In this document: one piece after another, positions 1 to 64,000 of the stretch | Layout of the letters: each line of letters begins with the position of its first letter | How positions within the stretch are numbered: the first letter of the stretch is position 1 | Origin: Aneurinibacillus terranovensis DSM 18919 | GTDB lineage: Bacteria > Bacillota > Bacilli > Aneurinibacillales > Aneurinibacillaceae | NCBI RefSeq assembly: GCF_000430625.1 | Contig: NZ_AUMJ01000018.1 | Span: 1-64,000, forward strand | Direction: 5' to 3' | DNA length: 64,000 bases | Made by a program: the position numbers and the translations under genes | Notes under the pieces: generated by a model | Told to the model about the DNA's origin: nothing | The model's input: only the letters and a program-made list of their open reading frames with translations | Database searches by the model: none

Positions 1-215
1 CACCCAACAATCTCTGATTCAAAAGACTCCAACTTCTTTGTTCGTGTCTCAAGTCCCTCCATAAACGTTTTGTATTCTTCGATTGTCATGTCCCAGAACT
101 TGATGACCGTATTCCGGGATATATTTAGATTCCTTGCCACTTGGGATTTCTTTAATCCCATCTCCTTCTGTTGCCGAATAGCGAAGTACATAGACCACCT
201 TTCTTCGTTCCTCAC
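1..215 (-). CDS. istA: IS21 family transposase IstA, N-terminal part (5' end present, 3' end outside window)
   Basis: This is a GTG-started frame preceded by GGGGGAAGC at good spacing. It reads without a stop to the window edge (71 codons). The visible peptide begins VRNEERWSMYFAIRQQ and contains a helix-turn-helix of the IstA type (KKSQVARNLNISRNTVIKFW, about residues 22-41), followed by the EEYKTFMEGLE stretch usual in this family. IstA is the DDE recombinase that cuts and joins the IS ends, with IstB as an ATPase helper. The catalytic DDE domain is outside the window, so I cannot say whether the gene is intact. It is the innermost and most recent layer of three nested insertions. Confidence 0.7.
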   Translation of the reverse strand, partial: MRNEERWSMYFAIRQQKEMGLKKSQVARNLNISRNTVIKFWDMTIEEYKTFMEGLETRTKKLESFESEIVG

Positions 216-331
216 ACCGCTTCCCCCTGATGATAGAATTTCCAGTTCTATCATAGATTAATAGGAAGGGTATGGGAAATTTTGCTCATTCTTATTTAGC
301 GAAATCTGTTAATTCTAGTTTATCGGTTACA
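1..331 (-). mobile_element. IS21-like insertion sequence, left end (runs off the window)
   Basis: The minus strand at 331 begins TGTAACCGATAAACTAG, and about 115 bases later an istA-like reading frame opens. Position 331 is also exactly where the orfB frame of the neighbouring IS3-type element stops matching its family (after RLEK). That fixes 331 as the likely left terminus. Only the first 331 bases of the element are in the window; the rest of istA and any istB lie beyond position 1. IS21 elements normally have terminal TG dinucleotides and multiple terminal repeats; I can see the TG but cannot check the other end. Confidence 0.6.
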
Positions 332-382
332 CTTCTCCAGTCGGTAATCGGAGCGGTGTTCATGGATGAACTGATATCTTAC
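332..382 (-). pseudogene. IS3-family orfB remnant, cut by the IS21-like element
   Basis: Immediately after the orfA stop, and overlapping it in another frame, the minus strand reads VRYQFIHEHRSDYRLEK. This is the usual beginning of the IS3/IS150-group OrfB (integrase part). The frame is lost at position 331, where the IS21-like left end begins. Normal OrfB is about 270-290 residues, so nearly all of it, including the DDE catalytic residues, is missing here. The remainder could lie beyond the other end of the IS21-like element, outside the window. Confidence 0.7.
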
Positions 383-669
383 CGACGGTCTTTCGCGAAG
401 AAGTGCATCGCCTTTTTTAAAATGTCGTTCTCCTCCTGCAAATCACGAATCTGTTTTTGCATTTCCTTTAGCCGTTGGTCTTCCGACTTTAACCCTTGTG
501 CTGCAACGATTTCCGGCTCTTGCTTATATCTCTTTACCCAGCCGTGTAGTGTATTTACATTGATATTAAGCTCACGGGCAACCTCCGCTACGGCTTTACC
601 ACTCTCCTTAATGTACTGGACTGTTTGCTTCTTGTACGCCTCATCATGCTCAACCTTTTTCATCGACAC
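379..669 (-). CDS. IS3 family transposase OrfA
   Basis: This 96-residue protein is the small DNA-binding half of an IS3/IS150-type transposase. Residues about 10-55 form a helix-turn-helix (AEVARELNINVNTLHGWVKR). Residues about 62-90 form the leucine-zipper-like coiled coil (LKEMQKQIRDLQEENDILKK), after which the family normally makes OrfAB by programmed frameshifting. Here the tail is KKAMHFFAKDRR followed by a stop, and the orfB frame overlaps it as expected. The start is GTG at 669, or ATG at 663, both behind GGAGGAG. Because orfB is broken at 331, this copy should not transpose by itself. Confidence 0.85.
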   Translation of the reverse strand: MSMKKVEHDEAYKKQTVQYIKESGKAVAEVARELNINVNTLHGWVKRYKQEPEIVAAQGLKSEDQRLKEMQKQIRDLQEENDILKKAMHFFAKDRR

Positions 670-729
670 AGACTCCTCCGCTTAGGCTATTAGATTTAGT
701 ATAATCTGTGTCTACTGTTCAGTCTAACA

Positions 730-1159
730 TCACCCTGAAATTGTTGTTGGTCACTGCTACTGTTGCTCATTTGAAGCCCTACGATGATGCCATGGTCGGA
801 GTCCACAGCGATTGTGGGTTATATCCTTGAATAACGCCTTGGGTCTTCGTGTCCATGATGCGGGACTCGGAATCCGTAAAGTTGATCTGATCTTTTGCTG
901 CCGTCTTCGATTCGGCTTCGGGCTTGCGTTTTTCCAGTTCCTTTAGGGACTGGATTTCCTTTCGTCTCATTTGCCGATCCTGTACTTCGATGTTTGTCGA
1001 TTCCGGAAAGAGCGAAATTTGCCCTTCTTCCTGATTATCGCTCTGTTGCATCTTATCGAGGGCTTCACGGATTTCGGATTCCAGGCGTTTCATCTCTTGC
1101 TTCATTCGCTCTCGCGACATCGCCTTCGCGACGGAAGGGGCATATCCCTGTTTCGTCGG
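730..1159 (-). pseudogene. DDE transposase fragment (IS1182/IS5-superfamily-like), frameshifted and interrupted
   Basis: An open frame from a stop near 1160 down to 779 includes the charged linker that precedes the DDE core in this group, and then NFTDSESRIMDTKTQG followed by QGYNP. The family continues QxAVDxxHxIIV. Here the frame goes off into nonsense after GYNPQ, but a one-base shift restores IAVDSDHGIIVGLQMSN and runs to 730, where the IS3-like left end cuts it. So there is a probable one-base deletion near 824, a missing N-terminal domain and a missing C-terminal half. The exact family is uncertain; the NFTD(S/P)ESRIM and GYN(A/P)Q motifs are the basis. Confidence 0.65.
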
Positions 1160-1190
1160 TCAGACTCCTAGTGGATTTTATAGCAGTGGG

Positions 1191-1219
1191 TTAAATTTTC
1201 CAATCATAAATAGTATAAT
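1191..1219 (+). promoter_or_regulatory. Putative sigma-A promoter for the stalk-domain gene
   Basis: TTAAAT (1191-1196), 17 bases, then TATAAT (1214-1219). The -10 is perfect and the -35 is weak. The gene starts at 1258 behind GAGGGGGAG. Confidence 0.4.
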
Positions 1220-1257
1220 ATTTCCGACTACCAAATAATTACGAGGGGGAGAAACAT

Positions 1258-2061
1258 ATGAAGAACAAAAAGGGATTGGCGGGAAAGTGGAAAGGCCTGA
1301 TTCCACTCGTTATAGCTGGGGCGCTGGCACTGCCATCCTATGCGGCTGCTTCACCTGTGCAGATCGACGGGGAAACGGTGTCTAACGATGCGATTCAGGT
1401 GCATGGCAGAACGATGGTTCCGCTGCGCGGTGTTCTGGAGAAGATGAATGCACAGGTGAGCTTTGATTCGGACAAAAGAATCGCGATTATCTCCAGGAAC
1501 AACATAACCATTGAACTACCGATTGGTAGAAGCGTAGCCTACATTAACGGAAAATTAAAAATGTTAGATACGCCTACCTTAATCATAAAAGGTCAGACGT
1601 ACGTTCCGCTGCGTTTCATCAGCGAAACATTTGGCACACAGGTGAAATACGATGCCAAAACACAAACGGTCAGTATTTTAAGCGCAACGAAAAAGGTGGA
1701 TTTATTAAATGAGCTAAAGGCTGTAAAATCGCAAGGCAAGAAGGAAACCATCCAAGTGCAGGACACGGCTTATGAAAATACCCTTTTCCTCGGACAAAAC
1801 AAAATCGCCCTGTGGAATCTGGACGGTAAATATAAGACATTAACGCTTTACCTCGGCTGTAAAGACGGAGAAACGTACAATGAAGGCGTAGAGGTATCAG
1901 CAGAACCGGATACAAAGGAATATAAAATCATGGGGGCGACAGGCAGCATACGTTCTTCGCAGGGACTGAAGAAATTTACGTTCGATGTTACCGGCGTACA
2001 TACCTTGCAGATTAAAGGCTCCGGCACGTCCTCACGCATCATCAACCCTACTGTTGAGTAA
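1258..2061 (+). CDS. Secreted stalk-domain protein (copper-amine-oxidase N-terminal-like) with a beta-rich C-terminal domain
   Basis: This 267-residue protein has a Sec signal peptide (KKGLAGKW basic start, hydrophobic LIPLVIAGALALPSYAAA, cut near residue 31). Residues about 33-140 are the stalk domain, a module common in Paenibacillaceae exported proteins: VSNDAIQVHGRTMVPLRGVLE, then GQTYVPLRFISETFG. Residues about 150-267 look like an NPCBM-type beta-sandwich (TLTLYLGCKD, HTLQIKG near the end), which would suggest carbohydrate or wall binding. That second assignment is weaker. It stands alone between a transposon graveyard and a terminator shared with tagO. The substrate is unknown. Confidence 0.7.
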   Translation: MKNKKGLAGKWKGLIPLVIAGALALPSYAAASPVQIDGETVSNDAIQVHGRTMVPLRGVLEKMNAQVSFDSDKRIAIISRNNITIELPIGRSVAYINGKLKMLDTPTLIIKGQTYVPLRFISETFGTQVKYDAKTQTVSILSATKKVDLLNELKAVKSQGKKETIQVQDTAYENTLFLGQNKIALWNLDGKYKTLTLYLGCKDGETYNEGVEVSAEPDTKEYKIMGATGSIRSSQGLKKFTFDVTGVHTLQIKGSGTSSRIINPTVE

Positions 2062-2090
2062 CCCTTTGCAGATTTCAATAGTGAAATAAT

Positions 2091-2135
2091 AAACCGTTGG
2101 GCTATGGTCGATTCCACTTCCCAACGGTTTTTTTT
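2091..2135. terminator. Bidirectional terminator between the stalk-domain gene and tagO
   Basis: AAACCGTTGGG and CCCAACGGTTT form an 11-bp stem, with A-runs or T-runs on both sides (eight T after the right arm on the plus strand). The convergent genes end at 2061 and 2145. Confidence 0.8.
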
Positions 2136-2144
2136 ACATATTTT

Positions 2145-3218
2145 CTACTTCCCTTCCTGTCTGGACAACCGCTTAATTCGATGAAACGTATCGATAATCG
2201 GCTTTCTCTTCTGGCCGAACCAGCCGATGACTTCCGCCACCAGTTCCAGCACGATAAGCAGGAACCCGACCATCACTAACGCTCCCCAGAGGGTGGACTG
2301 CGAGAACACAATCGCAGCAATCGCAAATACGGTGCTGATTCCATATATCACAAGGACAGCGCCGCGGTGGGAAAAGCCCATGGCCAGAAGACAGTGGTGT
2401 AAGTGTTCCTTGTCAGCGACCGAGATGGGCCGCTTATTTATATAGCGTCGCAGCATCGCAAAAAGTGTATCTGACAGCGGAACACCGAGAATAAGAATCG
2501 GCATGATAAACGAAAACAGGGTTACATCTTTAAAACCCATAAGCGAGAGGGCTGAAAGGTTGAAGCCCAGAAACAACGCTCCTGTATCGCCCATAAAAAT
2601 CTTGGCCGGGTGGAAGTTATAAAATAAGAATCCGATAATCCCGCCAAGTAATATGACGCAGTACAGCGCTACGAGCGTGTTTCCCATGATTAGCGCCATG
2701 ACCAGCATTGCTGCTGTCGCGATTCCGGATACGCCGGCTGCAAGGCCGTCAAGACCGTCAATCAGGTTCACCGCGTTCGTAATCCCGATAATCCAAAAAA
2801 CCGTTATCAGGGTAGCAAGCCAGCCCGAGTCGAAGCTTAGAATTCCTTCAAACGGAAGGTTAATCAGTTGAATGGTAAGGCCATAATGGACAACAACCAG
2901 GGCCGCCACGACTTGGCCGAGCAGTTTTACTTTTGGAGATAATTCAAACCGGTCATCGAGCGCGCCAACCAGTACGATAATGCTCCCGCCAAGGAAAATT
3001 CCCATGGTTTCCGGGGAAAACCGGAAAGATAACAGGTATGCGATGGAAAACCCGAGGTAAATCGCAAGGCCGCCAAGCCGCGGCATCAGGCGTTGATGAA
3101 CTTTACGGTGATTAGGCTTATCCACAGCGCCAATATAAATAGCAAACCGTTTCACAAGGGGCGTAGCCAAAACGGTCACGACCAGTGAAAGGATAAACCC
3201 GTACATATAAGTCTCCAT
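2145..3218 (-). CDS. tagO: Undecaprenyl-phosphate N-acetylglucosaminyl-1-phosphate transferase (TagO/WecA family)
   Basis: This integral membrane enzyme of the PNPT family moves GlcNAc-1-P from UDP-GlcNAc to undecaprenyl phosphate, the first step of wall teichoic acid and related cell-wall polymers. About 357 residues carry ten or so membrane helices. Family motifs are visible: DDRFELSPKVKLLGQ, NLIDGLDGLAAG, FMGDTGALFLGF and the cytoplasmic HLHH. I start it at ATG 3218, behind GAGGAGAG; an upstream TTG at 3233 would put the ribosome site inside the coding region. tagA lies 30 bases upstream in the same direction, so the two enzymes probably act consecutively. A long hydrophilic C-terminal tail (QKRKPIIDTFHR) is normal. 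Confidence 0.9.
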   Translation of the reverse strand: METYMYGFILSLVVTVLATPLVKRFAIYIGAVDKPNHRKVHQRLMPRLGGLAIYLGFSIAYLLSFRFSPETMGIFLGGSIIVLVGALDDRFELSPKVKLLGQVVAALVVVHYGLTIQLINLPFEGILSFDSGWLATLITVFWIIGITNAVNLIDGLDGLAAGVSGIATAAMLVMALIMGNTLVALYCVILLGGIIGFLFYNFHPAKIFMGDTGALFLGFNLSALSLMGFKDVTLFSFIMPILILGVPLSDTLFAMLRRYINKRPISVADKEHLHHCLLAMGFSHRGAVLVIYGISTVFAIAAIVFSQSTLWGALVMVGFLLIVLELVAEVIGWFGQKRKPIIDTFHRIKRLSRQEGK

Positions 3219-3248
3219 GTTCTCTCTCCTCAAAAATCAAGGTACAAT

Positions 3249-4028
3249 CTATTTTTCCCGCTTTATAACTTGATTCCATAGTACCTGTAACGCAAACTGA
3301 GGCAGCAGCAACTGGCGCCTCCAGCGTTTCGGCTGGGACAGCAGACGATACAGCCATTCAATATTTAACTTTTGCCATATCTCCGGAGCCCGCTTAACTG
3401 TGCCGGACAGCACGTCAAAACTCCCGCCCACACCCATTGCTACATTTACTTCTAATTTCGGTAAATGGCGGGCCACCCATTCTTCCTGGCGCGGAGCTCC
3501 GAGCCCGACAAACAATAACTGCGGTTTTTCTTTTTTAATATGCTCAATAATTTTATTTTCTTCTTCCTTGGTGAAATACCCGTTGTAATGGCCGGCATAA
3601 CACGCATTCGGGTATAGCTCCTGCAGTTTGGCAGCCGCACCGTCTGCTGACGCCGGTGAAGCACCGACGAGCATGTACTTCCAGCCGTGCGCGTTTGCTT
3701 CTTTCATCAGGGCATGCAGGAGATCGTAGCCGGCTACACGTTCAGGCATCGGTTCGCCAATCCAGCGGGAAGCAAGCACAACCCCGATTCCATCCGGGGT
3801 AATGATATCTGCCTTTTTCAACAGTTCCATATAAGACGGGTTCCGCCGCCCCATCATCACGATTTCAGGATTAGCTGTTACGACCTGAATCTTTTGATTC
3901 TCTAAAATCAGGCGGGTAATCAGTTCCACAGTATCACGTAACTTTTTCTGTAAGAAAGGAACCCCGAGAATGTCTACCCGCTTATACATATGCATGCTTC
4001 TATCCATCCATTCTACTTCACACTTCAT
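3249..4028 (-). CDS. tagA: WecG/TagA/CpsF family glycosyltransferase (probable N-acetylmannosaminyltransferase)
   Basis: The 259-residue protein is a GT26 enzyme that in teichoic acid synthesis adds ManNAc to lipid-linked GlcNAc, the product of TagO. Family signatures are ADIITPDGIGVVLASRW (the catalytic Asp is in TPDG), GLGAPRQEEWVARH and VAMGVGGSFDVLSG. The C-terminal basic segment (QPKRWRRQL) is the membrane appendage that completes the active site in characterised TagA. Alternative starts are MDRS at 4007 and MHMY further in; upstream ribosome sites are weak for all of them. It forms a pair with tagO. The ManNAc donor could be made by the UDP-GlcNAc 2-epimerase at 57-58 kb in this window. 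Confidence 0.85.
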   Translation of the reverse strand: MKCEVEWMDRSMHMYKRVDILGVPFLQKKLRDTVELITRLILENQKIQVVTANPEIVMMGRRNPSYMELLKKADIITPDGIGVVLASRWIGEPMPERVAGYDLLHALMKEANAHGWKYMLVGASPASADGAAAKLQELYPNACYAGHYNGYFTKEEENKIIEHIKKEKPQLLFVGLGAPRQEEWVARHLPKLEVNVAMGVGGSFDVLSGTVKRAPEIWQKLNIEWLYRLLSQPKRWRRQLLLPQFALQVLWNQVIKREK

Positions 4029-4146
4029 CTTTCATTAGCAGGACAAAACCTCTGTCACTACACCGAATTCATTGTATACCATGCAAATGAAAATCACAAT
4101 AATATAACAAGAGCACCGTCATTATTTACCACTCTTTCCTTTTTGC

Positions 4147-4175
4147 ATTATACCACAAACCTTGTCTCCACCCAA
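4147..4175 (-). promoter_or_regulatory. Candidate promoter for tagA-tagO
   Basis: On the minus strand TTGGGT (4175-4170), 17 bases, TATAAT (4152-4147). The -10 is perfect and the -35 matches only TTG. It lies about 120 bases upstream of tagA. The rest of the 4029-4219 gap holds no other structure I can support. Confidence 0.35.
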
Positions 4176-4219
4176 AAGAAAAAAATCGACACTTTTTGTT
4201 GTTGATTTTTTATACAAAT

Positions 4220-4249
4220 AAACTCCAGACCTTCACAGGACTGGAGTTT
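4220..4249 (-). terminator. Terminator of the small coiled-coil gene
   Basis: AAACTCCAG and CTGGAGTTT pair across a 12-base loop, directly after the stop codon at 4249, followed on the minus strand by TTTATTTG. Confidence 0.6.
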
Positions 4250-4536
4250 CATTTTTGGTTTCCTACTCTTTGTTCCAATCTATTTGTGTGTCTTTTAACA
4301 CTTTCAACTTCCTTAAAAAGAAGATTAACATCCGCTTTAATATCATTCGTTACTGTTCTTAAATCTTTGCGGATATTTGTGAAGTTCTCTGTTAGCAAGG
4401 CGGTATTATGATTAATAGCTTCTTTGATTATTACTTGGCCTTGCTCTAATCTCTGTTGTCCTTCTTTCAAATCAGTAACATCCGACCTCAACGCTTTAAT
4501 TTCGCTTAGAATTTGATTTAAGATATCATTTTCCAT
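4249..4536 (-). CDS. Small coiled-coil protein of unknown function
   Basis: A 95-residue protein, nearly all charged heptad repeats (LSEIKALRSDVTDLKEGQQR, then NIRKDLRTVTNDIKADVNLL and EVESVKRHTNRLEQRV). There is no signal peptide and no catalytic motif. I start it at ATG 4536, behind GTGAGGTG; the longer upstream frame has no ribosome site and codes for an atypical Cys/Phe-rich stretch. It resembles in style the coiled-coil protein at 9.1-9.5 kb. Such short proteins recur in Paenibacillaceae, often as small families; I do not know a function. It has its own terminator and appears to be a single-gene unit. Confidence 0.7.
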   Translation of the reverse strand: MENDILNQILSEIKALRSDVTDLKEGQQRLEQGQVIIKEAINHNTALLTENFTNIRKDLRTVTNDIKADVNLLFKEVESVKRHTNRLEQRVGNQK

Positions 4537-4620
4537 TAGCCGCACCTCACTTTTTAATAGTATAACATGGGACGAGCAAAAACGGTTAAAATCGACACAG
4601 AACATTTGTCGATCCATAGA

Positions 4621-4661
4621 CAAAAAACAGCCTGCCCTCTTTCATGGAGGACAGGCTGTAA
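4621..4661 (-). terminator. Terminator of the SLH protein gene
   Basis: On the minus strand ACAGCCTGTCCTC pairs with GAGGGCAGGCTGT across a short ATGAAA loop, followed by TTTTTTG. It lies 12 bases after the stop codon of the 887-residue protein. Confidence 0.8.
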
Positions 4662-4672
4662 CAGACTGTTTT

Positions 4673-7336
4673 TTAGTTCGTTTTCGCAATATCGTACACT
4701 TGATTGTTAAACATATAAATTGAGATTTTATCGTTTTTATTCAACCCGTGAAGGAACGTAGTGATCGCAGGTTGACGGTTGAACAGGCTATCTGGCAGGT
4801 AATAGCTGCTTGTTGTGGTATATACACGGTCACCTGCCGGATCGAGCGAAGTGAAGATGGCATCAATCCGTTTCATCACATTGATGGTTTTTCCGCCGGT
4901 AGATGCCCCGGCAACTTGAACCCGGTCGCCAACGTGCAGGGCACTGAGTGTCGTATACTGCTGATCCGTCGTTTTTACCAAGCTTCCCGTAACAAACGGA
5001 ACTTCGGTTGTTACACCGTTCGCATCCTGTACCGTAAACTTACTGTTCACCGTATCGATGGCGGTAATTTGTCCAAGGACACTTGGAACAACGGTAATGG
5101 ATTTTAACGTGTCGCCCAGGAAGGTAGCTTCGATAACATCACCGACTTTAACATCCGATACTCTCGGATAGAGAACGCCCGGTACGGTTAATGTAACACT
5201 GCCATCTGTGTTGAAATAGCGGATATTGCCCTGGTCGTCCTGACCTGTCAACTGGTTGGCGGCATTACTTACATTCGTTACATAATAAATATACGGTCGC
5301 TGGACATCAATTTCTGTAATTTTAGCGCCGCTTACTTGCATGGAAACCGTGTCATTAATCCGTAAATCATTTACATTTTCACCGCTCAGATTATGGATCG
5401 TGACGTTTACGTTATTATCCATAACATATACCTTCGTTTCACCGGAATCCAGTTTTACTGTCAACAGGTGGTCATCTGTATTAATACGTAAAACGGTGCC
5501 TTTAACGCGGTTGTCTGCATTGACATAAATGACTTTATTATCCTGATCCAATTGAATCGATACGTTCATATCCTTTTTCAAATCCGATAAAGCAGGATTC
5601 GTTACGCCATCAATAATGTAAGATGCATTCGTGTTTACCTCATACGCTTTTAAATCCCCGTTGTTATTTTTCAGGGAAAGAATATGGTTCGTCGTATCGA
5701 CCGCAAAAACAACACCGCTTACCATACCACTTTTGTCGTCTACTGTCCTGTCTTTTACAACAATCGCTGTAATGGTATTGCCGTCTGTCGTAATTTGCGC
5801 TTTATCACCGACGATAATATCGCTTAATGCAGCATTCGTAACATTGCCAATGGTAATTTTGACATCGGCTGCTACCTGATAGGCATGGATTTGATTATCG
5901 TTGTCTCCCTGAATGGCGATAAACTGCTGATCAGGAATAATCGTTTTGACGGTTCCGGTGTTCGAAGGTGCCGTCTGGTCCTGTTGTAACGCAATTGATG
6001 TCACCACGCCCTGTACCACCTGAAGTTTAACCGGGTCACCCTGCTGCAAATCGCCAACGGTTGGGAATCTTTTTCCTTTATAATCGACATATGTGTCATT
6101 ATTGTACTGGTAGGCGGCAATTTTACCATCGGCTGTTTTAATGGTAATTAATTTAGCGGCATCGTCGATATCATAAACGGTGCCCTGGAGATTCTTATTT
6201 GCGCTATCCGTTGTTTTTGCTACCTGAATAATGTTTCCCGATGGATTGATCGTAATTTGTACCCCGTCTCCACTCGTGAGCTGGCCGATACCTGTCACAG
6301 ACCCGTCACTTGACGAAAATACAGCATTGTCATCCAGCTGGTAGGTGGCAAGTTTGCCCTGCGCATCTTTTAGTACCATGGACTTTACTTCCGGATACAC
6401 TTTTTCAACTGTACCGTTGATCACCTTATTTTGTGGAGCGCTATCCTCCACTTCGACATAGGAAGCCTGTCCATTCGAACCGATCACAAGCAATTGGCTC
6501 GCCGGTTGAATCGTATCTTTGGATATGGATTTACCGTTGCTATAGAAAACCGTTTGGTCGTTTATCGTATACGTATACTGCATATCGTTTTTGCTGCTTT
6601 TAATCGTGATGCTGCTGTCGCTCATCGTTTGCAGGGAGCCGACGTGGGTAGTGGCTGATTCAATGTCGAGGTACTTCTCACCACGGCTGAGGAGGGCGAC
6701 CATTTCCGCACGCGTTACCGCCTGGGTTGGCTTAAACGAATAGCCATTGGCTGCCTGGTACCCGGAAATAAGCCCATCGTTTACCGCAACCTGAACATAG
6801 CCTTTCGCCCAGTCCGAAATCGAATTGCTGTCCGTAAACGAAGCATTATTTCCTGTTGTTTTTCCTACATCCGATTCTTTTCCGATCATGCGAACCATCA
6901 GTTGGGCAACCCATTGGCGTGTGGCAGGTTGGTCAGGGGCAAATCTTTGTTCACTTGGTTTGATCAGGCCTTTTTCAATCGCTAACGCTACATAGCCTTT
7001 TCCCCAGTCTGCAACAACATAGGGAAGGTTCGCCGTATTCTTATCGTTTGCCGCCTGATCGGTTAGTCCCATATTGCGCATGGCCATTACTAAGGCTTGG
7101 AGCTGCGTAACCTTATCTTCGGGACGGAAAGTTCCATCCTGATAACCGGCGACAACGTTGCGTAATTCCATTTTTACAATTTGCGGATACGCCCAATGTG
7201 TCTGCGCTACATCCGAGAAATTGACGCTGGTTGTTGTTGTCGTATCAGCTTTTACAACGAGGGGTGTTGCCACTCCTGTCAGTGCGAGAAAACCAGCCAA
7301 CGTTAAAGGTACACAGGAACGTTTAAATCGTTGCAT
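4673..7336 (-). CDS. Secreted S-layer-homology (SLH) protein with serial beta-rich repeats
   Basis: This 887-residue protein has a Sec signal peptide (residues 1-30, hydrophobic LTLAGFLALTGVATPLVV). Three SLH domains follow at about 38-85, 103-150 and 163-215 (FSDVAQTHWAYPQI, VADWGKGYVALAIEKG, ISDWAKGYVQVAVNDG). SLH domains bind pyruvylated wall polymers. The remaining 650 residues are tandem repeats of roughly 65-75 residues, each with a strand such as ITIKTADGKIAAYQYN and ending in a GDxVxI-like turn and a strand; I count about nine. No enzyme motif is visible, so it is probably a structural surface protein. GAGGAG precedes the ATG. It is a single-gene unit with its own terminator. Confidence 0.85.
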   Translation of the reverse strand: MQRFKRSCVPLTLAGFLALTGVATPLVVKADTTTTTSVNFSDVAQTHWAYPQIVKMELRNVVAGYQDGTFRPEDKVTQLQALVMAMRNMGLTDQAANDKNTANLPYVVADWGKGYVALAIEKGLIKPSEQRFAPDQPATRQWVAQLMVRMIGKESDVGKTTGNNASFTDSNSISDWAKGYVQVAVNDGLISGYQAANGYSFKPTQAVTRAEMVALLSRGEKYLDIESATTHVGSLQTMSDSSITIKSSKNDMQYTYTINDQTVFYSNGKSISKDTIQPASQLLVIGSNGQASYVEVEDSAPQNKVINGTVEKVYPEVKSMVLKDAQGKLATYQLDDNAVFSSSDGSVTGIGQLTSGDGVQITINPSGNIIQVAKTTDSANKNLQGTVYDIDDAAKLITIKTADGKIAAYQYNNDTYVDYKGKRFPTVGDLQQGDPVKLQVVQGVVTSIALQQDQTAPSNTGTVKTIIPDQQFIAIQGDNDNQIHAYQVAADVKITIGNVTNAALSDIIVGDKAQITTDGNTITAIVVKDRTVDDKSGMVSGVVFAVDTTNHILSLKNNNGDLKAYEVNTNASYIIDGVTNPALSDLKKDMNVSIQLDQDNKVIYVNADNRVKGTVLRINTDDHLLTVKLDSGETKVYVMDNNVNVTIHNLSGENVNDLRINDTVSMQVSGAKITEIDVQRPYIYYVTNVSNAANQLTGQDDQGNIRYFNTDGSVTLTVPGVLYPRVSDVKVGDVIEATFLGDTLKSITVVPSVLGQITAIDTVNSKFTVQDANGVTTEVPFVTGSLVKTTDQQYTTLSALHVGDRVQVAGASTGGKTINVMKRIDAIFTSLDPAGDRVYTTTSSYYLPDSLFNRQPAITTFLHGLNKNDKISIYMFNNQVYDIAKTN

Positions 7337-7471
7337 TCTTTTTTCTCCTCTTTATTCTATGTATTTAGAAAATCCAGTGTTATAATTTGATAATATCATA
7401 GAATAGTTATCCAGCGGTACTACTATTAACCAGTCGGATGAAACATTGTTTGACAGTTAAACCTTCTTACC

Positions 7472-7592
7472 ATGATAAAAACTCACGGGCGTTGCCGCTC
7501 GTCCTTTTTCTGCAGGGAAGCGAAACGGCCACACGCTCCACATCGAAAAAGCAACGTTCGGCACACTCCCGCGAGTTTTTCTCAGGTGACCC
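7472..7592. repeat. Palindromic intergenic element, short copy (copy A)
   Basis: The ends pair as an imperfect inverted repeat: AAAAACTCACGGG on the left, CCCGCGAGTTTTTCTC on the right, with inner complementary blocks (CTTTTTC with GAAAAAG, GAAGCG with CGCTCC). A second copy lies at 30622-30825 and matches it almost base for base except for an insertion of about 80 bases in the middle. The right end (GGTGACC) overlaps the last codons of the GNAT-like gene that ends at 7582. No open frame. Confidence 0.8.
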
Positions 7593-8232
7593 ATTGATCG
7601 TATGACCTGGTCGTGAGATCGCAGAACATAGGAGTTATTCGCAGATCCTCATTACTTGTAATCTCTATTCCCTTGGCTTTTAAAATAGAGAATCCGGAAT
7701 GGATGTACATCCTTTCTAAACGCCGCTGCTCTTTTTGCAGCGCGGATTTATCCTCCGTGTTGATGCCTACAGGATACGCCTGCAATAAAACCCCGTCCAC
7801 TTCCATTTCCTCTTTGAGTTTTTTAAGAAGCAGCCACAGGTACGCTTTTGCATATCCGATTCCTCTGTACGGTTTAAAAATTTCAAAGTGGTGTAAATAG
7901 GCAATCGTTCCTTTTACCTTTGTTTTAGCTGCATGCGCAAGAGTAAGCGTATTCCTCAGATTCGATAATATCCTCCGCATATCCAAAGATTGTACAGGTA
8001 ATTTATTAATCGAGTAATCCATATAGTCAACGATAGAACCGGAAATCCAATCTTCGTTAAAGATTTGCACCTCGGCCTTACCTACATCATGGGTCGATAG
8101 ATACTGCCCGTTGGCACTTACATCTCCCTTGAATTCGGCGTTTACCATAATCATCTCATTCGTTTGAGTATGTATGTTGATAAAGGGGGCTAACCTTACG
8201 TCGCTTGAAACGGTTTCAGCTTTAGTCGTCAC
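7582..8232 (-). CDS. GNAT-like protein, paralogue 1 (function unknown)
   Basis: About 216 residues. The C-terminal half has the layout of a GNAT acyltransferase: GTIAYLHHFEIFKPYRGIGY (beta-4, then the RGIGYA acyl-CoA pyrophosphate loop), a long helix AYLWLLLKKLKEE, strand VDGVLLQAYPVG, and RRLERMYIHSGFSILKAKGI (the family's terminal YxxxGF segment). The N-terminal half (HTQTNEMIMVNAEFKGDV, then NEDWISGSIVDYMDYS) is a separate beta-rich domain shared only with the paralogues at 8326-8964 and 56364-56999. I prefer GTG 8232 as start, with AAAGGAG upstream; GTG 8241 is too close to that site. The stop codon lies inside a palindromic repeat element. An acetyltransferase activity is inference. Confidence 0.65.
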   Translation of the reverse strand: MTTKAETVSSDVRLAPFINIHTQTNEMIMVNAEFKGDVSANGQYLSTHDVGKAEVQIFNEDWISGSIVDYMDYSINKLPVQSLDMRRILSNLRNTLTLAHAAKTKVKGTIAYLHHFEIFKPYRGIGYAKAYLWLLLKKLKEEMEVDGVLLQAYPVGINTEDKSALQKEQRRLERMYIHSGFSILKAKGIEITSNEDLRITPMFCDLTTRSYDQWVT

Positions 8233-8261
8233 GATCGACACGGCTCCTTTACATAGGAATA

Positions 8262-8311
8262 GTTAAATCGTAACGCTGATTTTACGCCTGATTTGTGTCG
8301 GCACAATGTCA
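8262..8311 (-). promoter_or_regulatory. Conserved operator-like module upstream of GNAT-like paralogue 1
   Basis: Reading on the minus strand: GTCATT... is represented as GACATTGTGCCGACACA, five bases, CAGGCGTAAAATC, then GATTTAAC. It contains TGTGCCGACA (near-palindromic TGTC-NN-GACA) and the inverted pair GTAAAATC/GATTTAAC eight bases apart. Two close copies lie at 8994-9041 and 57031-57079, each upstream of a paralogue of the same protein. Confidence 0.65.
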
Positions 8312-8325
8312 AGAGCCAAACAACA

Positions 8326-8964
8326 CTACACGGAGAATTGTTCAAATGACTTGTTCCGCACATCGCAAAACATATGGTTTATCACATACCCTTCCGAGCT
8401 TTTAACGACCATTTTTTTCGCTTTTAGTAACGCAAAGCCGGATTTTTGATAGATGTTCTCCAACCGTCTCTGTAGTGAAGGTATTTCATTCACTGCATAC
8501 AACCCCACCGGATAAGCCTGTAATAGAATACCGTCTACTTTAATCGTTTCCTTAAGGGCTTTTCCCATTAACCATAAAAACGGCTTGGTTAATCGACTGC
8601 CTCTAAATGCTTGCTTAATTCCAAAATGATACATGAAAGCGATGGACCCTTTGAAATTGATTTTACAATCGTTCAAATACATAAGGGCTATTCTGAGGTC
8701 GTTTAACGCTCTCTTCTTTTCACCTGATACTGAATTGGCACAACGATGAATATAGGAAAGAACCTCCTCCGAACTCCATTGATTATTAATGAGATAAATG
8801 GTTGAATTTCCAATCCTTGCTCTGGCCATGTTATCGTCTTGAACAATCACTCCGTTTAAATTTACATTCAATGTTACAAGTTCTTCTTCTTTCATACTGA
8901 TTTCAATTGAGGGGTTTACTATGGCTTGCTTCATGTTGAAAAGGCCGCTTTGTTCCATCGACAT
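8326..8964 (-). CDS. GNAT-like protein, paralogue 2 (function unknown)
   Basis: This 212-residue paralogue of the preceding gene has the same two-part layout: an N-terminal beta-rich part (VTLNVNLNGVIVQDDN, then NQWSSEEVLSYIHRCA) and a GNAT-like C-terminal part (KGSIAFMYHFGIKQAFRGSR, LTKPFLWLMGKALKET, VDGILLQAYPVG, RRLENIYQKSGFALLKAKK). The acyl-CoA loop is degraded here: FRGSRLTK replaces the RGxGxA pattern of paralogue 1, so CoA binding may be lost. It sits 94 bases upstream of paralogue 1 in the same direction, each copy with its own upstream module, which looks like tandem duplication including the promoter. The ribosome site before ATG 8964 is weak (GGTG). Confidence 0.6.
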   Translation of the reverse strand: MSMEQSGLFNMKQAIVNPSIEISMKEEELVTLNVNLNGVIVQDDNMARARIGNSTIYLINNQWSSEEVLSYIHRCANSVSGEKKRALNDLRIALMYLNDCKINFKGSIAFMYHFGIKQAFRGSRLTKPFLWLMGKALKETIKVDGILLQAYPVGLYAVNEIPSLQRRLENIYQKSGFALLKAKKMVVKSSEGYVINHMFCDVRNKSFEQFSV

Positions 8965-8993
8965 ACGTTTTCACACCCAACACTGAGTTAATA

Positions 8994-9041
8994 GTAAAAT
9001 CTAGATGGAATTTTACTCCTGTGATGTGTCGGGACAATGAC
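8994..9041 (-). promoter_or_regulatory. Conserved operator-like module upstream of GNAT-like paralogue 2
   Basis: Minus strand: GTCATTGTCCCGACACA, five bases, CAGGAGTAAAATT, eight bases, GATTTTAC (counted from the inverted pair GTAAAAT/ATTTTAC). It holds the perfect palindrome-like TGTCCCGACA. Same architecture as the modules at 8262-8311 and 57031-57079. Confidence 0.65.
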
Positions 9042-9087
9042 GGCGGGGATTTTTTTAAAAATGTTATTGTGATAACGCGATATATTT

Positions 9088-9143
9088 TATAATAAAAGGA
9101 AAGCGATATGTTGTTGGAGGAGGGGATAAATCATAAGCGATGA
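9088..9143 (+). promoter_or_regulatory. Candidate -10 box and 11-codon leader frame before the coiled-coil gene
   Basis: TATAAT at 9088-9093 has no good -35 box 17 bases upstream (TATTGT). An AAAGGA ribosome site then precedes ATG 9108, which opens an 11-codon frame (MLLEEGINHKR) ending TGA 9141. The strong ribosome site GGAGGAGGGG of the main gene lies inside this leader, and the main frame is +1 relative to it. Whether the leader is translated is unknown. Confidence 0.35.
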
Positions 9144-9489
9144 ACTTTTAAAGCAAATCGCGGCCGGTATACAGCAAGTAAATCAGCGCCTGGATAGGCT
9201 GGAGAAGCGCTTGGATAAGCTGGAGAATCGCCTGGAAGAACTGGAGACCGGACACCGGGATTTAAAAGCAGAGGTTGTGGAGCGTTTTGATAAAGTGGAC
9301 TTGCAGTTTGCAGACATTCGCCGCTTTGCAGAGCGTATCAATACGGGAGCCACCGCCGGTGATGAAAAATTGCTTGAGATGGTGCAAAACATCCAAGAAA
9401 ACATGGTTACTAAATCCGACCTGAAATATTTTGACCTCAAAACAACAGAACATGATCGGAAAATTTTCAAACTAAAACAAAAGCAATAA
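9133..9489 (+). CDS. Coiled-coil protein whose start codon appears to be ATA
   Basis: Behind a near-perfect ribosome site (GGAGGAGGGG, 9116-9125) and seven bases, the frame reads ISDELLKQIAAGIQQVNQRL and continues DRLEKRLDKLENRLEELETG. The first codon sits where ATG should be but is ATA (9133), as if ATG had mutated; the first in-frame ATG is 9211 and has no ribosome site. The product would be 118 residues, almost wholly coiled coil (heptads RLDRLEKRLDKLENRLEEL). It is the same style as the protein at 4249-4536. The 3' half overlaps, on the other strand, the anomalous tail of the ptuB frame. Function unknown; it may be silent or weakly translated. Confidence 0.5.
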   Translation: MSDELLKQIAAGIQQVNQRLDRLEKRLDKLENRLEELETGHRDLKAEVVERFDKVDLQFADIRRFAERINTGATAGDEKLLEMVQNIQENMVTKSDLKYFDLKTTEHDRKIFKLKQKQ

Positions 9490-10121
9490 AGAAAAATACC
9501 ATTGGGAATATTTGGATTTACCAGTTCGCACAATAGAGCCCGATATACTTTTTCGTCATCAGTACTTGAGGTTTTTTTCAAACGATCAATATACATTAGT
9601 ACAACTTTCCTAACTCTTTTTCTAGCTTTAACTAATGGCTCCCGGTTAAGGTCGGTATGTTCAATCGTCGTTTTTCCTCTTCCAGGATCGGATAGAGGCT
9701 CAGCTCTACATGTAATAACATCAAAGAAAAAATGCTTCTCGGGTTTATCAACCGAAGGATCAAGTATGGGATATGTATCATCCCATTGGGTTCCTTTTGC
9801 AACATTACATTGCGCACAAGCCCAGTGAAGATTTTCCCAATTAAAAGATAGTTCATGAAACCGCGGATCTGATTTTGGTTTACGATGTTCGATATGTGGA
9901 TAATCCGCTACACCGATCCCTACCTCACAGTAGCAGCATTTCTCTCCATACATTTCTTCAAGCTGCTCTTTAACATCTTGCTGCTTATATTTGTCTTTGT
10001 AGGAAGAATTGACCTTGCTATAACTACCACAGTTAGCTATTTGATCTAAGAGTTGTCTCTTCCATTCCTCCGCGTTATCTTTTAAGCTTTTTGGAATATT
10101 TCCCCTTGATACTTTAATCAT
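9183..10121 (-). CDS. ptuB: PtuB-like HNH nuclease of a Septu defence pair, with an abnormal C-terminus
   Basis: The first about 205 residues are an HNH endonuclease of the TIGR02646/PtuB type. CCYCE and CAQC supply the zinc-knuckle cysteines, and the HNH core is HIEHRKPK, then NWENLHWACAQCNVAKGT. It overlaps the end of ptuA (ATG 10121, inside the last codons), so the two are translationally coupled. In Septu systems PtuA and PtuB form a complex that restricts phage. After ELVNPN (near 9500) the family resemblance ends. The frame then runs on through the opposite strand of the coiled-coil gene to 9183, giving a Ser/Arg/Phe-rich tail of about 105 residues that cannot be native. The true end of the gene was probably lost by recombination; activity is uncertain. 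Confidence 0.75.
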   Translation of the reverse strand: MIKVSRGNIPKSLKDNAEEWKRQLLDQIANCGSYSKVNSSYKDKYKQQDVKEQLEEMYGEKCCYCEVGIGVADYPHIEHRKPKSDPRFHELSFNWENLHWACAQCNVAKGTQWDDTYPILDPSVDKPEKHFFFDVITCRAEPLSDPGRGKTTIEHTDLNREPLVKARKRVRKVVLMYIDRLKKTSSTDDEKVYRALLCELVNPNIPNGIFLYCFCFSLKIFRSCSVVLRSKYFRSDLVTMFSWMFCTISSNFSSPAVAPVLIRSAKRRMSANCKSTLSKRSTTSAFKSRCPVSSSSRRFSSLSKRFSSLSRR

Positions 10122-11448
10122 TATCGTCAACACCTAATGCTTTTTTGCCTATAGCCTCGATTTTAGCTATAGTTACTGCAGGATCTTCAGGAGGAAGAAT
10201 TTTATATAAATGCTTGGTAGTTCGTTGCAATTGTTCCTTTTCCTCTGAACTTAACTCGCCCTTTCTGCTTTTCAAGTAGAGTCTCTCTATAAGTTCAATT
10301 TGCCCAATAACTTCTGGCTCCCTTGGATACGTATTCATCACTTTAGTTAGTATATCTTCTACTAACCATCCATAAGGTGCTTTTTCGTTTTGCTGATCAA
10401 GATCACCATTATCTTGCTGTAAGTTTATAATTTCTCCTTCTTTACAAGATGAAATTACAATGGGTGCATGAGTAGTTGCAATAAACTGGACGTTAGGAAA
10501 TGTCCGTTTTAAATCGTTAACTATGCGCCACTGCCATTGTGGATGAAGATGTAGATCAAGTTCGTCAATTAGAACGATCCCCGGAGTTTCCCTAGTCGCT
10601 TTATCCCTCAATTGTGGATTAAGAATAGCCATTCTATAAGCTATATCAGCAACCATACCGATTACACTTCGATAACCAGCACTCATAATTCTTAAGGGAA
10701 TAGATTTACTTCCCATTTCAACAAGTACTTCCTCTTCCTCAAAATCATAATAAATATTGGCCTCTTGACTATCTGACAAGCCTTTCATAAATTCATTTAC
10801 TGCCTTTACTACCGAAGTTAATTCTCCTACGATTATATTCTTTTGCAGTTGTATTGTGGTCATTCTACGTAACCAATTTACAAACAATTTGATATTTGAT
10901 TCTGCCTCCAAACAATCTGTATATCCAATAAATCTAGATAAATCTTCTTTTTTAAAAGGATCATACCATTTGTTTTTCTTTTGCGAAAATAACCTTCCGG
11001 CGCTTTGATAAGAAATTATAGGCAGAACAACGTCTTGGTCTTTATTTCTAATTTTTCTTTGTAATTCTTGGGCATATTGTGAAATTAATTTTGCTTTTGT
11101 TCTACTAGTACGTCCATTTTGAACCTTTTCTCTAGATCGGGTCCAAACAATCTCTCTTTCATTAATTGTTCCAGTGCTTTCTATAGTGACAGGAACTTGT
11201 CGCTCTTTTGTAACCGTTGCATCCCCAACTCTGTCCCATTCCTTGCGAATTTCGTCAATATATATATTTCTAGACTGTACTCCATCAAGACCTGATAAAT
11301 ATCCTCCTAGTGCAACGCCTACTGCTTCTAAGATGGATGTTTTCCCTGTACCGTTATTTCCAATTATTAAGGTGAATTGTTTATCAAACTCAAACTCGAC
11401 ATCTTTAAACATTTTAAAGTTTTTTATTTTTATTTTGCTTATAATCAC
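10114..11448 (-). CDS. ptuA: PtuA-like AAA/SMC-type ATPase of a Septu defence pair
   Basis: This 444-residue ABC/SMC-like ATPase has Walker A GNNGTGKTS at about residues 30-38, a coiled-coil-bearing middle, the signature-like MSAGYRSVIGMVADI, Walker B with LIDELDLHLHPQWQW, and a D-loop/H-switch ATTHAPIVISS. This layout, with an HNH gene overlapping its 3' end, is that of Septu type I (PtuAB). I start it at GTG 11448 behind GAAGGTGG; an in-frame TTG 36 bases upstream has no ribosome site. The region is noticeably more AT-rich than the flanking housekeeping genes, which suits acquisition by transfer. Some retron- and OLD-associated ATPases look similar, but the HNH partner favours Septu. Confidence 0.8.
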   Translation of the reverse strand: MIISKIKIKNFKMFKDVEFEFDKQFTLIIGNNGTGKTSILEAVGVALGGYLSGLDGVQSRNIYIDEIRKEWDRVGDATVTKERQVPVTIESTGTINEREIVWTRSREKVQNGRTSRTKAKLISQYAQELQRKIRNKDQDVVLPIISYQSAGRLFSQKKNKWYDPFKKEDLSRFIGYTDCLEAESNIKLFVNWLRRMTTIQLQKNIIVGELTSVVKAVNEFMKGLSDSQEANIYYDFEEEEVLVEMGSKSIPLRIMSAGYRSVIGMVADIAYRMAILNPQLRDKATRETPGIVLIDELDLHLHPQWQWRIVNDLKRTFPNVQFIATTHAPIVISSCKEGEIINLQQDNGDLDQQNEKAPYGWLVEDILTKVMNTYPREPEVIGQIELIERLYLKSRKGELSSEEKEQLQRTTKHLYKILPPEDPAVTIAKIEAIGKKALGVDDND

Positions 11449-11516
11449 TCTACAACCACCTTCCAAAAAACTACAATCACTCAATCTTATTAAGCTATTA
11501 TATCTGTGACAAAAAA

Positions 11517-11581
11517 AAAATAAAGCGTCTGCCGCTTATAAAGAGTTCATTGAAACTCAATATGACAGACGCTTTATTTGT
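11517..11581. terminator. Terminator between pstB and ptuA
   Basis: AAATAAAGCGTCTG and CAGACGCTTTATTT form a 14-bp stem with A/T runs on both sides. It lies downstream of pstB (minus) and upstream of ptuA. Confidence 0.75.
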
Positions 11582-11631
11582 ATTTAGCTTATATTACACT
11601 GCAAACCACACTGCTTTCTTTAACTTTCCGG

Positions 11632-12393
11632 TCAACCAAAACGTCCCATAATATAATCTTCCGTTCTGGTATCTGAAGGCTTGGTAAACAATGCCTCTGT
11701 CCGTTGGAATTCAATGAGTTCACCCGCCAGCATAAATGCTGTCGTATCCGATGCCCGGGCTGCCTGGTGCATGTTATGGGTCACCATAAAAATGGAATAT
11801 TTCTCTTTCAGCTCCTGCAGCAGTTCTTCAATTTTCGTTGTGGATATGGGGTCCAGGGCCGAAGTAGGTTCATCCATTAAAATGACGTCGGGTTCTACTG
11901 CAATACAGCGGGCGATACAAAGGCGCTGCTGTTGTCCACCTGACAGCGCTAAAGCAGGTGTATGGAGCCTGTCTTTTACCTCGTCCCATAGGGCCACATC
12001 CTTCAGGCTTGTTTCAACAATCTCATCCAATTTTGACTTTTTATTAATCCCGTGTGTCCGGGGGCCAAACACAATATTTTCATAGATTGATTTGGGAAAT
12101 GGCGACGGTTTTTGAAACACCATGCCTACAACCGTTCGCAGTTCCTCAAGATTAACATCTTTATCATAAATGTTTACCTGATTATAATTAATTTTTCCTT
12201 GTACCTCTACATCGGGAATTAAATCAACCATCCGATTCAGCGTTTTTAAAAAGGTGGATTTTCCGCAGCCTGAAGGCCCGATAATCGCGGTGATTTCATT
12301 TCGCTTTATATTTATATTTATATTTTTTAAAGCATGGTTAGATCCATAGTATAGATTTAAATTCTCCACTTCAAAAACATGTTCCTGCAGCAT
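11632..12393 (-). CDS. pstB: Phosphate ABC transporter ATP-binding protein PstB
   Basis: This 253-residue ATPase drives high-affinity phosphate import with PstC and PstA and the binding protein PstS. Walker A is GPSGCGKST, the signature is LSGGQQQR, Walker B is [12 protein letters not shown], and the H-loop is MVTHNMHQA. Full length for the family. The start is ATG 12393 behind GGAGGGGG. Unlike the usual pstSCAB order, pstB lies at the other end and is transcribed away from pstS-C-A. It is preceded by a three-unit PhoP-box-like array and TATAAT, so it is likely induced by phosphate starvation on its own. No second pstB is in the window. Confidence 0.95.
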
Positions 12394-12456
12394 GTAATCC
12401 GTCCCCCTCCGTTTTGTATTGATTTAATAGCGGTATTTAAATAAATCATAAAAACT

Positions 12457-12500
12457 ATTATAAAGGCAATCTTGTAAATTTACTGTAAATTAATCGTGAA
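12457..12500 (-). promoter_or_regulatory. PhoP-box-like array and -10 box driving pstB
   Basis: On the minus strand TTCACG (12500-12495), TTTACA (12489-12484) and TTTACA (12478-12473) repeat with an exact 11-base period, followed by TATAAT (12462-12457). Bacillus PhoP boxes are TT(A/T/C)ACA repeats with 5-base spacers, which this fits. The +1 site would be near 12450, and the pstB start codon is at 12393. Confidence 0.65.
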
Positions 12501-12644
12501 TATTTACCTAGTCCTTATGGATTTATATTATGTCATCTCTTTACAAAAAATAAATAATTATCACATAAAATAATCAAATAGGCTTAATGTTTCAGAATTA
12601 TAGTAATTGTTGACCTGTTTAATATGATACATAAGGAGGAAGCA

Positions 12645-13844
12645 ATGAAACATAATCTGTTGGGCACGGTAATTGCCACTTCTATTGCAGCTTCGGCAAC
12701 TGTCCTGCCATTTACGTATGCTTATGCATCTCCGGCTAAGTCTCCGGTAGTTAAAAAAACTGCCAAGCCCGTTGTAAAGCAATCTGCCAAGCTCGTAGTT
12801 AAAACACCGATCAAGCCACCGGTTAAACCGGTTGTCAAACCGGAGCCTGTTCTACTTGGCGGAATGAATGAAAACCCGCGCTGGCTTAATGCTAATGAGA
12901 TGATTGTTTCACACAAAACGGACGAGGCTCAAACGGACTATTTACTGAATGTTACAACGAAGAAATTTGAACCTGTATTGTCCGGCATATCTAATGCCAG
13001 CGAATTGGTTGTTTCCCCGGACGGGAAACAAGCCGCTTTTATTGATGAATCTGGAGCACTATTTGTTGTTAATTTAACTACGAAACAGGTCAAACAAATC
13101 AATTCCGACGACAAACCGAAAGCAAGCCTTGTATGGTCTTTGTCCGGTGATAATCTCTATTACATTGAAGCGGATAAAGGTGTAGTGATTGCTTCCGCTT
13201 CCCTAACTGATGGCAAGGTTACAAAAGTAGTGGACGACCAGATGGACTTTAAGACGGACTTGCATCTCTCCGCAGATGGAAAAACGCTGCTGTATACCGT
13301 AGATAAGAGCGGGAAAGTAGACGCGGCAGCTCCGGCGGAAGATGATCCGAAGATGCTTGAGCAGCAGGTTAAAGTTGACACAACTGGCACTGAATCGCAA
13401 TTATTTTCTTTCGATCTTACACAAAAAGGTGCCAAAGCTGTACAAGTAACGAAAGACAAAGAAAATAAAGTACATGCTAATTTCTTGCCTGACGGTTCTA
13501 TCCTCTATTTAAGCGTTGACTCCACAAAAGAGAGCAACAACACTGCCGTAAAATTAATAAGCCAAGACGGGAAAACAAGCAAAGATATAATCGCCGATAT
13601 GGATATTATTCAACCGCTGGTGACAAACGACGGGAAACTTATCCTGCTCGTAAACACCGGTACGGGAAAAGCGGTTTATACTGTTGAAAATGGAACAAAG
13701 AAAAAACTCGCCGATCTAAGCGCCAATGCGGAACAACTATCCATTTCACCGGATGGCAAGAATATTGCCGTTGTGTCCTCAACGGAAACAGGTTCAAAAA
13801 TTTCCGTTGTATCAGGAAGCAAATTGATTGATATCACAAAATAA
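12645..13844 (+). CDS. Secreted TolB-like beta-propeller protein, first gene of the pst cluster
   Basis: The 399-residue protein has a signal peptide (MKHNLLGTVIATSIAASATV, cut after YAYA), then a Lys/Pro-rich linker (about residues 30-70, repeated VKPPVKP-type units). The rest is a propeller of repeats of the TolB/WD40-like kind: LVVSPDGKQAAFIDESGALF, LHLSADGKTLLYTVDKSGK, LSISPDGKNIAVVSSTETG. No catalytic motif is visible. The ATG at 12645 has AAGGAGGAAGC before it; the ATG at 12624 would include the ribosome site. It precedes pstS by 25 bases, so the two are probably one transcript. A role in phosphate capture or wall function is inference. Confidence 0.7.
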   Translation: MKHNLLGTVIATSIAASATVLPFTYAYASPAKSPVVKKTAKPVVKQSAKLVVKTPIKPPVKPVVKPEPVLLGGMNENPRWLNANEMIVSHKTDEAQTDYLLNVTTKKFEPVLSGISNASELVVSPDGKQAAFIDESGALFVVNLTTKQVKQINSDDKPKASLVWSLSGDNLYYIEADKGVVIASASLTDGKVTKVVDDQMDFKTDLHLSADGKTLLYTVDKSGKVDAAAPAEDDPKMLEQQVKVDTTGTESQLFSFDLTQKGAKAVQVTKDKENKVHANFLPDGSILYLSVDSTKESNNTAVKLISQDGKTSKDIIADMDIIQPLVTNDGKLILLVNTGTGKAVYTVENGTKKKLADLSANAEQLSISPDGKNIAVVSSTETGSKISVVSGSKLIDITK

Positions 13845-13869
13845 GATCAACGAAAAGAGGGAATCAACA

Positions 13870-14730
13870 ATGAATTTGTTTAAAAAAGTTTCAACGATTA
13901 TTATGGCTTCCGCCCTTTTGATGAGTTCTGCGCTTGGCATCGCCCAGCCGTCAACTGCAGACGCAGCTGTTACCGGTAAAGTTACGATTGCCGGTTCATC
14001 CGCACTTCTTCCATTAAGCAGGCAAGCTATCAATGAATTCAAACGTACGAATCCCGGAGTGGTGATTACCGCTTCTGCGTCTAGCTCTATCAGCGGCCCG
14101 CAATCGGTGTTGAGCGGGGCAGCAACCATTGGCGCGTGTGACTGGAATGCGACAAAAGCTGTACCTGGCTTTAAAGCTTTCCCTGGATTAGTTGCCCATA
14201 AAGTATCTGTCACTCCTTTCGCGACAATTGTCAATAAAAGCGTAAACGTGGACAATCTGACAACCAGCCAGCTGCAAGGCATCTTCAGCGGAAAGATTAC
14301 AAACTGGAAGCAGGTTGGCGGACAAAACGCTCCGATTGTCGTTATCAATCGCGCCTTCGGTTCCGGAACACGCGTTAACTACCAGATTAAAGCGCTCAAA
14401 GGCGCCACCATGAAAGGTGCACCACAATACAAAGAAGTAAAATCCAGCGGCGATATGAAAACGGCAGTGAGCACAACACCTAACGCTATCGGATATATTG
14501 ACCTCGTTTATGTAACAGGTGATTTGAAAGCTGTAAAATATAACGGTGTTGCCCCAACCACACAAAACGTTATCAACGGTAAATATCCTGTTTGGGAATA
14601 TGGATACTATCTGACAAAAGGACAACCTACAGGCGCAACGAAAGCATTCATCGATTATGTAACGAGCAGCAAATTCCAGCAAGGTTCCTTACGTGCAATG
14701 AAATTCATTCCGGTAACTAGCGTCCATTAA
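13870..14730 (+). CDS. pstS: Phosphate-binding protein PstS
   Basis: About 286 residues. A signal peptide (MNLFKKVSTIIMASALLMSS, ending near ADAA) has no lipobox cysteine visible, so the protein may be free or wall-held rather than lipid-anchored as in many Bacilli. The mature part begins VTGKVTIAGSSALLPLSRQA, the phosphate-binding loop SSALLPL of this family. SASSSISGP and GSGTRVNYQI carry the other ligand residues, and NAIGYIDLVYV follows. The start is ATG 13870 behind GAGGG. A hairpin sits between pstS and pstC and may let pstS be made in excess of the membrane parts. Confidence 0.9.
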   Translation: MNLFKKVSTIIMASALLMSSALGIAQPSTADAAVTGKVTIAGSSALLPLSRQAINEFKRTNPGVVITASASSSISGPQSVLSGAATIGACDWNATKAVPGFKAFPGLVAHKVSVTPFATIVNKSVNVDNLTTSQLQGIFSGKITNWKQVGGQNAPIVVINRAFGSGTRVNYQIKALKGATMKGAPQYKEVKSSGDMKTAVSTTPNAIGYIDLVYVTGDLKAVKYNGVAPTTQNVINGKYPVWEYGYYLTKGQPTGATKAFIDYVTSSKFQQGSLRAMKFIPVTSVH

Positions 14731-14750
14731 TTTCGAAAAAAGAGGACCAT

Positions 14751-14782
14751 ATCCAGCCCCTACTAACTATAGGGGCTGGATT
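14751..14782 (+). terminator. Hairpin between pstS and pstC (possible attenuator)
   Basis: ATCCAGCCCCTA and TAGGGGCTGGAT form a 12-bp stem with a short loop, followed by TGCTTT rather than a full T-run. It would suit partial termination or mRNA stabilisation. Confidence 0.55.
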
Positions 14783-14802
14783 GCTTTACAAGGAGGAGCA
14801 AT

Positions 14803-15780
14803 ATGAACGAGGCTCAAATGAATCTTACGAATGAATCAGCCGTAACTTCATCTAAATCAAGCATACCTTCATCGGTGAATAAAGAATTAACCAACCACCC
14901 GTCAAGATTTGGACGGTCCTTTCGCCTGCGGCTGACAAACCGCATGTTTCAATATTTTTGCCTGTTAAGTGGTATTATCGTCTGTGTTGCCTTATTTTCC
15001 ATTATTTATTTCGTGGGTAAAACAGGTTTCCTTACCTTTTTAAACGTTACATTTAAAACCTACTTCTTCTCCATCAACTGGTCGCCGGAGGAAAACCAAT
15101 TCGGAGCAGCGGGCATTATTATCAATACTTTATCGCTAACCGCTTTAACGCTTGTTATTGCCACTCCGCTGTCCATTGGTATCGCTATTTTTATAGCTGA
15201 AATCGCACCGCACTGGGTGAAAGGCATCCTCCGTCCTGTTCTCGACCTGCTCGTAGGTATTCCTTCCGTTGTTTATGGATATCTGGGGTTAACCGTCCTT
15301 ATTCCATACATTCGGGAATGGACCGGCCAGGAGATGGGAGACGGGCTGTTTGCTGCCGGACTTGTCCTGGCTATCATGGTACTGCCCACCATCACCCGGA
15401 TTGCAGATGATTCCATTACCTTTGTACCGAATCAATACCGGGAAGCGGCTATAGCGTTAGGCGCTACCCGCTTACAAAGAATTTGGCGGGTCATTCTTCC
15501 GGCCGCGAAGCAGGGAATAATGACTGCGATTATTTTGGGAATGGCAAGAGCGATTGGGGAGACGATGGCTGTCGTTATGGTTATCGGAAACACACCGCAA
15601 CTGGCAAAAAGCCTGTTCACGCCGACTTCCGTACTAACCAGCAATATTGTGATGCAGATACTAAACGTTCAATACGATTCAACCTGGAATTATGCGCTCT
15701 ATATGATGGCTTTCCTGCTGCTGTTTATATCCCTGCTGCTGATTGTGATCATCCGCGTGATTCGTCCTAAAGGAGCATAG
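14803..15780 (+). CDS. pstC: Phosphate ABC transporter permease PstC
   Basis: This 325-residue inner-membrane permease has six predicted helices after a soluble N-terminal stretch of about 45 residues (Ser/Asn-rich, STSSKSSIPSSV-like). The cytoplasmic EAA loop, where PstB docks, is YREAAIALGATRLQRIWRVI. The helix IGETMAVVMVIGNTPQ is typical of PstC. ATG 14803 follows AAGGAGGAGC. pstA starts six bases after the stop. It works with PstA as the transmembrane heterodimer. Confidence 0.93.
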   Translation: MNEAQMNLTNESAVTSSKSSIPSSVNKELTNHPSRFGRSFRLRLTNRMFQYFCLLSGIIVCVALFSIIYFVGKTGFLTFLNVTFKTYFFSINWSPEENQFGAAGIIINTLSLTALTLVIATPLSIGIAIFIAEIAPHWVKGILRPVLDLLVGIPSVVYGYLGLTVLIPYIREWTGQEMGDGLFAAGLVLAIMVLPTITRIADDSITFVPNQYREAAIALGATRLQRIWRVILPAAKQGIMTAIILGMARAIGETMAVVMVIGNTPQLAKSLFTPTSVLTSNIVMQILNVQYDSTWNYALYMMAFLLLFISLLLIVIIRVIRPKGA

Positions 15781-15785
15781 ATCCT

Positions 15786-16670
15786 ATGAGACAGGTTACT
15801 ATAAAAAATAAGTGGTCTTTTAGCAAAACATTGGATAAAATAGCAACGTTCTTTTTTTGGGCTATGGGGGCTGCGGTTATTCTTTTTATTGTGTGGTTGC
15901 TTTACACCATACTTCATAAAGGGCTGCCGGGCATCACGCTTCACTTTCTTACATCCCCTGCAGCAGATGTTGACGCTGGCGGGGGGATCGGTCCTGTGTT
16001 ATTTAATTCCTTTTATGTGCTTTTCCTCTCGCTGCTATTTTCTGTGCCTGTGGGCATCGGCGCCGGCATATATCTTGGAGAATACGCCCCTGACAATAAA
16101 TTTACGGCAACGATTCGCATCTGCGTGGAAAGCCTTGCGTCCGTTCCTTCCATTGTTTTTGGCTTATTCGGGATGGCTTTATTTGTCAACTATTTTCAAG
16201 TCGGGCTCACCATTCTGGGAGGCTCGATTAGCCTTGCTCTATTAAATTTACCGGTGTTGACAAGGGTTACTGAAGAGTCGATTCGCGCTGTGCCGCTTGA
16301 AATGCGGGAAGCAGCCTACGCGCTGGGTACGACAAAATTTCAATGCATTCGCAAGGTGGTTTTTCCGGCCGCCTTTAACGGAATTATGACCGGTGTAAGC
16401 CTGGTGGCCAGCCGCGCATACGGCGAATCCGCGGTTATCCTGCTGGCGGGTGGCACTTCTACCTCAGGATCGCTGTGGGATTTTAATTTATTCTCGCCCG
16501 GTGCGACACTCGCTGTTCATCTCTGGTATGTCCAATCCGAAGCCATTGTGAGCGACGCGCGGGAGATTGCCGATAGATCGGCTGCCGTACTCGTGTTTGT
16601 CGTGTTACTGCTTAACTTTTTGCTGCGCATCCCGGTGTGGATAAACAGACGATTTACCTGGAAGCAATAA
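15786..16670 (+). CDS. pstA: Phosphate ABC transporter permease PstA
   Basis: This 294-residue permease is the partner of PstC. Six helices are seen, with the first at about residues 20-45 (FFFWAMGAAVILFIVWLLYT). The EAA loop is MREAAYALGTTKFQCIRKVV, and RAYGESAVILLAGG is the family's later helix motif. Its ribosome site (AAAGGAG) lies inside the last codons of pstC, so the two are coupled. It is the last gene before a strong terminator; pstB, normally next, is absent from this side of the cluster. Confidence 0.93.
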   Translation: MRQVTIKNKWSFSKTLDKIATFFFWAMGAAVILFIVWLLYTILHKGLPGITLHFLTSPAADVDAGGGIGPVLFNSFYVLFLSLLFSVPVGIGAGIYLGEYAPDNKFTATIRICVESLASVPSIVFGLFGMALFVNYFQVGLTILGGSISLALLNLPVLTRVTEESIRAVPLEMREAAYALGTTKFQCIRKVVFPAAFNGIMTGVSLVASRAYGESAVILLAGGTSTSGSLWDFNLFSPGATLAVHLWYVQSEAIVSDAREIADRSAAVLVFVVLLLNFLLRIPVWINRRFTWKQ

Positions 16671-16683
16671 AGATAAAGTCATA

Positions 16684-16721
16684 AAAACAAGGGAAGTGAA
16701 GGCTGCACTTCCCTTGTTTCT
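16684..16721. terminator. Terminator after pstA
   Basis: AAACAAGGGAAGTG and CACTTCCCTTGTTT form a 14-bp perfect stem with a 7-base loop, followed by CTTTT. It also serves the convergent lipoprotein gene. Confidence 0.85.
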
Positions 16722-16755
16722 TTTCGCGTATTAAATTTTGCCAAGGATATAGAAG

Positions 16756-17340
16756 CTATTTAAGTGTAAGGGTAAAATCGACTTTATCTTTTTGGCCGTT
16801 CTTGTTGATATCAATCACATATTTGCCCGGCTTTTTCGGAGAGGTCCAAGCAAAGTTTTCTGTTTGTCCCGGCTCCATTACTTTATTCAGGTTTAATTCT
16901 TTATTCGTAAGCGTATAAGCCTCTTTATCCCTGTTCACTAAAAGAAAATGGACAGCCGAACCTGCTTTTAATATTCCTTTATCATCAACTATCTTATTAT
17001 CTTTAATTTCAACAGCAATCACGGGAAGACCCTTTGTAACTGTCACATTTGGATTGGAAGAGGTTACGGAAGCTGAAGCTGTTGGAGCTACGGCTGAAGA
17101 CGCGGTTGCCGCTGTTGACGATGACTTCTGTGCAGCTGCTGGAGATGCTGACGATGCATTCTTTGCAGCCGTTGGCGTTTGGGTTGTTGGCGTTGAATTC
17201 TGTGCAGACGAATTCTGTGTCTGTGCAGATGAGTTCTGTGTAGACGAATTCTGTGTAGAAGTTTGATTCGATGAACAAGCGGTTAACATACCTGCAGCAA
17301 GTACACCGGACAATACTGAATAGACTGCTATTTTTTTCAT
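16756..17340 (-). CDS. Lipoprotein with low-complexity linker and cupredoxin-like domain
   Basis: About 194 residues. The signal peptide with lipobox is VLAAGMLTACSS (Cys near residue 22). A linker of about 75 residues is made only of S, T, N, Q, A and P, with serial NSSAQ and TQNSS units. The C-terminal 90 residues look like a cupredoxin-type beta-sandwich: LPVIAVEIKDNKI, then AGSAVHFLLVNRDKEAYTL, PGQTENFAWTSPKKPGKY and VDFTLTLK. No clear copper ligands are visible (no Cys or Met pair after the sandwich), so metal binding is doubtful. I start at ATG 17340 behind AGGAGGATC. Possibly a surface lipoprotein; function unknown. Confidence 0.65.
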   Translation of the reverse strand: MKKIAVYSVLSGVLAAGMLTACSSNQTSTQNSSTQNSSAQTQNSSAQNSTPTTQTPTAAKNASSASPAAAQKSSSTAATASSAVAPTASASVTSSNPNVTVTKGLPVIAVEIKDNKIVDDKGILKAGSAVHFLLVNRDKEAYTLTNKELNLNKVMEPGQTENFAWTSPKKPGKYVIDINKNGQKDKVDFTLTLK

Positions 17341-17513
17341 AAACTGATCCTCCTGAAAGTTGTTCGAACACAATACATAAATGTAATATTAGTTTATTAA
17401 ATACTGATTAGATAAGCATTAGAAGTTATTGGAAGCCGGGAAAATGTCATCACAACTGGCGGCGCTTTTCTGTACACATCATTTCTTACCCCACATATTC
17501 GTTGGAAAATGAG

Positions 17514-17541
17514 AAATACCGGGCATAGCCCGGTCCTTTTT
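17514..17541. terminator. Short hairpin after the zinc-ribbon gene
   Basis: ACCGGGC and GCCCGGT form a 7-bp GC-rich stem with a 3-base loop. T-rich sequence follows on the plus strand, and a weaker T-rich run on the minus strand. It lies just beyond the stop codon at 17540. Confidence 0.5.
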
Positions 17542-17815
17542 ATTTCTTCACATCTTCAATTTTGTAAATATATCCATGGATCCCTTCATAGTACTCTGGG
17601 TACATCTCTCCCCCACACTTTTCGCAACTAAACTGAGGTGGGACCGTTAGGTCCCCATGATCCATCGCATCGAATGAACGCACAACATCATACGGAATTT
17701 GTTCTATTTCATCACACACCAAACAGACATAATTGACCTTGTTCTTCTCTCTCAAGAACCGTGACACCGTTATTCCGCCTTTCTTTTTGTGCTTCTTTTT
17801 CAGTGATTTTGCCAT
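17540..17815 (-). CDS. Small zinc-ribbon protein, function unknown
   Basis: A 91-residue protein. A strongly basic N-terminus (AKSLKKKHKKKGG) is followed by two Cys pairs, CLVC (about residue 31) and CEKC (about residue 65), which together can hold one zinc. No signal peptide. It lies 15 bases downstream of the broken IS91-type transposase in the same direction and has AGGAG-like sequence (AGAAGGAGA) before ATG 17815. It could be an accessory gene of the IS or a passenger; I do not recognise a named family. Confidence 0.55.
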   Translation of the reverse strand: MAKSLKKKHKKKGGITVSRFLREKNKVNYVCLVCDEIEQIPYDVVRSFDAMDHGDLTVPPQFSCEKCGGEMYPEYYEGIHGYIYKIEDVKK

Positions 17816-17830
17816 AACAAATCTCCTTCT

Positions 17831-18664
17831 CTAAATATCTTCTTGCCATATCATCGACGCATATTTAATTTTCAGTTCTCCGTTTTCAATACATACCTCA
17901 CCCTTGTACTCATAATAACATTCACAACGTGGACATATCATCGGATCTGTTCCCGTACTGTCTTTCACTTTTTCTCTCCAATTTCTTCTTCGAAGAGTCT
18001 TTTTGATGGCTACAATCCATTTTCTTACTTCTTTTTGCCAGGCAGAAATCAATTTTTTACTCTTTGCTTTTATTCTTCGGTTATAGATACCGTAATGACG
18101 AATCACCTTAAACTGCTTATCTGGAATATGTCGAATTAAACGTGCAATAAATTCTTCAACCGAAATCGTTTCACGTTTCTCTTTATTATCCGTTTTGTCA
18201 TGGTAACGGAACGTAACAAACTGACCATCATATTCCTCGATACGATGCAAAGCAATCGCAGGTCGACGAATATAACGACCAATATACTTTAGCTGCTCTT
18301 TTATATTTCCTTTTTGCTTGGGTGCATACACATAGAAACCCTCTGCATTTTCTGAATACGCTTTTTGCAATAAGGACTGAATCTGTTTCTTTTCCTCTGA
18401 ACTTAACATACGACGAATTAATTTTAAAACAATGGTCTGCCATTGTTTTCGGAGCATAGGAAAAGGAATAAAATCACAGGATTTCCACTCCCCATTTTTC
18501 TTCATTCCACCCATTGTCACTAACATATGAACATGCGGATTAAACGAGACTTCTCTATTTCTTTTTTGACATGCGAACGTACCCGATTCCCATATTTTTC
18601 AACAAATCGTTCCCAATGATGATTTTCATCAAAAAATATCTGCTTTAAAATATTCGTCTCCATA
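17831..18664 (-). pseudogene. IS91-family (Y2) transposase, internally deleted and frameshifted
   Basis: Two pieces are visible. The 5' piece (from ATG 18664) reads METNILKQIFFDENHHWERF and continues EKYGNRVRSHVKKEIEK. The 3' piece (17831-18535) reads SFNPHVHMLVTMGG, the HUH histidines of the family, and continues through IGRYIRRPAIALHRIEEYDG to RRIKAKSKK. It ends in a zinc motif CPRCECYYEY. The zinc-finger segment that normally lies between (about 130-150 residues) is gone, and the two pieces are in different frames across the join near 18535. The HxH motif and downstream Tyr region survive, but no full protein can be made. Confidence 0.75.
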
Positions 18665-18785
18665 TTTTTAATTTTACACCTTACTATCACCTTACGGTGT
18701 TATTATCTACTTTAACGCTTTAACGAACTTAAACTTTCCTTAACGATGAGAAAAACTCGCACTTCTCAGTACGATATCGTAAAAA

Positions 18786-19829
18786 TTAATGCAGCAACTT
18801 CTCAATCTCTTCTTTTGGCAGATCAGCAGCCTTTGATAATTTGTCTATGTCCGTAATGCCAAGACGCAGCAGGTTTTTTATGACTTCTAATTTTCCTTCT
18901 AATTTTCCTTCTAATTTTCCTTCCAATCTTCCTTCTAATTTTCCTTCCAATCTTCCTTCTAATTTTCCTTCTAGTCTTCCTTCCAATCTTCCTTTATCTT
19001 TTCCTCTGGCTTCGGCCTTCTCGATCATTTCATCCAGTGTGCGTTCGAGATTGTGCATCATCATTTCAACCTCTCCTTCCTTTGCCTGTTCAATAACCAT
19101 TCTTGTTTCTTCCCGGATTTCGTACGGTACTCGCTCCACAAAAATATGAATGAGCCAGGAACGAAACAACTGAAATTCCTCAGGCGTTAAGTGTTTAAGC
19201 GTATAAACCAGTTTTCCCAAGCGTGTACGAAGCATTTCGTCATCAATATGCTGGTCCAGCAGAAACACCGTTCCAATTACATTGGATACTTGCAGCAGTT
19301 CTTCTTCGGTATAGCGGTTCACGTCTAACAAGATGTATGAGAAATCAAGGACATGGTCGGAAAAAAGCTCGTATGCATTTAGTGTCTCTTTATATGTCTG
19401 CGCCGCTGTCCATTCCTGCTTTCCGTTATACAAGACAATCGGAACAATCACAGGAAGTCGGAAATCCTTACGGGCCGCTTCATTCTTCTCTGTATTCTTT
19501 AGTATATCACGCCAAATTTCCACCATATACAAAAGCAAGCGAAATGGCATTTGGAAGTCTACGCTCGATTGCATCTCTAACAGAACGTAAAAAATAACTT
19601 CTTTCCCTTTTACATGTACCCGATACACCAGATCGGCTTCTTTGTCGGCAAAATCCTGTAAGATATACGACTTATCAACTTTTATCACATTTGTTTCGTT
19701 AATTTGCTCAACCCATCCCTGTTTGACAAAACTGCGGAGCAAATCAACAAATACTTTCTTGCTGGATAATAAATACTTGTACCCTTTGTCGTGCGGCTGA
19801 TGTGTATGAAGGAATATATCTTTTTCCAT
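18786..19829 (-). CDS. Rpn family recombination-promoting nuclease / putative transposase with (EGKL/EGRL) repeats
   Basis: About 347 residues. The N-terminal two-thirds are a PD-(D/E)XK nuclease of the Rpn/YhgA-like type: HDKGYKYLLSSKKVFVDLLR, then DKEADLVYRVHVKGKEVIFY and VLLEMQSSVDFQMPFRLLLY (the E-x-Q active-site strand), and RLPVIVPIVLYNG. Next comes an acidic helical region and, at about residues 283-325, some ten 4-residue units EGRL/EGKL. The tail is IKNLLRLGITDIDKLSKA. Start at ATG 19829 behind GGGAGGG. E. coli Rpn proteins cleave DNA and raise RecA-independent recombination; newer work links the family to defence. Those roles are knowledge of relatives, not seen here. Confidence 0.8.
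   Translation of the reverse strand: MEKDIFLHTHQPHDKGYKYLLSSKKVFVDLLRSFVKQGWVEQINETNVIKVDKSYILQDFADKEADLVYRVHVKGKEVIFYVLLEMQSSVDFQMPFRLLLYMVEIWRDILKNTEKNEAARKDFRLPVIVPIVLYNGKQEWTAAQTYKETLNAYELFSDHVLDFSYILLDVNRYTEEELLQVSNVIGTVFLLDQHIDDEMLRTRLGKLVYTLKHLTPEEFQLFRSWLIHIFVERVPYEIREETRMVIEQAKEGEVEMMMHNLERTLDEMIEKAEARGKDKGRLEGRLEGKLEGRLEGKLEGRLEGKLEGKLEGKLEVIKNLLRLGITDIDKLSKAADLPKEEIEKLLH
18884..19000. repeat. 12-base tandem repeat encoding EGKL/EGRL units
   Basis: About ten units of roughly 12 bases (CTTCTAATTTTC or CTTCCAATCTTC in alternation). The repeat length is a multiple of three, so changes in copy number keep the reading frame of the Rpn gene. Confidence 0.85.
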
Positions 19830-19945
19830 TTTTATTCCCTCCCGCTTCTTATCCACCATTATATCATGAACGGAATTTACATTTTCTGAATGTGTATAAA
19901 TTTTCTCGATTTTAAATTGTTCACTTGGTTAACCGAAGTGTATAG

Positions 19946-20053
19946 AAAAAATTAATGCAGCAACTTCTCAATCTCTTCTTTCGGCAAATCAGCAGCCTCA
20001 GATAATTTGTCTATGTCCGTAATGCCAAGACGCAAGAGGTTTTTTATGACTTA
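19946..20053 (-). pseudogene. Duplicated 3' end of an Rpn-family gene
   Basis: About 105 bases match the last 105 bases of the Rpn gene (18782-18889) with about six differences. The duplicate codes for IKNLLRLGITDIDKLSEAAD and continues LPKEEIEKLLH before a stop. Identity ends abruptly at both sides (at GACTT on one side). There is no upstream nuclease domain, so it is a scrap left by recombination between Rpn family members. Confidence 0.8.
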
Positions 20054-20067
20054 ATTCCTCAGACCAT

Positions 20068-20120
20068 AAAAAGGAAGGATAAGCGGACCTGGCAGCCACC
20101 TATCCTTCCTTCCCTTTTTA
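20068..20120 (-). terminator. Terminator of the alaR-alaT unit
   Basis: AAGGAAGGATA and TATCCTTCCTT form an 11-bp stem around a 19-base loop; the minus strand continues with TTTTTAT. It lies 20 bases beyond the aminotransferase stop codon. Confidence 0.7.
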
Positions 20121-20140
20121 CCCTGCTTATTCGTCTTCTC

Positions 20141-21340
20141 TTATCCTCTCCCCCGCAAAAACCGGTCAATCCGCTCAACCGCCATTTCGAGGTTATCCAT
20201 CGATGTAGCATAAGAGCAGCGGATGTGGTCTGTGCATTCCGGGCTGAATACGTTGCCCGGTACGACGGCGACTTTCTCCTTCAGAATGAGCTGCTCGGCG
20301 AATTCTTCGGCCGTTAGCCCGGTTGATGTAATTCTGGGAAATGCGTAAAAGGCCCCTTGCGGCTTGTGGCAGGAAAGCCCGATTTGTTCGAATGCCTTCA
20401 CGACGTAATTACGGCGCTGCCGGTAGCTCTCGACCATGCGGTCCTTTGCTTCCATCCCGTGGCGCAGCGCCTCCAGCGCGGCTATCTGAGCCATAATCGG
20501 GGCGCAAAGCATCGTGTACTGGTGGATTTTCATCATCGCCTGAATGATGTCGACCGGCCCGGCTGCATATCCAAGCCGCCAGCCTGTCATCGCAAATGCT
20601 TTGGAGAAGCCGGAAAGCAAAATCGTCCGGTCTTTCATTCCGGGCTGTTCGGCGAAGCTAACATGTTGGGTGTCATACGTGAGTTCCGCATAAATCTCAT
20701 CCGAGATCACCAGCAGGTCATGCCGGCCAACAACATCCGCAATTGCCGCTAGTTCTTCTCTTGTCATGATGGAACCTGTCGGGTTATTCGGAAAGCAGAA
20801 AATAACAGCCTTCGTTCGAGCGGTAATTTTTTCTTCCAGTTGCTCAGGCTTTAGTTTAAATTCATCCCCGATCACGGTCTCGACGGGCACCGGCACGCCG
20901 CCGGCCAGCCGGATGACCGGGTCATACGATACATAGCACGGCTCGACCACGAGCACTTCATCGCCCGGGTCTAGAATCGCCCGCAAAGCAAGGTCGATGC
21001 CTTCACTCGCCCCGACCGTGACAAGCACCTCTTTTTCCGGGTCATACGACACACGAAACGAAGAAGACAAATACCGGGTAATTTCCTCCCGCAGCTCATA
21101 GATCCCGCTGTTGGATGTATAGGAGGTATATCCCTTCTCCAATGAGGCAATAGCCGCTTCACGGACGTTCCACGGTGTAACAAAATCCGGCTCCCCCACT
21201 CCGAGCGAGATCACCCCTTCCATCGAGGATGCCAAATCAAAAAAGCGGCGGATGCCGGAAGGTGGAATCGATTGAATGGTTTGCGAAAGTCGGCTTTTAT
21301 CGACAAGCGCTTCGGGCGACTTCGTCTGTGACTGGCTCAT
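20141..21340 (-). CDS. alaT: Class I/II PLP-dependent aminotransferase (AlaT/YugH-like)
   Basis: This 399-residue fold-type I aminotransferase has the PLP lysine in LLSGFSKAFAMTGWRLGY. The cofactor-binding NNPTGSIM, the SDEIYAEL aspartate and the substrate-binding Arg near HIRCSY are present. The start, ATG 21340, overlaps the upstream Lrp-type gene by four bases (ATGA), as in the yugG-yugH pair of B. subtilis. There YugH is an alanine aminotransferase and YugG its regulator. Aspartate or aromatic specificity cannot be ruled out from motifs, so alanine is by synteny. Confidence 0.8.
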   Translation of the reverse strand: MSQSQTKSPEALVDKSRLSQTIQSIPPSGIRRFFDLASSMEGVISLGVGEPDFVTPWNVREAAIASLEKGYTSYTSNSGIYELREEITRYLSSSFRVSYDPEKEVLVTVGASEGIDLALRAILDPGDEVLVVEPCYVSYDPVIRLAGGVPVPVETVIGDEFKLKPEQLEEKITARTKAVIFCFPNNPTGSIMTREELAAIADVVGRHDLLVISDEIYAELTYDTQHVSFAEQPGMKDRTILLSGFSKAFAMTGWRLGYAAGPVDIIQAMMKIHQYTMLCAPIMAQIAALEALRHGMEAKDRMVESYRQRRNYVVKAFEQIGLSCHKPQGAFYAFPRITSTGLTAEEFAEQLILKEKVAVVPGNVFSPECTDHIRCSYATSMDNLEMAVERIDRFLRGRG

Positions 21341-21834
21341 GGTGCGACAACCATCCTTTTGTCATCTTCCGGCTGTTCTAAAATCACGCCATCGTGCTTG
21401 TATTTTTTTAAAATAAAATGCGTAGTCGTGGAAATGACGGAGTCGAGGGCGGACAGCTTTTCGGACACAAACTGGGCAACCTGGCGCATCGTTTTTCCTT
21501 CTATGACTACGGACAGATCGTACGCGCCCGACATCAGGTACACGGACTGCACTTCCGGAAAGCGATAAATACGCTCGGCAACGTCATCGAAACCGACATC
21601 ACGCTTCGGTGTGACTTTTACATCAATCATCGCGGTTACGAGGTCATTGTCACCGGCTTTCTCCCAGTTAACGATCGCCGGATACTTGATGATGATTTTG
21701 TCTTTTTCCATCCGGCTGATCGCCTGTTCCACTTCTTCCACACCCACATCCAGCATCGTTGCCATCGTTTCTGTTGAACGGCGGCTGTTCTCCTCTAACA
21801 GATGGAGGAGTTCTTTCATTTTCTGTTTCTCCAC
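21337..21834 (-). CDS. alaR: Lrp/AsnC family transcriptional regulator (AlaR/YugG-like)
   Basis: A 165-residue regulator: a helix-turn-helix at about 12-55 (STETMATMLDVGVEEVEQAI), then an AsnC ligand domain (DLVTAMIDVKVTPKRDVGFD, then VQSVYLMSGAYDLSVVIEG). Lrp-family proteins respond to an amino acid and act on neighbouring genes; the four-base overlap with the aminotransferase makes that gene the obvious target. It is likely self-regulated too. The upstream gap (21835-22089) holds hairpin repeats and no convincing operator. Confidence 0.85.
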   Translation of the reverse strand: MEKQKMKELLHLLEENSRRSTETMATMLDVGVEEVEQAISRMEKDKIIIKYPAIVNWEKAGDNDLVTAMIDVKVTPKRDVGFDDVAERIYRFPEVQSVYLMSGAYDLSVVIEGKTMRQVAQFVSEKLSALDSVISTTTHFILKKYKHDGVILEQPEDDKRMVVAP

Positions 21835-21917
21835 ATCAATCCCTACCTTTCTACCTTCTAACTTGCTTCTGTTTTTTCTCCCGAATTGATTAAGTATTTA
21901 GACTTTTATATTGATAA

Positions 21918-22085
21918 GAAAGCTAGTATCCTATACGCTAAAGAAAACTTGGCTAGCGTCAAAGCCAAAGGCGCAGGTGATAGCCTTAGTCGGACTTCTG
22001 CGTGTAAGGAATTTCTACTTTCCTATACGCTAAAAAAATATAACTGCCGCCAAGCTGAAAGCAGCGGCGACAGCCTTGTTCATTG
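21918..22085. repeat. Tandem hairpin repeat (family R2), two units
   Basis: Two units each begin CCTATACGCTAAA and continue AACTTGGCTAGCG-like arm, GCCAAAGGCGCAGG loop, and a pairing arm GATAGCCTT. The first unit closely matches 30872-30980. The second unit (CTGCCGCC, then GGCGACAG) is a stem that on the minus strand is followed by TTATATTTTTTT, so it can terminate the mbl-flhO-flhP-epuA unit. These repeats fill the 255-base gap; nothing else is seen in it. Confidence 0.7.
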
Positions 22086-22089
22086 GTGG

Positions 22090-22350
22090 TTAGCCAAATA
22101 TCAAATCGTACATGTGTGTATACGTGTGTAAATCAAATACTTCAAGAACGGGTCCTTTCCCAACCACACTATAGCCGATAATCAAGCCAAATAGCAAGGA
22201 AACAATCAGCAGAAAAGGAAAGAGCACCATCTTTAACGGGAGCGGCACAGGCTCGCGCGTATGCTTTTTCTTTTTCACCGTTTTCTGCCCGCCCGGCCGG
22301 GCTGCAGCTGAGACGGTTGTGTCTCTGGCTGTTTTACGCTGGTCTGCCAT
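22090..22350 (-). CDS. EpuA-type small membrane protein (often labelled 'RNA polymerase subunit beta')
   Basis: An 86-residue protein of the PF11772 type. A basic N-terminal part (VKKKKHTREPVPLPLKM) is followed by one membrane helix (VLFPFLLIVSLLFGLIIGYS) and a short conserved outside tail (VVGKGPVLEVFDLHTYTHMY). Database entries name it DNA-directed RNA polymerase subunit beta, which the sequence does not support. The start is ATG 22350 behind AAGGGTGG, one base past the flhP stop; it ends the flagellar/mbl unit. Relatives are found after flhP in many Bacilli. Function unknown. Confidence 0.75.
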   Translation of the reverse strand: MADQRKTARDTTVSAAARPGGQKTVKKKKHTREPVPLPLKMVLFPFLLIVSLLFGLIIGYSVVGKGPVLEVFDLHTYTHMYDLIFG

Positions 22351-22351
22351 T

Positions 22352-23188
22352 CTATCCACCCTTATAAATTTGATTCGTTACACCAGCCATCTGGTCGGAA
22401 TAGGAAAGGGCGCGGGCATTGAATTGCAGCGCACGCTGCGTCTCGATAAGCGTCGTCATCTCTTTGCGCAGATCGACATTTGACATTTCCAGACCGCCCT
22501 GACGAACACGAACGTCAGCAGGAATCGTGGTACTCGCATCCGCTGCCTGCGGAACCGTATAAAGATTATCCCCCAGACTCTGAAGCCTATACGGGTTCTG
22601 CACGGAATACAGGGCAAGTGCCGGGCCCGGCACGCGAGCACCTGCGCCAATCCGGTAGCTGAACTGCCCTTTGTCACTTACTTTCAGATCGGTGGCTGCT
22701 GCCGGAAGCACAATCGGCTGCCCATTAACTCCCATGACCGCATCCCCCTGAGCCGTCACCAGTTCAACCCGCGCGGGGTTCCCCGCCAGCGGACGAAGCT
22801 TAAAGGAACCGTCCCGTGTAAGGACGGGACCCGTAGCACCCGCCTGTCGACCAGGGATTCCTTGTTGCCGGATGGCGAAAAACGCATCGCCCTCTAAATA
22901 CAGGTCGGTCGGAACATCCGTCTGCTTGATGGTCCCCTGCGTAAAGTCAATTTGCTGAGCGGTTTCCTTTACGCCCACGCCGGGGCGGATATGGTTTGGG
23001 GTCAATCTCCCCTGCTCATACTGTGGGTAAGGCTGGTTGTCGATTTCCCGTGTCAATAGCGTGGTGAAGTTTGTTTCATGACTTTTAAAGCCTGTCGTAT
23101 TTACATTGGCAATATTATTGGCAAGTGTGTCCATTTTTATCTGCAGAGCCCGCATACCGGATGCAGCATTAATCATTGGTGTGTTCAT
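22352..23188 (-). CDS. flhP: Flagellar hook-basal body protein (FlhP, FlgG/FlgF family)
   Basis: The 278-residue protein is a rod/hook-type axial protein. The N-terminal motif (ALQIKMDTLANNIANVNTTG) and the C-terminal coiled-coil (VDLRKEMTTLIETQRALQFN) are the two ends that pack into the helical rod core. The middle (about 70-220) is the exposed D1-like domain, rich in Gly and Pro. It lies 16 bases after flhO. In B. subtilis flhO-flhP are the distal rod proteins, equal to FlgF/FlgG elsewhere. The rest of the flagellar genes are not in this window. Confidence 0.85.
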   Translation of the reverse strand: MNTPMINAASGMRALQIKMDTLANNIANVNTTGFKSHETNFTTLLTREIDNQPYPQYEQGRLTPNHIRPGVGVKETAQQIDFTQGTIKQTDVPTDLYLEGDAFFAIRQQGIPGRQAGATGPVLTRDGSFKLRPLAGNPARVELVTAQGDAVMGVNGQPIVLPAAATDLKVSDKGQFSYRIGAGARVPGPALALYSVQNPYRLQSLGDNLYTVPQAADASTTIPADVRVRQGGLEMSNVDLRKEMTTLIETQRALQFNARALSYSDQMAGVTNQIYKGG

Positions 23189-23204
23189 CTTCTTTGCCCA
23201 CCCC

Positions 23205-24161
23205 TTATCCGATTCGGCCTACTTCATTTAATTTCTGCAGCGTTGTATCGTAAGCGGAAAGCACCTTCTGATTTGCCTCATAGCTGCGCATCACGTTCAG
23301 CATATCAATCATCGAACGACCGGCATCCACATTCGAACGTTCGATGAATCCCTGTTTAATGGAAATTTCCCCGTCGACTGCCGGGTTATAGGCAGGCGGC
23401 TGGCCCTGTCCCGCAGGTCCTGTGTAGCGGAAGGTCGTATCCGCCTGCTTCACAAGCTGCATGTCCGGGTTGTTGATTTTGACCAAGCGAAGCTGCACGG
23501 GCGGAGCTGTGCTTCCCGGTACGATAAGCTGGCCTGTCCCGGTCACCTGCAGGTTTTTACTGTCAAGCGGCAGACCGCCAAGCAGCGCGCGCAGATTCAC
23601 AGTCTGTCCGTTCGCTCCCAACACAGGATGGCCTTCGGGCGTCGCTAACATTCCGTTCGCGTCCATCGTCCAATTGCCGTTGCGCGTGTAGGAAACCTGG
23701 GGTTGTCCTTTCTCATCCACTGTCTGCACCGCGAAAAATATTTTGGGCTGTACCTGTCTTGCCCCCTGTGGTGGAACACCGTTGCGTACCTGTCCCGGTG
23801 GGATCGGTGTGCCGTTCTGCTGAACATAGACGGGTGCAAGATTCTCATCAGATAAGGCAATGTCGAGCGGTTTTCCCGTTTCTACAAGCGATCCCTGGAC
23901 AAAGTTGGGGACGAGTTCCTGGTTATATACGCCATAAGAGAGCTGGCCTATCGGGCTCCTCCCGCCGGGAAAAGCAGGCATTCCGGCAACGTTAGAAGTA
24001 TCGTGTATTCTTTCGAGCAAAAGTTCCGGAAAGCTCCGGTATACGGAGTCATCCGCTTTGTACCCTGGCGTATTCACATTGGCCAGATTATTCGTAATGG
24101 CTTCCTGGCGCGCCTGGTTGGCGATCATGCCGGAAGCCGCCGCATCGATTCCGCGCAGCAT
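23205..24161 (-). CDS. flhO: Flagellar hook-basal body protein (FlhO, FlgF/FlgG family)
   Basis: About 318 residues. N-terminal motif (RQEAITNNLANVNTPGYKAD) and C-terminal motif (GRSMIDMLNVMRSYEANQK, then DTTLQKLNEVGRIG) are those of flagellar rod/hook proteins. The middle is Pro/Gly-rich (GTPIPPGQVRNGVPPQGARQ). I use ATG 24161 because AGGGTGG is six bases upstream; ATG 24167 would sit on the ribosome site. It shares a transcript with flhP. It is 320 residues against about 270 for B. subtilis FlhO, because of the longer central domain. Confidence 0.85.
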   Translation of the reverse strand: MLRGIDAAASGMIANQARQEAITNNLANVNTPGYKADDSVYRSFPELLLERIHDTSNVAGMPAFPGGRSPIGQLSYGVYNQELVPNFVQGSLVETGKPLDIALSDENLAPVYVQQNGTPIPPGQVRNGVPPQGARQVQPKIFFAVQTVDEKGQPQVSYTRNGNWTMDANGMLATPEGHPVLGANGQTVNLRALLGGLPLDSKNLQVTGTGQLIVPGSTAPPVQLRLVKINNPDMQLVKQADTTFRYTGPAGQGQPPAYNPAVDGEISIKQGFIERSNVDAGRSMIDMLNVMRSYEANQKVLSAYDTTLQKLNEVGRIG

Positions 24162-24364
24162 ACCCATCCACCCTGCTTTCTTCCATCTTTTTCTTACTTT
24201 CCTCCACCTTGTCCAACTTCCATTAGCTCTTCTATAACTCTTCTATCTTCTGTCTTCTATGTTATTTCATGACTTACGCAAAGATATCGGAATTTTGGTG
24301 TTGTTTGAATTTTCGCTGCCTATAGTATACCAGATGTACCGAAAAAAAGAGTGAGGAAACCGGC

Positions 24365-25381
24365 CTAGGAGAAAATTTTCTTTTTGCTTCGGTTCTGGGG
24401 AGACTTGTCCAGATTCTCGAGCATGATACCTGTGCCCATCGCTACGCAGGCCATCGGGCTGTCTGCAACCATCACAGGCACCTTTAATTCCTCCGCGAGC
24501 AGTCGGTCCAACCCGTGCAAAAGCGCGCCTCCGCCTGTCAACATCACTCCACGGTCAATGATGTCCGCGGAAAGTTCCGGCGGTGTGCGTTCCAGAACGC
24601 TTTTCGACGCAAGCACAATCGCCTGAGCGACTTCTTCGAGCGCTTCCTGGACTTCATCGGATGTAATCGTAATGGTCTGCGGCAGCCCTGAGACCATGTC
24701 CCGGCCGCGGATATCGATCTCGTCGTTACGGGATCCGGGGAAGACCGTTCCAATCTGGATTTTAATGTCTTCCGCAGTACGTTCGCCAATGAGAAGCTTG
24801 TACTTTTCTTTAATATACTTCATAATCGCGGCGTCACACTTGTCCCCGGCCATTTTAATAGAAGAGGCGGTGACGATGTCTCCCATGGAAAGCACGGCTA
24901 CATCTGTCGTTCCACCGCCCATATCTACTACCATGTTGCCATAAGGCTGGAAGATATCCATCCCGGCACCCACGGCAGCCACTTTCGGCTCTTCTTCAAG
25001 GAACACTTCTTTGGCACCGCATCGGAGGGCTGCTTCTCTGATAGCTTTCTGCTCTACTGAGGTGATTCCCGTAGGTGTACAGATCAAGATACGCGGCCGA
25101 GCCATGAACCCTTTCACACCAATTTTTTTTACAAAATAATTGAGCATCGATTCCGTTATGTCGAAATCTGCGATAACCCCATCGCGAAGCGGACGGATGG
25201 CGACAATATTCCCGGGCGTACGACCCACCATGCGGCGCGCCTCTTCCCCTACTGCTAAGACTTTTTTCGTATAGCTGTCGATGGCAACAACCGATGGTTC
25301 ATCCAGTACGACGCCCCGTCCCCTGACAAAAATCAGTACGTTGGCCGTTCCTAAGTCAATTCCGATGTCTTTGCCTAACAT
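24365..25381 (-). CDS. mbl: MreB-like rod shape-determining protein Mbl
   Basis: A 338-residue bacterial actin that organises the cell-wall elongation machinery under the membrane. Nucleotide-binding motifs are IGIDLGTANVLIFVRGRG (phosphate 1), VVDMGGGTTDVAVLSMG (phosphate 2) and MLTGGGALLHGLDRLL (adenosine). The start is ATG 25381 behind AGGGAGG; the longer frame has no support. Directly upstream is spoIIID, as in B. subtilis, so I call it Mbl rather than MreB. The last residues (RSKKKIF) are basic. Confidence 0.92.
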   Translation of the reverse strand: MLGKDIGIDLGTANVLIFVRGRGVVLDEPSVVAIDSYTKKVLAVGEEARRMVGRTPGNIVAIRPLRDGVIADFDITESMLNYFVKKIGVKGFMARPRILICTPTGITSVEQKAIREAALRCGAKEVFLEEEPKVAAVGAGMDIFQPYGNMVVDMGGGTTDVAVLSMGDIVTASSIKMAGDKCDAAIMKYIKEKYKLLIGERTAEDIKIQIGTVFPGSRNDEIDIRGRDMVSGLPQTITITSDEVQEALEEVAQAIVLASKSVLERTPPELSADIIDRGVMLTGGGALLHGLDRLLAEELKVPVMVADSPMACVAMGTGIMLENLDKSPQNRSKKKIFS

Positions 25382-25458
25382 GAAAGGTCCTCCCTGCAAC
25401 AAGTGATTCATCAAAATATTGTACTATGCATTTAGTCATGTAACAAGGAGATTTTTTC

Positions 25459-25746
25459 CTATACGAACTCTTCTACGTTCCCCTTCACATTCGGGACTGT
25501 CTTGTGTTTGTATTTGATTTTCGTGGCCTCCCCTCCGCGCAAGTGTCGGACTGACTTATGGTATTCAAGAATCTCTTTGACTTCATTGGCTAATTCCGGG
25601 TTGATTTCAGGCAATCGTTCTGTCAGATCCTTGTGCACCGTACTTTTCGACACGCCAAATTCTTTGGCAATCTTACGAACCGTGTTGCGTGTTTCTACAA
25701 TATAGCGGCCTATCTTCATGGTTCGCTCTTTGATGTAATCGTGCAC
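25459..25746 (-). CDS. spoIIID: Sporulation transcriptional regulator SpoIIID
   Basis: This 95-residue regulator of the mother-cell sigma-E/sigma-K programme has a helix-turn-helix at about 23-43 (VRKIAKEFGVSKSTVHKDL) followed by TERLPEINPELANEVKEILE and HLRGGEATKIKYKH, all typical of the family. I start it at GTG 25746 (protein VHDYIKERTMKIG), which matches the usual N-terminus, with GGAGG at good spacing; the longer ATG-type frame adds eight unrelated residues. A sigma-E-like promoter lies upstream. Mbl follows 77 bases downstream. Confidence 0.93.
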   Translation of the reverse strand: MHDYIKERTMKIGRYIVETRNTVRKIAKEFGVSKSTVHKDLTERLPEINPELANEVKEILEYHKSVRHLRGGEATKIKYKHKTVPNVKGNVEEFV

Positions 25747-25781
25747 TCCCCTCGCCTCCCTAATGCTCATTAGTCTGATAC

Positions 25782-25810
25782 ATTATATTGAGAGGGGAGT
25801 CCATATATGC
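25782..25810 (-). promoter_or_regulatory. Sigma-E-like promoter for spoIIID
   Basis: Minus strand GCATATA (25810-25804), 14 bases, AATATAAT (25789-25782). The sigma-E consensus is close to KMATATT-N14-CATACAAT; the -10 has two mismatches. The -35 is almost identical to the one before spoIID. Confidence 0.45.
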
Positions 25811-25811
25811 G

Positions 25812-25848
25812 AAAAAAGGCTGATTGGTACATGCCATCAGCCTTTTTT
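25812..25848 (-). terminator. Terminator of spoIIQ
   Basis: AAAAAAGGCTGAT and ATCAGCCTTTTTT form a 13-bp stem with an 11-base loop. On the minus strand the T-run follows the spoIIQ stop codon at 25878. Confidence 0.85.
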
Positions 25849-25877
25849 CTTCAATTTTCTTACGGAATCATCGGTTT

Positions 25878-26606
25878 TTACTTTGCAGCGGGAGTGGTAT
25901 CGGTGGATGCGAGATATTTATCGGGTTGGACAGCTTCCCCGTTTTTGCGGACTTCAAAGTGCAGGTGAATGCCAAGGTCTTTTTCAAAGACGTTGCGTCC
26001 GGCTGTTCCGAGAACTTCGCCTTTTGTTACCTGGTCACCGACAGCTACTTTCGCATCGTCCAGGCTGGCGTATACGGTTTTCAGGCCGCCCGGATGCTCC
26101 ACTTCGACTTCAAATCCCAGCATCGGGTCGCGTTCTGCCTTCGTTACTTTACCGTCAGCAGAGGCAATGACATCGAATGCTTTTTTATCCTTTGCCGCAA
26201 TGTCAAGCCCGGTGTTCGGCCAGTATGAATGATCATACTGAACGAGGGCCGCTTCCTGTTCTTTCTTGTCAGCCGATGCATCAAAATAATTCATAACGGT
26301 CTGCGTCTGTGCCGCTTCCTTCACCGGCCAGATAAACGGTTTATCTGTTTGTGCTACCGGTACAGCCTGCTGCGGTTCTGTCAATTGAGCGGTTTGGTCC
26401 TTTGTTCCCTGCTTGGCGGGAATCCCTGCATCCATTCTGTTGATCGAATACTGCTTGCTGCCCTGATACCACATAATTGATGCTAGAATGATTGCTGCGA
26501 TTCCCATGTAGAGAGCAGGAAATGTCCAACGTTTACCTAAAATACGCTTCCAGCCGCCCACTTTGACTTTTTGAACCGGGCTGGATTGTTTTTGTTCTTC
26601 ACTCAT
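25878..26606 (-). CDS. spoIIQ: Stage II sporulation protein SpoIIQ (LytM/M23-like domain)
   Basis: The 242-residue protein has one N-terminal membrane helix (about 30-50, FPALYMGIAAIILASIMWYQ) and an outside LytM-type domain. In B. subtilis it is made in the forespore, and across the two septal membranes it binds SpoIIIAH to hold the engulfing membranes. The M23 zinc site is half-kept: HLHFEV is present, but the first motif, normally HxGxDxA, reads NTGLDIA with Asn in place of His. That suggests a non-catalytic scaffold, as in B. subtilis, where the corresponding His is also changed. A sigma-F-like promoter lies upstream. Confidence 0.88.
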   Translation of the reverse strand: MSEEQKQSSPVQKVKVGGWKRILGKRWTFPALYMGIAAIILASIMWYQGSKQYSINRMDAGIPAKQGTKDQTAQLTEPQQAVPVAQTDKPFIWPVKEAAQTQTVMNYFDASADKKEQEAALVQYDHSYWPNTGLDIAAKDKKAFDVIASADGKVTKAERDPMLGFEVEVEHPGGLKTVYASLDDAKVAVGDQVTKGEVLGTAGRNVFEKDLGIHLHFEVRKNGEAVQPDKYLASTDTTPAAK

Positions 26607-26626
26607 TAATTATCACCTCAAATCCC

Positions 26627-26655
26627 ATTGTTGACAGGATAATGAGGTTATAAAC
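26627..26655 (-). promoter_or_regulatory. Sigma-F-like promoter for spoIIQ
   Basis: Minus strand GTTTA (26655-26651), 15 bases, GTCAACAAT (26635-26627). Consensus is GYWTA-N15-GGNRANANT; only the second G of the -10 differs. The start codon is 21 bases further, behind GAGGTG. Confidence 0.55.
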
Positions 26656-26671
26656 ATGGTGATCGATAAGA

Positions 26672-27727
26672 TTATGAATTTTTTGCTTTCAGCCATTTCA
26701 TGTCGGACTCGACTGATACTCCCCTGTAAAAATAACGGACGATGTCATCGGCGGCTTTTCCCTGTTTGGCCATCCCATTGGCCCCCCACTGGCTCATGCC
26801 GACACCGTGGCCATAGCCTTTCGTATGGATGATAACGTTGTTTTTTTCAATCGAAAAGGAGAACTGCGTAGAGTACAGGCCAAGCTTCTCACGAATTTCC
26901 CGGCCGGTGTATTCTTTGTCTCCGATGCGTATTTTACCGACCCGCTTGCCCGGCGTGTAAGAAAGCACATGCTGCCAGGATGAACCGCCTGTCATCGCAG
27001 CCTGCGCCATGTTAATTCTAAGCTTTCTTTCAAATTCATATAGAGGCAGGCTAACTGTATCCTCGTAATGGGGTGCGTCTTTATCCCATGGAACGGCGAC
27101 GCTTTGCAGGTACGGAATTTTCTGCCCCCAGTAATCTTCCGCACTCTCTGTATATCCGTTGCTCGTGGAAAAAAATGTAGCATTGATCGGTTTGTTCCCG
27201 TAAGTAAGGATTTGATTTGTCGTTTCGACCACCGCCTGATGAACCCGCTGCTGTTTCCAGCTGTAATCGCGGCCCCAGTTATTGCGAAGCTGACTGTCGT
27301 CATAATATACCTGATGCTTGACGGTGTCGGTGACATACGCTCCTTTCGGAACATCATTAAAGTTATTGCCGAGTATGCGGCGGACGATGTATGTTCGCGC
27401 GGCCAACGCCTGTGCTTTCAGGGCTTCGAGTTCGAATTCGGCAGGCTCCTCGGCTGCGACCACGCCCTCGATATATTTTTCAATCGGTACGTCCTCTACT
27501 TTCCCCGTTTCTACGCGGAAAACGCGGACAATATACGGATTCGGCTCTTCCTGTTTTACCTGCGGTGTGCGGGACACTCCGGAAACAGGGACCGCTTGAT
27601 TGGAGTTGAGAGGACTGGCGCCGGAACCCGATAGAAAAACAAGCGCTGACGGGACGACAAGCAGAATGATTACGCTGGCGAATAGACCGTACAAGATATA
27701 ATACTTCGTTTGTTTTTGCCGTTTCAT
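26672..27727 (-). CDS. spoIID: Stage II sporulation protein D (SpoIID)
   Basis: About 351 residues: an N-terminal membrane anchor (YYILYGLFASVIILLVVPSA), then the SpoIID/LytB lytic transglycosylase domain. The active-site glutamate region is GVVAAEEPAEFELEALKAQA. The zinc/His cluster region YGHGVGMSQWGANGMAKQG is intact. The protein cuts peptidoglycan during engulfment together with SpoIIM and SpoIIP. Start at ATG 27727 behind AAAGGGG. Its place between murA and spoIIQ matches Bacillus order, except that a YcdB-type gene and a toxin-antitoxin pair stand between it and murA here. Confidence 0.93.
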   Translation of the reverse strand: MKRQKQTKYYILYGLFASVIILLVVPSALVFLSGSGASPLNSNQAVPVSGVSRTPQVKQEEPNPYIVRVFRVETGKVEDVPIEKYIEGVVAAEEPAEFELEALKAQALAARTYIVRRILGNNFNDVPKGAYVTDTVKHQVYYDDSQLRNNWGRDYSWKQQRVHQAVVETTNQILTYGNKPINATFFSTSNGYTESAEDYWGQKIPYLQSVAVPWDKDAPHYEDTVSLPLYEFERKLRINMAQAAMTGGSSWQHVLSYTPGKRVGKIRIGDKEYTGREIREKLGLYSTQFSFSIEKNNVIIHTKGYGHGVGMSQWGANGMAKQGKAADDIVRYFYRGVSVESDMKWLKAKNS

Positions 27728-27768
27728 ATCGTTCCCCTTTCTCGCTGCTGATGGACAACTCATTAGTA

Positions 27769-27797
27769 AGAGTATGAGGCAGGGGGACGAGATATGC
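27769..27797 (-). promoter_or_regulatory. Sigma-E-like promoter for spoIID
   Basis: Minus strand GCATATC (27797-27791), 14 bases, CATACTCT (27776-27769). One mismatch to CATACANT. spoIID is a known sigma-E gene in B. subtilis. About 40 bases upstream of the start codon. Confidence 0.55.
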
Positions 27798-27916
27798 GGG
27801 GAATTGTGAGAGGAGGATGGATCATTTTTAGTTTTTCGTTCTCTTTCTTTTCAAGGAAATATAACTGTTCCCTTTTCCGCCCGGCACAGGAATCTTAAAC
27901 ACATTTTTTTGATGTA

Positions 27917-27951
27917 GAAAAAAGACACCATTCCTTTATTGGAATGGCGCC
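27917..27951 (-). terminator. Terminator of the YcdB/YcdC-type gene
   Basis: On the minus strand CCATTCC pairs with GGAATGG around a six-base loop and the following bases are TGTCTTTTTTC. It lies about 50 bases beyond the stop codon at 28005. The rest of the 27798-28004 gap shows nothing else. Confidence 0.65.
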
Positions 27952-28004
27952 GAAGTTTGTGAAATAGTCGATTTTTGTTACTGATCGCATTACTTATCGC
28001 ACTA

Positions 28005-29660
28005 CTACTCATGTCCGACTTCGATGACCTGGCCTGTGAGGGCGTCGATGTATTCGCCGTTATACCGGGTTGCCGGGGCGTAGACAAGAACCGGGGCAGG
28101 GGCTTTCTGGCCCATGAATTCGGGCCACATGTACTGTAGGGTTAGCGGGTATTTGTTAAGATAGGCGGCAGCGGCCTGCTCTTTTGTTACGATGTTTCTG
28201 CTGTCAGGCAGGGAGGCTTTGACGTCTCCTCCACGGAGGAAAATGTTGCGGACTTTTCCTGTGGTAAGGTCAACCTCTACGCTGGTGGCACGGCTGGAAA
28301 CGGGTATGCCGTTATTCAGCTCGGTAAATGTAACAAACAGAAAATGCGGCATCGTAGGTAGCTTATTTTTATCCACCCAGCCGGGGATCGCTCCCTGTTC
28401 GAAGCAGCTCATTTGCACTTGCTTCACATCCGTCGGCAGATATTTTTCCGCCGCTTCCAGTGCGATATTTTGCGCTTCATCTTTTGTAACGGTCTCTTTT
28501 ATACTTTCCGCTTCTTCCCCGAAAATGGAACCTATCTGCATGACTCTTCCTTCACTCGTCGTTTGAACCGAATACCCCGCGTTTCCGCGGTCATCCTTTC
28601 TCCACTGGTACATTGTTGCTTCTCGTTCCTTCATTCCATGCTTTTCTTCCTCAAGCTTATAGCCGGTTACATCAACGCCAAATTCATTCATAAGTAACTC
28701 AGCCGCTTCTTTGGCTGATTTGGCCACAAGTACTTTTCCAAGGGGAGAAACGTTTACCGTTTTGGTTCGCTCGTTAAAATCCATTCCAGCCTGTACTGGC
28801 TGACCTGTTCGCGCGTCAATAGGCTGAAGACCTAAAGGCATATACTTAAGCACCGGATGAATCCCTACGGGCCCGTTCCATGTATAGGCTGTGGGCTGCG
28901 CTTCATCATAAACGAGCTTCAAATTAACGGATGCGACATACGCTTTTTCCGCCTCTTCCTGTGTTATGAGCTTCGCTGCATCCGGAAATTTACTTTCATC
29001 TATCTGCTCACGATTCAGATTGTAAAAACTCACCACGTGGCCCGCTTCATTTACACCAATGCGGTATCCGCTGTTGGTGAGTGCAATTCCTTTCACCATG
29101 CGGAGAAAAGAAACAACTGCTTCACTATAAGATGCCCGGTTTCCGTTTTTATCTACCGACGTCATCCCACCTGACTCAACGAAATCCGACATCTTATAGT
29201 TCTTTACCTGATCTTCGCCAATTACACTCGTTAAGAAAACCTCAGCCTTTTCCTTTGCGGCAAAAGGTGCCGGGTTTTTATCGGACGCCCATAACGGGTC
29301 GTGGATATTAAAATTAAATAAGGCACCTGTATTGCCATTAATCATCACAATCGCACTGGCGATTTCTCCCTCGGCTGTTTTATCGGGATTAGGATTTTTA
29401 CTTAGGAAGATAACCCATAAACCGTTTTCACTGTGTTTGTTCATAATTGTAAAATCTTTTAACTCCGGCACCAGACTGTACAGCTTATCCAGTGATTCCT
29501 GAACCACTTGAGGCAGCGGCTGTTCCGCTAAAGCGTCCGCAGCGGTTTTAACGGCCGTTGCAGCTGCAGTTGGTTCTGATGCAAAAATGGATGTGGTGGA
29601 AATGGTGGAAAGAAGGCTTCCCGCAAGAAGAGCAATCATAAGCTTTCTTGTCTGTTTCAT
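28005..29660 (-). CDS. Exported YcdB/YcdC-domain protein
   Basis: A 551-residue protein. Signal peptide at residues 1-28 (LMIALLAGSLLSTISTTSIF). The mature part contains repeats of the YcdB/YcdC (PepSY-propeptide-like) kind: AIVMINGNTGALFNFNIHDP, then VVSFYNLNREQ and ITQEEAEKAYVASVNLKL, and late in the protein GIPVSSRATSVEVDLTTGKV and IVTKEQAAAAYLNKYPLTLQ. The family is found in many spore formers and often regulates extracellular peptidases or has no known job. No catalytic site is visible. It lies between spoIID and the MNT/HEPN pair. ATG 29660 follows AAGGGGGGAG. Confidence 0.7.
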   Translation of the reverse strand: MKQTRKLMIALLAGSLLSTISTTSIFASEPTAAATAVKTAADALAEQPLPQVVQESLDKLYSLVPELKDFTIMNKHSENGLWVIFLSKNPNPDKTAEGEIASAIVMINGNTGALFNFNIHDPLWASDKNPAPFAAKEKAEVFLTSVIGEDQVKNYKMSDFVESGGMTSVDKNGNRASYSEAVVSFLRMVKGIALTNSGYRIGVNEAGHVVSFYNLNREQIDESKFPDAAKLITQEEAEKAYVASVNLKLVYDEAQPTAYTWNGPVGIHPVLKYMPLGLQPIDARTGQPVQAGMDFNERTKTVNVSPLGKVLVAKSAKEAAELLMNEFGVDVTGYKLEEEKHGMKEREATMYQWRKDDRGNAGYSVQTTSEGRVMQIGSIFGEEAESIKETVTKDEAQNIALEAAEKYLPTDVKQVQMSCFEQGAIPGWVDKNKLPTMPHFLFVTFTELNNGIPVSSRATSVEVDLTTGKVRNIFLRGGDVKASLPDSRNIVTKEQAAAAYLNKYPLTLQYMWPEFMGQKAPAPVLVYAPATRYNGEYIDALTGQVIEVGHE

Positions 29661-29905
29661 ATATATCTCCCCCCTTAGTAACTGACCGACTCTTTTTTAG
29701 CTCATTAAATAATAGACGAAACAGCAGGTCAAAATGTTTCAAAAATGTTGAGCTTAAGCTGTCTATTTATGTGCGATGCGTATAGATCTACAGCTGTGGT
29801 ACCATATTGGTTAACAAAAATGGAATGCCGTGAGATCGTTACGTTCACGCCTTTCACGTTATAGTAAAATAAAAGGGATAGTTTGGAATAGAGGAGGAAT
29901 GCAAT

Positions 29906-30202
29906 ATGCTGCTGCCAAAAGGATTGCACGAACAAATTGTCCGGATTGTTTCAGGCGTAGCAGATGTTGAAAAAGTGATTCTTTTTGGTTCGCGTGCATG
30001 CGGGGATGCAAATGATCGTTCTGATGTCGATCTCGCTATAGTTTGTCCGAATGCCAACCAAAAGCAATGGATCGAACTCGCCTTTGCCCTGGAAGAAATA
30101 GATACCTTATTGAAACTGGATGTGGTTCGTTTAGAGGAAGCGTCGATGCCCCTACAGAATAAAATTCAGGAAGAGGGGGTTGTGTTGTATGAGCGAACGT
30201 AA
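29906..30202 (+). CDS. mntA: MNT-type nucleotidyltransferase antitoxin (MntA)
   Basis: The 98-residue minimal nucleotidyltransferase has motif GSRACGDANDRSDVDLAI (GSx10DxD, the two metal Asp residues), and LKLDVVRLEEA supplies the third Asp. In MNT/HEPN pairs such as MntA-HepT the antitoxin transfers AMP to a tyrosine of the HEPN toxin. ATG 29906 follows GAGGAGG. It overlaps the HEPN gene by 14 bases. All catalytic positions seem present, so it is likely active. The 29661-29905 gap holds the shared promoter area; I see TTCACG and TAAAAT but no clear spacing. Confidence 0.85.
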   Translation: MLLPKGLHEQIVRIVSGVADVEKVILFGSRACGDANDRSDVDLAIVCPNANQKQWIELAFALEEIDTLLKLDVVRLEEASMPLQNKIQEEGVVLYERT

Positions 30203-30587
30203 GGCAATACAAAGTCTGCTGAACTTGGAAAGGTCTCTAACAAGGTTAGGTGAGGCTCTAAAAGAGAAGGAAGAAAACTCGTTAATGATCGATGGGACAA
30301 TTCAGCGATTTGAATTTGTGATTGAACTATTTTGGAAATCCCTAAAACGGTTGCTTGAAGAGGAAGGGATCCATACCAATACCCCGCGGGAATCGTTAAA
30401 ACAGGCTTATCAGGCTGGATGGTTGCATGATGAAAACATCTGGCTTCAAATGCTGCGTGACCACAATGAAACTTCGCATGTATACGATGAAGAGGCCGCC
30501 AGAAGAATTTACGACAATATCAAACAATACTATCCTCATATGGTGAATACTTATGAATTACTAAAAAGAAACTATATAATAGAGTAG
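30189..30587 (+). CDS. hepT: HEPN-type toxin partner (HepT / HI0074-like)
   Basis: A 132-residue all-helical protein of the nucleotidyltransferase-substrate-binding/HEPN group (TIGR01987-like). The start is FEFVIELFWKSLKRLLEEEG. Near residues 96-103 the sequence RDHNETSHVYDE holds an R-x6-H ribonuclease-like motif followed by a Tyr four residues further, which matches the site modified by MntA. It starts at ATG 30189 inside the end of mntA, with AGAGGGGG as ribosome site. Such pairs act as toxin-antitoxin modules and some as phage defence. Not truncated. The palindromic repeat cluster begins 35 bases after it. Confidence 0.82.
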   Translation: MSERKAIQSLLNLERSLTRLGEALKEKEENSLMIDGTIQRFEFVIELFWKSLKRLLEEEGIHTNTPRESLKQAYQAGWLHDENIWLQMLRDHNETSHVYDEEAARRIYDNIKQYYPHMVNTYELLKRNYIIE

Positions 30588-30621
30588 GTTATTATTACCT
30601 GGGATCAAATCCAACAATGCT

Positions 30622-30825
30622 TTGAGAAAAACTCGCGGGCGTTGCCGCTCGTCCTTTTTCTGCAGGGAAGCGAAACGGCCGCTTAGTGACCGGAAGGTCG
30701 GACCGACAAAACATCCGGGTATCTCAAGGATGGAGACAATTGTCGGTCTGATCGACCTTCCGGCCACACGCTCCACATCGAAAAAGAAACGTTCGGCACA
30801 CCCCCGCGAGTTTTTCTCAGGTGAC
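30622..30825. repeat. Palindromic intergenic element, long copy (copy B)
   Basis: It equals the copy at 7472-7592 for about 57 bases on the left (ending AAACGGCC) and about 60 bases on the right (beginning ACACGCTCC). Between these lie about 80 extra bases (30681-30763). The insert is itself a palindrome: CCGGAAGGTCG and GACCGAC pair with GTCGGTC and CGACCTTCCGG, and it ends in a copy of CGGCC. The outer arms GAGAAAAACTCGCGGG and CCCGCGAGTTTTTCTC are perfect complements. No open frame. Confidence 0.85.
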
Positions 30826-30833
30826 CAATGGAA

Positions 30834-30877
30834 GAAAGTATATGTTGCTTTAACACTGTAAAGCAACATATACTTTC
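30834..30877. repeat. 19-bp perfect hairpin
   Basis: GAAAGTATATGTTGCTTTA (30834-30852) and its exact complement (30859-30877) with a six-base loop. It joins the palindromic element to the R2 repeat. It has a TTTCTTTAA tail on the plus strand. Confidence 0.85.
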
Positions 30878-30980
30878 TTTAACGGTAAAGAAAACTTGGC
30901 TAGCGCCAAGCCAAAGGAGCAGGCGGTAGCCTTAGTTGCACTTTGGCGTATAGGAAAGTTATACTTTCCTATACGCCAAA
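30878..30980. repeat. Hairpin repeat (family R2), single unit
   Basis: Contains AAAACTTGGCTAGCGCC, a GCCAAAGGAGCAGGCGG loop and TAGCCTTAG, closely matching 21918-22020. It ends in an 18-bp perfect hairpin TTTGGCGTATAGGAAAGT (30942-30959) with 30963-30980. The same CTTTCCTATACGC end occurs in the 21.9 kb copy, and a degenerate one in the 59.1 kb copy. Confidence 0.75.
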
Positions 30981-31018
30981 AAAGAGGCCTGCGCGTTGTA
31001 TAAACGGCAGGCCTCTTT
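30978..31018 (-). terminator. Terminator of murA
   Basis: AAAGAGGCCTGC and GCAGGCCTCTTT form a 12-bp stem with a 14-base loop, followed on the minus strand by TTTTTGG. 24 bases beyond the murA stop. Confidence 0.85.
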
Positions 31019-31041
31019 CATATAAATGATTAATAATACCA

Positions 31042-32385
31042 TTAAGCTAATGATGCCGATGTGCGAATGCTGATAGCCGGTACTTCTTCTTTTACTTCTT
31101 CCGTTACCAGTTGTACAACCGGAGTTGTGATGCGTTCGATGTCGGCTCCAATCCCCTTTAGCTTTGACACAATATCGACATACCCGCGGTCAAGGTGGTG
31201 GAGTTCGGTTACTTCCGTTTCACCCTCACAGATAAGTCCGGCGAGGATAAGCGCCGCGCCTGCACGGAGGTCTGTCGCTTTTACTTTTGCCCCGGAGAGA
31301 TACGCTCCGCCTTCCACAATGGCTGTACGCCCGTCAATCTTAATCTTCGCACCCATGCGTTTAAACTCGTCTACGTGCATAAAGCGATTTTCAAAAACCG
31401 TCTCCGTAATCAGGCTGGTTCCCGGTACAGAGAGCATAATGGCCATAAACTGTGCCTGCATGTCTGTCGGGAATCCTGGATGCGGCAGGGTTTTTACGTC
31501 AACAACCTTCAGTTCCTTTTCTGTATGTACACGAACACCATTCTCAACCTCTGTAATCGTAACACCCATTTCACGCAGTTTCGCAATCACCGGTTTTAAA
31601 TGATCCGTTATTGCATTCTCAATGATGACATCCCCGCGGGTAATGGCGGCTGCCACCATAAATGTCCCGGCTTCTACCCGGTCCGGAATGACAGAGTGAG
31701 TAGCACCCGTTAGTACTTCAACGCCTTCGATTCGAATGGTGTCCGTACCGGCCCCGCGGATGCGTGCGCCCATCGCGTTCAAGTAATTGGCGAGATCCAC
31801 AATTTCAGGCTCCATAGCCGCATTTTCAATTGTTGTGGTTCCTTCCGCCATTGAAGCAGCCATGATGATGTTCTCAGTAGCACCAACACTAGGAATATCG
31901 AGATAAATTTTCGTTCCTTTCAGCTGCCCGTCCACACTTGCGTCAATATAGCCCTGGCCGATTTCAACTTTTGCACCCATCGCCTGAAAGCCTTTCAGGT
32001 GCTGGTCAATGCCGCGCGAACCAATGGCACATCCCCCCGGCAGCGGAATTCTCGCCTTCCCTTTGCGTGCCAGAAGCGGCCCCATAACCAGAAAAGATGC
32101 CCGCATCTTCCGTACCCATTCATAAGGTGCCTCGGTTGACGATAGTTCCCGTGCATCGACGGTTAGAACTTCAGATTCTTTATTGTAATGAACGTTTACA
32201 TTCAATGCTCTAATAACTTCACTGATGGTATAAACATCGTCCAACCCAGGTACTTCATGAATCGTACTTACACCTTTTTCTGCCAGAATTGATGCTGCAA
32301 TGATAGGTAAAACGGCGTTTTTTGCACCATGTACCCGAACGTTACCCGATAGACGCTGTCCACCGCGGATGATAATCTTATCCAC
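31042..32385 (-). CDS. murA: UDP-N-acetylglucosamine 1-carboxyvinyltransferase (MurA)
   Basis: This 447-residue cytoplasmic enzyme adds enolpyruvate from PEP to UDP-GlcNAc, the first committed step of peptidoglycan synthesis and the fosfomycin target. The reactive Cys is in [15 protein letters not shown], so the copy should be fosfomycin-sensitive in principle. The inside-out barrel begins [20 protein letters not shown] and includes [12 protein letters not shown]. The start is GTG 32385 behind GGGGGGAAA. The context ywmB-murA-spoIID corresponds to murAA of B. subtilis. It has a C-terminal tail of about 15 residues beyond the usual end. Confidence 0.95.
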
Positions 32386-32420
32386 GTCACATTTCCCCCC
32401 ACGTACTGCTTTTTATCCTG

Positions 32421-33194
32421 CTAGTATTCCATTGTAATGATCGGTATTCCGATGGTTACTAATGTTTTTTGATCAAGTTCATCGTAATGTGTGGCAACTT
32501 GCAAATTCATTTTGTTATGATTCGTATAGATTTGTGTTTTAATTTGGGGCGAATAGGCTGAATAACTTAAAACCGTATTGTCTTCCAACGCTTCCACAAT
32601 ATTACCATTAAAGTAGGAAACGATTTCCTTACTTTTCGCTTTCTGCAAGTCATTTTTCAGTTTACCACTATAAAATCCTCTTACACAAGTATTTATTTGG
32701 AGTACATGTGAACCATTTATTTCATTTTGTTTCAATACTTTGGTCACTTGCTGTATGGCCGCAACCTGATCATCTTTACCCGTTACATCTACGGACAAAC
32801 CGATTTTTTTACCTTTCGTTTCCTCAATTGGGTTTGTGTCAAGGTAAAAAGACACATTGATTCCTTTATATTCACCGACCGCATGAAAAACGTCAGGTGC
32901 CGTGGCCACCGGTTCAAAGCGCGCAATGCTAAAGCGGCTCATCAACTGCTGCTTCCAGCTACCATATTCACGTTCGGATTGAAATTGCTTCTCAAGCTTC
33001 ACACGCGATTGAATGGTCGATATCACAGCTCCGGATTTGCGTGCAGCCGTAACCATGTCATGAAGCTCCGCAAACGACTGGTTCACCTGCTCCTGATACG
33101 AGTCCTTTCCCTGCGCAAACACCGTGTATACACCAAGATAAAAAATCACAAAAATAAAAAGAATTCCTTTTCCCCAGGCGCTTTTTTTATTCAT
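32421..33194 (-). CDS. ywmB: YwmB family protein
   Basis: This 257-residue exported protein has a signal-anchor helix (about 9-27, GILFIFVIFYLGVYTVFA) and a domain of the YwmB type (TATA-box-binding-like fold): GKDSYQEQVNQSFAELHDMV, then NVSFYLDTNPIEETKGKKIG and VNVTG-like strands. In B. subtilis ywmB is in the same place and its function is not settled. It lies 35 bases upstream of murA and probably shares its transcript. ATG 33194 follows GAGGGT. Confidence 0.85.
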   Translation of the reverse strand: MNKKSAWGKGILFIFVIFYLGVYTVFAQGKDSYQEQVNQSFAELHDMVTAARKSGAVISTIQSRVKLEKQFQSEREYGSWKQQLMSRFSIARFEPVATAPDVFHAVGEYKGINVSFYLDTNPIEETKGKKIGLSVDVTGKDDQVAAIQQVTKVLKQNEINGSHVLQINTCVRGFYSGKLKNDLQKAKSKEIVSYFNGNIVEALEDNTVLSYSAYSPQIKTQIYTNHNKMNLQVATHYDELDQKTLVTIGIPIITMEY

Positions 33195-33381
33195 TTCGTA
33201 CCCTCTCCCACGTCTCTTTTACTACAAGTTTGTACGAAAAGAGAGGGGACTATACCTCCGAAATGCGCCGACCGAAAAGGTTCGAGGACAGAATGCATCG
33301 AATCCGTTGTATTTTTGCGGGTTTTCCCTTGCAGGGAAGTATTAAGTGTCCGTGCTCCTCTTCCACGTGTAGTGGAGAGGG

Positions 33382-33603
33382 CTAAAAAAACTGCTGCAGC
33401 ATGCGCGTCCACCCGAAGTAGTCGCTGAAAAATACAGATACGGAGTGGCCGAGCATAATCGAGAGTAAAATTTGCAGGAGTTTGGCCCTCCCGCCCTTTG
33501 GATTGCTGACAAATAAGTCGAAACGAAACGCCTGTAAAGCCCAAAAACTAATACCAATAAAAATTAACGACATTACAATGTTGATGGCGCCTGCCATTGC
33601 CAT
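33382..33603 (-). CDS. ywzB: DUF1146 family membrane protein (YwzB)
   Basis: 73 residues with two membrane helices (INIVMSLIFIGISFWALQAF, then LQILLSIMLGHSVSVFF) and a conserved FDLFVSNPKGGRAKLL loop. DUF1146 proteins follow the ATP synthase operon in B. subtilis (ywzB); here the nuo operon lies between. Function unknown. Start ATG 33603 behind GAGGAAG; the second ATG, at 33597, is also possible. Confidence 0.85.
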   Translation of the reverse strand: MAMAGAINIVMSLIFIGISFWALQAFRFDLFVSNPKGGRAKLLQILLSIMLGHSVSVFFSDYFGWTRMLQQFF

Positions 33604-33681
33604 GGGTTCTCACTTCCTCATCTAAATCTATGTCTAAAATTTTTTCAATGTACAACTTTCGCCAGGTAAAACTTCATAGCA

Positions 33682-33715
33682 GAAAAGAGGAATGCTTCGC
33701 AAGCATTCCTCTTTC
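33682..33715 (-). terminator. Terminator of the nuo operon
   Basis: GAAAAGAGGAATGCTT and AAGCATTCCTCTTTC form a 15-bp stem with a three-base loop. On the minus strand it lies 38 bases beyond the nuoN stop and is followed by TGCT. Confidence 0.8.
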
Positions 33716-33752
33716 TATATATTACACTCTCTATATTACATCATATACTGCA

Positions 33753-35291
33753 CTATTGTCCTGCGGTTTGGAGCATTTGTGCAAACGGGAAATGGGCATG
33801 AATATATCCCATCACGCTGCCGGGCAGGATGCCGGCGGCAACTGTTCCAACAAAAGCGACAATCAGGACAATCACAATCGTTGCAGGCACTTTAAGCGGT
33901 GCTTCTGTTTTGCCCGGACGCATATACATCTGGCGAATAAAGCCGAAGTAGTAGAAATACGAGACCACGCTCGTAGCAATCATAATACCCGACAACCAGT
34001 ATCTATGGTAGGCGAGCGCACTCAACAAAATGTAGAACTTCCCGACAAATCCTGCCGTCACCGGAATACCTGCCAGCGAAAGGAGGAAAAATGTCATCGC
34101 AATAGCCAGCCACGGCGCCCGGTGGTACAAACCGGCAAACGATGTCACATCTTCCGTATTCTGATCGCGGTTTACGAGCATCATAACCGCGAAGATTCCC
34201 ATATTCGCACACAAATAGGCGAACAGGTAGAAAATGGTTTGTTCATACAGCAGGATCGTAAAGGTTGCAAACGGAACGAGCAAATACCCGGCCTGTGCAA
34301 TACTGGAATAGGCCATTAACCGCTTTGCATTAACCTGGCGCAGCGCCATCGTATTCCCGAGAATCATCGAGGCACCTGCCACAATTGCAACGATCGTCGC
34401 CCATTTTCCCAACAGCAGTGGAATCGGCTGACCGGTTGCCTTGTCGATATCCTGCAGGTTGTAAAGCATTACGAGGAAAACGCGAAGAATCATCGCAAAT
34501 CCTGCCGATTTGGAAACGACGGACAGAAACGCGGTAATCGGTGTCGGCGCTCCCTGGTATACATCCGGTGTCCACATATGGTATGGCACCGCTGAAATTT
34601 TAAAGGAAAGCCCGACAAGCATCAACAGCAAACCGAGGAACATGATGAAGGAAAAGCCGTTCTGGACTTCCTGAGCCAGGCGTTCCCCGATCACATACAG
34701 GTTCGTTGAACCGGTAATTCCATAGATGAATGACATCCCGTACAGCGTAATGGCGGTTGCAATTCCTCCGGACACTACGTATTTAAACGACGATTCATTG
34801 GACTGGATATGATTTTTTCTCGTTCCAACCATAATATAGGAAGAGATCGACAGCAATTCGAGGCCGACGAACAGCGTAATTAAATCCGCGGACGAGGCCA
34901 TAATCATTCCGCCAAGCAGTGCTGTTAAGAGCAAATAGTAGAACTCTCCGGAATAAATAATGTTATTTTTATCAATGTAATTGATGGAAATCAAAAAAAC
35001 AAACGCGACTCCGCCCAGCAGAATCAGCTTAAATCCATTCGCATACCCGTCAAGGCGGAACATGTCCGCCATAATCGAAACGACACCATGACCGGTATTT
35101 TTCACCACAAAAAATCCTGCGAGAATTAACCCTGCAAATCCGATCCAGGCAAGAATGCGGCGGTCGGATTTCTTCGGCATAAACAGGTCAATCAGGGAAA
35201 GGAGTGTGGCCACACCGAGTATGGTAAATTCGGGAGTCATAGCCGACCAGTCAAACTGGGCCAGCGCCCCCCATTTACTAACACCATTCAT
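33753..35291 (-). CDS. nuoN: NADH-quinone oxidoreductase subunit N
   Basis: A 512-residue antiporter-like subunit of complex I, with about 14 membrane helices. Family sequence includes STDLITLFVGLELLSISSYI, with the proton-path Glu. It also includes the Lys helix FKISAVPYHMWTPDVYQGAP and KRLMAYSSIAQAGYLLVPFA. It is the last gene of the nuo operon, five bases after nuoM. The order nuoL-M-N is standard. Confidence 0.93.
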   Translation of the reverse strand: MNGVSKWGALAQFDWSAMTPEFTILGVATLLSLIDLFMPKKSDRRILAWIGFAGLILAGFFVVKNTGHGVVSIMADMFRLDGYANGFKLILLGGVAFVFLISINYIDKNNIIYSGEFYYLLLTALLGGMIMASSADLITLFVGLELLSISSYIMVGTRKNHIQSNESSFKYVVSGGIATAITLYGMSFIYGITGSTNLYVIGERLAQEVQNGFSFIMFLGLLLMLVGLSFKISAVPYHMWTPDVYQGAPTPITAFLSVVSKSAGFAMILRVFLVMLYNLQDIDKATGQPIPLLLGKWATIVAIVAGASMILGNTMALRQVNAKRLMAYSSIAQAGYLLVPFATFTILLYEQTIFYLFAYLCANMGIFAVMMLVNRDQNTEDVTSFAGLYHRAPWLAIAMTFFLLSLAGIPVTAGFVGKFYILLSALAYHRYWLSGIMIATSVVSYFYYFGFIRQMYMRPGKTEAPLKVPATIVIVLIVAFVGTVAAGILPGSVMGYIHAHFPFAQMLQTAGQ

Positions 35292-35296
35292 CAGCC

Positions 35297-36820
35297 TTAT
35301 CCTCCTATCCTCGGTACAATATTCTGTAAAGTAGCCTGCAGCGGTCCGCTTAGTATGGCAGGATATACGCCAATAAGGATAACGAGACTTAACAGGACAA
35401 TCATCGGAATGACTTCAGCCGTTTGAACATCGGCCAGCCCTTGGTACCGCTCCTGCATCGGGCCGAACGTTGTACCAAGAATCGTACGGAGCAGGTAAAC
35501 GGCTGTAAAAATAAGCCCGAGTGCTCCTACGGCCGCAATAACAGGCTTGGAACCAAATAAACCTACAAAGGAAAGGAACTCACTCACAAACCCTGACATC
35601 CCCGGTAAACCAACGGAAGCCATCATGGCGGTTAACAACACACCGCTGATCATCGGCATGGATTTGGCCAGTCCGCCTAATTCGCGAATGTCTGTTGTAC
35701 CGGTTCGTTGATATATAAGGGAAACCATATAGAACATGAGCGCGGCAATCAGGCCGTGTGATACCATTTGGAAAATGGCCCCCTGAAAGCCCTGTGCGTT
35801 CATCGCGGCCAGACCAAGCAGGATAATGCCCATATGGCTCACACTCGAATACGCCAGCATCAATTTCAGGTCACTCTGGACAAAGGCAAGAACCGCGCCA
35901 TACAGGATATTGATCACACCCAGAACCGCAATAAGCGTCGACAGCTGATTCATCCACTCGGGGAAGAAAGCCGCATTCATGCGGATTAACGCGTACCCCC
36001 CAATTTTAATTAATACACCGGAGGAAATCATAATCGCTGCCGGATTTGCTTCCTGGTACGCTTTCAGCATCCACGTGTGGAATGGAACAACCGGAATTTT
36101 AATCGCAAAAGCGATGAACAGAGCCAGGAACAGGCCAAAGCGGACCGTTTCCTGCAGATAGCCCGGAGCATCCGGGATGTTCAACTGGTTCATCGGGTCT
36201 GTCAGCACCTGCTTAATCTCAAACATATTGAGCGTCATCGTGTTCATGAACAAAGCGATAAACACAATGAACATAATCGCGGAACCGACCCCATTATAGA
36301 GCAAAAACTTCATCGCCGCTTTTTCCCGTTCAATATATCCCCATATTCCCATCAGGAAGAACATCGGGATAATCGTGAACTCGAAGAACACGAAAAACTG
36401 GAACAGATTAAGCGAAGTAAAGACACCAAGCATTCCGATTTCAATAATCAGGAACAGGACATAGAACTCTTTCCATCGCTTGTTAATGGCAAGCCCGGCG
36501 ATCGATGCCATCGTCGCAATGACAGCTGTCAGCAGAACGAGCGGCATGGATAAACCGTCTACCCCCATTTCAAAGCGAATGGGGAATCCCTGACCTTGAT
36601 TGCCTACCGGGATGGTAATCCAATCCCGTTTCAGCATAAACTGCAGGCCGCTCGCCGTATGGTCAAATCTAAAATACAGAACGACTACCATCACAAGCGG
36701 AATCAGCGTTGTAATGACGCCAATCGCTTTGACCAGCCCTGCCTGAGTCTTGGGAATGAACGCGAGGACAAGAATTCCGATCAGCGGTGAAAAAGTTAGC
36801 CATAAAAGAAAGTTCGCCAT
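35297..36820 (-). CDS. nuoM: NADH-quinone oxidoreductase subunit M
   Basis: A 507-residue antiporter-like membrane subunit. FFEFTIIPMFFLMGIWGYIE carries the conserved Glu, KIPVVPFHTWMLKAYQEANP the trans-membrane Lys, and KLMLAYSSVSHMGIILLGLA the second Lys. Start and stop overlap with nuoL (TAATG). In complex I the three antiporter-like subunits are thought each to move a proton. Residue content is normal for the family. Confidence 0.94.
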   Translation of the reverse strand: MANFLLWLTFSPLIGILVLAFIPKTQAGLVKAIGVITTLIPLVMVVVLYFRFDHTASGLQFMLKRDWITIPVGNQGQGFPIRFEMGVDGLSMPLVLLTAVIATMASIAGLAINKRWKEFYVLFLIIEIGMLGVFTSLNLFQFFVFFEFTIIPMFFLMGIWGYIEREKAAMKFLLYNGVGSAIMFIVFIALFMNTMTLNMFEIKQVLTDPMNQLNIPDAPGYLQETVRFGLFLALFIAFAIKIPVVPFHTWMLKAYQEANPAAIMISSGVLIKIGGYALIRMNAAFFPEWMNQLSTLIAVLGVINILYGAVLAFVQSDLKLMLAYSSVSHMGIILLGLAAMNAQGFQGAIFQMVSHGLIAALMFYMVSLIYQRTGTTDIRELGGLAKSMPMISGVLLTAMMASVGLPGMSGFVSEFLSFVGLFGSKPVIAAVGALGLIFTAVYLLRTILGTTFGPMQERYQGLADVQTAEVIPMIVLLSLVILIGVYPAILSGPLQATLQNIVPRIGG

Positions 36821-38709
36821 TATCCGAAATACCCCCCTACATACGTCAGGCCGGCAAGCAGCAGGACGAGGCCGATAAAAGCCACGGCGCCATACGTTTG
36901 AATGCGGCCGTTCTGGACGCTCGTTCCGGCTCCCCCGACACCGCGGGTGAAGTACGCAACAAAACGCACAAGACCGTCAATAATGTACGTATCGAACGCC
37001 TGTAAAACACGGCCGGTGGCCTTGAGTGAACGAACGAACACCGCATCGTAGATTTCATCAATGTAATACTTATGGTAAGACAGGCGATAAAACAGCCCAC
37101 CCTCGCCTGTGCTGACGGCAGTTCCCCGTTTTCCGTACTTCACCCAGGCAAAGTAAATTCCGCTTAACGAAACAATGAGCGCCAGCGCGGTAATCCATAC
37201 CGGACTACTTTGTTCCGCTTGCCCATTCGCGTGCAACGCGGCAAAATTATACGTTAACCATTCGCCGAGTGCGGGCTTCCACGGGGTATTAATAAAGCCG
37301 GCGATACAGGCAAGAACCGCAAGAATCATCATCGGCACGGTCATCACACTTGGCGATTCATGTGCATGGCCGCCTGATTTATCCTCACCGGTAAAAGTCA
37401 GGAAGAATAAGCGGAACATGTAGAACGCGGTAAAGAACGCGGCTACCACCGCGGCAGCAAACAAATCATACCGTCCGGAAGCATACGTAGCACCGAGGAT
37501 TTCTTCTTTTGACCAGAATCCCGCAAACGGAAAAATCCCGGATATCGCAAGACAGCCGATCAGGAAAACGATCCCTGTGGTGCGCATCTTTTTCCAAAGC
37601 CCGCCCATTTCAAAAATATCCTGCGTATGCACCGCATGAATCACGCTGCCTGCCGCAAGGAAGAGAAGCGCTTTGAAAAAGGCATGAGTCATCAGGTGGA
37701 AAGTTCCCGCTACGTACCCGGCCGCACTGGCGGCACCAAGCGCCAACATCATGTAGCCAAGCTGGCTGACGGTAGAATAAGCGAGCACCCGTTTAATATC
37801 CCGCTGTGTTAAGCCGATCGAAGCGGCGAAAATTGCGGTAAAACCACCGATATAAGCAACGACATTGGCCGCTGTCGAGGAAGCCAGATACACATCGTAC
37901 ATGCGTGCGACTAAATATACCCCGGCCGCAACCATCGTAGCGGCGTGAATCAAGGCACTGACAGGTGTTGGACCTTCCATCGCATCAGGCAGCCACGTAT
38001 GCAGCGGAAACTGGCCGGATTTTCCGACCGCACCGATAAAAATAAGAATCCCTATGAGGGTAATCTTCCACGGCTCAAGTCCACCGGCATGAATTTTATT
38101 GAAAATATCACTGTAATCGAAGCTGCCAACCCACCAGAAAATAAGGCAAATCCCGATAAACAGTCCCACGTCCCCGATACGGGTTACGATAAAAGCTTTC
38201 TTCGCTGCAGCTCTTGCTTCCGGTTTGAAATAATAAAAACCGACAAGGAGGAACGAGCAGACGCCCACAAGCTCCCAGAAAATATAGAGCTGCAGGATAT
38301 TCGGTGAAAGAACCACGCCAAGCATGGAGAAGGTAAATAGGGCAAGGTATTGATAAAATACCGAAAAACGTTCATCCCCGTGCATATATCCCTTCGAATA
38401 AATGTTTACCAGCATGCTGACAAGAGTAACGATAACCAGCATCATCGCATTCAACTGTGTGACTTCAAAGCCCATCGTAATTTTATGACCGGCGTACGTC
38501 ACCCAGTTGAAGTTAATATTGATATAATCCTGGGCTCCTTCGGCAAACCGCTTCATAAAAACAAGAACAGCAACAATAAAGGAGACGAGCGTAGCCAGTA
38601 TTCCTATATAGGCCGAAGCTTCCTTCATCTGGCGTCCAAAGCATACGAGCAGCACGAAAGCTACAAGCGGAAAGAGCGGTATGAGCCAGGCATTTGCTAA
38701 CATATCCAT
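36820..38709 (-). CDS. nuoL: NADH-quinone oxidoreductase subunit L
   Basis: A 629-residue subunit, the largest of the membrane arm, with about 16 helices and the long C-terminal lateral helix. Motifs: FWELVGVCSFLLVGFYYFKP (Glu), GAVGKSGQFPLHTWLPDAME (Lys) and LTQRDIKRVLAYSTVSQLGY (Lys). Overlaps nuoM by one base. ATG 38709 is preceded by GGATTGGTG; the ATG six bases later is an alternative. Confidence 0.94.
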   Translation of the reverse strand: MDMLANAWLIPLFPLVAFVLLVCFGRQMKEASAYIGILATLVSFIVAVLVFMKRFAEGAQDYININFNWVTYAGHKITMGFEVTQLNAMMLVIVTLVSMLVNIYSKGYMHGDERFSVFYQYLALFTFSMLGVVLSPNILQLYIFWELVGVCSFLLVGFYYFKPEARAAAKKAFIVTRIGDVGLFIGICLIFWWVGSFDYSDIFNKIHAGGLEPWKITLIGILIFIGAVGKSGQFPLHTWLPDAMEGPTPVSALIHAATMVAAGVYLVARMYDVYLASSTAANVVAYIGGFTAIFAASIGLTQRDIKRVLAYSTVSQLGYMMLALGAASAAGYVAGTFHLMTHAFFKALLFLAAGSVIHAVHTQDIFEMGGLWKKMRTTGIVFLIGCLAISGIFPFAGFWSKEEILGATYASGRYDLFAAAVVAAFFTAFYMFRLFFLTFTGEDKSGGHAHESPSVMTVPMMILAVLACIAGFINTPWKPALGEWLTYNFAALHANGQAEQSSPVWITALALIVSLSGIYFAWVKYGKRGTAVSTGEGGLFYRLSYHKYYIDEIYDAVFVRSLKATGRVLQAFDTYIIDGLVRFVAYFTRGVGGAGTSVQNGRIQTYGAVAFIGLVLLLAGLTYVGGYFG

Positions 38710-38733
38710 ACAGTCACCAATCCTTTTTCCATT

Positions 38734-39045
38734 CTATCGCTTCATTAAGTCCATCTCATCCACGTTTACCGTACTGCGGTTGCGGTACAGGGAGATGAGA
38801 ATGGCAATGCCTACGGCTGCTTCGGCTGCGGCTACCGTGATCGTAAACAGGGAGAAAATCTGCCCGGAAATATTTGCATTCACGCCTGATTTCGCGAAAG
38901 CGACAAGATTAATGTTCACCGCATTGAGCATCAGTTCAATCGATAACAGCACAATGACCGCATTGCGCTTTGTCAATGCCCCGTATAGCCCGACACAGAA
39001 GAGGATAAGTGCGACAAGCAAAAATGCGTTAACCGAGATACTCAT
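38734..39045 (-). CDS. nuoK: NADH-quinone oxidoreductase subunit K
   Basis: A 103-residue membrane subunit with three helices. The two buried Glu typical of NuoK are visible in [20 protein letters not shown] and [20 protein letters not shown]. Overlaps nuoJ by four bases (ATGA). Together with J it forms the link between the quinone site and the antiporter-like subunits. Confidence 0.94.
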
Positions 39046-39548
39046 TCTTCCGGTTCCTCCTTCTTAGCGAGAATAATGGCACCAACCAGGGCAACCAGAA
39101 GCAGGACGGAAACCAATTCAAACGGAATCACATAATGGCTGTACATTTGAATCCCAATTTCCTTTACATTGTTCTGGCTTGAAAAATCCGGACCCTGGTT
39201 CGGCCACTGCGTATGCTGAATCCCGAAAAAGACGATTCCGAAAAATACCACGATCGCCGCGAACGTGATAAACTGATGCGGCCCTTTCTTCACGTCGGTT
39301 TCCTCTGCGTCATGGCGGGTCAGCATGATTCCAAACAGCATCAGAATGGAAATCGCGCCGGAATACACTAACACCTGAACCATGCCGACGAATTCGGCTT
39401 CAAGCAGAATATAAAGTCCGGCGATGCTTAAGAAAGTAAAAGCAAGAGCAACAACCATATGTACAACCCGGGTGAAGCTGATCATGAAGACAGCTCCACC
39501 GATGCTCAGTAAGGAGAGAACAAAAAATGCGACTAACTGACCGCTCAC
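39042..39548 (-). CDS. nuoJ: NADH-quinone oxidoreductase subunit J
   Basis: A 168-residue membrane subunit with five helices ([20 protein letters not shown], then [20 protein letters not shown]). It starts with GTG 39548, which overlaps the nuoI stop by one base. It ends in the short charged tail KKEEPEE. Normal length for Firmicutes. Confidence 0.93.
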
Positions 39549-39964
39549 TACGCGTTCCCTCCCCGTACGTTGGTGTTATTTTCGTTTAACCAGTCGAGGT
39601 TTTTAAAGAGCTCATCTCTGCTGTAGGCAGCCAATTCGAAATTGGTTGTCATAACAATCGCCTCTGTTGGGCATACTTCTGTGCAAAGATCGCATAAAAT
39701 GCAAATCTCAAAATTAATATCGTACGTATCGATGACTTTCCCTTTTTTATTCGGGTCTTCGCTCTTTTTGCCAATCAGGTTAATACAGCCTGTCGGGCAA
39801 ATCCGGGCGCACTGGTTACATACAATGCATTTATCCGGTGAGAAGTGCTGAATCCCGCGAAAGCGTTCCGGCCAATCCACTTTTTGATCCGGATACATGT
39901 GGGTTATCTTTTTATTCGTCATCTGTTTAAAGGTGTACGCCAACCCTTTAGCAAAACCTAGCAT
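39548..39964 (-). CDS. nuoI: NADH-quinone oxidoreductase subunit I (2[4Fe-4S])
   Basis: A 138-residue peripheral subunit with two ferredoxin-type clusters: CIVCNQCARICPTGCI and CILCDLCTEVCPTEAI (eight Cys, all present). The N-terminus GFAKGLAYTFKQMTNKKITH is the membrane-surface helix. Electron transfer runs from here to NuoB. With NuoE, F and G missing from the operon, the electron donor is probably not NADH by the standard route; ferredoxin is the usual suggestion. Confidence 0.94.
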   Translation of the reverse strand: MLGFAKGLAYTFKQMTNKKITHMYPDQKVDWPERFRGIQHFSPDKCIVCNQCARICPTGCINLIGKKSEDPNKKGKVIDTYDINFEICILCDLCTEVCPTEAIVMTTNFELAAYSRDELFKNLDWLNENNTNVRGGNA

Positions 39965-39976
39965 ACTATCACCCTC

Positions 39977-40981
39977 CTACATTAAAAGCGTTTTGACAAT
40001 GGCGGTGATAAAAATATTGACCAGCGCCAGCGGCAGCAGTACTTTCCAGCCCAGCTGCATTAACTGGTCCACGCGCATCCTTGGCAACGTGGCCTGCAGC
40101 CAGAAAATAAAGAAAACAATGGCACAAAACTTCAGAATAAACCAGATAATGCCCGGTATGAAACTGAGGAAAGCAAACGGTGGCAGCCAGCCGCCAAGGA
40201 ACAGGACTGTCGTTAACGAAGCCATTGCAAAAATATACACATACTCAGAGAGCATGAAGAAAGCCCAGCGAAATCCGCTGTACTCTACGTGGTAACCGGC
40301 GACCAGTTCCGACTCGGCTTCCGTTAAATCGAACGGTGTCCGACTTAATTCAGCGAGCTGCGCGATGATGAAAATCACGAAGCCAAGGATTTGTGGGATA
40401 AAAAACCACATACCCATTTCTTTTTGTTTTTGAACGATGTCGATCAAGTTAAGGCTTCCAGTTAGGAGAATGACCCCCACAACGGACATAACGAGCGGAA
40501 TCTCGTAACTAATCATCTGCGCGGCGGAACGCATCCCCCCAAGCAGCGCATACTTATTGTTCGAAGCCCATCCGCCGGTAACGACGCCAAGTACGCTAAT
40601 GCCGGAGATTGCAATGTAGTAAAGCACACCGACCCCAATATCGGCAAAGTGCAGATTCGGCGTAAACGGCATAATAGCCAGTACAGCGAAAGCCGGCATA
40701 AAAGCGAGAACCGGTGCAAGAGCAAACAGCGGCTTATCAGCAGCCTTTGGAATGATATCTTCTTTTAACAGGAGCTTCAATACGTCGGCCACCGTTTGTA
40801 AAAGGCCGAGCGGACCGACGCGATTAGGACCTAACCGGAGCTGCATCCAGCCGATTTGTTTACGCTGAAAATAAATCGCGTACGTAACGAAACCAAGCAC
40901 GATGGCAAGCAAAACAACGGCCGACAGCACAAAAATAAGGCCGTTTTGCCAGCCAAGGCTTTGCGAAAGATATTGACCCAT
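39977..40981 (-). CDS. nuoH: NADH-quinone oxidoreductase subunit H
   Basis: A 334-residue membrane subunit lining the quinone cavity. Signature RLGPNRVGPLGLLQTVADVL and the acidic loop ELSRTPFDLTEAESELVAGY (Glu residues near the quinone) are intact. Its ATG overlaps the nuoD stop (TAATG). About eight helices. It joins the membrane arm to NuoB/D/I. Confidence 0.95.
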   Translation of the reverse strand: MGQYLSQSLGWQNGLIFVLSAVVLLAIVLGFVTYAIYFQRKQIGWMQLRLGPNRVGPLGLLQTVADVLKLLLKEDIIPKAADKPLFALAPVLAFMPAFAVLAIMPFTPNLHFADIGVGVLYYIAISGISVLGVVTGGWASNNKYALLGGMRSAAQMISYEIPLVMSVVGVILLTGSLNLIDIVQKQKEMGMWFFIPQILGFVIFIIAQLAELSRTPFDLTEAESELVAGYHVEYSGFRWAFFMLSEYVYIFAMASLTTVLFLGGWLPPFAFLSFIPGIIWFILKFCAIVFFIFWLQATLPRMRVDQLMQLGWKVLLPLALVNIFITAIVKTLLM

Positions 40982-42105
40982 TATCCGTCTACCTCCCCTA
41001 ACACGATATCAATGCTGCCCAGAATGGCAATCATGTCAGCAACATTTTGACCTTTCAACATCTTAGGCAAAATTTGCAGGTTAGCAAATGAAGGGCGACG
41101 GAACTTAATGCGGTATGGTTTATCTTTCCCTTTGCTGTTGATATAGCATCCGATTTCTCCGCGAGGCGCTTCAATCCGGGTAAAGACCTCACCTTCCGGC
41201 ACGCGCAGGACGCGGGGAACTTTGCCCATTACTTCCCCATCCGGGATTTGCTCAACCGCCTGTTCGATAATGCGAAGCGATTGTTTTATTTCTTCCATGC
41301 GGATTAAATAGCGGGCATAGCAATCTCCGTAGTCATATGACGGCACATCAAATTCAAAACGATCATAAATGGAATACGGAACATTTTTACGCAAATCCCA
41401 CTTAACTCCGGTGGAACGAAGCAGGACACCGCTGAGCGAATAGTTGATCGCCTCTTCCCGGGTAATGACGCCAACGCCCTGAACGCGCTTCAAAAACACT
41501 TCATTGCCGCTGACGAGACGATGGTATCCTTCCAGTTCTTTGCGCATATAAGGAACAAAGTCTTTTACTTTTTGAATCCAGCCCGGCGGAGCATCCCATT
41601 TCACACCACCCACCCGCATATAGTTATAGGTCAAGCGGGCCCCGCATATTTCATTGAACAAGCGCACGATAATTTCACGGTCCCTGAAAGCATACAGGAA
41701 CGGCCCCATCGCACCAAGGTCAAGCAAGCCCGTCCCAAACCATACCTGGTGACTGGCGATACGCTGTAATTCCATCACGATAACACGGAGAAATTCGGCG
41801 CGTTCGGGAATCTCTAATCCCATTGCCGTTTCGACGGAATGAACCATCATATAGTTGTTGGTCATAGCCGACAAGTAATCCATCCGGTCTGTATACGGAA
41901 TGATTTGCGTGTAGTTTAAATCTTCCGCCAGCTTTTCCGTACCGCGGTGCAAATAGCCGATGACAGGGGTTGCTTCCGTGATCGTCTCCCCGTCAATTTT
42001 TACAACAAGGCGGAACACCCCGTGCGTACTTGGATGCTGAGGACCCACGTTCAACAGCATTTCTTCTGTTCTAATGTTTTTGCCTGTTGTTGTTACGTCA
42101 CTCAT
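40981..42105 (-). CDS. nuoD: NADH-quinone oxidoreductase subunit D
   Basis: 374 residues, a relative of NiFe-hydrogenase large subunits that forms the quinone pocket with NuoB. The pocket His is in LNVGPQHPSTHGVFRLVVKI, and the Tyr in NYTQIIPYTDRMDYLSAM. The C-terminus LGSIDIVLGEVDG, with an Asp-Arg-type end, is typical. I start at ATG 42105 behind GAGGAGGTGTGAGG, five bases past the nuoC stop; an earlier in-frame ATG inside nuoC would add 34 unrelated residues. Confidence 0.94.
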   Translation of the reverse strand: MSDVTTTGKNIRTEEMLLNVGPQHPSTHGVFRLVVKIDGETITEATPVIGYLHRGTEKLAEDLNYTQIIPYTDRMDYLSAMTNNYMMVHSVETAMGLEIPERAEFLRVIVMELQRIASHQVWFGTGLLDLGAMGPFLYAFRDREIIVRLFNEICGARLTYNYMRVGGVKWDAPPGWIQKVKDFVPYMRKELEGYHRLVSGNEVFLKRVQGVGVITREEAINYSLSGVLLRSTGVKWDLRKNVPYSIYDRFEFDVPSYDYGDCYARYLIRMEEIKQSLRIIEQAVEQIPDGEVMGKVPRVLRVPEGEVFTRIEAPRGEIGCYINSKGKDKPYRIKFRRPSFANLQILPKMLKGQNVADMIAILGSIDIVLGEVDG

Positions 42106-42109
42106 GTCC

Positions 42110-42874
42110 TCACACCTCCTCATCATATTGTACGTAGTCTTTGCGAAGCGGGTGTCCAACCCATGAATCCGGCAGAAGGATGCGTTGAAGGTTGTAATGT
42201 CCCTCATATTTAATGCCTAAAAGGTCATACGTTTCCCGTTCGAACCAGTCAGCACCCGCCCAGATATCTGTAACGGAAGAAACGACGGCAGCGTCGCGGT
42301 CTATTTTCACTTTCACACATACCGTATGGCCGTGTTTGTATGAATATAAATAACATATGGATTCCATATGAGTCTCATAGTCAACACCGAGACTTAAAGA
42401 GAGATAATCAAACGCAAGCTGCTCATCATCATGGAGCATGCGGGCGATATCGTGCCACTTCTCTTTGCGGACAATCAATGTCGGAATATGCTCGCTTGCC
42501 TCGTTAATATAGGAATTTTCGATCGCATCGGAACCCCAGGCATCTGTTATTAGTTTCACAAACTTATCCAGTATAGGTTGATTATGTGACGGCTTCTTCG
42601 GTTCGGCAGCGGCTCCTTCTCCCTCGGCTGCCCCGGCGGCTTTCGCTTTGGCGGCTGCGGCGGCTGCGGCTTTTGCCTTGGCAGCGGCGGCAGCCTTGGC
42701 TTTCTCGTCGTCTCCCCCTGTTTCTCCACCCGCGTTTGCTGCGGCATTCGCTGCGGCTTTTGCCTTAGCTGCGGCGGCTGCGGCGGCTTTGGCTTTTGCG
42801 GCGGCAGCCGCTTTCGCTTTCGCTGCAGCAGCAGCTTTCTCCTCCGGTGTCGGCTTTTGTGTTTCATCGCTCAT
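42110..42874 (-). CDS. nuoC: NADH-quinone oxidoreductase subunit C with Ala/Lys-rich N-terminal extension
   Basis: A 254-residue subunit. The conserved NuoC part is about residues 95-254 ([20 protein letters not shown], then [20 protein letters not shown] and [20 protein letters not shown]), of normal length. Residues about 10-90 are a low-complexity extension of AKAKAAAAA-type runs in three blocks, broken by GGETGGDDE and [11 protein letters not shown]. The extension is encoded by GCN-rich repeats that could change length by slippage. It would form a long helix outside the complex. It overlaps nuoB by four bases. Confidence 0.93.
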
Positions 42875-43389
42875 GAACCGGTCACCCTCTTTCCGGTTTT
42901 CGCTTCGTAGCGAATTTTCTCTTGTAGTTTATTAATTCCGTAGATAAGAGCAGGCGGGCTAGGCGGACATCCCGGGATATACACATCGACAGGGACAATC
43001 TGATCCACGCCTTTTACTACGGCATAAGAATTCACATACGGTCCACCGGCTGTCGCACAGGAACCCATCGCAATCACCCATTTGGGTTCCGCCATCTGAT
43101 CGTACAGTCGGCGAAGCAGTGGAGCCATCTTTTTTGTTACCGTTCCCGCAACAATCATACAGTCAGACTGCCTTGGCGATGCCCGAAAGATGACCCCGAA
43201 ACGGTCCAAATCCCAGTCGGCGGCGCCCGTTCCCATCATTTCAATCGCACAGCAAGCTAAACCGAATGACAAGGGCCAGATTGAGTTGCTGCGCGCCCAT
43301 GCTTTTAGCTGCTCAATCGTGCTGAAAACGACATTGCGCTGCAATTCTTTTTGTTCTTCTAAGGTGATGCCCTCTAAATTTAGTTCCAT
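42871..43389 (-). CDS. nuoB: NADH-quinone oxidoreductase subunit B ([4Fe-4S] N2)
   Basis: A 172-residue peripheral subunit holding the terminal cluster N2. The four Cys are in [25 protein letters not shown] and [20 protein letters not shown]. The N-terminus [20 protein letters not shown] is the membrane-facing helix. It overlaps nuoA by ten bases. No odd features. Confidence 0.95.
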
Positions 43390-43748
43390 TCTAACACCTT
43401 CTTCTTCCAGGCATAGATTAAACCGATGACCAGCAATACAATAAATATAAGCATTTCTACCAGAGCAAACAAACCTAGCTTGTCATAAGCGACAGCCCAC
43501 GGATAAAGAAACACGGTTTCCACATCAAATACAACAAACAGAAGTGCAAAAATGTAATATTTTACATTAAATCGCACCCAGCTGGAACCCGTTGGATCGA
43601 CACCGCTTTCATAGGTCTTCCTTTTCTCTTCCGTAGGGTTATACGGGCGCAATAAACGCCCGAAGGTGAGCGCACCTACAGGTAAGAGAATCCCCAGAAA
43701 TAGAAAAATGACAACAATGAAGTAATTGTTTGAATAGGATGCTGCCAT
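43380..43748 (-). CDS. nuoA: NADH-quinone oxidoreductase subunit A
   Basis: A 122-residue membrane subunit with three helices, first gene of the operon. The conserved loop is [20 protein letters not shown], with the family's Glu and Gly-Asp pattern. The second conserved helix is [23 protein letters not shown] 43748 has GGGGGGAGAGA before it. A good sigma-A promoter is 70-95 bases upstream. Confidence 0.94.
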
Positions 43749-43815
43749 GTCTCTCTCCCCCCAATATTTTATTTACTATATAAGTTACAATTATGTGAAT
43801 TAGAAATTCCCCCCA

Positions 43816-43844
43816 ATTATAACATTTGAATTGCGGAGTGTCTA
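43816..43844 (-). promoter_or_regulatory. Sigma-A promoter of the nuo operon
   Basis: Minus strand TAGACA (43844-43839), 17 bases, TATAAT (43821-43816). One mismatch in the -35 and a perfect -10. nuoA starts 68 bases downstream of the -10. Confidence 0.7.
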
Positions 43845-43954
43845 ACCTATAATTAAAGAGGAAAAATTGGAAAACATATAGTAAAATAAAGGATATATAA
43901 ATGCGGCAATATCTTTTACTCATTATAGAAATATAGTAAAAAGCAGGTGTAAGA

Positions 43955-44440
43955 ATGCCATTTAACGATAAAATATCTATTGTGTTTGTATGCCTTGGTA
44001 ATGTTTGCCGGTCTCCGCTCGGAGAAGGGGTATTTCGTCATCTCGCAGCAGAAAAAGGACTTATCGATAAATTCGTTAAAGATTCTGCCGGTACGGGCGG
44101 CTATCATATTGGAGAGCCTCCCCACCCCGGTTCACGAAGCGTTGCCGGCAAGTTTGGCGTATCGCTTGACGGACAGCTCGCCCGCCAATTTACAAAAGGG
44201 GATTTGCCAAAGTGGGATTATATTATCGCGATGGACAGTTCCAACCACCGAAATATTATCAAACTGGGGAACCCGACCGGAAATGTTCATTTACTCCGTG
44301 AATTTGACCCGAAAGGTTGCGGGGACGTCCCGGATCCATGGGGAAGAGGCGACGATGCTTTCCTGGAAACCTATACGATCATCTACCGCTGTTGCGAAAA
44401 GCTGCTGGATCATATTGTGAGGGTGCACCATCTTATGTAA
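43955..44440 (+). CDS. Low-molecular-weight protein-tyrosine phosphatase
   Basis: 161 residues. The P-loop FVCLGNVCRSPLGEGVF (Cx5R) is near the N-terminus. The general-acid Asp region is GCGDVPDPWGRGDDAFLETY, where most relatives have DP(Y/W/F). The middle helix-rich part PKWDYIIAMDSSNHRNI is also typical. It lies alone on the plus strand between the divergent nuo and convergent atp operons. In B. subtilis the relatives are YfkJ/YwlE; the DPWG pattern is nearer to the tyrosine-phosphatase group. Substrate unknown. ATG 43955 follows AGGTG. Confidence 0.85.
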   Translation: MPFNDKISIVFVCLGNVCRSPLGEGVFRHLAAEKGLIDKFVKDSAGTGGYHIGEPPHPGSRSVAGKFGVSLDGQLARQFTKGDLPKWDYIIAMDSSNHRNIIKLGNPTGNVHLLREFDPKGCGDVPDPWGRGDDAFLETYTIIYRCCEKLLDHIVRVHHLM

Positions 44441-44473
44441 CGTGTGATGAATGGTTCGTTTTTATTTTTTTCA

Positions 44474-44535
44474 GGTTTTCCCTGCAAGGGAAAACCCGCA
44501 AAAAAAGGCTCCCCTTTGTAAATAAAGGGAAGCCT
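44474..44535. terminator. Two hairpins between the phosphatase gene and atpC
   Basis: First stem GGTTTTCCCT/AAGGGAAAACC (44474-44496). Second stem AGGCTCCCCTTT/AAAGGGAAGCCT (44506-44535), which on the minus strand follows the atpC stop and is followed by TTTTTTTGCGGG. The second is a good terminator for the atp operon; the first lacks a T-run on the plus strand. Confidence 0.75.
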
Positions 44536-44541
44536 CTATAA

Positions 44542-44946
44542 TTATTTGCGCCCGGCAGAAATACGGGCAAGTGCGCGTTCAAGAGCTAACTCAGCACGCT
44601 TAAAGTCAACATTATCTTTGCTCTCAGCTAAAAGGCGTTCGGCACGTTCTTTTGCGGCGATTGCGCGGGCAACGTCGATTTCTTCACCCAGTTCAGCTGT
44701 TTCAGCTAAAATCGTAACTTTGTCCTTGCGTACTTCCATGATGCCGCCGCTAACCGCGATGGCCTCGTCTTCTTTATCATCCTGCTTTTTTACCAGTACC
44801 GGAGCTATCTTGAGAGGTGTAACCATCGGAATATGATTGGGTAAAATACCGAGATCCCCTTCAATTCCTCTCGCTACAACAATGCGGGCATCTCCGCGAT
44901 AGACAATCCGATCTGGAGTAACAACTTCGACAGCAATGGTATTCAT
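44542..44946 (-). CDS. atpC: F1Fo ATP synthase subunit epsilon
   Basis: A 134-residue central-stalk subunit. The beta-sandwich part has DLGILPNHIPMVTPLKIAP, and the C-terminal helical hairpin (ARAIAAKERAERLLAESKDN, then ALERALARISAG) is the regulatory arm that can extend into F1. Normal length. It ends the operon 31 bases after atpD. Confidence 0.95.
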   Translation of the reverse strand: MNTIAVEVVTPDRIVYRGDARIVVARGIEGDLGILPNHIPMVTPLKIAPVLVKKQDDKEDEAIAVSGGIMEVRKDKVTILAETAELGEEIDVARAIAAKERAERLLAESKDNVDFKRAELALERALARISAGRK

Positions 44947-44977
44947 TTACAAAACACTCCCCATCATCAGGGTTGCC

Positions 44978-46402
<1,425 letters not shown>

Positions 46403-47263
46403 CTATTCGAGCGCGTTCGCACCGCCGACAATCTCCGCAATTTCCTGGGTAATTGCAGCCTGACGGGCACGGTTATAGAACAGCGTTAGTCGATCAATCA
46501 TATCCGTAGCATTATCCGTTGCATTGCCCATTGCAGTCATGCGGGCACCCCACTCACTCGCTTTCGCATCAAGCAACGCGCTGAAAATTAAGGTTTCTGC
46601 ATATTTAGGCAGCAAATCGGCAAGAACCTCATCCGCTGACGGTTCGAAGTCATACGTCGGCGAATCATCCGTTTTCTCAACATCAGATAAAGGAAGCAGA
46701 CGCAGTTCGGTAGGTTCCTGCTGAATTGCACTGATAAACTTGTTATAGACGAGGTAAAGCTCATCAATGGTTCCGTCCGCAAATAAACCGACCGCTCTTC
46801 TTGCCACACCTATAATGTCGGCAAAAGTAGGAGAGTCAGAAAGGTTAACGAACTCTTCGCTAACGGGATATCCGCGTTTTTTAAAGAAGTCCCGTCCTTT
46901 CCGCCCGAGGACAACGATCGTATATTCATCTTTGCTGTTGTGGCGTTCGGCAATGTTTCGGGCTACCATACGAAGAATATTTCCGTTGTAGCCGCCGGCA
47001 AGGCCCCGGTCTGAGGTAATCACAACGTAGCCTGTCTTCTTAACAGGACGGCTTTGCAGCATCGGGTGTTTAGACCCTTTCGTACCGGACGCAATGCTCA
47101 TGACTACTTCCTGCATTTTTCCAGCGTATGGACGTGCCGCCTGGGCGCGTTCCTGGCAGCGGCGAAGCTTCGAAGCCGCGACCATCTTCATCGCTTTCGT
47201 AATCTTTTTCGTATTCTGCATGCTGCGAATACGCTGCTTGATCTCGCGAATTCCTCCAGCCAT
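46403..47263 (-). CDS. atpG: F1Fo ATP synthase subunit gamma
   Basis: About 286 residues; the rotor shaft. N-terminal helix [20 protein letters not shown] and C-terminal helix [20 protein letters not shown] are the conserved coiled-coil ends that sit in the alpha/beta barrel. I start at ATG 47263 (MAGGIREIK), the usual N-terminus, behind AAAGGTGG; an upstream ATG adds eight residues that are not conserved. Confidence 0.95.
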
Positions 47264-47352
47264 TTCATTCACCACCTTTGTTTCCATAGTAGCGCTGTAT
47301 GCACAACGGCAAACAACTTCACGCCGTTATCACAGCTTATCTTTTATCCAGA

Positions 47353-48882
<1,530 letters not shown>

Positions 48883-48885
48883 CTA

Positions 48886-49425
48886 TCATACTTGGGATTG
48901 CTTAATTTGCTGTGTAAAACGGGCTAACTTCCCTTTCATGCTGCCATCATAGAGACGGTCGCCGATGCGGACAATAATTCCACCGATAATAGAAGGGTCA
49001 ATCTCCGCTTTCACTCGCAATGTTTTATTTAACTTCCGGCCAAAGCTTTCCGCCAACTGGTTCACTTCTTCCTGTGTTAACGGCTTAGCCGTAATAACAG
49101 TCGCATCCGCAATTCCACGCACTTCATTAGAAAGCTCTGTAAAATAGTTAGCCATCTCCGTAAGATCATTCTCACGACCGCGTTCGATAAGAAGGTTAAT
49201 GAATTTATTTGTTGTTTCGGAGATCTTGCCAGCAAATAAGGAATTCATCAGCTGCTTCTTCTCATCCGCTGAGATTTTCGGATGGGTTAACAGTTTTCTT
49301 AAATCGGCATTATCTTTAATAATCGCCGTGATTTCCGCAAGTTCCTGTTCCGTAGCATCGATTGACTTATGCTCGCTTGCTACTTCGAACAGGGCCCGTG
49401 CATATCGCTTGGCAACAGCGCTCAT
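48886..49425 (-). CDS. atpH: F1Fo ATP synthase subunit delta
   Basis: A 179-residue peripheral stalk subunit at the top of F1. The N-terminal bundle is AKRYARALFEVASEHKSIDA, and the C-terminal part ends IDPSIIGGIIVRIGDRLYDG and GKLARFTQQIKQS. It overlaps atpF by four bases (ATGA). Normal. Confidence 0.95.
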   Translation of the reverse strand: MSAVAKRYARALFEVASEHKSIDATEQELAEITAIIKDNADLRKLLTHPKISADEKKQLMNSLFAGKISETTNKFINLLIERGRENDLTEMANYFTELSNEVRGIADATVITAKPLTQEEVNQLAESFGRKLNKTLRVKAEIDPSIIGGIIVRIGDRLYDGSMKGKLARFTQQIKQSQV

Positions 49426-49925
49426 AGTTGACCGCCCACCTGTCTCAAGAACTGTTCAATCGTATCCTGCTGTTCAGATTCAGTCATTTCTTTTTCAATA
49501 ATCTTCGAAGCAAGCAGCACGGATAATCCCGCTACCTGATCGCGCACAGAGCTGAGCGCTTTTTCCTTCTCGCGATTAATTTCAAGCTTCGCCTCTTCGA
49601 TCAAGCGTTCGGCGCGCTCGTTGCTTGCGGCAATAATCTCTTGAGCTTCCACATCCGCTTGCTTCTTCGCACGATCTAAGATCGTCTGGGCCTCTTCACG
49701 AACCTTCTTCAATTCCGCGCGTTGCTGTTCAAGCAATTGCTTGGCTTCCGCGTTCGCTTTCTCGGCACCGGAGATTTGATCAGCAATGTGGTCCTGGCGC
49801 TTCTGAAGAACAGACAGAGCCGGCTTCATCGCCACTTTACTAACCAGGTATATAAGAATGAGGATTAATACGATTTGAAAGAGTAATGTACCAAATTCAA
49901 TTCGAATACTTCCAAAATCCAACAA
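49422..49925 (-). CDS. atpF: F1Fo ATP synthase subunit b
   Basis: A 167-residue stator: one membrane helix (LLFQIVLILILIYLVSKVAM), then a long charged coiled coil (AEAKQLLEQQRAELKKVREE). It probably starts at TTG 49925 with AAGGAG nine bases upstream, a non-ATG start usual for some atpF genes; the next codon is also TTG. It overlaps atpH. Confidence 0.94.
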   Translation of the reverse strand: MLDFGSIRIEFGTLLFQIVLILILIYLVSKVAMKPALSVLQKRQDHIADQISGAEKANAEAKQLLEQQRAELKKVREEAQTILDRAKKQADVEAQEIIAASNERAERLIEEAKLEINREKEKALSSVRDQVAGLSVLLASKIIEKEMTESEQQDTIEQFLRQVGGQL

Positions 49926-50056
49926 TGAGTGTCACTCCTTCCCTACTGTACTATGCAGGAGATTCTTCATTACAAAAGGAAGGCGAAGGATGGCAGCCCC
50001 CGCCCGGCTTTACATGTAACCTGTAAGGTTTTCTTTTATACGAATCGTGGTATATC

Positions 50057-50320
<264 letters not shown>

Positions 50321-50354
50321 TTATAGTAAATAAGGGTTAATAACAATAAGAAGT

Positions 50355-51146
50355 CTAGTGTTCATCCACAACTTTTTGTGAGATGTATACCAGCGCAAGC
50401 GTTGTAAAGATATAAGCCTGTACAGCACCTACGAATATGGAATAGCCCAGCCAGATAATGAGCGGAAGACTCACGGCGAACACAGAACCTGCCAGCATGA
50501 AGGCGATGAGAACCTCGCCGGCGAAAATGTTACCGAATAGCCGCAATGGAAGAGTTAACGGTTTAATGATAAATTCTTCCATGATATGGAGAAGGACCAT
50601 TGGCCACGAAGGCTCGAACCAGTGTTTAATATACGCTCCCGGATTTTTGCGAATCCCCAGAATATGGGCGTAAATGAGCACCAGGAAGGCCAAACCGAAG
50701 GTCACGCTTGGAGACGAAGTAGGTGATTTAAACCACTCTACGTTCACCTCTTTTATTTTCTCACCATTATGAACCACTTCGCGAGCATATTTTGCGAACT
50801 GTTCCTGTGTCAATCCGATAGCGGGAACCGGTTTTGTGTACGAAACATCAACCAGAGCAATAACACCAAGCTGATTACCGATGAATATAAACAGGAATAA
50901 AGTGAGGGCCAAGGTAACAAATTTGGAACTTGTCTTTGCATCCATGAATTGTCCGGCAATTCCCCGAATAAAATCAATCACCCATTCGAAGAAATTTTGC
51001 CAGCCCTTCGGAACTCCTGCAGTCATGTTTCTCGTTGCGATAAAAACGACCAGCAAAACGAGCAATGCGGTAAAAACAGACATGATTACTGTGGATATAT
51101 CAAATACCAGACCAGCTATCGTTATAGACGGAGGAAAATTTTCCAT
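50355..51146 (-). CDS. atpB: F1Fo ATP synthase subunit a
   Basis: A 263-residue stator subunit with the proton half-channels. The essential Arg is in LTLPLRLFGNIFAGEVLIAF. The helix following, AVQAYIFTTLALVYISQKVV, is typical. A soluble loop at about 125-160 (AREVVHNGEKIKEVNVEWFK) is longer than in E. coli but usual for Bacilli. ATG 51146, after the end of atpI. Confidence 0.95.
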   Translation of the reverse strand: MENFPPSITIAGLVFDISTVIMSVFTALLVLLVVFIATRNMTAGVPKGWQNFFEWVIDFIRGIAGQFMDAKTSSKFVTLALTLFLFIFIGNQLGVIALVDVSYTKPVPAIGLTQEQFAKYAREVVHNGEKIKEVNVEWFKSPTSSPSVTFGLAFLVLIYAHILGIRKNPGAYIKHWFEPSWPMVLLHIMEEFIIKPLTLPLRLFGNIFAGEVLIAFMLAGSVFAVSLPLIIWLGYSIFVGAVQAYIFTTLALVYISQKVVDEH

Positions 51147-51176
51147 TTTTCTAATTTCACCCCTTTCCTATGTGTT

Positions 51177-51554
51177 TTACTTTTTGGAATATGAATATCG
51201 AATGATAGCGTGTGACAACGCTGCCATTTGGACCGCGAACAGCCCAACAAGCACCCCGTAGAAAGAAAAAAGATGGGGTAAACGAATGGATACATAAATA
51301 GCAAAGCCGGCGAGGAGGAGGCGTTGCATCATCCCGATCCCTCTTGCCCGTTTGCCGGGTGTGACGGCAGCCTCTCCGGCCTGCATCGTCTTTACATAAA
51401 GAATAAGGCCATTGAGAATGCTGACAAAAGTGCCTAGAAGTAAACCTTGAAAAAAAACACGCTGTGGCATAAATAGCCAGAGCAGGACAACCACAACAAA
51501 TAAGTAAAACGTGTAGCGTGCAATTTGTTTGATCGAGGAAGCGAATTCTTCCAT
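51177..51554 (-). CDS. atpI: ATP synthase subunit I
   Basis: A 125-residue membrane protein with four helices (YTFYLFVVVVLLWLFMPQRV, then FFQGLLLGTFVSILNGLIL). AtpI helps assembly of the c-ring or Mg uptake in other Bacilli; not essential. It lies one base after the AtpZ stop. Sequence divergence is normal for this subunit. Confidence 0.9.
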   Translation of the reverse strand: MEEFASSIKQIARYTFYLFVVVVLLWLFMPQRVFFQGLLLGTFVSILNGLILYVKTMQAGEAAVTPGKRARGIGMMQRLLLAGFAIYVSIRLPHLFSFYGVLVGLFAVQMAALSHAIIRYSYSKK

Positions 51555-51555
51555 G

Positions 51556-51774
51556 TCACTCTCCGAAAAACTGTTTAATCAGGAAGAAAATCCCTGTAAT
51601 TCCCAGTGCCAAGCCAAATAATACGCCAACAAGCAAAAACCAAGGCTCCGTATGTAACCAGCGATCAAGCGAACGCCCGGCCCAGAAACCAAATATAACA
51701 GATACAGCCAATTCTACTCCGATTGTCCCCACTAACGCAAATGCACGCAAAGGCCCGTTTTTATCCTGCTTCAC
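51556..51774 (-). CDS. atpZ: AtpZ/AtpI-family small membrane protein
   Basis: A 72-residue protein with two helices (VGTIGVELAVSVIFGFWAGR, then FLLVGVLFGLALGITGIFFL) separated by a short charged loop (SLDRWLHTEP). AtpZ acts with AtpI as a divalent-cation channel/assembly factor in some Bacilli. I start at GTG 51774, with AGGAGG seven bases upstream; the ATG-started longer frame would run into that ribosome site. First gene of the atp operon. Confidence 0.85.
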   Translation of the reverse strand: MKQDKNGPLRAFALVGTIGVELAVSVIFGFWAGRSLDRWLHTEPWFLLVGVLFGLALGITGIFFLIKQFFGE

Positions 51775-51908
51775 ATTCGGTTCCTCCTGCCATGTGCGGA
51801 TTAGGTACCCCATTTTACTCAAAAAAAAATCTGTCGAAACCGACTGCTTAATAAAAAGAGGTTAGGAACAATTGAATATTCGTTGTATCGTATGCATTGT
51901 CCCTAACC

Positions 51909-51937
51909 ATAGTACTTAAGCATTTATTTTTTGTCAA
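51909..51937 (-). promoter_or_regulatory. Sigma-A promoter of the atp operon
   Basis: Minus strand TTGACA (51937-51932), 17 bases, TACTAT (51914-51909). The -35 is perfect. It leaves a leader of about 130 bases before atpZ. The remaining 51775-52044 gap shows nothing else definite. Confidence 0.75.
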
Positions 51938-52044
51938 TAAGTCGAAAAAGGATTGTCACCATTTAGACAAAAAAATTGATTTCAGACAGTTTCTTTTACT
52001 ATTTTTCCGTTTTTTTATTGACATATTCCAATTCATCTACTCGC

Positions 52045-53229
52045 TTACATTTCTACGATGGTCGCTACACCCTGCCCCCCACCGATGCAGAGTGTTGCTA
52101 ATCCGTATTTTGAGCCGCGACGTTTCATTTCATATAAAAGAGTAACGAGAATGCGCGCCCCGCTTGCCCCGATTGGATGCCCAAGTGCAACCGCCCCGCC
52201 GTTGACATTTAATTTTTCCTTCGGGATGCTCAAATCACGGCCGACAGCCAGGGATTGCGCTGCGAATGCTTCGTTTGCTTCAATCAAATCCATGTCTTCG
52301 ATAGCAAGACCGGCTTTTTCCATCGCCTTTTTCGTAGCAGGAACAGGCCCGATCCCCATGATTTTCGGATCCACTCCGGCACTGGCATTTGCCCGGATGA
52401 CAGCCATCGGCTTAATCCCCATCGCTTCTGCGCGCTGGCGGCTCATTAAGACAAGCGCTGCGGCTCCGTCATTAATTCCGGAAGCATTGCCTGCTGTAAC
52501 CGACCCGTCTTTTTTAAATGCGGGTTTTAGTTTGCTCAATTGTTCCGCCGTTACACCCGCACGCGGGAATTCGTCGGTATCAAAAACAACGGGTTCCCCT
52601 CTGCGCTGCGGAATTTCCACTGGAACAATTTCCTCTTTAAATTTGCCTTCTTTTATGGCAGTTTCTGCCTTTTGCTGGCTCCATGCTGCAAACTCATCCT
52701 GCTCTTCCCGTGTCAGCCCGTATTGCTCGCAAATATTCTCAGCCGTCATTCCCATATGGTAGTTGTTAAACGCACACATAAGACCGTCTACCAGCATACT
52801 GTCGACTACTTTCTGGTCGCCCATGCGGTATCCGGTACGCGCATTGGGCAGGAGATAAGGTGCCATGCTCATGTTTTCCATTCCGCCGGCTACGACAATT
52901 TCAGCATCGCCATTTTGGATGGCCTGTGCCGCGAGATGAACAGCTTTTAATCCCGAACCGCACAGCTTATTAATCGCCATAGACGGAACTTCGTAGGGCA
53001 GGCCGGCCTTCATCGCCGCCTGGCGCGCCGGCCCCTGTCCGGTTCCGGCCTGCAGAATGTTACCCATAATCACTTCATCCACCTGGTCACCCGGAACTCC
53101 TGCACGGCGCAGAGCCTCCTTGATCACAATCCCACCGAGTTCTGCAGCGGAGGTATTGCTTAACGTTCCAAGGAAATTGCCGATAGCGGTACGGACAGCA
53201 CTTACGATAACTACCTCTGGTTTACTCAA
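52045..53229 (-). CDS. Acetyl-CoA C-acetyltransferase (thiolase)
   Basis: A 394-residue thiolase II that condenses two acetyl-CoA to acetoacetyl-CoA or runs in reverse. The nucleophilic Cys is in [20 protein letters not shown], the His in [20 protein letters not shown], and the second Cys in [18 protein letters not shown]. It starts with TTG 53229 behind GAGGGAGAGGGGA. It stands alone, without a visible 3-hydroxybutyryl-CoA dehydrogenase nearby. Whether it serves PHB, butanoate or mevalonate cannot be told from here. Confidence 0.92.
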
Positions 53230-53416
53230 AATACGGTCCCCTCTCCCTCATATTTTTTTAAAAAAATACGTCTACTATATTCGCTGAAAATCAGGTATCT
53301 CCTGCAAATTTGTAGAAAATTTAGATGAGAGGGATTTTTCGCCCGTTTTGATAATTTTCAACCGTGGCTTTCACTTACTACTTTCATTCGCTACTTTTAG
53401 CTGGCGTACCAACCGG

Positions 53417-56260
53417 TTACTTTAAGAGTCGACTAATAATCACAAGCGCTTCGGCCCGGGTAGACAGACGACCCGGCAGGAAACTTCCGTCCGATCCATA
53501 GATATACCCTTTTCTGGTCAACACTGCTACGTCATCGCGCGCAAAAGACGGAATTTTATTCGCATCCTTATACGTTTGCGCATGGGTTGCCGGGACATTG
53601 AGGTTTCCGTACCCGTGCTTCAGGCAGTTGTACATAATGACAGCCATTTCTGCCCTGCTAATTGGTTTATTGGCCTGGAACGTACCATCCGTATAACCGG
53701 TAATGATCTTTTTGTTCACAGCAGCCTGTACGGATGCCTTAGCATACGTCGGAATTGCATCCTTGAAGACGGATTTGCCCACAGATGTCTTTCCTTTTGT
53801 CCAACCGAATGCCCGGTCAAGGAAAGTAACAAACTGCCCACGTGTTACGGACAGTTCCGGTCCCATCTTCGTTGATGAAACTCCGCTTACAATGCCTTTT
53901 TTATACATCGAAAGCAGTGTGGCTTCGGCCCAGTGTCCTTTAATATCAGAAAAGCCTTGAGCATTTCCCGAACCATTATTTCCCGGGACATCTTTTACAG
54001 GCGCAGACGGCACCGGTGCCGGGCTTGGCGATGCCGGGGCAGGCGCAACGGCCGGCGCAGCGAAAGCCGGATATTTCAACGACAGTTCGTCAAAATAGAG
54101 CGTGCCTTTGGTTGAAAGTGTAGAATCTTCCGCATCAACTACATCCAGGCTGCGAAGTGTAACCGGGTAGGCTATATTTGTCGGGAAGTCCGCCTGTACC
54201 TCTTTCCAGCCTGTCCAATTCACCTGATCGGCTAAACTTACCGCTTGAACATTGCCTTTTGCGTCAGCCACTTCAGCTTGTAGAGAATGGCCGCTGTTGT
54301 CTCCATACACCCAGAGTTTAAGTCCAAGCGGCTGATCGGGCAGTTTCTGACCCGATGCTCCGAGTTTCCCATAGACAAATCTAGCAGTCGTGTTTGGCGC
54401 ACCGGCAAAGTCATAGCTTAGGCGAAGGGCTTTCGCGGATGATTTCACCGGTTCATTCCCCGTCGTCTGACGGAAAGACCCGTCTGCACTCATGCTTCCA
54501 GGGTTTGTCGTATACCCCAGCCCACTCATTGCGTCTGTATTATTCCATAGCACCCATTTCGTTCCGACATAAACCGGTACTGTGCGGGTCAGGTCTCCAT
54601 ATTTTACAGTTAACGTGCCCTGTGCCTGCTTGCTGCCGGAAGAAATAGTAAAGCCATTCACGGTTCCGACATTGGGTGTCACAGAAACCTGCACCGAATC
54701 TGCCGTTGTCGGAATATTGCCGTTATCTGTTTTTAAGGAGACCGAGAAATTGGTTTGGTCGTTTGTATTAAGCGTAATCGGGTTCGGGTTGATAATCAGG
54801 TCCTTCACGCCGCCAACAGCCACAGTGAAGTCCTTCTTGATCCCTTTGTATTCCCCGTGGATTTGGATTTGACCACTTCTGGTCGGGGTAAACACGTTAT
54901 TAGTAAAGGAGCCGTCCGCGGGACTGTCTGTTGACCAGGAAATATCGGCCGCATTTAAATCGTACGGAAGATAATGAGTATCGTAAGCTTTGACGTTGAT
55001 AGCCAGCGGTTTGCCTACCGTATCCTCCAGCTTGGTTGTCACTAAGAAATTAGCGAAGTCTCCCGGGGGTGCCGTATTAAATACAGCGAGCCCTGTCGGG
55101 ACCTTGCGCATCGGCGCATTTAGCTCCGGGGTATTAAGCAGCGTCGTTTCTTTATCTCCCGGGTAACGGGCAACCATTGTGGTGGATCCGCCCCCGTCAA
55201 AGTTAGAAGCGTTATAAGCTCCAAGCTGCTGCATCACTTGAGCCAGTTCATCGAGTGTAACCCCCCGGCTTCTTGTCGGCCCTTCCACGGCTACGATATA
55301 AACCGTTTTGCCATCCTGGGAAACACCGACAGCCGTACGAGGCAAATCGCCGCTAATAGACTCTGAAGGTATATTCGTCAATGCCTGTCCATCTTGAACG
55401 AGTCTCAGATTCCCGCCAACCGCACTCACCAGCTGCCGGTCACCAAGCGAAGAGTCGACCGTCGTCTGAACAGAGGTGGTTACACTGTCGCCTACCTTCA
55501 GATGGTCGAGCAGGAACTGCTTACCTGCCCCGTCTCCCCAGAGGACATATCCGCCAACCGGAATGGTATAACCCGGTTGTCCGGTGCGGATATCTGTTAC
55601 CGTATCACCGACAACCAGCATTTCAACCGCATCTTCATATCCCTTAATGGCGCCAAGGCTGGTTGTTCCGAAGTCGCTCGTATACATATTGATTTTACCA
55701 AGATGACTTTTATCGTTGGTCGGATTATACTCTTCCTTGTTCAATCCCTGGATCACAGCCGTGGCTCCATCCGGTGTTTGCAGCATGCCCGCAAATCCCA
55801 TGTGGGCAATGATTGCAGTCTGATCGCTTAGAACACCGAACGAATACCAGCTATTAATTTTTCCCATAGAAGAAACGAGCTTGCCCTGATCTAAAACAAT
55901 ACCAAATGGCGCGCCTCTTCTGTCCATCCGGAAAAAATCAGCGTTCACCGCGGCAATTGCGCCACGTTCATCGGCCATCCCTTTTACCGTCTGCTTATCG
56001 GTTAATTTGCCGTTCGTACCGTAAACAGGACCGATTTGCACATACTTATTGTTCAGGTCTACCTGCGTAACAAAAACTCTTGAATTCTTGCCTCCGATTA
56101 CTAGATTATATTGGCTAAGCGTAGTTCCTTCTCCTATTGGTGTGTCGGACAGCTTCTGCAAGGTTAGCCCCGCCGCCAGCCCAACACCAGGAAACTGCAG
56201 CGTCAACAGCAATGTTACAACCATAAACGCTGCCAGTGTCCTGTGCAAAACTTTGGACAT
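53417..56260 (-). CDS. SLH-anchored phosphodiester glycosidase family protein
   Basis: A 947-residue exported protein. Signal peptide at 1-29 (AAFMVVTLLLTLQFPGVGLA). Residues about 85-395 are the NAGPA-type phosphodiester-glycosidase domain (AAVNADFFRMDRRGAPFGIV, then AVEGPTRSRGVTLDELAQVM and SNFDGGGSTTMVARYPG). Residues 395-560 are Ig-like (DISWSTDSPADGSFTNNVFT), and 565-735 a carbohydrate-binding-like beta domain (SAKALRLSYDFAGAPNTTAR). A Pro/Ala linker follows, then three SLH domains from about 770 (FSDIKGHWAEATLLSMYKKG, then VSRAEM-like repeats). Relatives uncover or cut GlcNAc-1-phospho-linked sugars. Substrate here is unknown; wall polymer is plausible. Confidence 0.85.
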   Translation of the reverse strand: MSKVLHRTLAAFMVVTLLLTLQFPGVGLAAGLTLQKLSDTPIGEGTTLSQYNLVIGGKNSRVFVTQVDLNNKYVQIGPVYGTNGKLTDKQTVKGMADERGAIAAVNADFFRMDRRGAPFGIVLDQGKLVSSMGKINSWYSFGVLSDQTAIIAHMGFAGMLQTPDGATAVIQGLNKEEYNPTNDKSHLGKINMYTSDFGTTSLGAIKGYEDAVEMLVVGDTVTDIRTGQPGYTIPVGGYVLWGDGAGKQFLLDHLKVGDSVTTSVQTTVDSSLGDRQLVSAVGGNLRLVQDGQALTNIPSESISGDLPRTAVGVSQDGKTVYIVAVEGPTRSRGVTLDELAQVMQQLGAYNASNFDGGGSTTMVARYPGDKETTLLNTPELNAPMRKVPTGLAVFNTAPPGDFANFLVTTKLEDTVGKPLAINVKAYDTHYLPYDLNAADISWSTDSPADGSFTNNVFTPTRSGQIQIHGEYKGIKKDFTVAVGGVKDLIINPNPITLNTNDQTNFSVSLKTDNGNIPTTADSVQVSVTPNVGTVNGFTISSGSKQAQGTLTVKYGDLTRTVPVYVGTKWVLWNNTDAMSGLGYTTNPGSMSADGSFRQTTGNEPVKSSAKALRLSYDFAGAPNTTARFVYGKLGASGQKLPDQPLGLKLWVYGDNSGHSLQAEVADAKGNVQAVSLADQVNWTGWKEVQADFPTNIAYPVTLRSLDVVDAEDSTLSTKGTLYFDELSLKYPAFAAPAVAPAPASPSPAPVPSAPVKDVPGNNGSGNAQGFSDIKGHWAEATLLSMYKKGIVSGVSSTKMGPELSVTRGQFVTFLDRAFGWTKGKTSVGKSVFKDAIPTYAKASVQAAVNKKIITGYTDGTFQANKPISRAEMAVIMYNCLKHGYGNLNVPATHAQTYKDANKIPSFARDDVAVLTRKGYIYGSDGSFLPGRLSTRAEALVIISRLLK

Positions 56261-56363
56261 TTTATATGTTCCTCCTCGTCTATGTATTGTTTCTCTGTCT
56301 CTACCAATAGTTAGACGCGAGGAGATAGGGAATAGTTTCTAATTTTAATAGGATGGATGCTCT

Positions 56364-56999
56364 CTATTTGAACGTGGTAAAATATTTGGTTGATAGATTA
56401 CAGTACATATATTTAACCTGTAATCCTGCATCCGTGATAATCGCAGATTTGGATTTTATGACAGAAAATCCGGACTTTGTATAGATTTTCTCTAAACGCT
56501 TTTGTTCTTTCTTAAGCTCTTCCGGAGAGAATTTTCCTACAGGGTGAACTTGCAATAAAACGGTGTCTACTTCCATTTGTTCCTTAAGCATTTTAAGAAT
56601 TAGCCACATATACGCTTTCGTTAATCCTCTCCCTCTAAAAGGTGTAACTATCCCCAAATGATGCAAGTAGGCAATCGTCCCTTTGCTGCTGATTGGGGTT
56701 GCAGCTATGTATCTGAGTGCGTTACTTACATTCATTAAATCCTGCTGTTTTACCGGATCAGAATTTTTAATCGAATACGCCAGGTAGTCGAGTAACGAAC
56801 CTGAAATCCACTCTTCATTTACGATTTGCAAGCTGGCCTTTCCTACTTTTTCTGTTGACTGATGCACACCGTTTCGTGTTACTTCCCCGGTTAATTCAAT
56901 TGTTAGAACGATTGTGTCGTCTGTTTGTGTATGTACTTCAATCGAAGGTGTAAAAATCAAATCGTGTAAGCCATTTGGCTGATTGTTATTGAGTATCAT
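56364..56999 (-). CDS. GNAT-like protein, paralogue 3 (function unknown)
   Basis: About 211 residues. It has the same design as the two genes at 7.6-9.0 kb. The N-terminal beta-rich domain has SIEVHTQTDDTIVLTIELTG and NEEWISGSLLDYLAYSIKN. The GNAT-like part has KGTIAYLHHLGIVTPFRGRG, LTKAYMWLILKMLKEQMEVD, TVLLQVHPVG and KRLEKIYTKSGFSVIKSKSA. It is closer to paralogue 1 than to 2, and its loop RGRGLT is better preserved than in 2. I start at ATG 56999 behind AAGGGAG. The upstream module at 57031-57079 is the same as at the other two loci. Confidence 0.65.
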   Translation of the reverse strand: MILNNNQPNGLHDLIFTPSIEVHTQTDDTIVLTIELTGEVTRNGVHQSTEKVGKASLQIVNEEWISGSLLDYLAYSIKNSDPVKQQDLMNVSNALRYIAATPISSKGTIAYLHHLGIVTPFRGRGLTKAYMWLILKMLKEQMEVDTVLLQVHPVGKFSPEELKKEQKRLEKIYTKSGFSVIKSKSAIITDAGLQVKYMYCNLSTKYFTTFK

Positions 57000-57030
57000 T
57001 TGCCATACTCCCTTCACGCGATGAGGAACT

Positions 57031-57079
57031 GTAAAATCTTCTCACCGATTTTACGCCTGCTTTGTGTCAGGATAATGAC
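57031..57079 (-). promoter_or_regulatory. Conserved operator-like module upstream of GNAT-like paralogue 3
   Basis: Minus strand GTCATTATCCTGACACA, five bases, CAGGCGTAAAATC, eight bases, GATTTTAC. The inverted pair GTAAAATC/GATTTTAC is perfect here. Third copy of the module seen at 8262 and 8994. Confidence 0.7.
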
Positions 57080-57151
57080 AAAAAAAGAACCCATATAAAT
57101 CGGTGGCTCAATGCACACCATTTACACGGGTTCTATCTTTCAACAAACGGC

Positions 57152-58288
57152 TTACACCTGAAATGGCTCGGGACGCTCGCCGCGCAGCCCAAAGTAGTAA
57201 AGAATCGCTTCACAGATGCGGCGGGAGGCCTGTCCGTCCCCATAAGGATTGGCGGCCTTCGCCATCTTCTGGTAGGCTTCCTCGCTTGATAGCAGTTCAT
57301 CTGCGAGACTGAAAATATTCTCCTCGTCGGTTCCCGCCAGTTTGAGCGTTCCTGCGGCAATGCCTTCAGGGCGTTCCGTTGTATCGCGCAGAACGAGTAC
57401 AGGCACCCCGAATGACGGTGCTTCTTCCTGCACGCCACCTGAATCGGTTAGGATCAAATGAGAGCGGGACATAAAGTTATGAAAATCGATTACATCCAGC
57501 GGGTCAATCAGGCGGATCCGGTCGTGCTGCCCGAGGTATTTCCCGGCCACTTCCTGTACCACCGGGTTCAGGTGAACCGGATAGACGACGGCAATGTCTT
57601 CGTATTTGTCAACCAGACGGCGAATCGCGCGGAACATACGGGCCATCGGTTCCCCCAAGTTTTCTCTGCGGTGGGCGGTTACCAGCACCAGCCTTTTTCC
57701 GGCAAACTGTTCAAGAATAGGGTGGCTGTAATCCTCACGCACCGTTGTTTTCTGCGCGTCAATCACGGTATTCCCTGTTATGTATATGGAAGCTTCCGGC
57801 TTGTTTTCCTTCTGTAGATTTTCGGCTGACTGCTTTGTCGGAGAGAAATGAAGATCAGACAATACACCCGTTAGCTGGCGATTCATTTCTTCCGGATACG
57901 GGGAATATTTATTCCATGTACGCAGCCCTGCCTCCACATGGCCGACCGGAATCTGGTTGTAGAAAGCAGCCAGGCTGGCGGCAAACGTTGTGGTCGTATC
58001 ACCGTGTACGAGGACCATATCCGGTTTTTCTTCTTTCATTACCTGGTCAAGGCCTTCGAGCACACGCGTCGTTATCTGAACGAGCGTCTGCCGATCCTTC
58101 ATAATGTTTAAATCAGCATCAGGTGTAATCGAGAAAATATCAAGTACCTGATCAAGCATCTGCCGGTGCTGGGCGGTAACGCAAACGAAAGGAGCCAGCT
58201 CCTCGTGTTCGCGCAACTCATGGACGAGCGGCGCCATTTTAATGGCTTCCGGCCGCGTCCCGAAAACGGTCATGATTTTTTTTGTCAC
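57152..58288 (-). CDS. mnaA: UDP-N-acetylglucosamine 2-epimerase (non-hydrolysing)
   Basis: A 378-residue cytoplasmic enzyme interconverting UDP-GlcNAc and UDP-ManNAc. Signatures: FGTRPEAIKMAPLVHELREH, LVHGDTTTTFAASLAAFYNQ, VEAGLRTWNKYSPYPEEMNR, and TDSGGVQEEAPSFGVPVLVL with RDTTERPEG. ATG-free start: GTG 58288 behind GAGGGGG. In Bacillus it is also near upp and atp. The product can feed TagA-like ManNAc transfer (gene at 3.2-4.0 kb). Confidence 0.94.
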   Translation of the reverse strand: MTKKIMTVFGTRPEAIKMAPLVHELREHEELAPFVCVTAQHRQMLDQVLDIFSITPDADLNIMKDRQTLVQITTRVLEGLDQVMKEEKPDMVLVHGDTTTTFAASLAAFYNQIPVGHVEAGLRTWNKYSPYPEEMNRQLTGVLSDLHFSPTKQSAENLQKENKPEASIYITGNTVIDAQKTTVREDYSHPILEQFAGKRLVLVTAHRRENLGEPMARMFRAIRRLVDKYEDIAVVYPVHLNPVVQEVAGKYLGQHDRIRLIDPLDVIDFHNFMSRSHLILTDSGGVQEEAPSFGVPVLVLRDTTERPEGIAAGTLKLAGTDEENIFSLADELLSSEEAYQKMAKAANPYGDGQASRRICEAILYYFGLRGERPEPFQV

Positions 58289-58372
58289 GGGCCTTTCCCC
58301 CTCAATCTATGCTTATCCTATTCCGCAGTTGCGGACTCCATGGAAGCCCCGCGCATGCGGCCATCCGATGCC

Positions 58373-59002
58373 TTATTTGGTTCCAAACAGGCGGTCTCCA
58401 GCGTCTCCGAGACCTGGTACGATATATCCATGGTCATTCAGGCGTTCATCTACAGCAGCAACATAAAGGTTAATATCAGGATGTGCCTGCTGCAATCGTT
58501 CAATCCCTTCCGGGGCAGCAATTAAACACATCAGCTTCAGGTTTTGTGCACCGCGGTTTTTAAGAGCTGTGATCGCCGCCGCTGCCGAGCCGCCTGTTGC
58601 AAGCATCGGGTCAATGACGATCAATTCCCGTTCCTGAATATCGCTTGGCAATTTCACGTAGTATTCTACCGGTTCCAACGTTTCCGGATCACGGTATAAT
58701 CCCACGTGTCCTACTCTTGCCGCCGGAATTAATTTAAGCATACCGTCAACCATTCCGAGCCCCGCGCGAAGAATGGGAACCAGCCCGACCTTTTTCCCGG
58801 AGATTACTTTTGTTTTGCATGTAGTAACAGGTGTTTCAATTTCAATTTCTTCCAAGGGCATTTCGCGCGTAATTTCGTACGCCATCAACATAGCCACTTC
58901 ATCTACAAGCTCACGGAACTCTTTCGTTCCGGTATTTTTATCACGAATATACGATAACTTATGTTGAATTAACGGATGATCAAACACATACACCTTACCC
59001 AT
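58373..59002 (-). CDS. upp: Uracil phosphoribosyltransferase
   Basis: A 209-residue salvage enzyme making UMP from uracil and PRPP. PRPP loop [20 protein letters not shown]; uracil-binding tail [19 protein letters not shown]. Normal length. ATG 59002 follows GGAGG. A TATAAT box lies at 59067-59072 on the minus strand but without a clear -35. It is 84 bases before mnaA. Confidence 0.96.
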
Positions 59003-59086
59003 ATTGCAGGCCTCCTGTCTTATTTAGAGAAGATGAGCTTCCCGATACTTCCTTGCACTGCGATATATTATAGCAGAGAGCGGGAC

Positions 59087-59219
59087 GTATCGCTTCCGTT
59101 TTTTTTGGCGTATAGACATCCATGCCGCTAACGCAGCAACTACAGATGAAGAAATAAAGTTATTTCAAGATAGGAAAATGTAACTTTCCTATCCTCATAG
59201 TCCAAAACGGAAGCGATAC
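59087..59219. repeat. Inverted-repeat element between glyA and upp
   Basis: GTATCGCTTCCGTTTT (59087-59102) and its exact complement (59204-59219) bracket 101 bases. These include GGCGTATAGA and an inner hairpin GATAGGAAA/TTTCCTATC, the same end motif as in the R2 repeats at 21.9 and 30.9 kb. It is likely a diverged member of that family. The rest of the gap holds the glyA terminator and the upp -10 box. Confidence 0.65.
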
Positions 59220-59302
59220 ATCTACGAACAAAGGGCAATGTTTCATACTCCCATTATCCCCCTCCATACGCGGGTAAATCCACATATTTATGCATAATAA
59301 AA

Positions 59303-59338
59303 ACCCCCCGGCAGCCGTGGCTGGGCAGAGGGTTCTGG
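59303..59338 (-). terminator. Terminator of glyA
   Basis: On the minus strand AACCCTCTGCCCAGCC pairs with GGCTGCCGGGGGGTT (with small bulges) and TTTTATTATG follows. About 40 bases after the glyA stop. Confidence 0.7.
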
Positions 59339-59378
59339 TTGCTGTTGGTTTTTACTGTTGCTTCTTGCTGCTTTCAGG

Positions 59379-60629
59379 TTATATTTCGAGGCCGGGATAC
59401 ATGGGAAATTTTTCGCATAAGGCGGTAACGCGTGTACGCGCTTCTTCCTGCTTCGCTTCGTCCTGCGGGTTTTTCAAAGTGAGAGCCATAATGGATGCGA
59501 CTTCTTTCATGGCTTCTTCATCAAAACCACGGCTTGTTACGGCTGGTGTGCCAATGCGAATGCCGCTTGTTACAAACGGGCTTGCCGGGTCATACGGAAT
59601 GGTATTTTTGTTGCAAGTAATCCCTACTTCATCAAGAAGGTGCTCGGCTTCCTTACCGGTCAGGTTCAGATTGCGCACATCAATCAAAATCAAGTGGTTG
59701 TCTGTACCGCCTGAGATCAGATTTAATCCTTCCTCAGTCAATGAGCTAGCCAGCTGCTTCGCATTCGTTACAATTTTAGACGAGTATTCCTTAAATTCCG
59801 GCTGCAGCGCTTCACCAAACGCTACCGCTTTGGCTGCTATTACATGCATGAGCGGACCGCCTTGAATACCCGGGAAGACAGCTTTATCGATGGCTTTTGC
59901 ATATTCTTCTTTGCAAAGAATCATCCCGCCGCGTGGACCGCGTAGGGTTTTGTGGGTCGTTGTGGTCACAAAATCAGCATATGGCACCGGATTCGGATGG
60001 TGGCCTGTCGCAACCAAGCCGGCAATATGGGCCATATCAACCATCAGATATGCGCCTACGCTTTTAGCAATCTCGCTTAGTTTCTCAAAATCAATAACGC
60101 GAGGGTAGGCACTGGCACCTGCAACAATTAGTTTAGGCTTATGCTCTTCCGCTTTTCTGCGGACATCTTCATAATCAAGAACCTGGTTTTCTTTATCGAC
60201 TCCGTACTCGACAAAGTTATAAAGGTTCCCGGAAAAGTTAACCGGGCTACCGTGCGTTAAATGACCTCCATGAGATAAGTTCATGCCCAGAACGGTGTCA
60301 CCCGGTTTAAGAATCGTAAAATACACCGCCATATTCGCCTGGGCTCCGGAATGCGGTTGAACATTCGCATGCTCGGCGCCGAATAATTCCTTGGCGCGGT
60401 CGCGTGCCAGGTTTTCCACGATATCCACGTATTCACATCCGCCATAGTAGCGCTTGCCGGGATAGCCTTCTGCATATTTGTTGGTAAGGACCGTTCCCAT
60501 CGCCTCCATTACGGCTTCACTGACAAAGTTCTCGGAGGCGATAAGTTCAATTTTGCCGCGCTGGCGGCCAAGCTCTAGCCTGATAGCTTCTGCTACCTGT
60601 GGATCCTGCTTCTTCACGTGTTCAAACAT
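59379..60629 (-). CDS. glyA: Serine hydroxymethyltransferase
   Basis: A 416-residue PLP enzyme converting serine and tetrahydrofolate to glycine and methylene-THF. PLP lysine in [20 protein letters not shown]; cofactor contacts in [40 protein letters not shown] also typical. ATG 60629 follows AGAGGGG. It comes after rpiB-ywlG in the order of Bacillus and is probably transcribed with them. Confidence 0.96.
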
Positions 60630-60665
60630 TCGTTATTACCCCTCTCTAATCCTCTAGTGAATTTT

Positions 60666-61235
60666 TTATGTGCAACTTTCTTCTGCGGATGAACGTTCAT
60701 AGACAGCCCGTGCCCCGCCGATTAATTTGGGGCGCGTACGGGCCATTGTCACATGCGCCTCACCCAGTTGCTTTACGCTGGGCCTTACAGGAACGGCAAC
60801 AGGTTTAAGGTGCATTCCAATAAACGTATCACCGATGTCAATCCCCGCGTCCGCCTGAATGTATTCCACCAGTACCGGGTCATTCATCTTTTGAAAAGCG
60901 CCTGCCGCCATCGATCCCCCGGCTTTGGGCACAGGTACCGCAGAAACCTCCGGCCAGCTATAGCGTTCCGCCGTTGTTCGTTCAACGACAAGCGCGCGGT
61001 TTAAATGCTCGCAGCATTGAAACGCCAGAGCAAACCCGTGTCTTTCGCTTGCCTCCTTAAAAATACTGTAGAGAGCCGCGGCAACCTCGACGCTGCCCGC
61101 CGTCCCGATTTGTTTACCGATGACTTCACTCGTGCTGGTACCGATAACGAGAACATGTTTTTCGCCCAGTGGTGCGGACTGTAAAAGTTCTGCCACAATG
61201 GACTGTGCGTCTTGTTTCAGTTTTTCAATGTTCAC
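60666..61235 (-). CDS. ywlG: TIGR01440 family protein (YwlG)
   Basis: A 189-residue protein of the UPF0340/TIGR01440 type: HVLVIGTSTSEVIGKQIGTA, then LAFQCCEHLNRALVVERTTA and MNDPVLVEYIQADAGIDIGD. Its job is not known; the fold is like Zn- or nucleotide-linked enzymes. The position between rpiB and glyA is conserved in Bacilli. Starts with GTG 61235, 13 bases after the rpiB stop. No odd features. Confidence 0.9.
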   Translation of the reverse strand: MNIEKLKQDAQSIVAELLQSAPLGEKHVLVIGTSTSEVIGKQIGTAGSVEVAAALYSIFKEASERHGFALAFQCCEHLNRALVVERTTAERYSWPEVSAVPVPKAGGSMAAGAFQKMNDPVLVEYIQADAGIDIGDTFIGMHLKPVAVPVRPSVKQLGEAHVTMARTRPKLIGGARAVYERSSAEESCT

Positions 61236-61248
61236 ACGGCTTCACACC

Positions 61249-61692
61249 TTACTGGTTATCTTCGATTTCCTTAATTTTTTCAATGCGCCGCAAGTGCCGT
61301 CCACCTAAAAACGGCGTATGTATCCAAATTTTTACAATTTCAAGGGCGAGCCCCGGTCCGATCACACGCTCTCCCATCGCCAGTACATTTGAATCATTGT
61401 GTTCCCTTGTGGCTTTTGCGCTGAAAGAGTCATGGACAAGCGCGCAGCGAATCCCTTTCACTTTATTCGCCGAAATCGACATGCCTATGCCCGTACCGCA
61501 CACGAGGATCCCACGGTCAAATTCCCCGGTGGCTACCTTCTCCGCTACCGGAAGCGCATAGTCCGGATAATCCACCGAATCCGTACACGTACAGCCAAAA
61601 TCCTTATATTCTATCCCTTCCGATTCCAGGTACTTCTTAATCTCTTCCTTTAACACATAACCCCCATGGTCAGCTGCCAACGCTACCTTCAC
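61249..61692 (-). CDS. rpiB: Ribose-5-phosphate isomerase B
   Basis: About 147 residues of the RpiB/LacAB family. N-terminus VKVALAADHGGYVLKEEIKK; catalytic Cys in GILVCGTGIGMSISANKVKG; the substrate region EHNDSNVLAMGERVIGPGLA. I start at GTG 61692 behind GGAGGAG, which gives the normal N-terminus. Sorbose/galactose isomerases are near relatives; the context (glyA, ywlE) favours ribose. Confidence 0.9.
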   Translation of the reverse strand: MKVALAADHGGYVLKEEIKKYLESEGIEYKDFGCTCTDSVDYPDYALPVAEKVATGEFDRGILVCGTGIGMSISANKVKGIRCALVHDSFSAKATREHNDSNVLAMGERVIGPGLALEIVKIWIHTPFLGGRHLRRIEKIKEIEDNQ

Positions 61693-62163
61693 TTTTTCTC
61701 CTCCATTCCATGTCATCCTGTAATGTCTAAAAGTATTATACCCTATTCCTCAAGGTTGCATAGAGAAGATTTGTGAAAATACAAAATCAAAAACCTGTAC
61801 GTTACTCTATTATACACTAATTATTGTTCGTCTTTAACAACAAACATAATTTTTCCCGGGTTTCTTTTAAAGTAAATCAGTTTGTTCTGCAAAAAGAGGT
61901 TTTGCCAAACAGCCCGAAACATGTGGGTGGGTGCTTTTTTTCGTTCCCTGCTCCCGTCAGTACCAGGAAAACGCACCCTCTTCAATCCCGATATAGCATA
62001 ACCTTGTAAGACGCACTACCCGAATGTTTCGGGCCGCCTCCAGGCGGAAGAGAAACACGGACAGTTGAAGTGTTTTTAACAAATGATGTTACGTGGAAAC
62101 AAAAAACGGAAGCGTCTAAGCTCCCATTTCGAATCATCCGTATGCTCACGTACCAAGAATAAA
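61693..62163. other. Gap between the MCP gene and rpiB
   Basis: 470 bases without a convincing gene. It holds a candidate rpiB promoter (61809-61837) and two small hairpins, CCCGAA/TTCGGG (62019-62033) and CCGCCT/AGGCGG (62034-62047), with no T-run. The MCP terminator is not obvious. A 61-codon plus-strand frame here has no ribosome site and I do not count it. Confidence 0.5.
61809..61837 (-). promoter_or_regulatory. Candidate promoter for rpiB-ywlG-glyA
   Basis: Minus strand TTAAAG (61837-61832), 17 bases, TATAAT (61814-61809). Perfect -10, weak -35, about 115 bases before rpiB. Confidence 0.4.
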
Positions 62164-63450
62164 CTATACCCGAAACCTTGCGACAAGGTCTTTTAACTGT
62201 TCGGACTGCTCACGCAGCACCTGTCCGGCTGCAGCGACCTCCTCCATAAAAGCGGTTTGTTCCTGGGCCGCATTGGAAACCGTCACCGCTCCCTGCGATG
62301 TTTCTGTAGCAACACGCGCCACTTCGCGGGCACCCTTCATGGTAACTTCCATGCTATCAACCTGACGGGCGATGAGAGCACAGATCTTTTCAACAGAATC
62401 AACCACACCATTAACCGAATCAGAGATATTAGCGAGCGCTTTGGTCGTTTCCTCGCCGCGCTTGGATTCTTTATTCGCAATCGATACCTGCTCGCTGATT
62501 TGCTTGACGACATTTTCTACCTGCCGCTGCATTTGTTCAATTAACGAGTTAATGTTAGCCGCCGCCGTCCCGCTTTCATCGGCAAGCTTGCGCACTTCAT
62601 CCGCTACAACGGCAAATCCTTTGCCGTGCTCTCCTGCACGGGCCGCTTCAATGCTCGCATTTAGGGCAAGCAAATTGGTCTGCCCGGCAAGTTCGCTGAC
62701 AACCCGGGTAATGTTGCCGATTTCACCGGCATTTTTCTCTAAATCCTGCACAAGTTGAATTGACAGTTGATTCTCAGTGGCAAGTGTATGCATCCCTTCC
62801 ACCAGAGAAGCCACCACCTTATTGCTTTCATGCAGCGTTGTTAACATCTGCCTCGAAAGCGAGCGGGAATTCTCGGCAAACCGGTTGACATCGTGGCTTA
62901 ACTGACTTACCGCTTCCAGTGATTCCACAGCCGCTTTCGTGTGCAATTCCTGACTCTCAGCACCGCGGGCAATCTGTTCCATAGTTACGCTTACCTGTTC
63001 AATTTGAACAGCAGCCTGCTCCGAAGCATACGTTAATTCATTTACGCTCGTTGCCGTACTCTCACTTGAAGTGTTAATATCTTTAATCATGTTGCGCAGA
63101 TTTGTAATCATCGTGGCCAGCGAGCCGGCAAGCGCGCGAATTTCGTCATCCGATTTCGGCACCTTCACCTCGACGCGTAAATCACCCGTTGAAGCGGTTG
63201 AAGCTGCCTTTTCCAACTGCACCAGCGGCCGTGAAATCCAGCGGGCTACGAGCCAACCAAAAAAACCTGACCAGAATACTCCCAGGGCCAGCGTTAACAG
63301 CGTAAAAAGCCAGGCAGGGATAAAGGTTACGTATTTTTGGAGTACAAACAGAAAAAACGCGCTTGTACTATATGTAACCGCGGATAGCGAGCTGATTCCA
63401 ATGACTAATTTTTTCTCTAAACTGAATCGGTGCTTTGATTTATGCTCCAC
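62164..63450 (-). CDS. Methyl-accepting chemotaxis protein without an outside ligand domain
   Basis: About 428 residues. Two membrane helices lie close together (about 15-40, [20 protein letters not shown], and 48-75, [20 protein letters not shown]), so there is only a short outside loop. A HAMP domain follows (about 76-130, [20 protein letters not shown]). The long coiled-coil signalling domain has the hairpin tip [20 protein letters not shown] with ADEVRKLAD. With no periplasmic-type sensor it may detect membrane state or something in the cytoplasm. I start at GTG 63450 behind GGGGGAGGA. It breaks the ywlE-rpiB order known from Bacillus. Confidence 0.88.
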
Positions 63451-63516
63451 CTGAGTCCTCCCCCTTGTACCAAAAAGCATAGTGCTTTTTAGTCTATATA
63501 TATCGGAAAATTAACG

Positions 63517-64000
63517 TTACCTATTCACGTTCTTTTCAATGATTCTAAGCAGTTGTTCGAGTGAATGAGAAATTTCTTCCGCACATTGCTCATATACTTC
63601 GAGCGGGCCTCCATACGGATCACTTATATCGTAATTAGGGGTTTGCTGTTCCAGTACCGCAATCCGGTTGCGCTCCTCGACCGTTTCTTTCATCAGTTGG
63701 TCTCTCCAATCATCGAGCCGCTCTCTTACCTGTTCCAATTGATTATATAACGTTTGATATTCATCCTCCAGCCTGGAAATTTCCTCACGATTCATGGCAA
63801 GAAACGCTTCCTGTTTCCTTTCCAATTCACGGTACAGTTCATCCAGTTCGGCTGTGCGCGTATTTGTTTCTGGCGACAAATCGGTATATTCTTTAAGTGT
63901 ATACACTTTATTTTCGTACTGCGGGTACTTCTGCCACAACGTATGACGATGCGATTCGGTCATCGTTAGAATGATATCGGCCCATTCCAGAAGCTCAGGT
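63517..64000 (-). CDS. ywlE: Protein-arginine phosphatase YwlE-like, C-terminal part, with coiled-coil insertion (5' end outside window)
   Basis: The frame enters at the window edge (PELLEWADIILTMTESHRHT) and gives the second half of a low-molecular-weight phosphatase, continuing WQKYPQYENKVYTLKEY. In B. subtilis YwlE about nine residues separate LKEY from the general-acid motif DPFGG. Here about 88 residues lie between LKEY and DPYGG, mostly charged helix (ELERKQEAF, REEISRLEDEYQTLYNQLEQ, WRDQLMKETVEERNRIAVLE). The end (GPLEVYEQCAEEISHSLEQL) is normal. The P-loop is outside the window. An inserted coiled coil beside the active site may bring in a partner. The context with rpiB and glyA supports YwlE. 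Confidence 0.85.
   Translation of the reverse strand, partial: PELLEWADIILTMTESHRHTLWQKYPQYENKVYTLKEYTDLSPETNTRTAELDELYRELERKQEAFLAMNREEISRLEDEYQTLYNQLEQVRERLDDWRDQLMKETVEERNRIAVLEQQTPNYDISDPYGGPLEVYEQCAEEISHSLEQLLRIIEKNVNR

Follow-up and report, generated by a model that had tools for sequence, protein, structure and literature searches.

Three genes encoding GNAT-like proteins lie in the 64,000-nt stretch of the spore-former Aneurinibacillus terranovensis DSM 18919 that was analysed here (contig NZ_AUMJ01000018.1, positions 1 to 64,000; the window), each preceded by the same module of ~34 bp. The question raised by this locus is whether the module represents a private control element of an undescribed GNAT system or a promoter that other genes use as well. 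The three genes are these.

7582..8241, minus strand: paralogue 1 (P0001), GNAT-like, acyl-CoA loop RGIGYA intact
8326..8964, minus strand: paralogue 2 (P0002), GNAT-like, loop glycine lost (RGSRLT)
56364..57017, minus strand: paralogue 3 (P0003), GNAT-like, loop RGRGLT, a conservative change

The proteins are homologous and 212-219 aa long, the other two being 33 and 47% identical to P0001, and a search of the whole 4.25-Mb genome gave these three paralogues and no further members. For P0003, a start at ATG 56999 (behind AAGGGAG) appears more likely than one at GTG 57017, because the latter has little room downstream of the -10. The answer we favour, at a probability of about 0.72, is that the module serves as promoter for a two-component regulon with envelope- or secretion-stress content, controlled by a response regulator encoded elsewhere in the genome (C35) and having the GNAT-like proteins as effectors.

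The sharing of an upstream module by all three paralogues, noticed in the first-pass annotation, was borne out by pattern searches: the module as first written has 3 matches in the window (0 expected in shuffles), and its strict form has 3 matches at ≤3 mismatches genome-wide (4.25 Mb), with 0 for the reversed control. The accompanying claim of diverged proteins under a nearly fixed control sequence also holds, given an identity of 33-47% versus the same module at all three genes. The short CAGGNGTAAAAT part alone has 6 occurrences, 3 of them elsewhere than at the paralogues. When the DNA preceding related genes in other genomes is compared, a conserved core emerges, YTGACAT-N4-YTGACAY-N10-TANNAT, that differs from the string originally written for the module. 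It consists of two head-to-tail heptamers with an 11-bp period, then exactly 10 nt and a -10 box. At the three paralogues the core is located as follows.

8279..8312, minus strand: box and -10 of paralogue 1, TTGACAT-N4-CCGACAC-N10-TAAAAT (score 19.9, p=0.0005)
9010..9043, minus strand: box and -10 of paralogue 2, CCGTCAT-N4-CCGACAC-N10-TAAAAT (score 14.7, p=0.001)
57048..57081, minus strand: box and -10 of paralogue 3, TTGTCAT-N4-CTGACAC-N10-TAAAAT (score 27.3, p=0.0005)

These scores derive from a weight matrix of 14 training sites, chosen by related patterns and none of them in front of a GNAT gene, with p values computed against dinucleotide shuffles. The held-out matrix recovers 8/8 GNAT promoters in the host's taxonomic family, each at p≤0.001: three in the host genome (G000), two in G001, which we infer to be the congener Aneurinibacillus sp. 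Ricciae_BoGa-3, two in G007 and one in G005. Upstream of the more distant GNAT genes of G047 and G173 it gives no significant box. Across ~361,000 positions of G000 and G001 (both strands), scores >14 are confined to the training sites and two GNAT sites. Of 30 box sites selected regardless of the -10, 11 have TAnnnT at spacing 10, and no other spacing accounts for more than 2.

An arrangement of two heptamers followed by a spaced -10 is established for promoters of OmpR/PhoB-family response regulators, and the box displays two features of such target promoters, tandem half-sites at a period of ~11 bp and a fixed distance to the -10. Read from its sequence, the module is a promoter with a response-regulator site, not a private control element. 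Most likely, the two tandem heptamers are bound by an OmpR/PhoB-family response regulator in its phosphorylated form and take the place of the -35 element; the bound regulator would recruit housekeeping RNA polymerase, which would engage the -10 ten bases further downstream.

The genes behind the box are diverse. Counts of the box plus -10 pattern were 7 versus 1 for the reversed control in G000 and 10 versus 1 in G001. In both genomes the box precedes an HlyD+RND efflux operon, an operon for a secreted coiled-coil protein, a response regulator and a histidine kinase, a His-rich 95-aa protein and small membrane proteins. A secreted protein of 163-165 aa stands behind it in G000 and in G002, a genome of another genus in which the box also precedes a coiled-coil gene. 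Annotations read from sequence add a secreted peptidase-like protein in G000 and, in G001, an HtrA-type protease and a lipoprotein together with an SLH-like secreted protein. The scan of the genome for the module and the genes behind it had been set as a test beforehand, and its return of unrelated genes identifies a promoter class; the box is therefore a regulon promoter and not private to the GNAT genes. The notion of a self-contained GNAT system is accordingly not supported, the RND pump, HtrA, the two-component operon and the small secreted or membrane proteins all having the same class of promoter. The three GNAT-like genes appear to belong to an undescribed cell-envelope stress regulon, for which a limited literature search found no description. 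A cell-envelope or secretion stress response would fit the two-component operon, the HlyD+RND pair and the small proteins that are secreted or sit in the membrane; the regulon of the congener would add HtrA and possibly small RNAs.

A separate observation in G001 concerns four boxes (L156, L157, L158, L203) that are followed after ~50-90 nt by hairpin-plus-T-run terminators. Folding of three of these terminators gave structures of greater stability than those of shuffled sequences (z about -2.4 to -2.7). The short transcripts so delimited are possible candidates for regulator-driven small RNAs.

The best candidate for the controller of the GNAT promoters is the C35 response regulator of the host genome, a 225-aa protein of receiver and winged helix. 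It is encoded beside a box, in the box-carrying operon of secreted coiled-coil protein, response regulator and histidine kinase. A box is found at the regulator's own locus in G000, G001, G047, G113, G123, G143 and G393. In the last five of these, which represent three other families, it lies in the intergenic region adjoining the orthologue (each p=0.001). In G047, G113, G123 and G143 its direction is towards a divergent hexapeptide-transferase-like gene and not towards the regulator; G393 has a second paralogue of the regulator, located after a box-bearing gene for a secreted coiled-coil protein. At loci L161, L176, L177 and L178 (two other families), the regulator was seen to be divergent from a box-bearing gene for a hexapeptide-repeat acetyltransferase-like protein. 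The association has exceptions. No box precedes the homologue in G384, and G002, G005 and G007 contain boxes and no orthologue of the regulator (best matches 41-44% identical); another regulator would therefore have to read the boxes there. What computation shows is the architecture of the box, its conservation, its co-occurrence with these genes and its place beside the regulator's orthologues; binding and activation by the C35 regulator, along with the signal of the regulon, we infer.

Reading of the box by another OmpR-family regulator of the same genome is the rival to which these exceptions lend substance. The host has 12 matches to such regulators at E≤1e-40, the C35 protein included, boxes persist in genomes devoid of its orthologue, and the box-bearing coiled-coil gene of G002 lies between two other two-component pairs. 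We nonetheless consider it unlikely, for the box stands beside a C35-type regulator gene in four families and heads the C35-type operon in two species. Assignment of the box to PhoP/PhoR, which would place the GNAT genes in the phosphate regulon, has the layout in its favour (the Pho box bound by PhoB/PhoP likewise has two head-to-tail heptamers, a 4-bp spacer and a distance of 10 bp to the -10), as well as a pstS-type operon at 13828-16670 in the window and the boxes of G005 and G007, which read TTAACAT and thus come nearer the PhoP hexamer. However, the pstS-type genes of G000 and G001 have TTAACA/TTAAAA repeats or no visible box in place of the module, which sets the present system apart from PhoB/PhoP and led us to reject a plain Pho regulon. 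With the other box genes not being phosphate genes and the C35 regulator scoring below the cut-off of all PhoB models, a phosphate assignment seems distinctly improbable.

Two further explanations fare worse. The module could have been retained simply through duplication of the three genes together with their upstream DNA, no regulation being needed, and it is true that the strict form, comprising CAGGNGTAAAAT and the GTAAAATC/GATTTTAC pair, occurs at the host's three copies only. Proteins just 33-47% identical and a core box met again both before related genes in other genomes and before unrelated ones argue against this; the held-out matrix largely refutes it, leaving mere duplication very improbable. 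The first-pass annotation had suggested one regulator or an alternative sigma factor. Its regulator part stands in outline, the site being kept beyond the genome and having the architecture of a regulator site. The sigma part is not supported: a conserved bipartite sequence might suggest recognition by an ECF-type factor, but a tandem direct repeat of 11-bp period, at 10 nt from a -10 that resembles TATAAT and varies like a housekeeping -10, makes such a factor scarcely credible, and it was rejected on that architecture.

The same annotation had described an inverted pair behind the module. All three copies have it, two of them in imperfect form, and it always overlaps the -10.

8262..8285, no strand assigned: inverted pair GTAAAATC/GATTTAAC, overlapping the -10, imperfect
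8994..9016, no strand assigned: inverted pair GTAAAATT/GATTTTAC, overlapping the -10, imperfect
57031..57054, no strand assigned: inverted pair GTAAAATC/GATTTTAC, overlapping the -10, perfect

The pair is missing in front of related genes elsewhere and was seen in the host genome only. An RNA hairpin was dismissed because the first arm falls inside the -10 box and would not be transcribed. The pair may be an operator or incidental. A different element, AGAAAAAGGACGAGCGGCAACGCCCG(T/C)GAGTTTTT, was observed at 7470-7590 and again close upstream of the box at G000 C30:42496 (L025); it looks like a repeated terminator or a palindromic repeat element.

As regards the proteins, a GNAT-like fold is supported by modelling. 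The AlphaFold2 model from nine sequences (pLDDT 81, pTM 0.81) has three strands, forming a predicted three-stranded meander in the N-terminal part, two helices, then b4-a3-b5-a4-b. Foldseek against the PDB matched it to AAC(6') and SpeG acetyltransferases (best E 5e-5). The GNAT fold earlier claimed for the C-terminal domain thus agrees with fold prediction, as a predicted structure. The canonical GNAT order is b1-a1-a2-b2-b3. The likeness to AAC(6') and the SpeG/BltD polyamine acetyltransferases resides in the predicted GNAT core, the RxxGx(A/T) loop and a Y-x3-GF motif; the difference is in the three long strands before the two helices and in the modest TM of 0.4-0.5. BltD, PaiA and SpeG are listed, BltD as an acetyltransferase, in PMC11254643. 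The acyl-CoA pyrophosphate loop, R/QxxGxG/A, is kept by most members in the RxxGx(A/T) form, the last position being T or A. P0002 and the member in G173 have lost its glycine. In the GNAT C-terminal motif, where the general-acid tyrosine of GNATs is situated, the tyrosine and GF are invariant in 9/9 aligned members. The view that the loop decays differently in each copy has thus to be narrowed: intact in P0001 and conservatively changed in P0003, it has lost its glycine, among the three window copies, in P0002 only. The suggested division into enzyme and regulator or decoy is likewise possible for P0002 only. With the putative acetyltransferase activity, the GNAT-like proteins would act in the cytoplasm as effectors, acetylating a small molecule or peptide with an amine group alongside its export.

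The GNAT-like family is a rare, uncharacterised branch. Searches of Pfam, NCBIfam, PHROG and PADLOC gave no family match above cut-off, with Pfam Acetyltransf_1 reached below threshold by P0001 (E 0.026) and P0003 (E 0.0084), and at E≤1e-5 the family was detected in 7/400 Bacilli genomes, 1 of the 7 being a weak generic GNAT match. A tree of ten members, weakly supported, joins P0003 with a G001 member (88/87) and does not place the other paralogues firmly. We discarded a phage or plasmid origin, as tblastn with P0003 gave no matches and the viral-contig matches were short generic GNAT stretches, and an anti-phage role of the GNAT proteins, as PADLOC had no match. The GNAT gene of G047 follows closely after a HlyD/RND operon in the same orientation, and G007 has an RND gene ~4.4 kb from the GNAT gene; these neighbourhoods make a link between the family and efflux plausible. 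The Blt/BltD pair of Bacillus, in which a polyamine acetyltransferase is paired with an efflux pump, offers a model for that link, not evidence.

Control of envelope stress by a secreted helical protein and an OmpR-type pair is well known in Gram-negatives, CpxRA and BaeSR being the envelope-stress regulons of enterobacteria. These share with the present system an OmpR-family regulator with membrane kinase, a box at its own locus and a regulon with RND efflux, an HtrA-type protease and a small secreted helical protein. They differ in that the host here is Gram-positive, the box sequence is another and the C35 regulator remains under the CpxR and BaeR cut-offs (150 and 179 bits versus 341 and 380). 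Identity of the secreted coiled-coil protein with CpxP/Spy was set aside, since its model (pLDDT 73, from 3 sequences) has no fold match in the PDB at E≤0.001. The CssRS system of Bacillus secretion stress is similar in placing an HtrA-type protease of Bacilli under two-component control, as in G001; the likeness is through HtrA, and the box is at HtrA in G001 only, as far as found. SwrC-type RND exporters occur in Gram-positives (PMC12096827). The HlyD+RND pair in a Bacilli genome resembles them, with general RND models alone matching here. The control element is of an ordinary kind, a response-regulator promoter, in an apparently undescribed regulon. A wider picture, put forward tentatively and as a minority view even to ourselves, would be a Cpx-like Gram-positive envelope-stress regulon in several Bacilli families, its outputs being the RND pump, HtrA, regulator-driven small RNAs and the rare GNAT-like family of rearranged strand order, with P0002 as a non-catalytic partner.

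Our analysis has importance in turning three mystery paralogues into a regulon that can be tested and has a named candidate for its regulator. The 34-bp box is usable for scanning other Bacilli, and a rare acetyltransferase-like family would become tied to efflux and envelope stress.

The surroundings of the paralogues deserve brief mention. The first GNAT locus looks syntenic between the host genome and G001, because the gene order beside the GNAT-like gene agrees: 2145-8964 and L130:968-9462 contain glycosyltransferase-4, WecG/TagA-type and SLH-protein genes in identical order, each set adjoining a GNAT-like gene. Next to paralogue 2, at 9183-11484 (minus strand), overlapping genes for an AAA ATPase and an HNH nuclease constitute a Septu-type anti-phage defence system (PtuA match E 5e-146; PtuB match E 8e-49). 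A weaker box-like site at 12573-12606 (minus strand; score 12.5) lies ~180 bp ahead of the ABC-transporter ATPase gene 11632-12393, which is a possible further member of the regulon in the window.

Follow-up and report, generated by a model that had tools for sequence, protein, structure and literature searches.

An old, selectively maintained 88-residue arm ahead of the general-acid loop of a YwlE-type protein-arginine phosphatase in Bacillota

The closest described relatives of the protein analysed here are the YwlE enzymes of B. subtilis and Geobacillus (PDB 4kk3, 4kk4, 1zgg, 4pic), which share with it the P-loop with Thr11, the core, the acid loop and the genomic locus, but have a nine-residue loop where the source protein has 88 residues. 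According to PMC8001253, the preference of YwlE and of S. aureus PtpB for phosphoarginine is reported to be set by Thr at P-loop position 5 (PX5), and the general acid is reported to be the Asp conserved in the D-P-(F/Y) motif; for the phosphoarginine phosphatase PtpB, both roles, Thr11 in specificity and Asp in acid catalysis, are described there as shown by mutation, and no arm is mentioned in the passages concerned. A YwlE-type core is also present in T. tengcongensis PDB 4egs (E 9e-34), annotated as RpiB, whose solved chain has no arm. The low-molecular-weight tyrosine phosphatases YfkJ, Wzb and PtpA have PF01451 in common with these enzymes, but differ at PX5 and carry no arm. A PDB search found no arm in the solved YwlE structures, and a search of the open-licence literature found no description of a YwlE insertion.

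The window, meaning the whole 64-kb stretch of DNA that was analysed, covers bases 1-64000 of its contig, which is 98.7 kb long, and ywlE runs past the window's edge. On the contig the gene is complete, spanning bases 63517-64209 on the minus strand (230 aa, beginning MRILFVCTGNTCRSPMAE). The protein follows normal YwlE sequence over residues 1-108 and again over 197-230, whereas residues 109-196 are extra. The features of the gene within the window are as follows.

63517..64000, minus strand: in-window part of ywlE, the C-terminal 160 residues (71-230); the start codon lies at contig base 64209, beyond the window
63886..63897, minus strand: LKEY, residues 105-108, the final conserved YwlE block ahead of the arm
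63622..63885, minus strand: 88-residue arm, residues 109-196, 88 codons, read from the gene sequence
63793..63873, minus strand: predicted arm helix 1, residues 113-139, holding conserved L122, L125, K132 and F136 (AlphaFold2 of two homologues, inferred mapping)
63646..63789, minus strand: predicted arm helix 2, residues 141-188, past a conserved helix break at 140-142 (AlphaFold2 of two homologues, inferred mapping)
63607..63621, minus strand: general-acid loop DPYGG, residues 197-201, with Asp197 the general acid by homology
63520..63606, minus strand: C-terminal YwlE helix region, residues 202-230

The full gene matched the PF01451 profile with E 6e-35 and 121 bits (cut-off 23.2). Its best structure matches were YwlE PDB 4kk3/1zgg at E 4e-36, with the next non-YwlE type at E 1e-13. 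A phmmer comparison with B. subtilis YwlE (4kk3, 1zgg) placed residues 1-109 on 1-109 and residues 193-226 on 114-147. An earlier note, made when only the in-window part could be read, had put about 88 residues between LKEY and the acid motif against about nine in YwlE; the alignment gives exactly 88 ahead of DPYGG, the motif found here, and nine ahead of Asp118 in B. subtilis. The same note allowed that the gene might belong to a different phosphatase family, an alternative not borne out by the recovered 5' part: its Cx5R loop reads CTGNTCRS, with catalytic C7 and R13 in a C(X)4CR(S) loop and the diagnostic Thr11 at PX5. Nearly all of 246 relatives carry the CTGNTCRS P-loop with Thr at PX5, and a few carry CSGNTCRS. 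The McsB kinase is encoded elsewhere in the genome, on another contig (G000:C10:55873-56478; PF00217, E 2e-78). Judged from sequence, the gene almost certainly encodes a YwlE-type protein-arginine phosphatase, the counterpart of the McsB kinase, with a predicted enzyme activity.

The gene order at the locus is sua5-mntP-(ZIP-like)-ywlE-(MCP)-rpiB-ywlG-glyA-upp, with the following conserved neighbours in the window.

61249..61716, minus strand: rpiB
60666..61235, minus strand: ywlG-like gene
59379..60629, minus strand: glyA
58373..59002, minus strand: upp

The Sua5-MntP-ywlE-RpiB-GlyA-Upp order is retained in arm carriers from Halonatronum, Clostridia and Bacilli. This shared, orthologous ywl locus argues for descent of the arm-bearing genes at one locus.

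Several further features of the locus and the window were recorded. A methyl-accepting chemotaxis-type gene lies between ywlE and rpiB (window 62164-63480, minus strand), and such a gene also adjoins ywlE in two relatives of family f9 (L019, L021). The gene that separates mntP from ywlE (contig 64299-65054) encodes a ZIP-like metal transporter and likewise lies upstream of ywlE in many relatives. Long YwlE open frames occur in the relatives L108, L188 and L170, and the extension in L188 reads as an RpiB domain, giving a YwlE-RpiB fusion. The window encodes a second low-molecular-weight phosphatase (43955-44440, plus strand, 161 aa), a paralogue of the tyrosine phosphatase type whose loop, CLGNVCRSP, is not of the arginine type; it is placed between a run of NADH-dehydrogenase-like genes and the ATP synthase genes. 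A NuoC-like protein (42110-42874, minus strand) has a long low-complexity Ala/Lys-rich N-terminal extension with AKAKAAAAA repeats. No Rfam matches were found within the 64-kb window.

The arm contains 16 E, 7 D, 10 R and 2 K, a net charge of -11. Across the long inserts, hydrophobic periodicity peaks at 3.55-3.65 residues, and the long amphipathic arm helices bear a continuous hydrophobic stripe; the conserved arm positions, in the protein's own numbering, include L122, L125, K132, F136, L147, L154, L158, L165, E179, L186 and D194. None of the Pfam coiled-coil or helical families matched above its curated cut-off, with residues 105-190 giving sub-threshold matches only. AlphaFold2 was run on two arm-bearing homologues, and the helices were transferred to the source gene by gap-free alignment, so that their positions here are predictions. 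The Alicyclobacillaceae homologue (L037, 74 alignment rows) gave a mean pLDDT of 92 and a pTM of 0.74, with helices at 114-140 and 142-189 and the acid loop (194-202) at pLDDT < 50. The Halonatronum homologue (L038, 11 rows) gave a pLDDT of 84 and a pTM of 0.62, with helices at 120-141 and 143-189 and the acid region again weakly predicted; in both models the acid loop falls below or near 50-60 pLDDT. The L037 model superposes on solved YwlE with a TM-score of 0.88 normalised to YwlE, indicating that the core and the C-terminal helix keep their places.

The modelled helices are very unequal (47-48 against 22-27 residues). In both models the helix is interrupted at insert residue 32, a position often occupied by helix-breaking residues. 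A turn near insert residue 47-48 is a possible alternative: it is favoured by central loops in Tumebacillus (SGGQDP) and by a variant with a 7-residue deletion, whereas turn-forming residues are absent at that point from most arms of 88 residues. Co-variation (charge and mutual information), analysed over 57 sequences, about 36 of them effective, gave a signal too weak to place a hairpin turn or to fix the fold of the arm. Alignment and modelling thus agree with the earlier note that the insertion is helical, adjoins the general-acid loop and is flanked on both sides by normal YwlE sequence. Its description as a coiled coil is supported as far as two long amphipathic helices, which may or may not pack as an antiparallel hairpin. 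The models are thus consistent with an arm of two long amphipathic helices, which could possibly pair with a second chain.

The distribution of the arm was then assessed. A search of 100 related genomes returned full-length matches including the insert in several families, the remaining matches being N-terminal-only. Querying named genomes with the single protein gave no match, and querying them with an alignment recovered 80 loci; those bearing an insert came from Halonatronum, Paenibacillus, Virgibacillus, Tumebacillus, Thermoactinomycetaceae and Clostridia. The segment from LKEY to the acid loop was then measured in 246 YwlE-type proteins, a set enriched for arm carriers whose counts are therefore not frequencies. 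Its length was bimodal, with 4-40 residues in 101 proteins and 48-102 in 145. The main length classes are 9-10 residues; 52, nearly invariant in Paenibacillus; 61-81, in the Virgibacillus group and Thermoactinomycetaceae; and 85-88. Exactly 88 residues were counted in 36 inserts of this set, and this length recurs in Bacilli, Halanaerobiales and many families of Clostridia. Two arms (L327, L329) have 81 residues and resemble the 88-residue form minus exactly seven mid-arm residues. For an unbiased figure, 399 Bacillota genomes were sampled evenly; 346 contained a YwlE match, and 52 of these, from 25 families, encoded the approximately 88-residue form. The 52 carriers match along the full arm-bearing profile, none with an E-value above 4e-56; the best of the remaining matches covers residues 1-117 only, at E 3e-49, a sharp separation. 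The viral contigs searched contained distant low-molecular-weight phosphatases only and no arm carriers. The arm is an ancient YwlE element across Bacillota with repeated loss, and no peculiarity of a single protein or family.

McsB was found in 94 of 101 relatives, and those without it also had no clear YwlE, one fragmented genome excepted. Among the arm-bearing genomes it was found in 49 of 52; the three with no detectable McsB (G330, G453 and G662) could reflect assembly gaps. YwlE and McsB are thus found together in genomes of both kinds, arm-bearing and arm-less, and the arm is not needed for the pair to exist; this is the one result that bears on the suggestion of the earlier note that the insertion could select substrates or hold McsB or ClpC complexes. 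Because genomes with and without the arm do not differ correspondingly in McsB, the arm gives no pointer to McsB in particular. The arm has been lost repeatedly without loss of YwlE or McsB.

Ungapped comparison of own-family with Clostridia-type inserts scored 1.11 per residue (BLOSUM62 units) when the two were in register, against 0.22 for the next best of 56 shifts and 0.05-0.11 for one-heptad shifts. The recurrence of homologous inserts of the same length and register across the phylum indicates that the insertion did not arise by chance. A tree of the catalytic part (141 columns) requires at least 28 changes of arm state, though few of its forks are well supported (26 of 216 starred), and carriers and non-carriers are mixed within families: the source protein's own family, f1, has inserts of 12 and 88 residues, and f9 has 4, 22, 28, 87 and 88. 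The many state changes could be read, in place of inheritance with losses, as repeated gains of the arm or as its transfer from one lineage to another. We regard this as quite improbable, since it must accommodate homology at fixed length and register, genes at an orthologous locus, and an in-frame deletion caught inside one genus of family f97, where two species have 88 residues and a third (L344) has lost 61 codons while keeping both arm ends and a still closely similar core. In L344 the deletion is followed by a short repeated stretch, DMDVDVDMDV, ahead of the acid loop. Since the inserts are homologous, the state changes are most readily explained by a single early gain followed by many losses, and one ancient origin is very probable; recombination between orthologous ywlE genes is a possible contributor.

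The many losses might equally be taken to mean that the arm is a neutral decoration at a tolerant loop, because they mark it as dispensable. In pairs close enough for synonymous rates, however, dN/dS was 0.02-0.24 for the arm and 0.06-0.19 for the catalytic core (for example, 0.04 vs 0.07 and 0.02 vs 0.06). At longer distances the arm diverges faster (24-31% identity against 40-60% in the core), with no length change in the 88 class. The arm is under strong purifying selection. With dN/dS as low as in the core, and with length and register fixed over the phylum, the arm is functional and neutral decoration is highly improbable. The length of the amphipathic helices and their unbroken hydrophobic stripe would also suit an oligomerisation module, in which two arms form an antiparallel bundle, perhaps with exchange of acid loops, to give an active dimer. 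A helix that much outlasts its modelled partner, together with an unplaced acid loop, can occur when a monomer is modelled without its partner chain. In the model of a single chain, the C-terminal helix nevertheless superposes on its counterpart in solved YwlE, which speaks against an obligate swap, and arm length varies freely in the Virgibacillus and Thermoactinomycetaceae relatives; we consider this reading rather unlikely. Direct attachment to the Asp197 loop, and an acid loop poorly predicted in otherwise mostly confident models, would fit a regulatory lever that shifts the loop as it folds or binds and so turns the phosphatase on or off, for example with heat or partner binding. The low pLDDT may only mirror gaps in a mixed-length alignment or the small number of rows, and the acid loop itself is conserved, so that a lever also appears rather doubtful.

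A rim position, a conserved surface and repeated dispensability are best fitted by a docking or selectivity element. The arm would be dispensable for chemistry and, placed by homology to YwlE at the active-site rim, would offer a docking surface by which certain phosphoarginine proteins, or a partner from the McsB/ClpC system, are recruited or kept out; being joined to the acid loop, it could by its movement also position Asp197. Docking as the main role is suggested tentatively, with somewhat less than even confidence. The best overall explanation, which we hold to be reasonably probable, is a YwlE counterpart of McsB with an ancient 88-residue two-helix docking arm directly before the acid loop. 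A stricter version, in which Asp197 cannot reach phosphoarginine until the arm has bound a client, ClpC/McsB or another YwlE molecule, is distinctly unlikely; if true, the phosphatase would have been targeted at first, and the arm-less model enzymes would descend from it as an unregulated form.

Taken together, these results point to the arm as an old, selectively maintained part of YwlE, which many lineages do without, including the one behind all solved structures. Those structures are all of enzymes that lack the arm, and the YwlE studies surveyed used the enzymes of B. subtilis, Geobacillus and Staphylococcus. Should the arm be original and selected, the means by which this phosphatase recognises its targets may have been overlooked. 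Relatives that naturally lack the arm, in one case within a single genus, offer ready controls, and the choice that YwlE makes among phosphoarginine proteins becomes directly testable.
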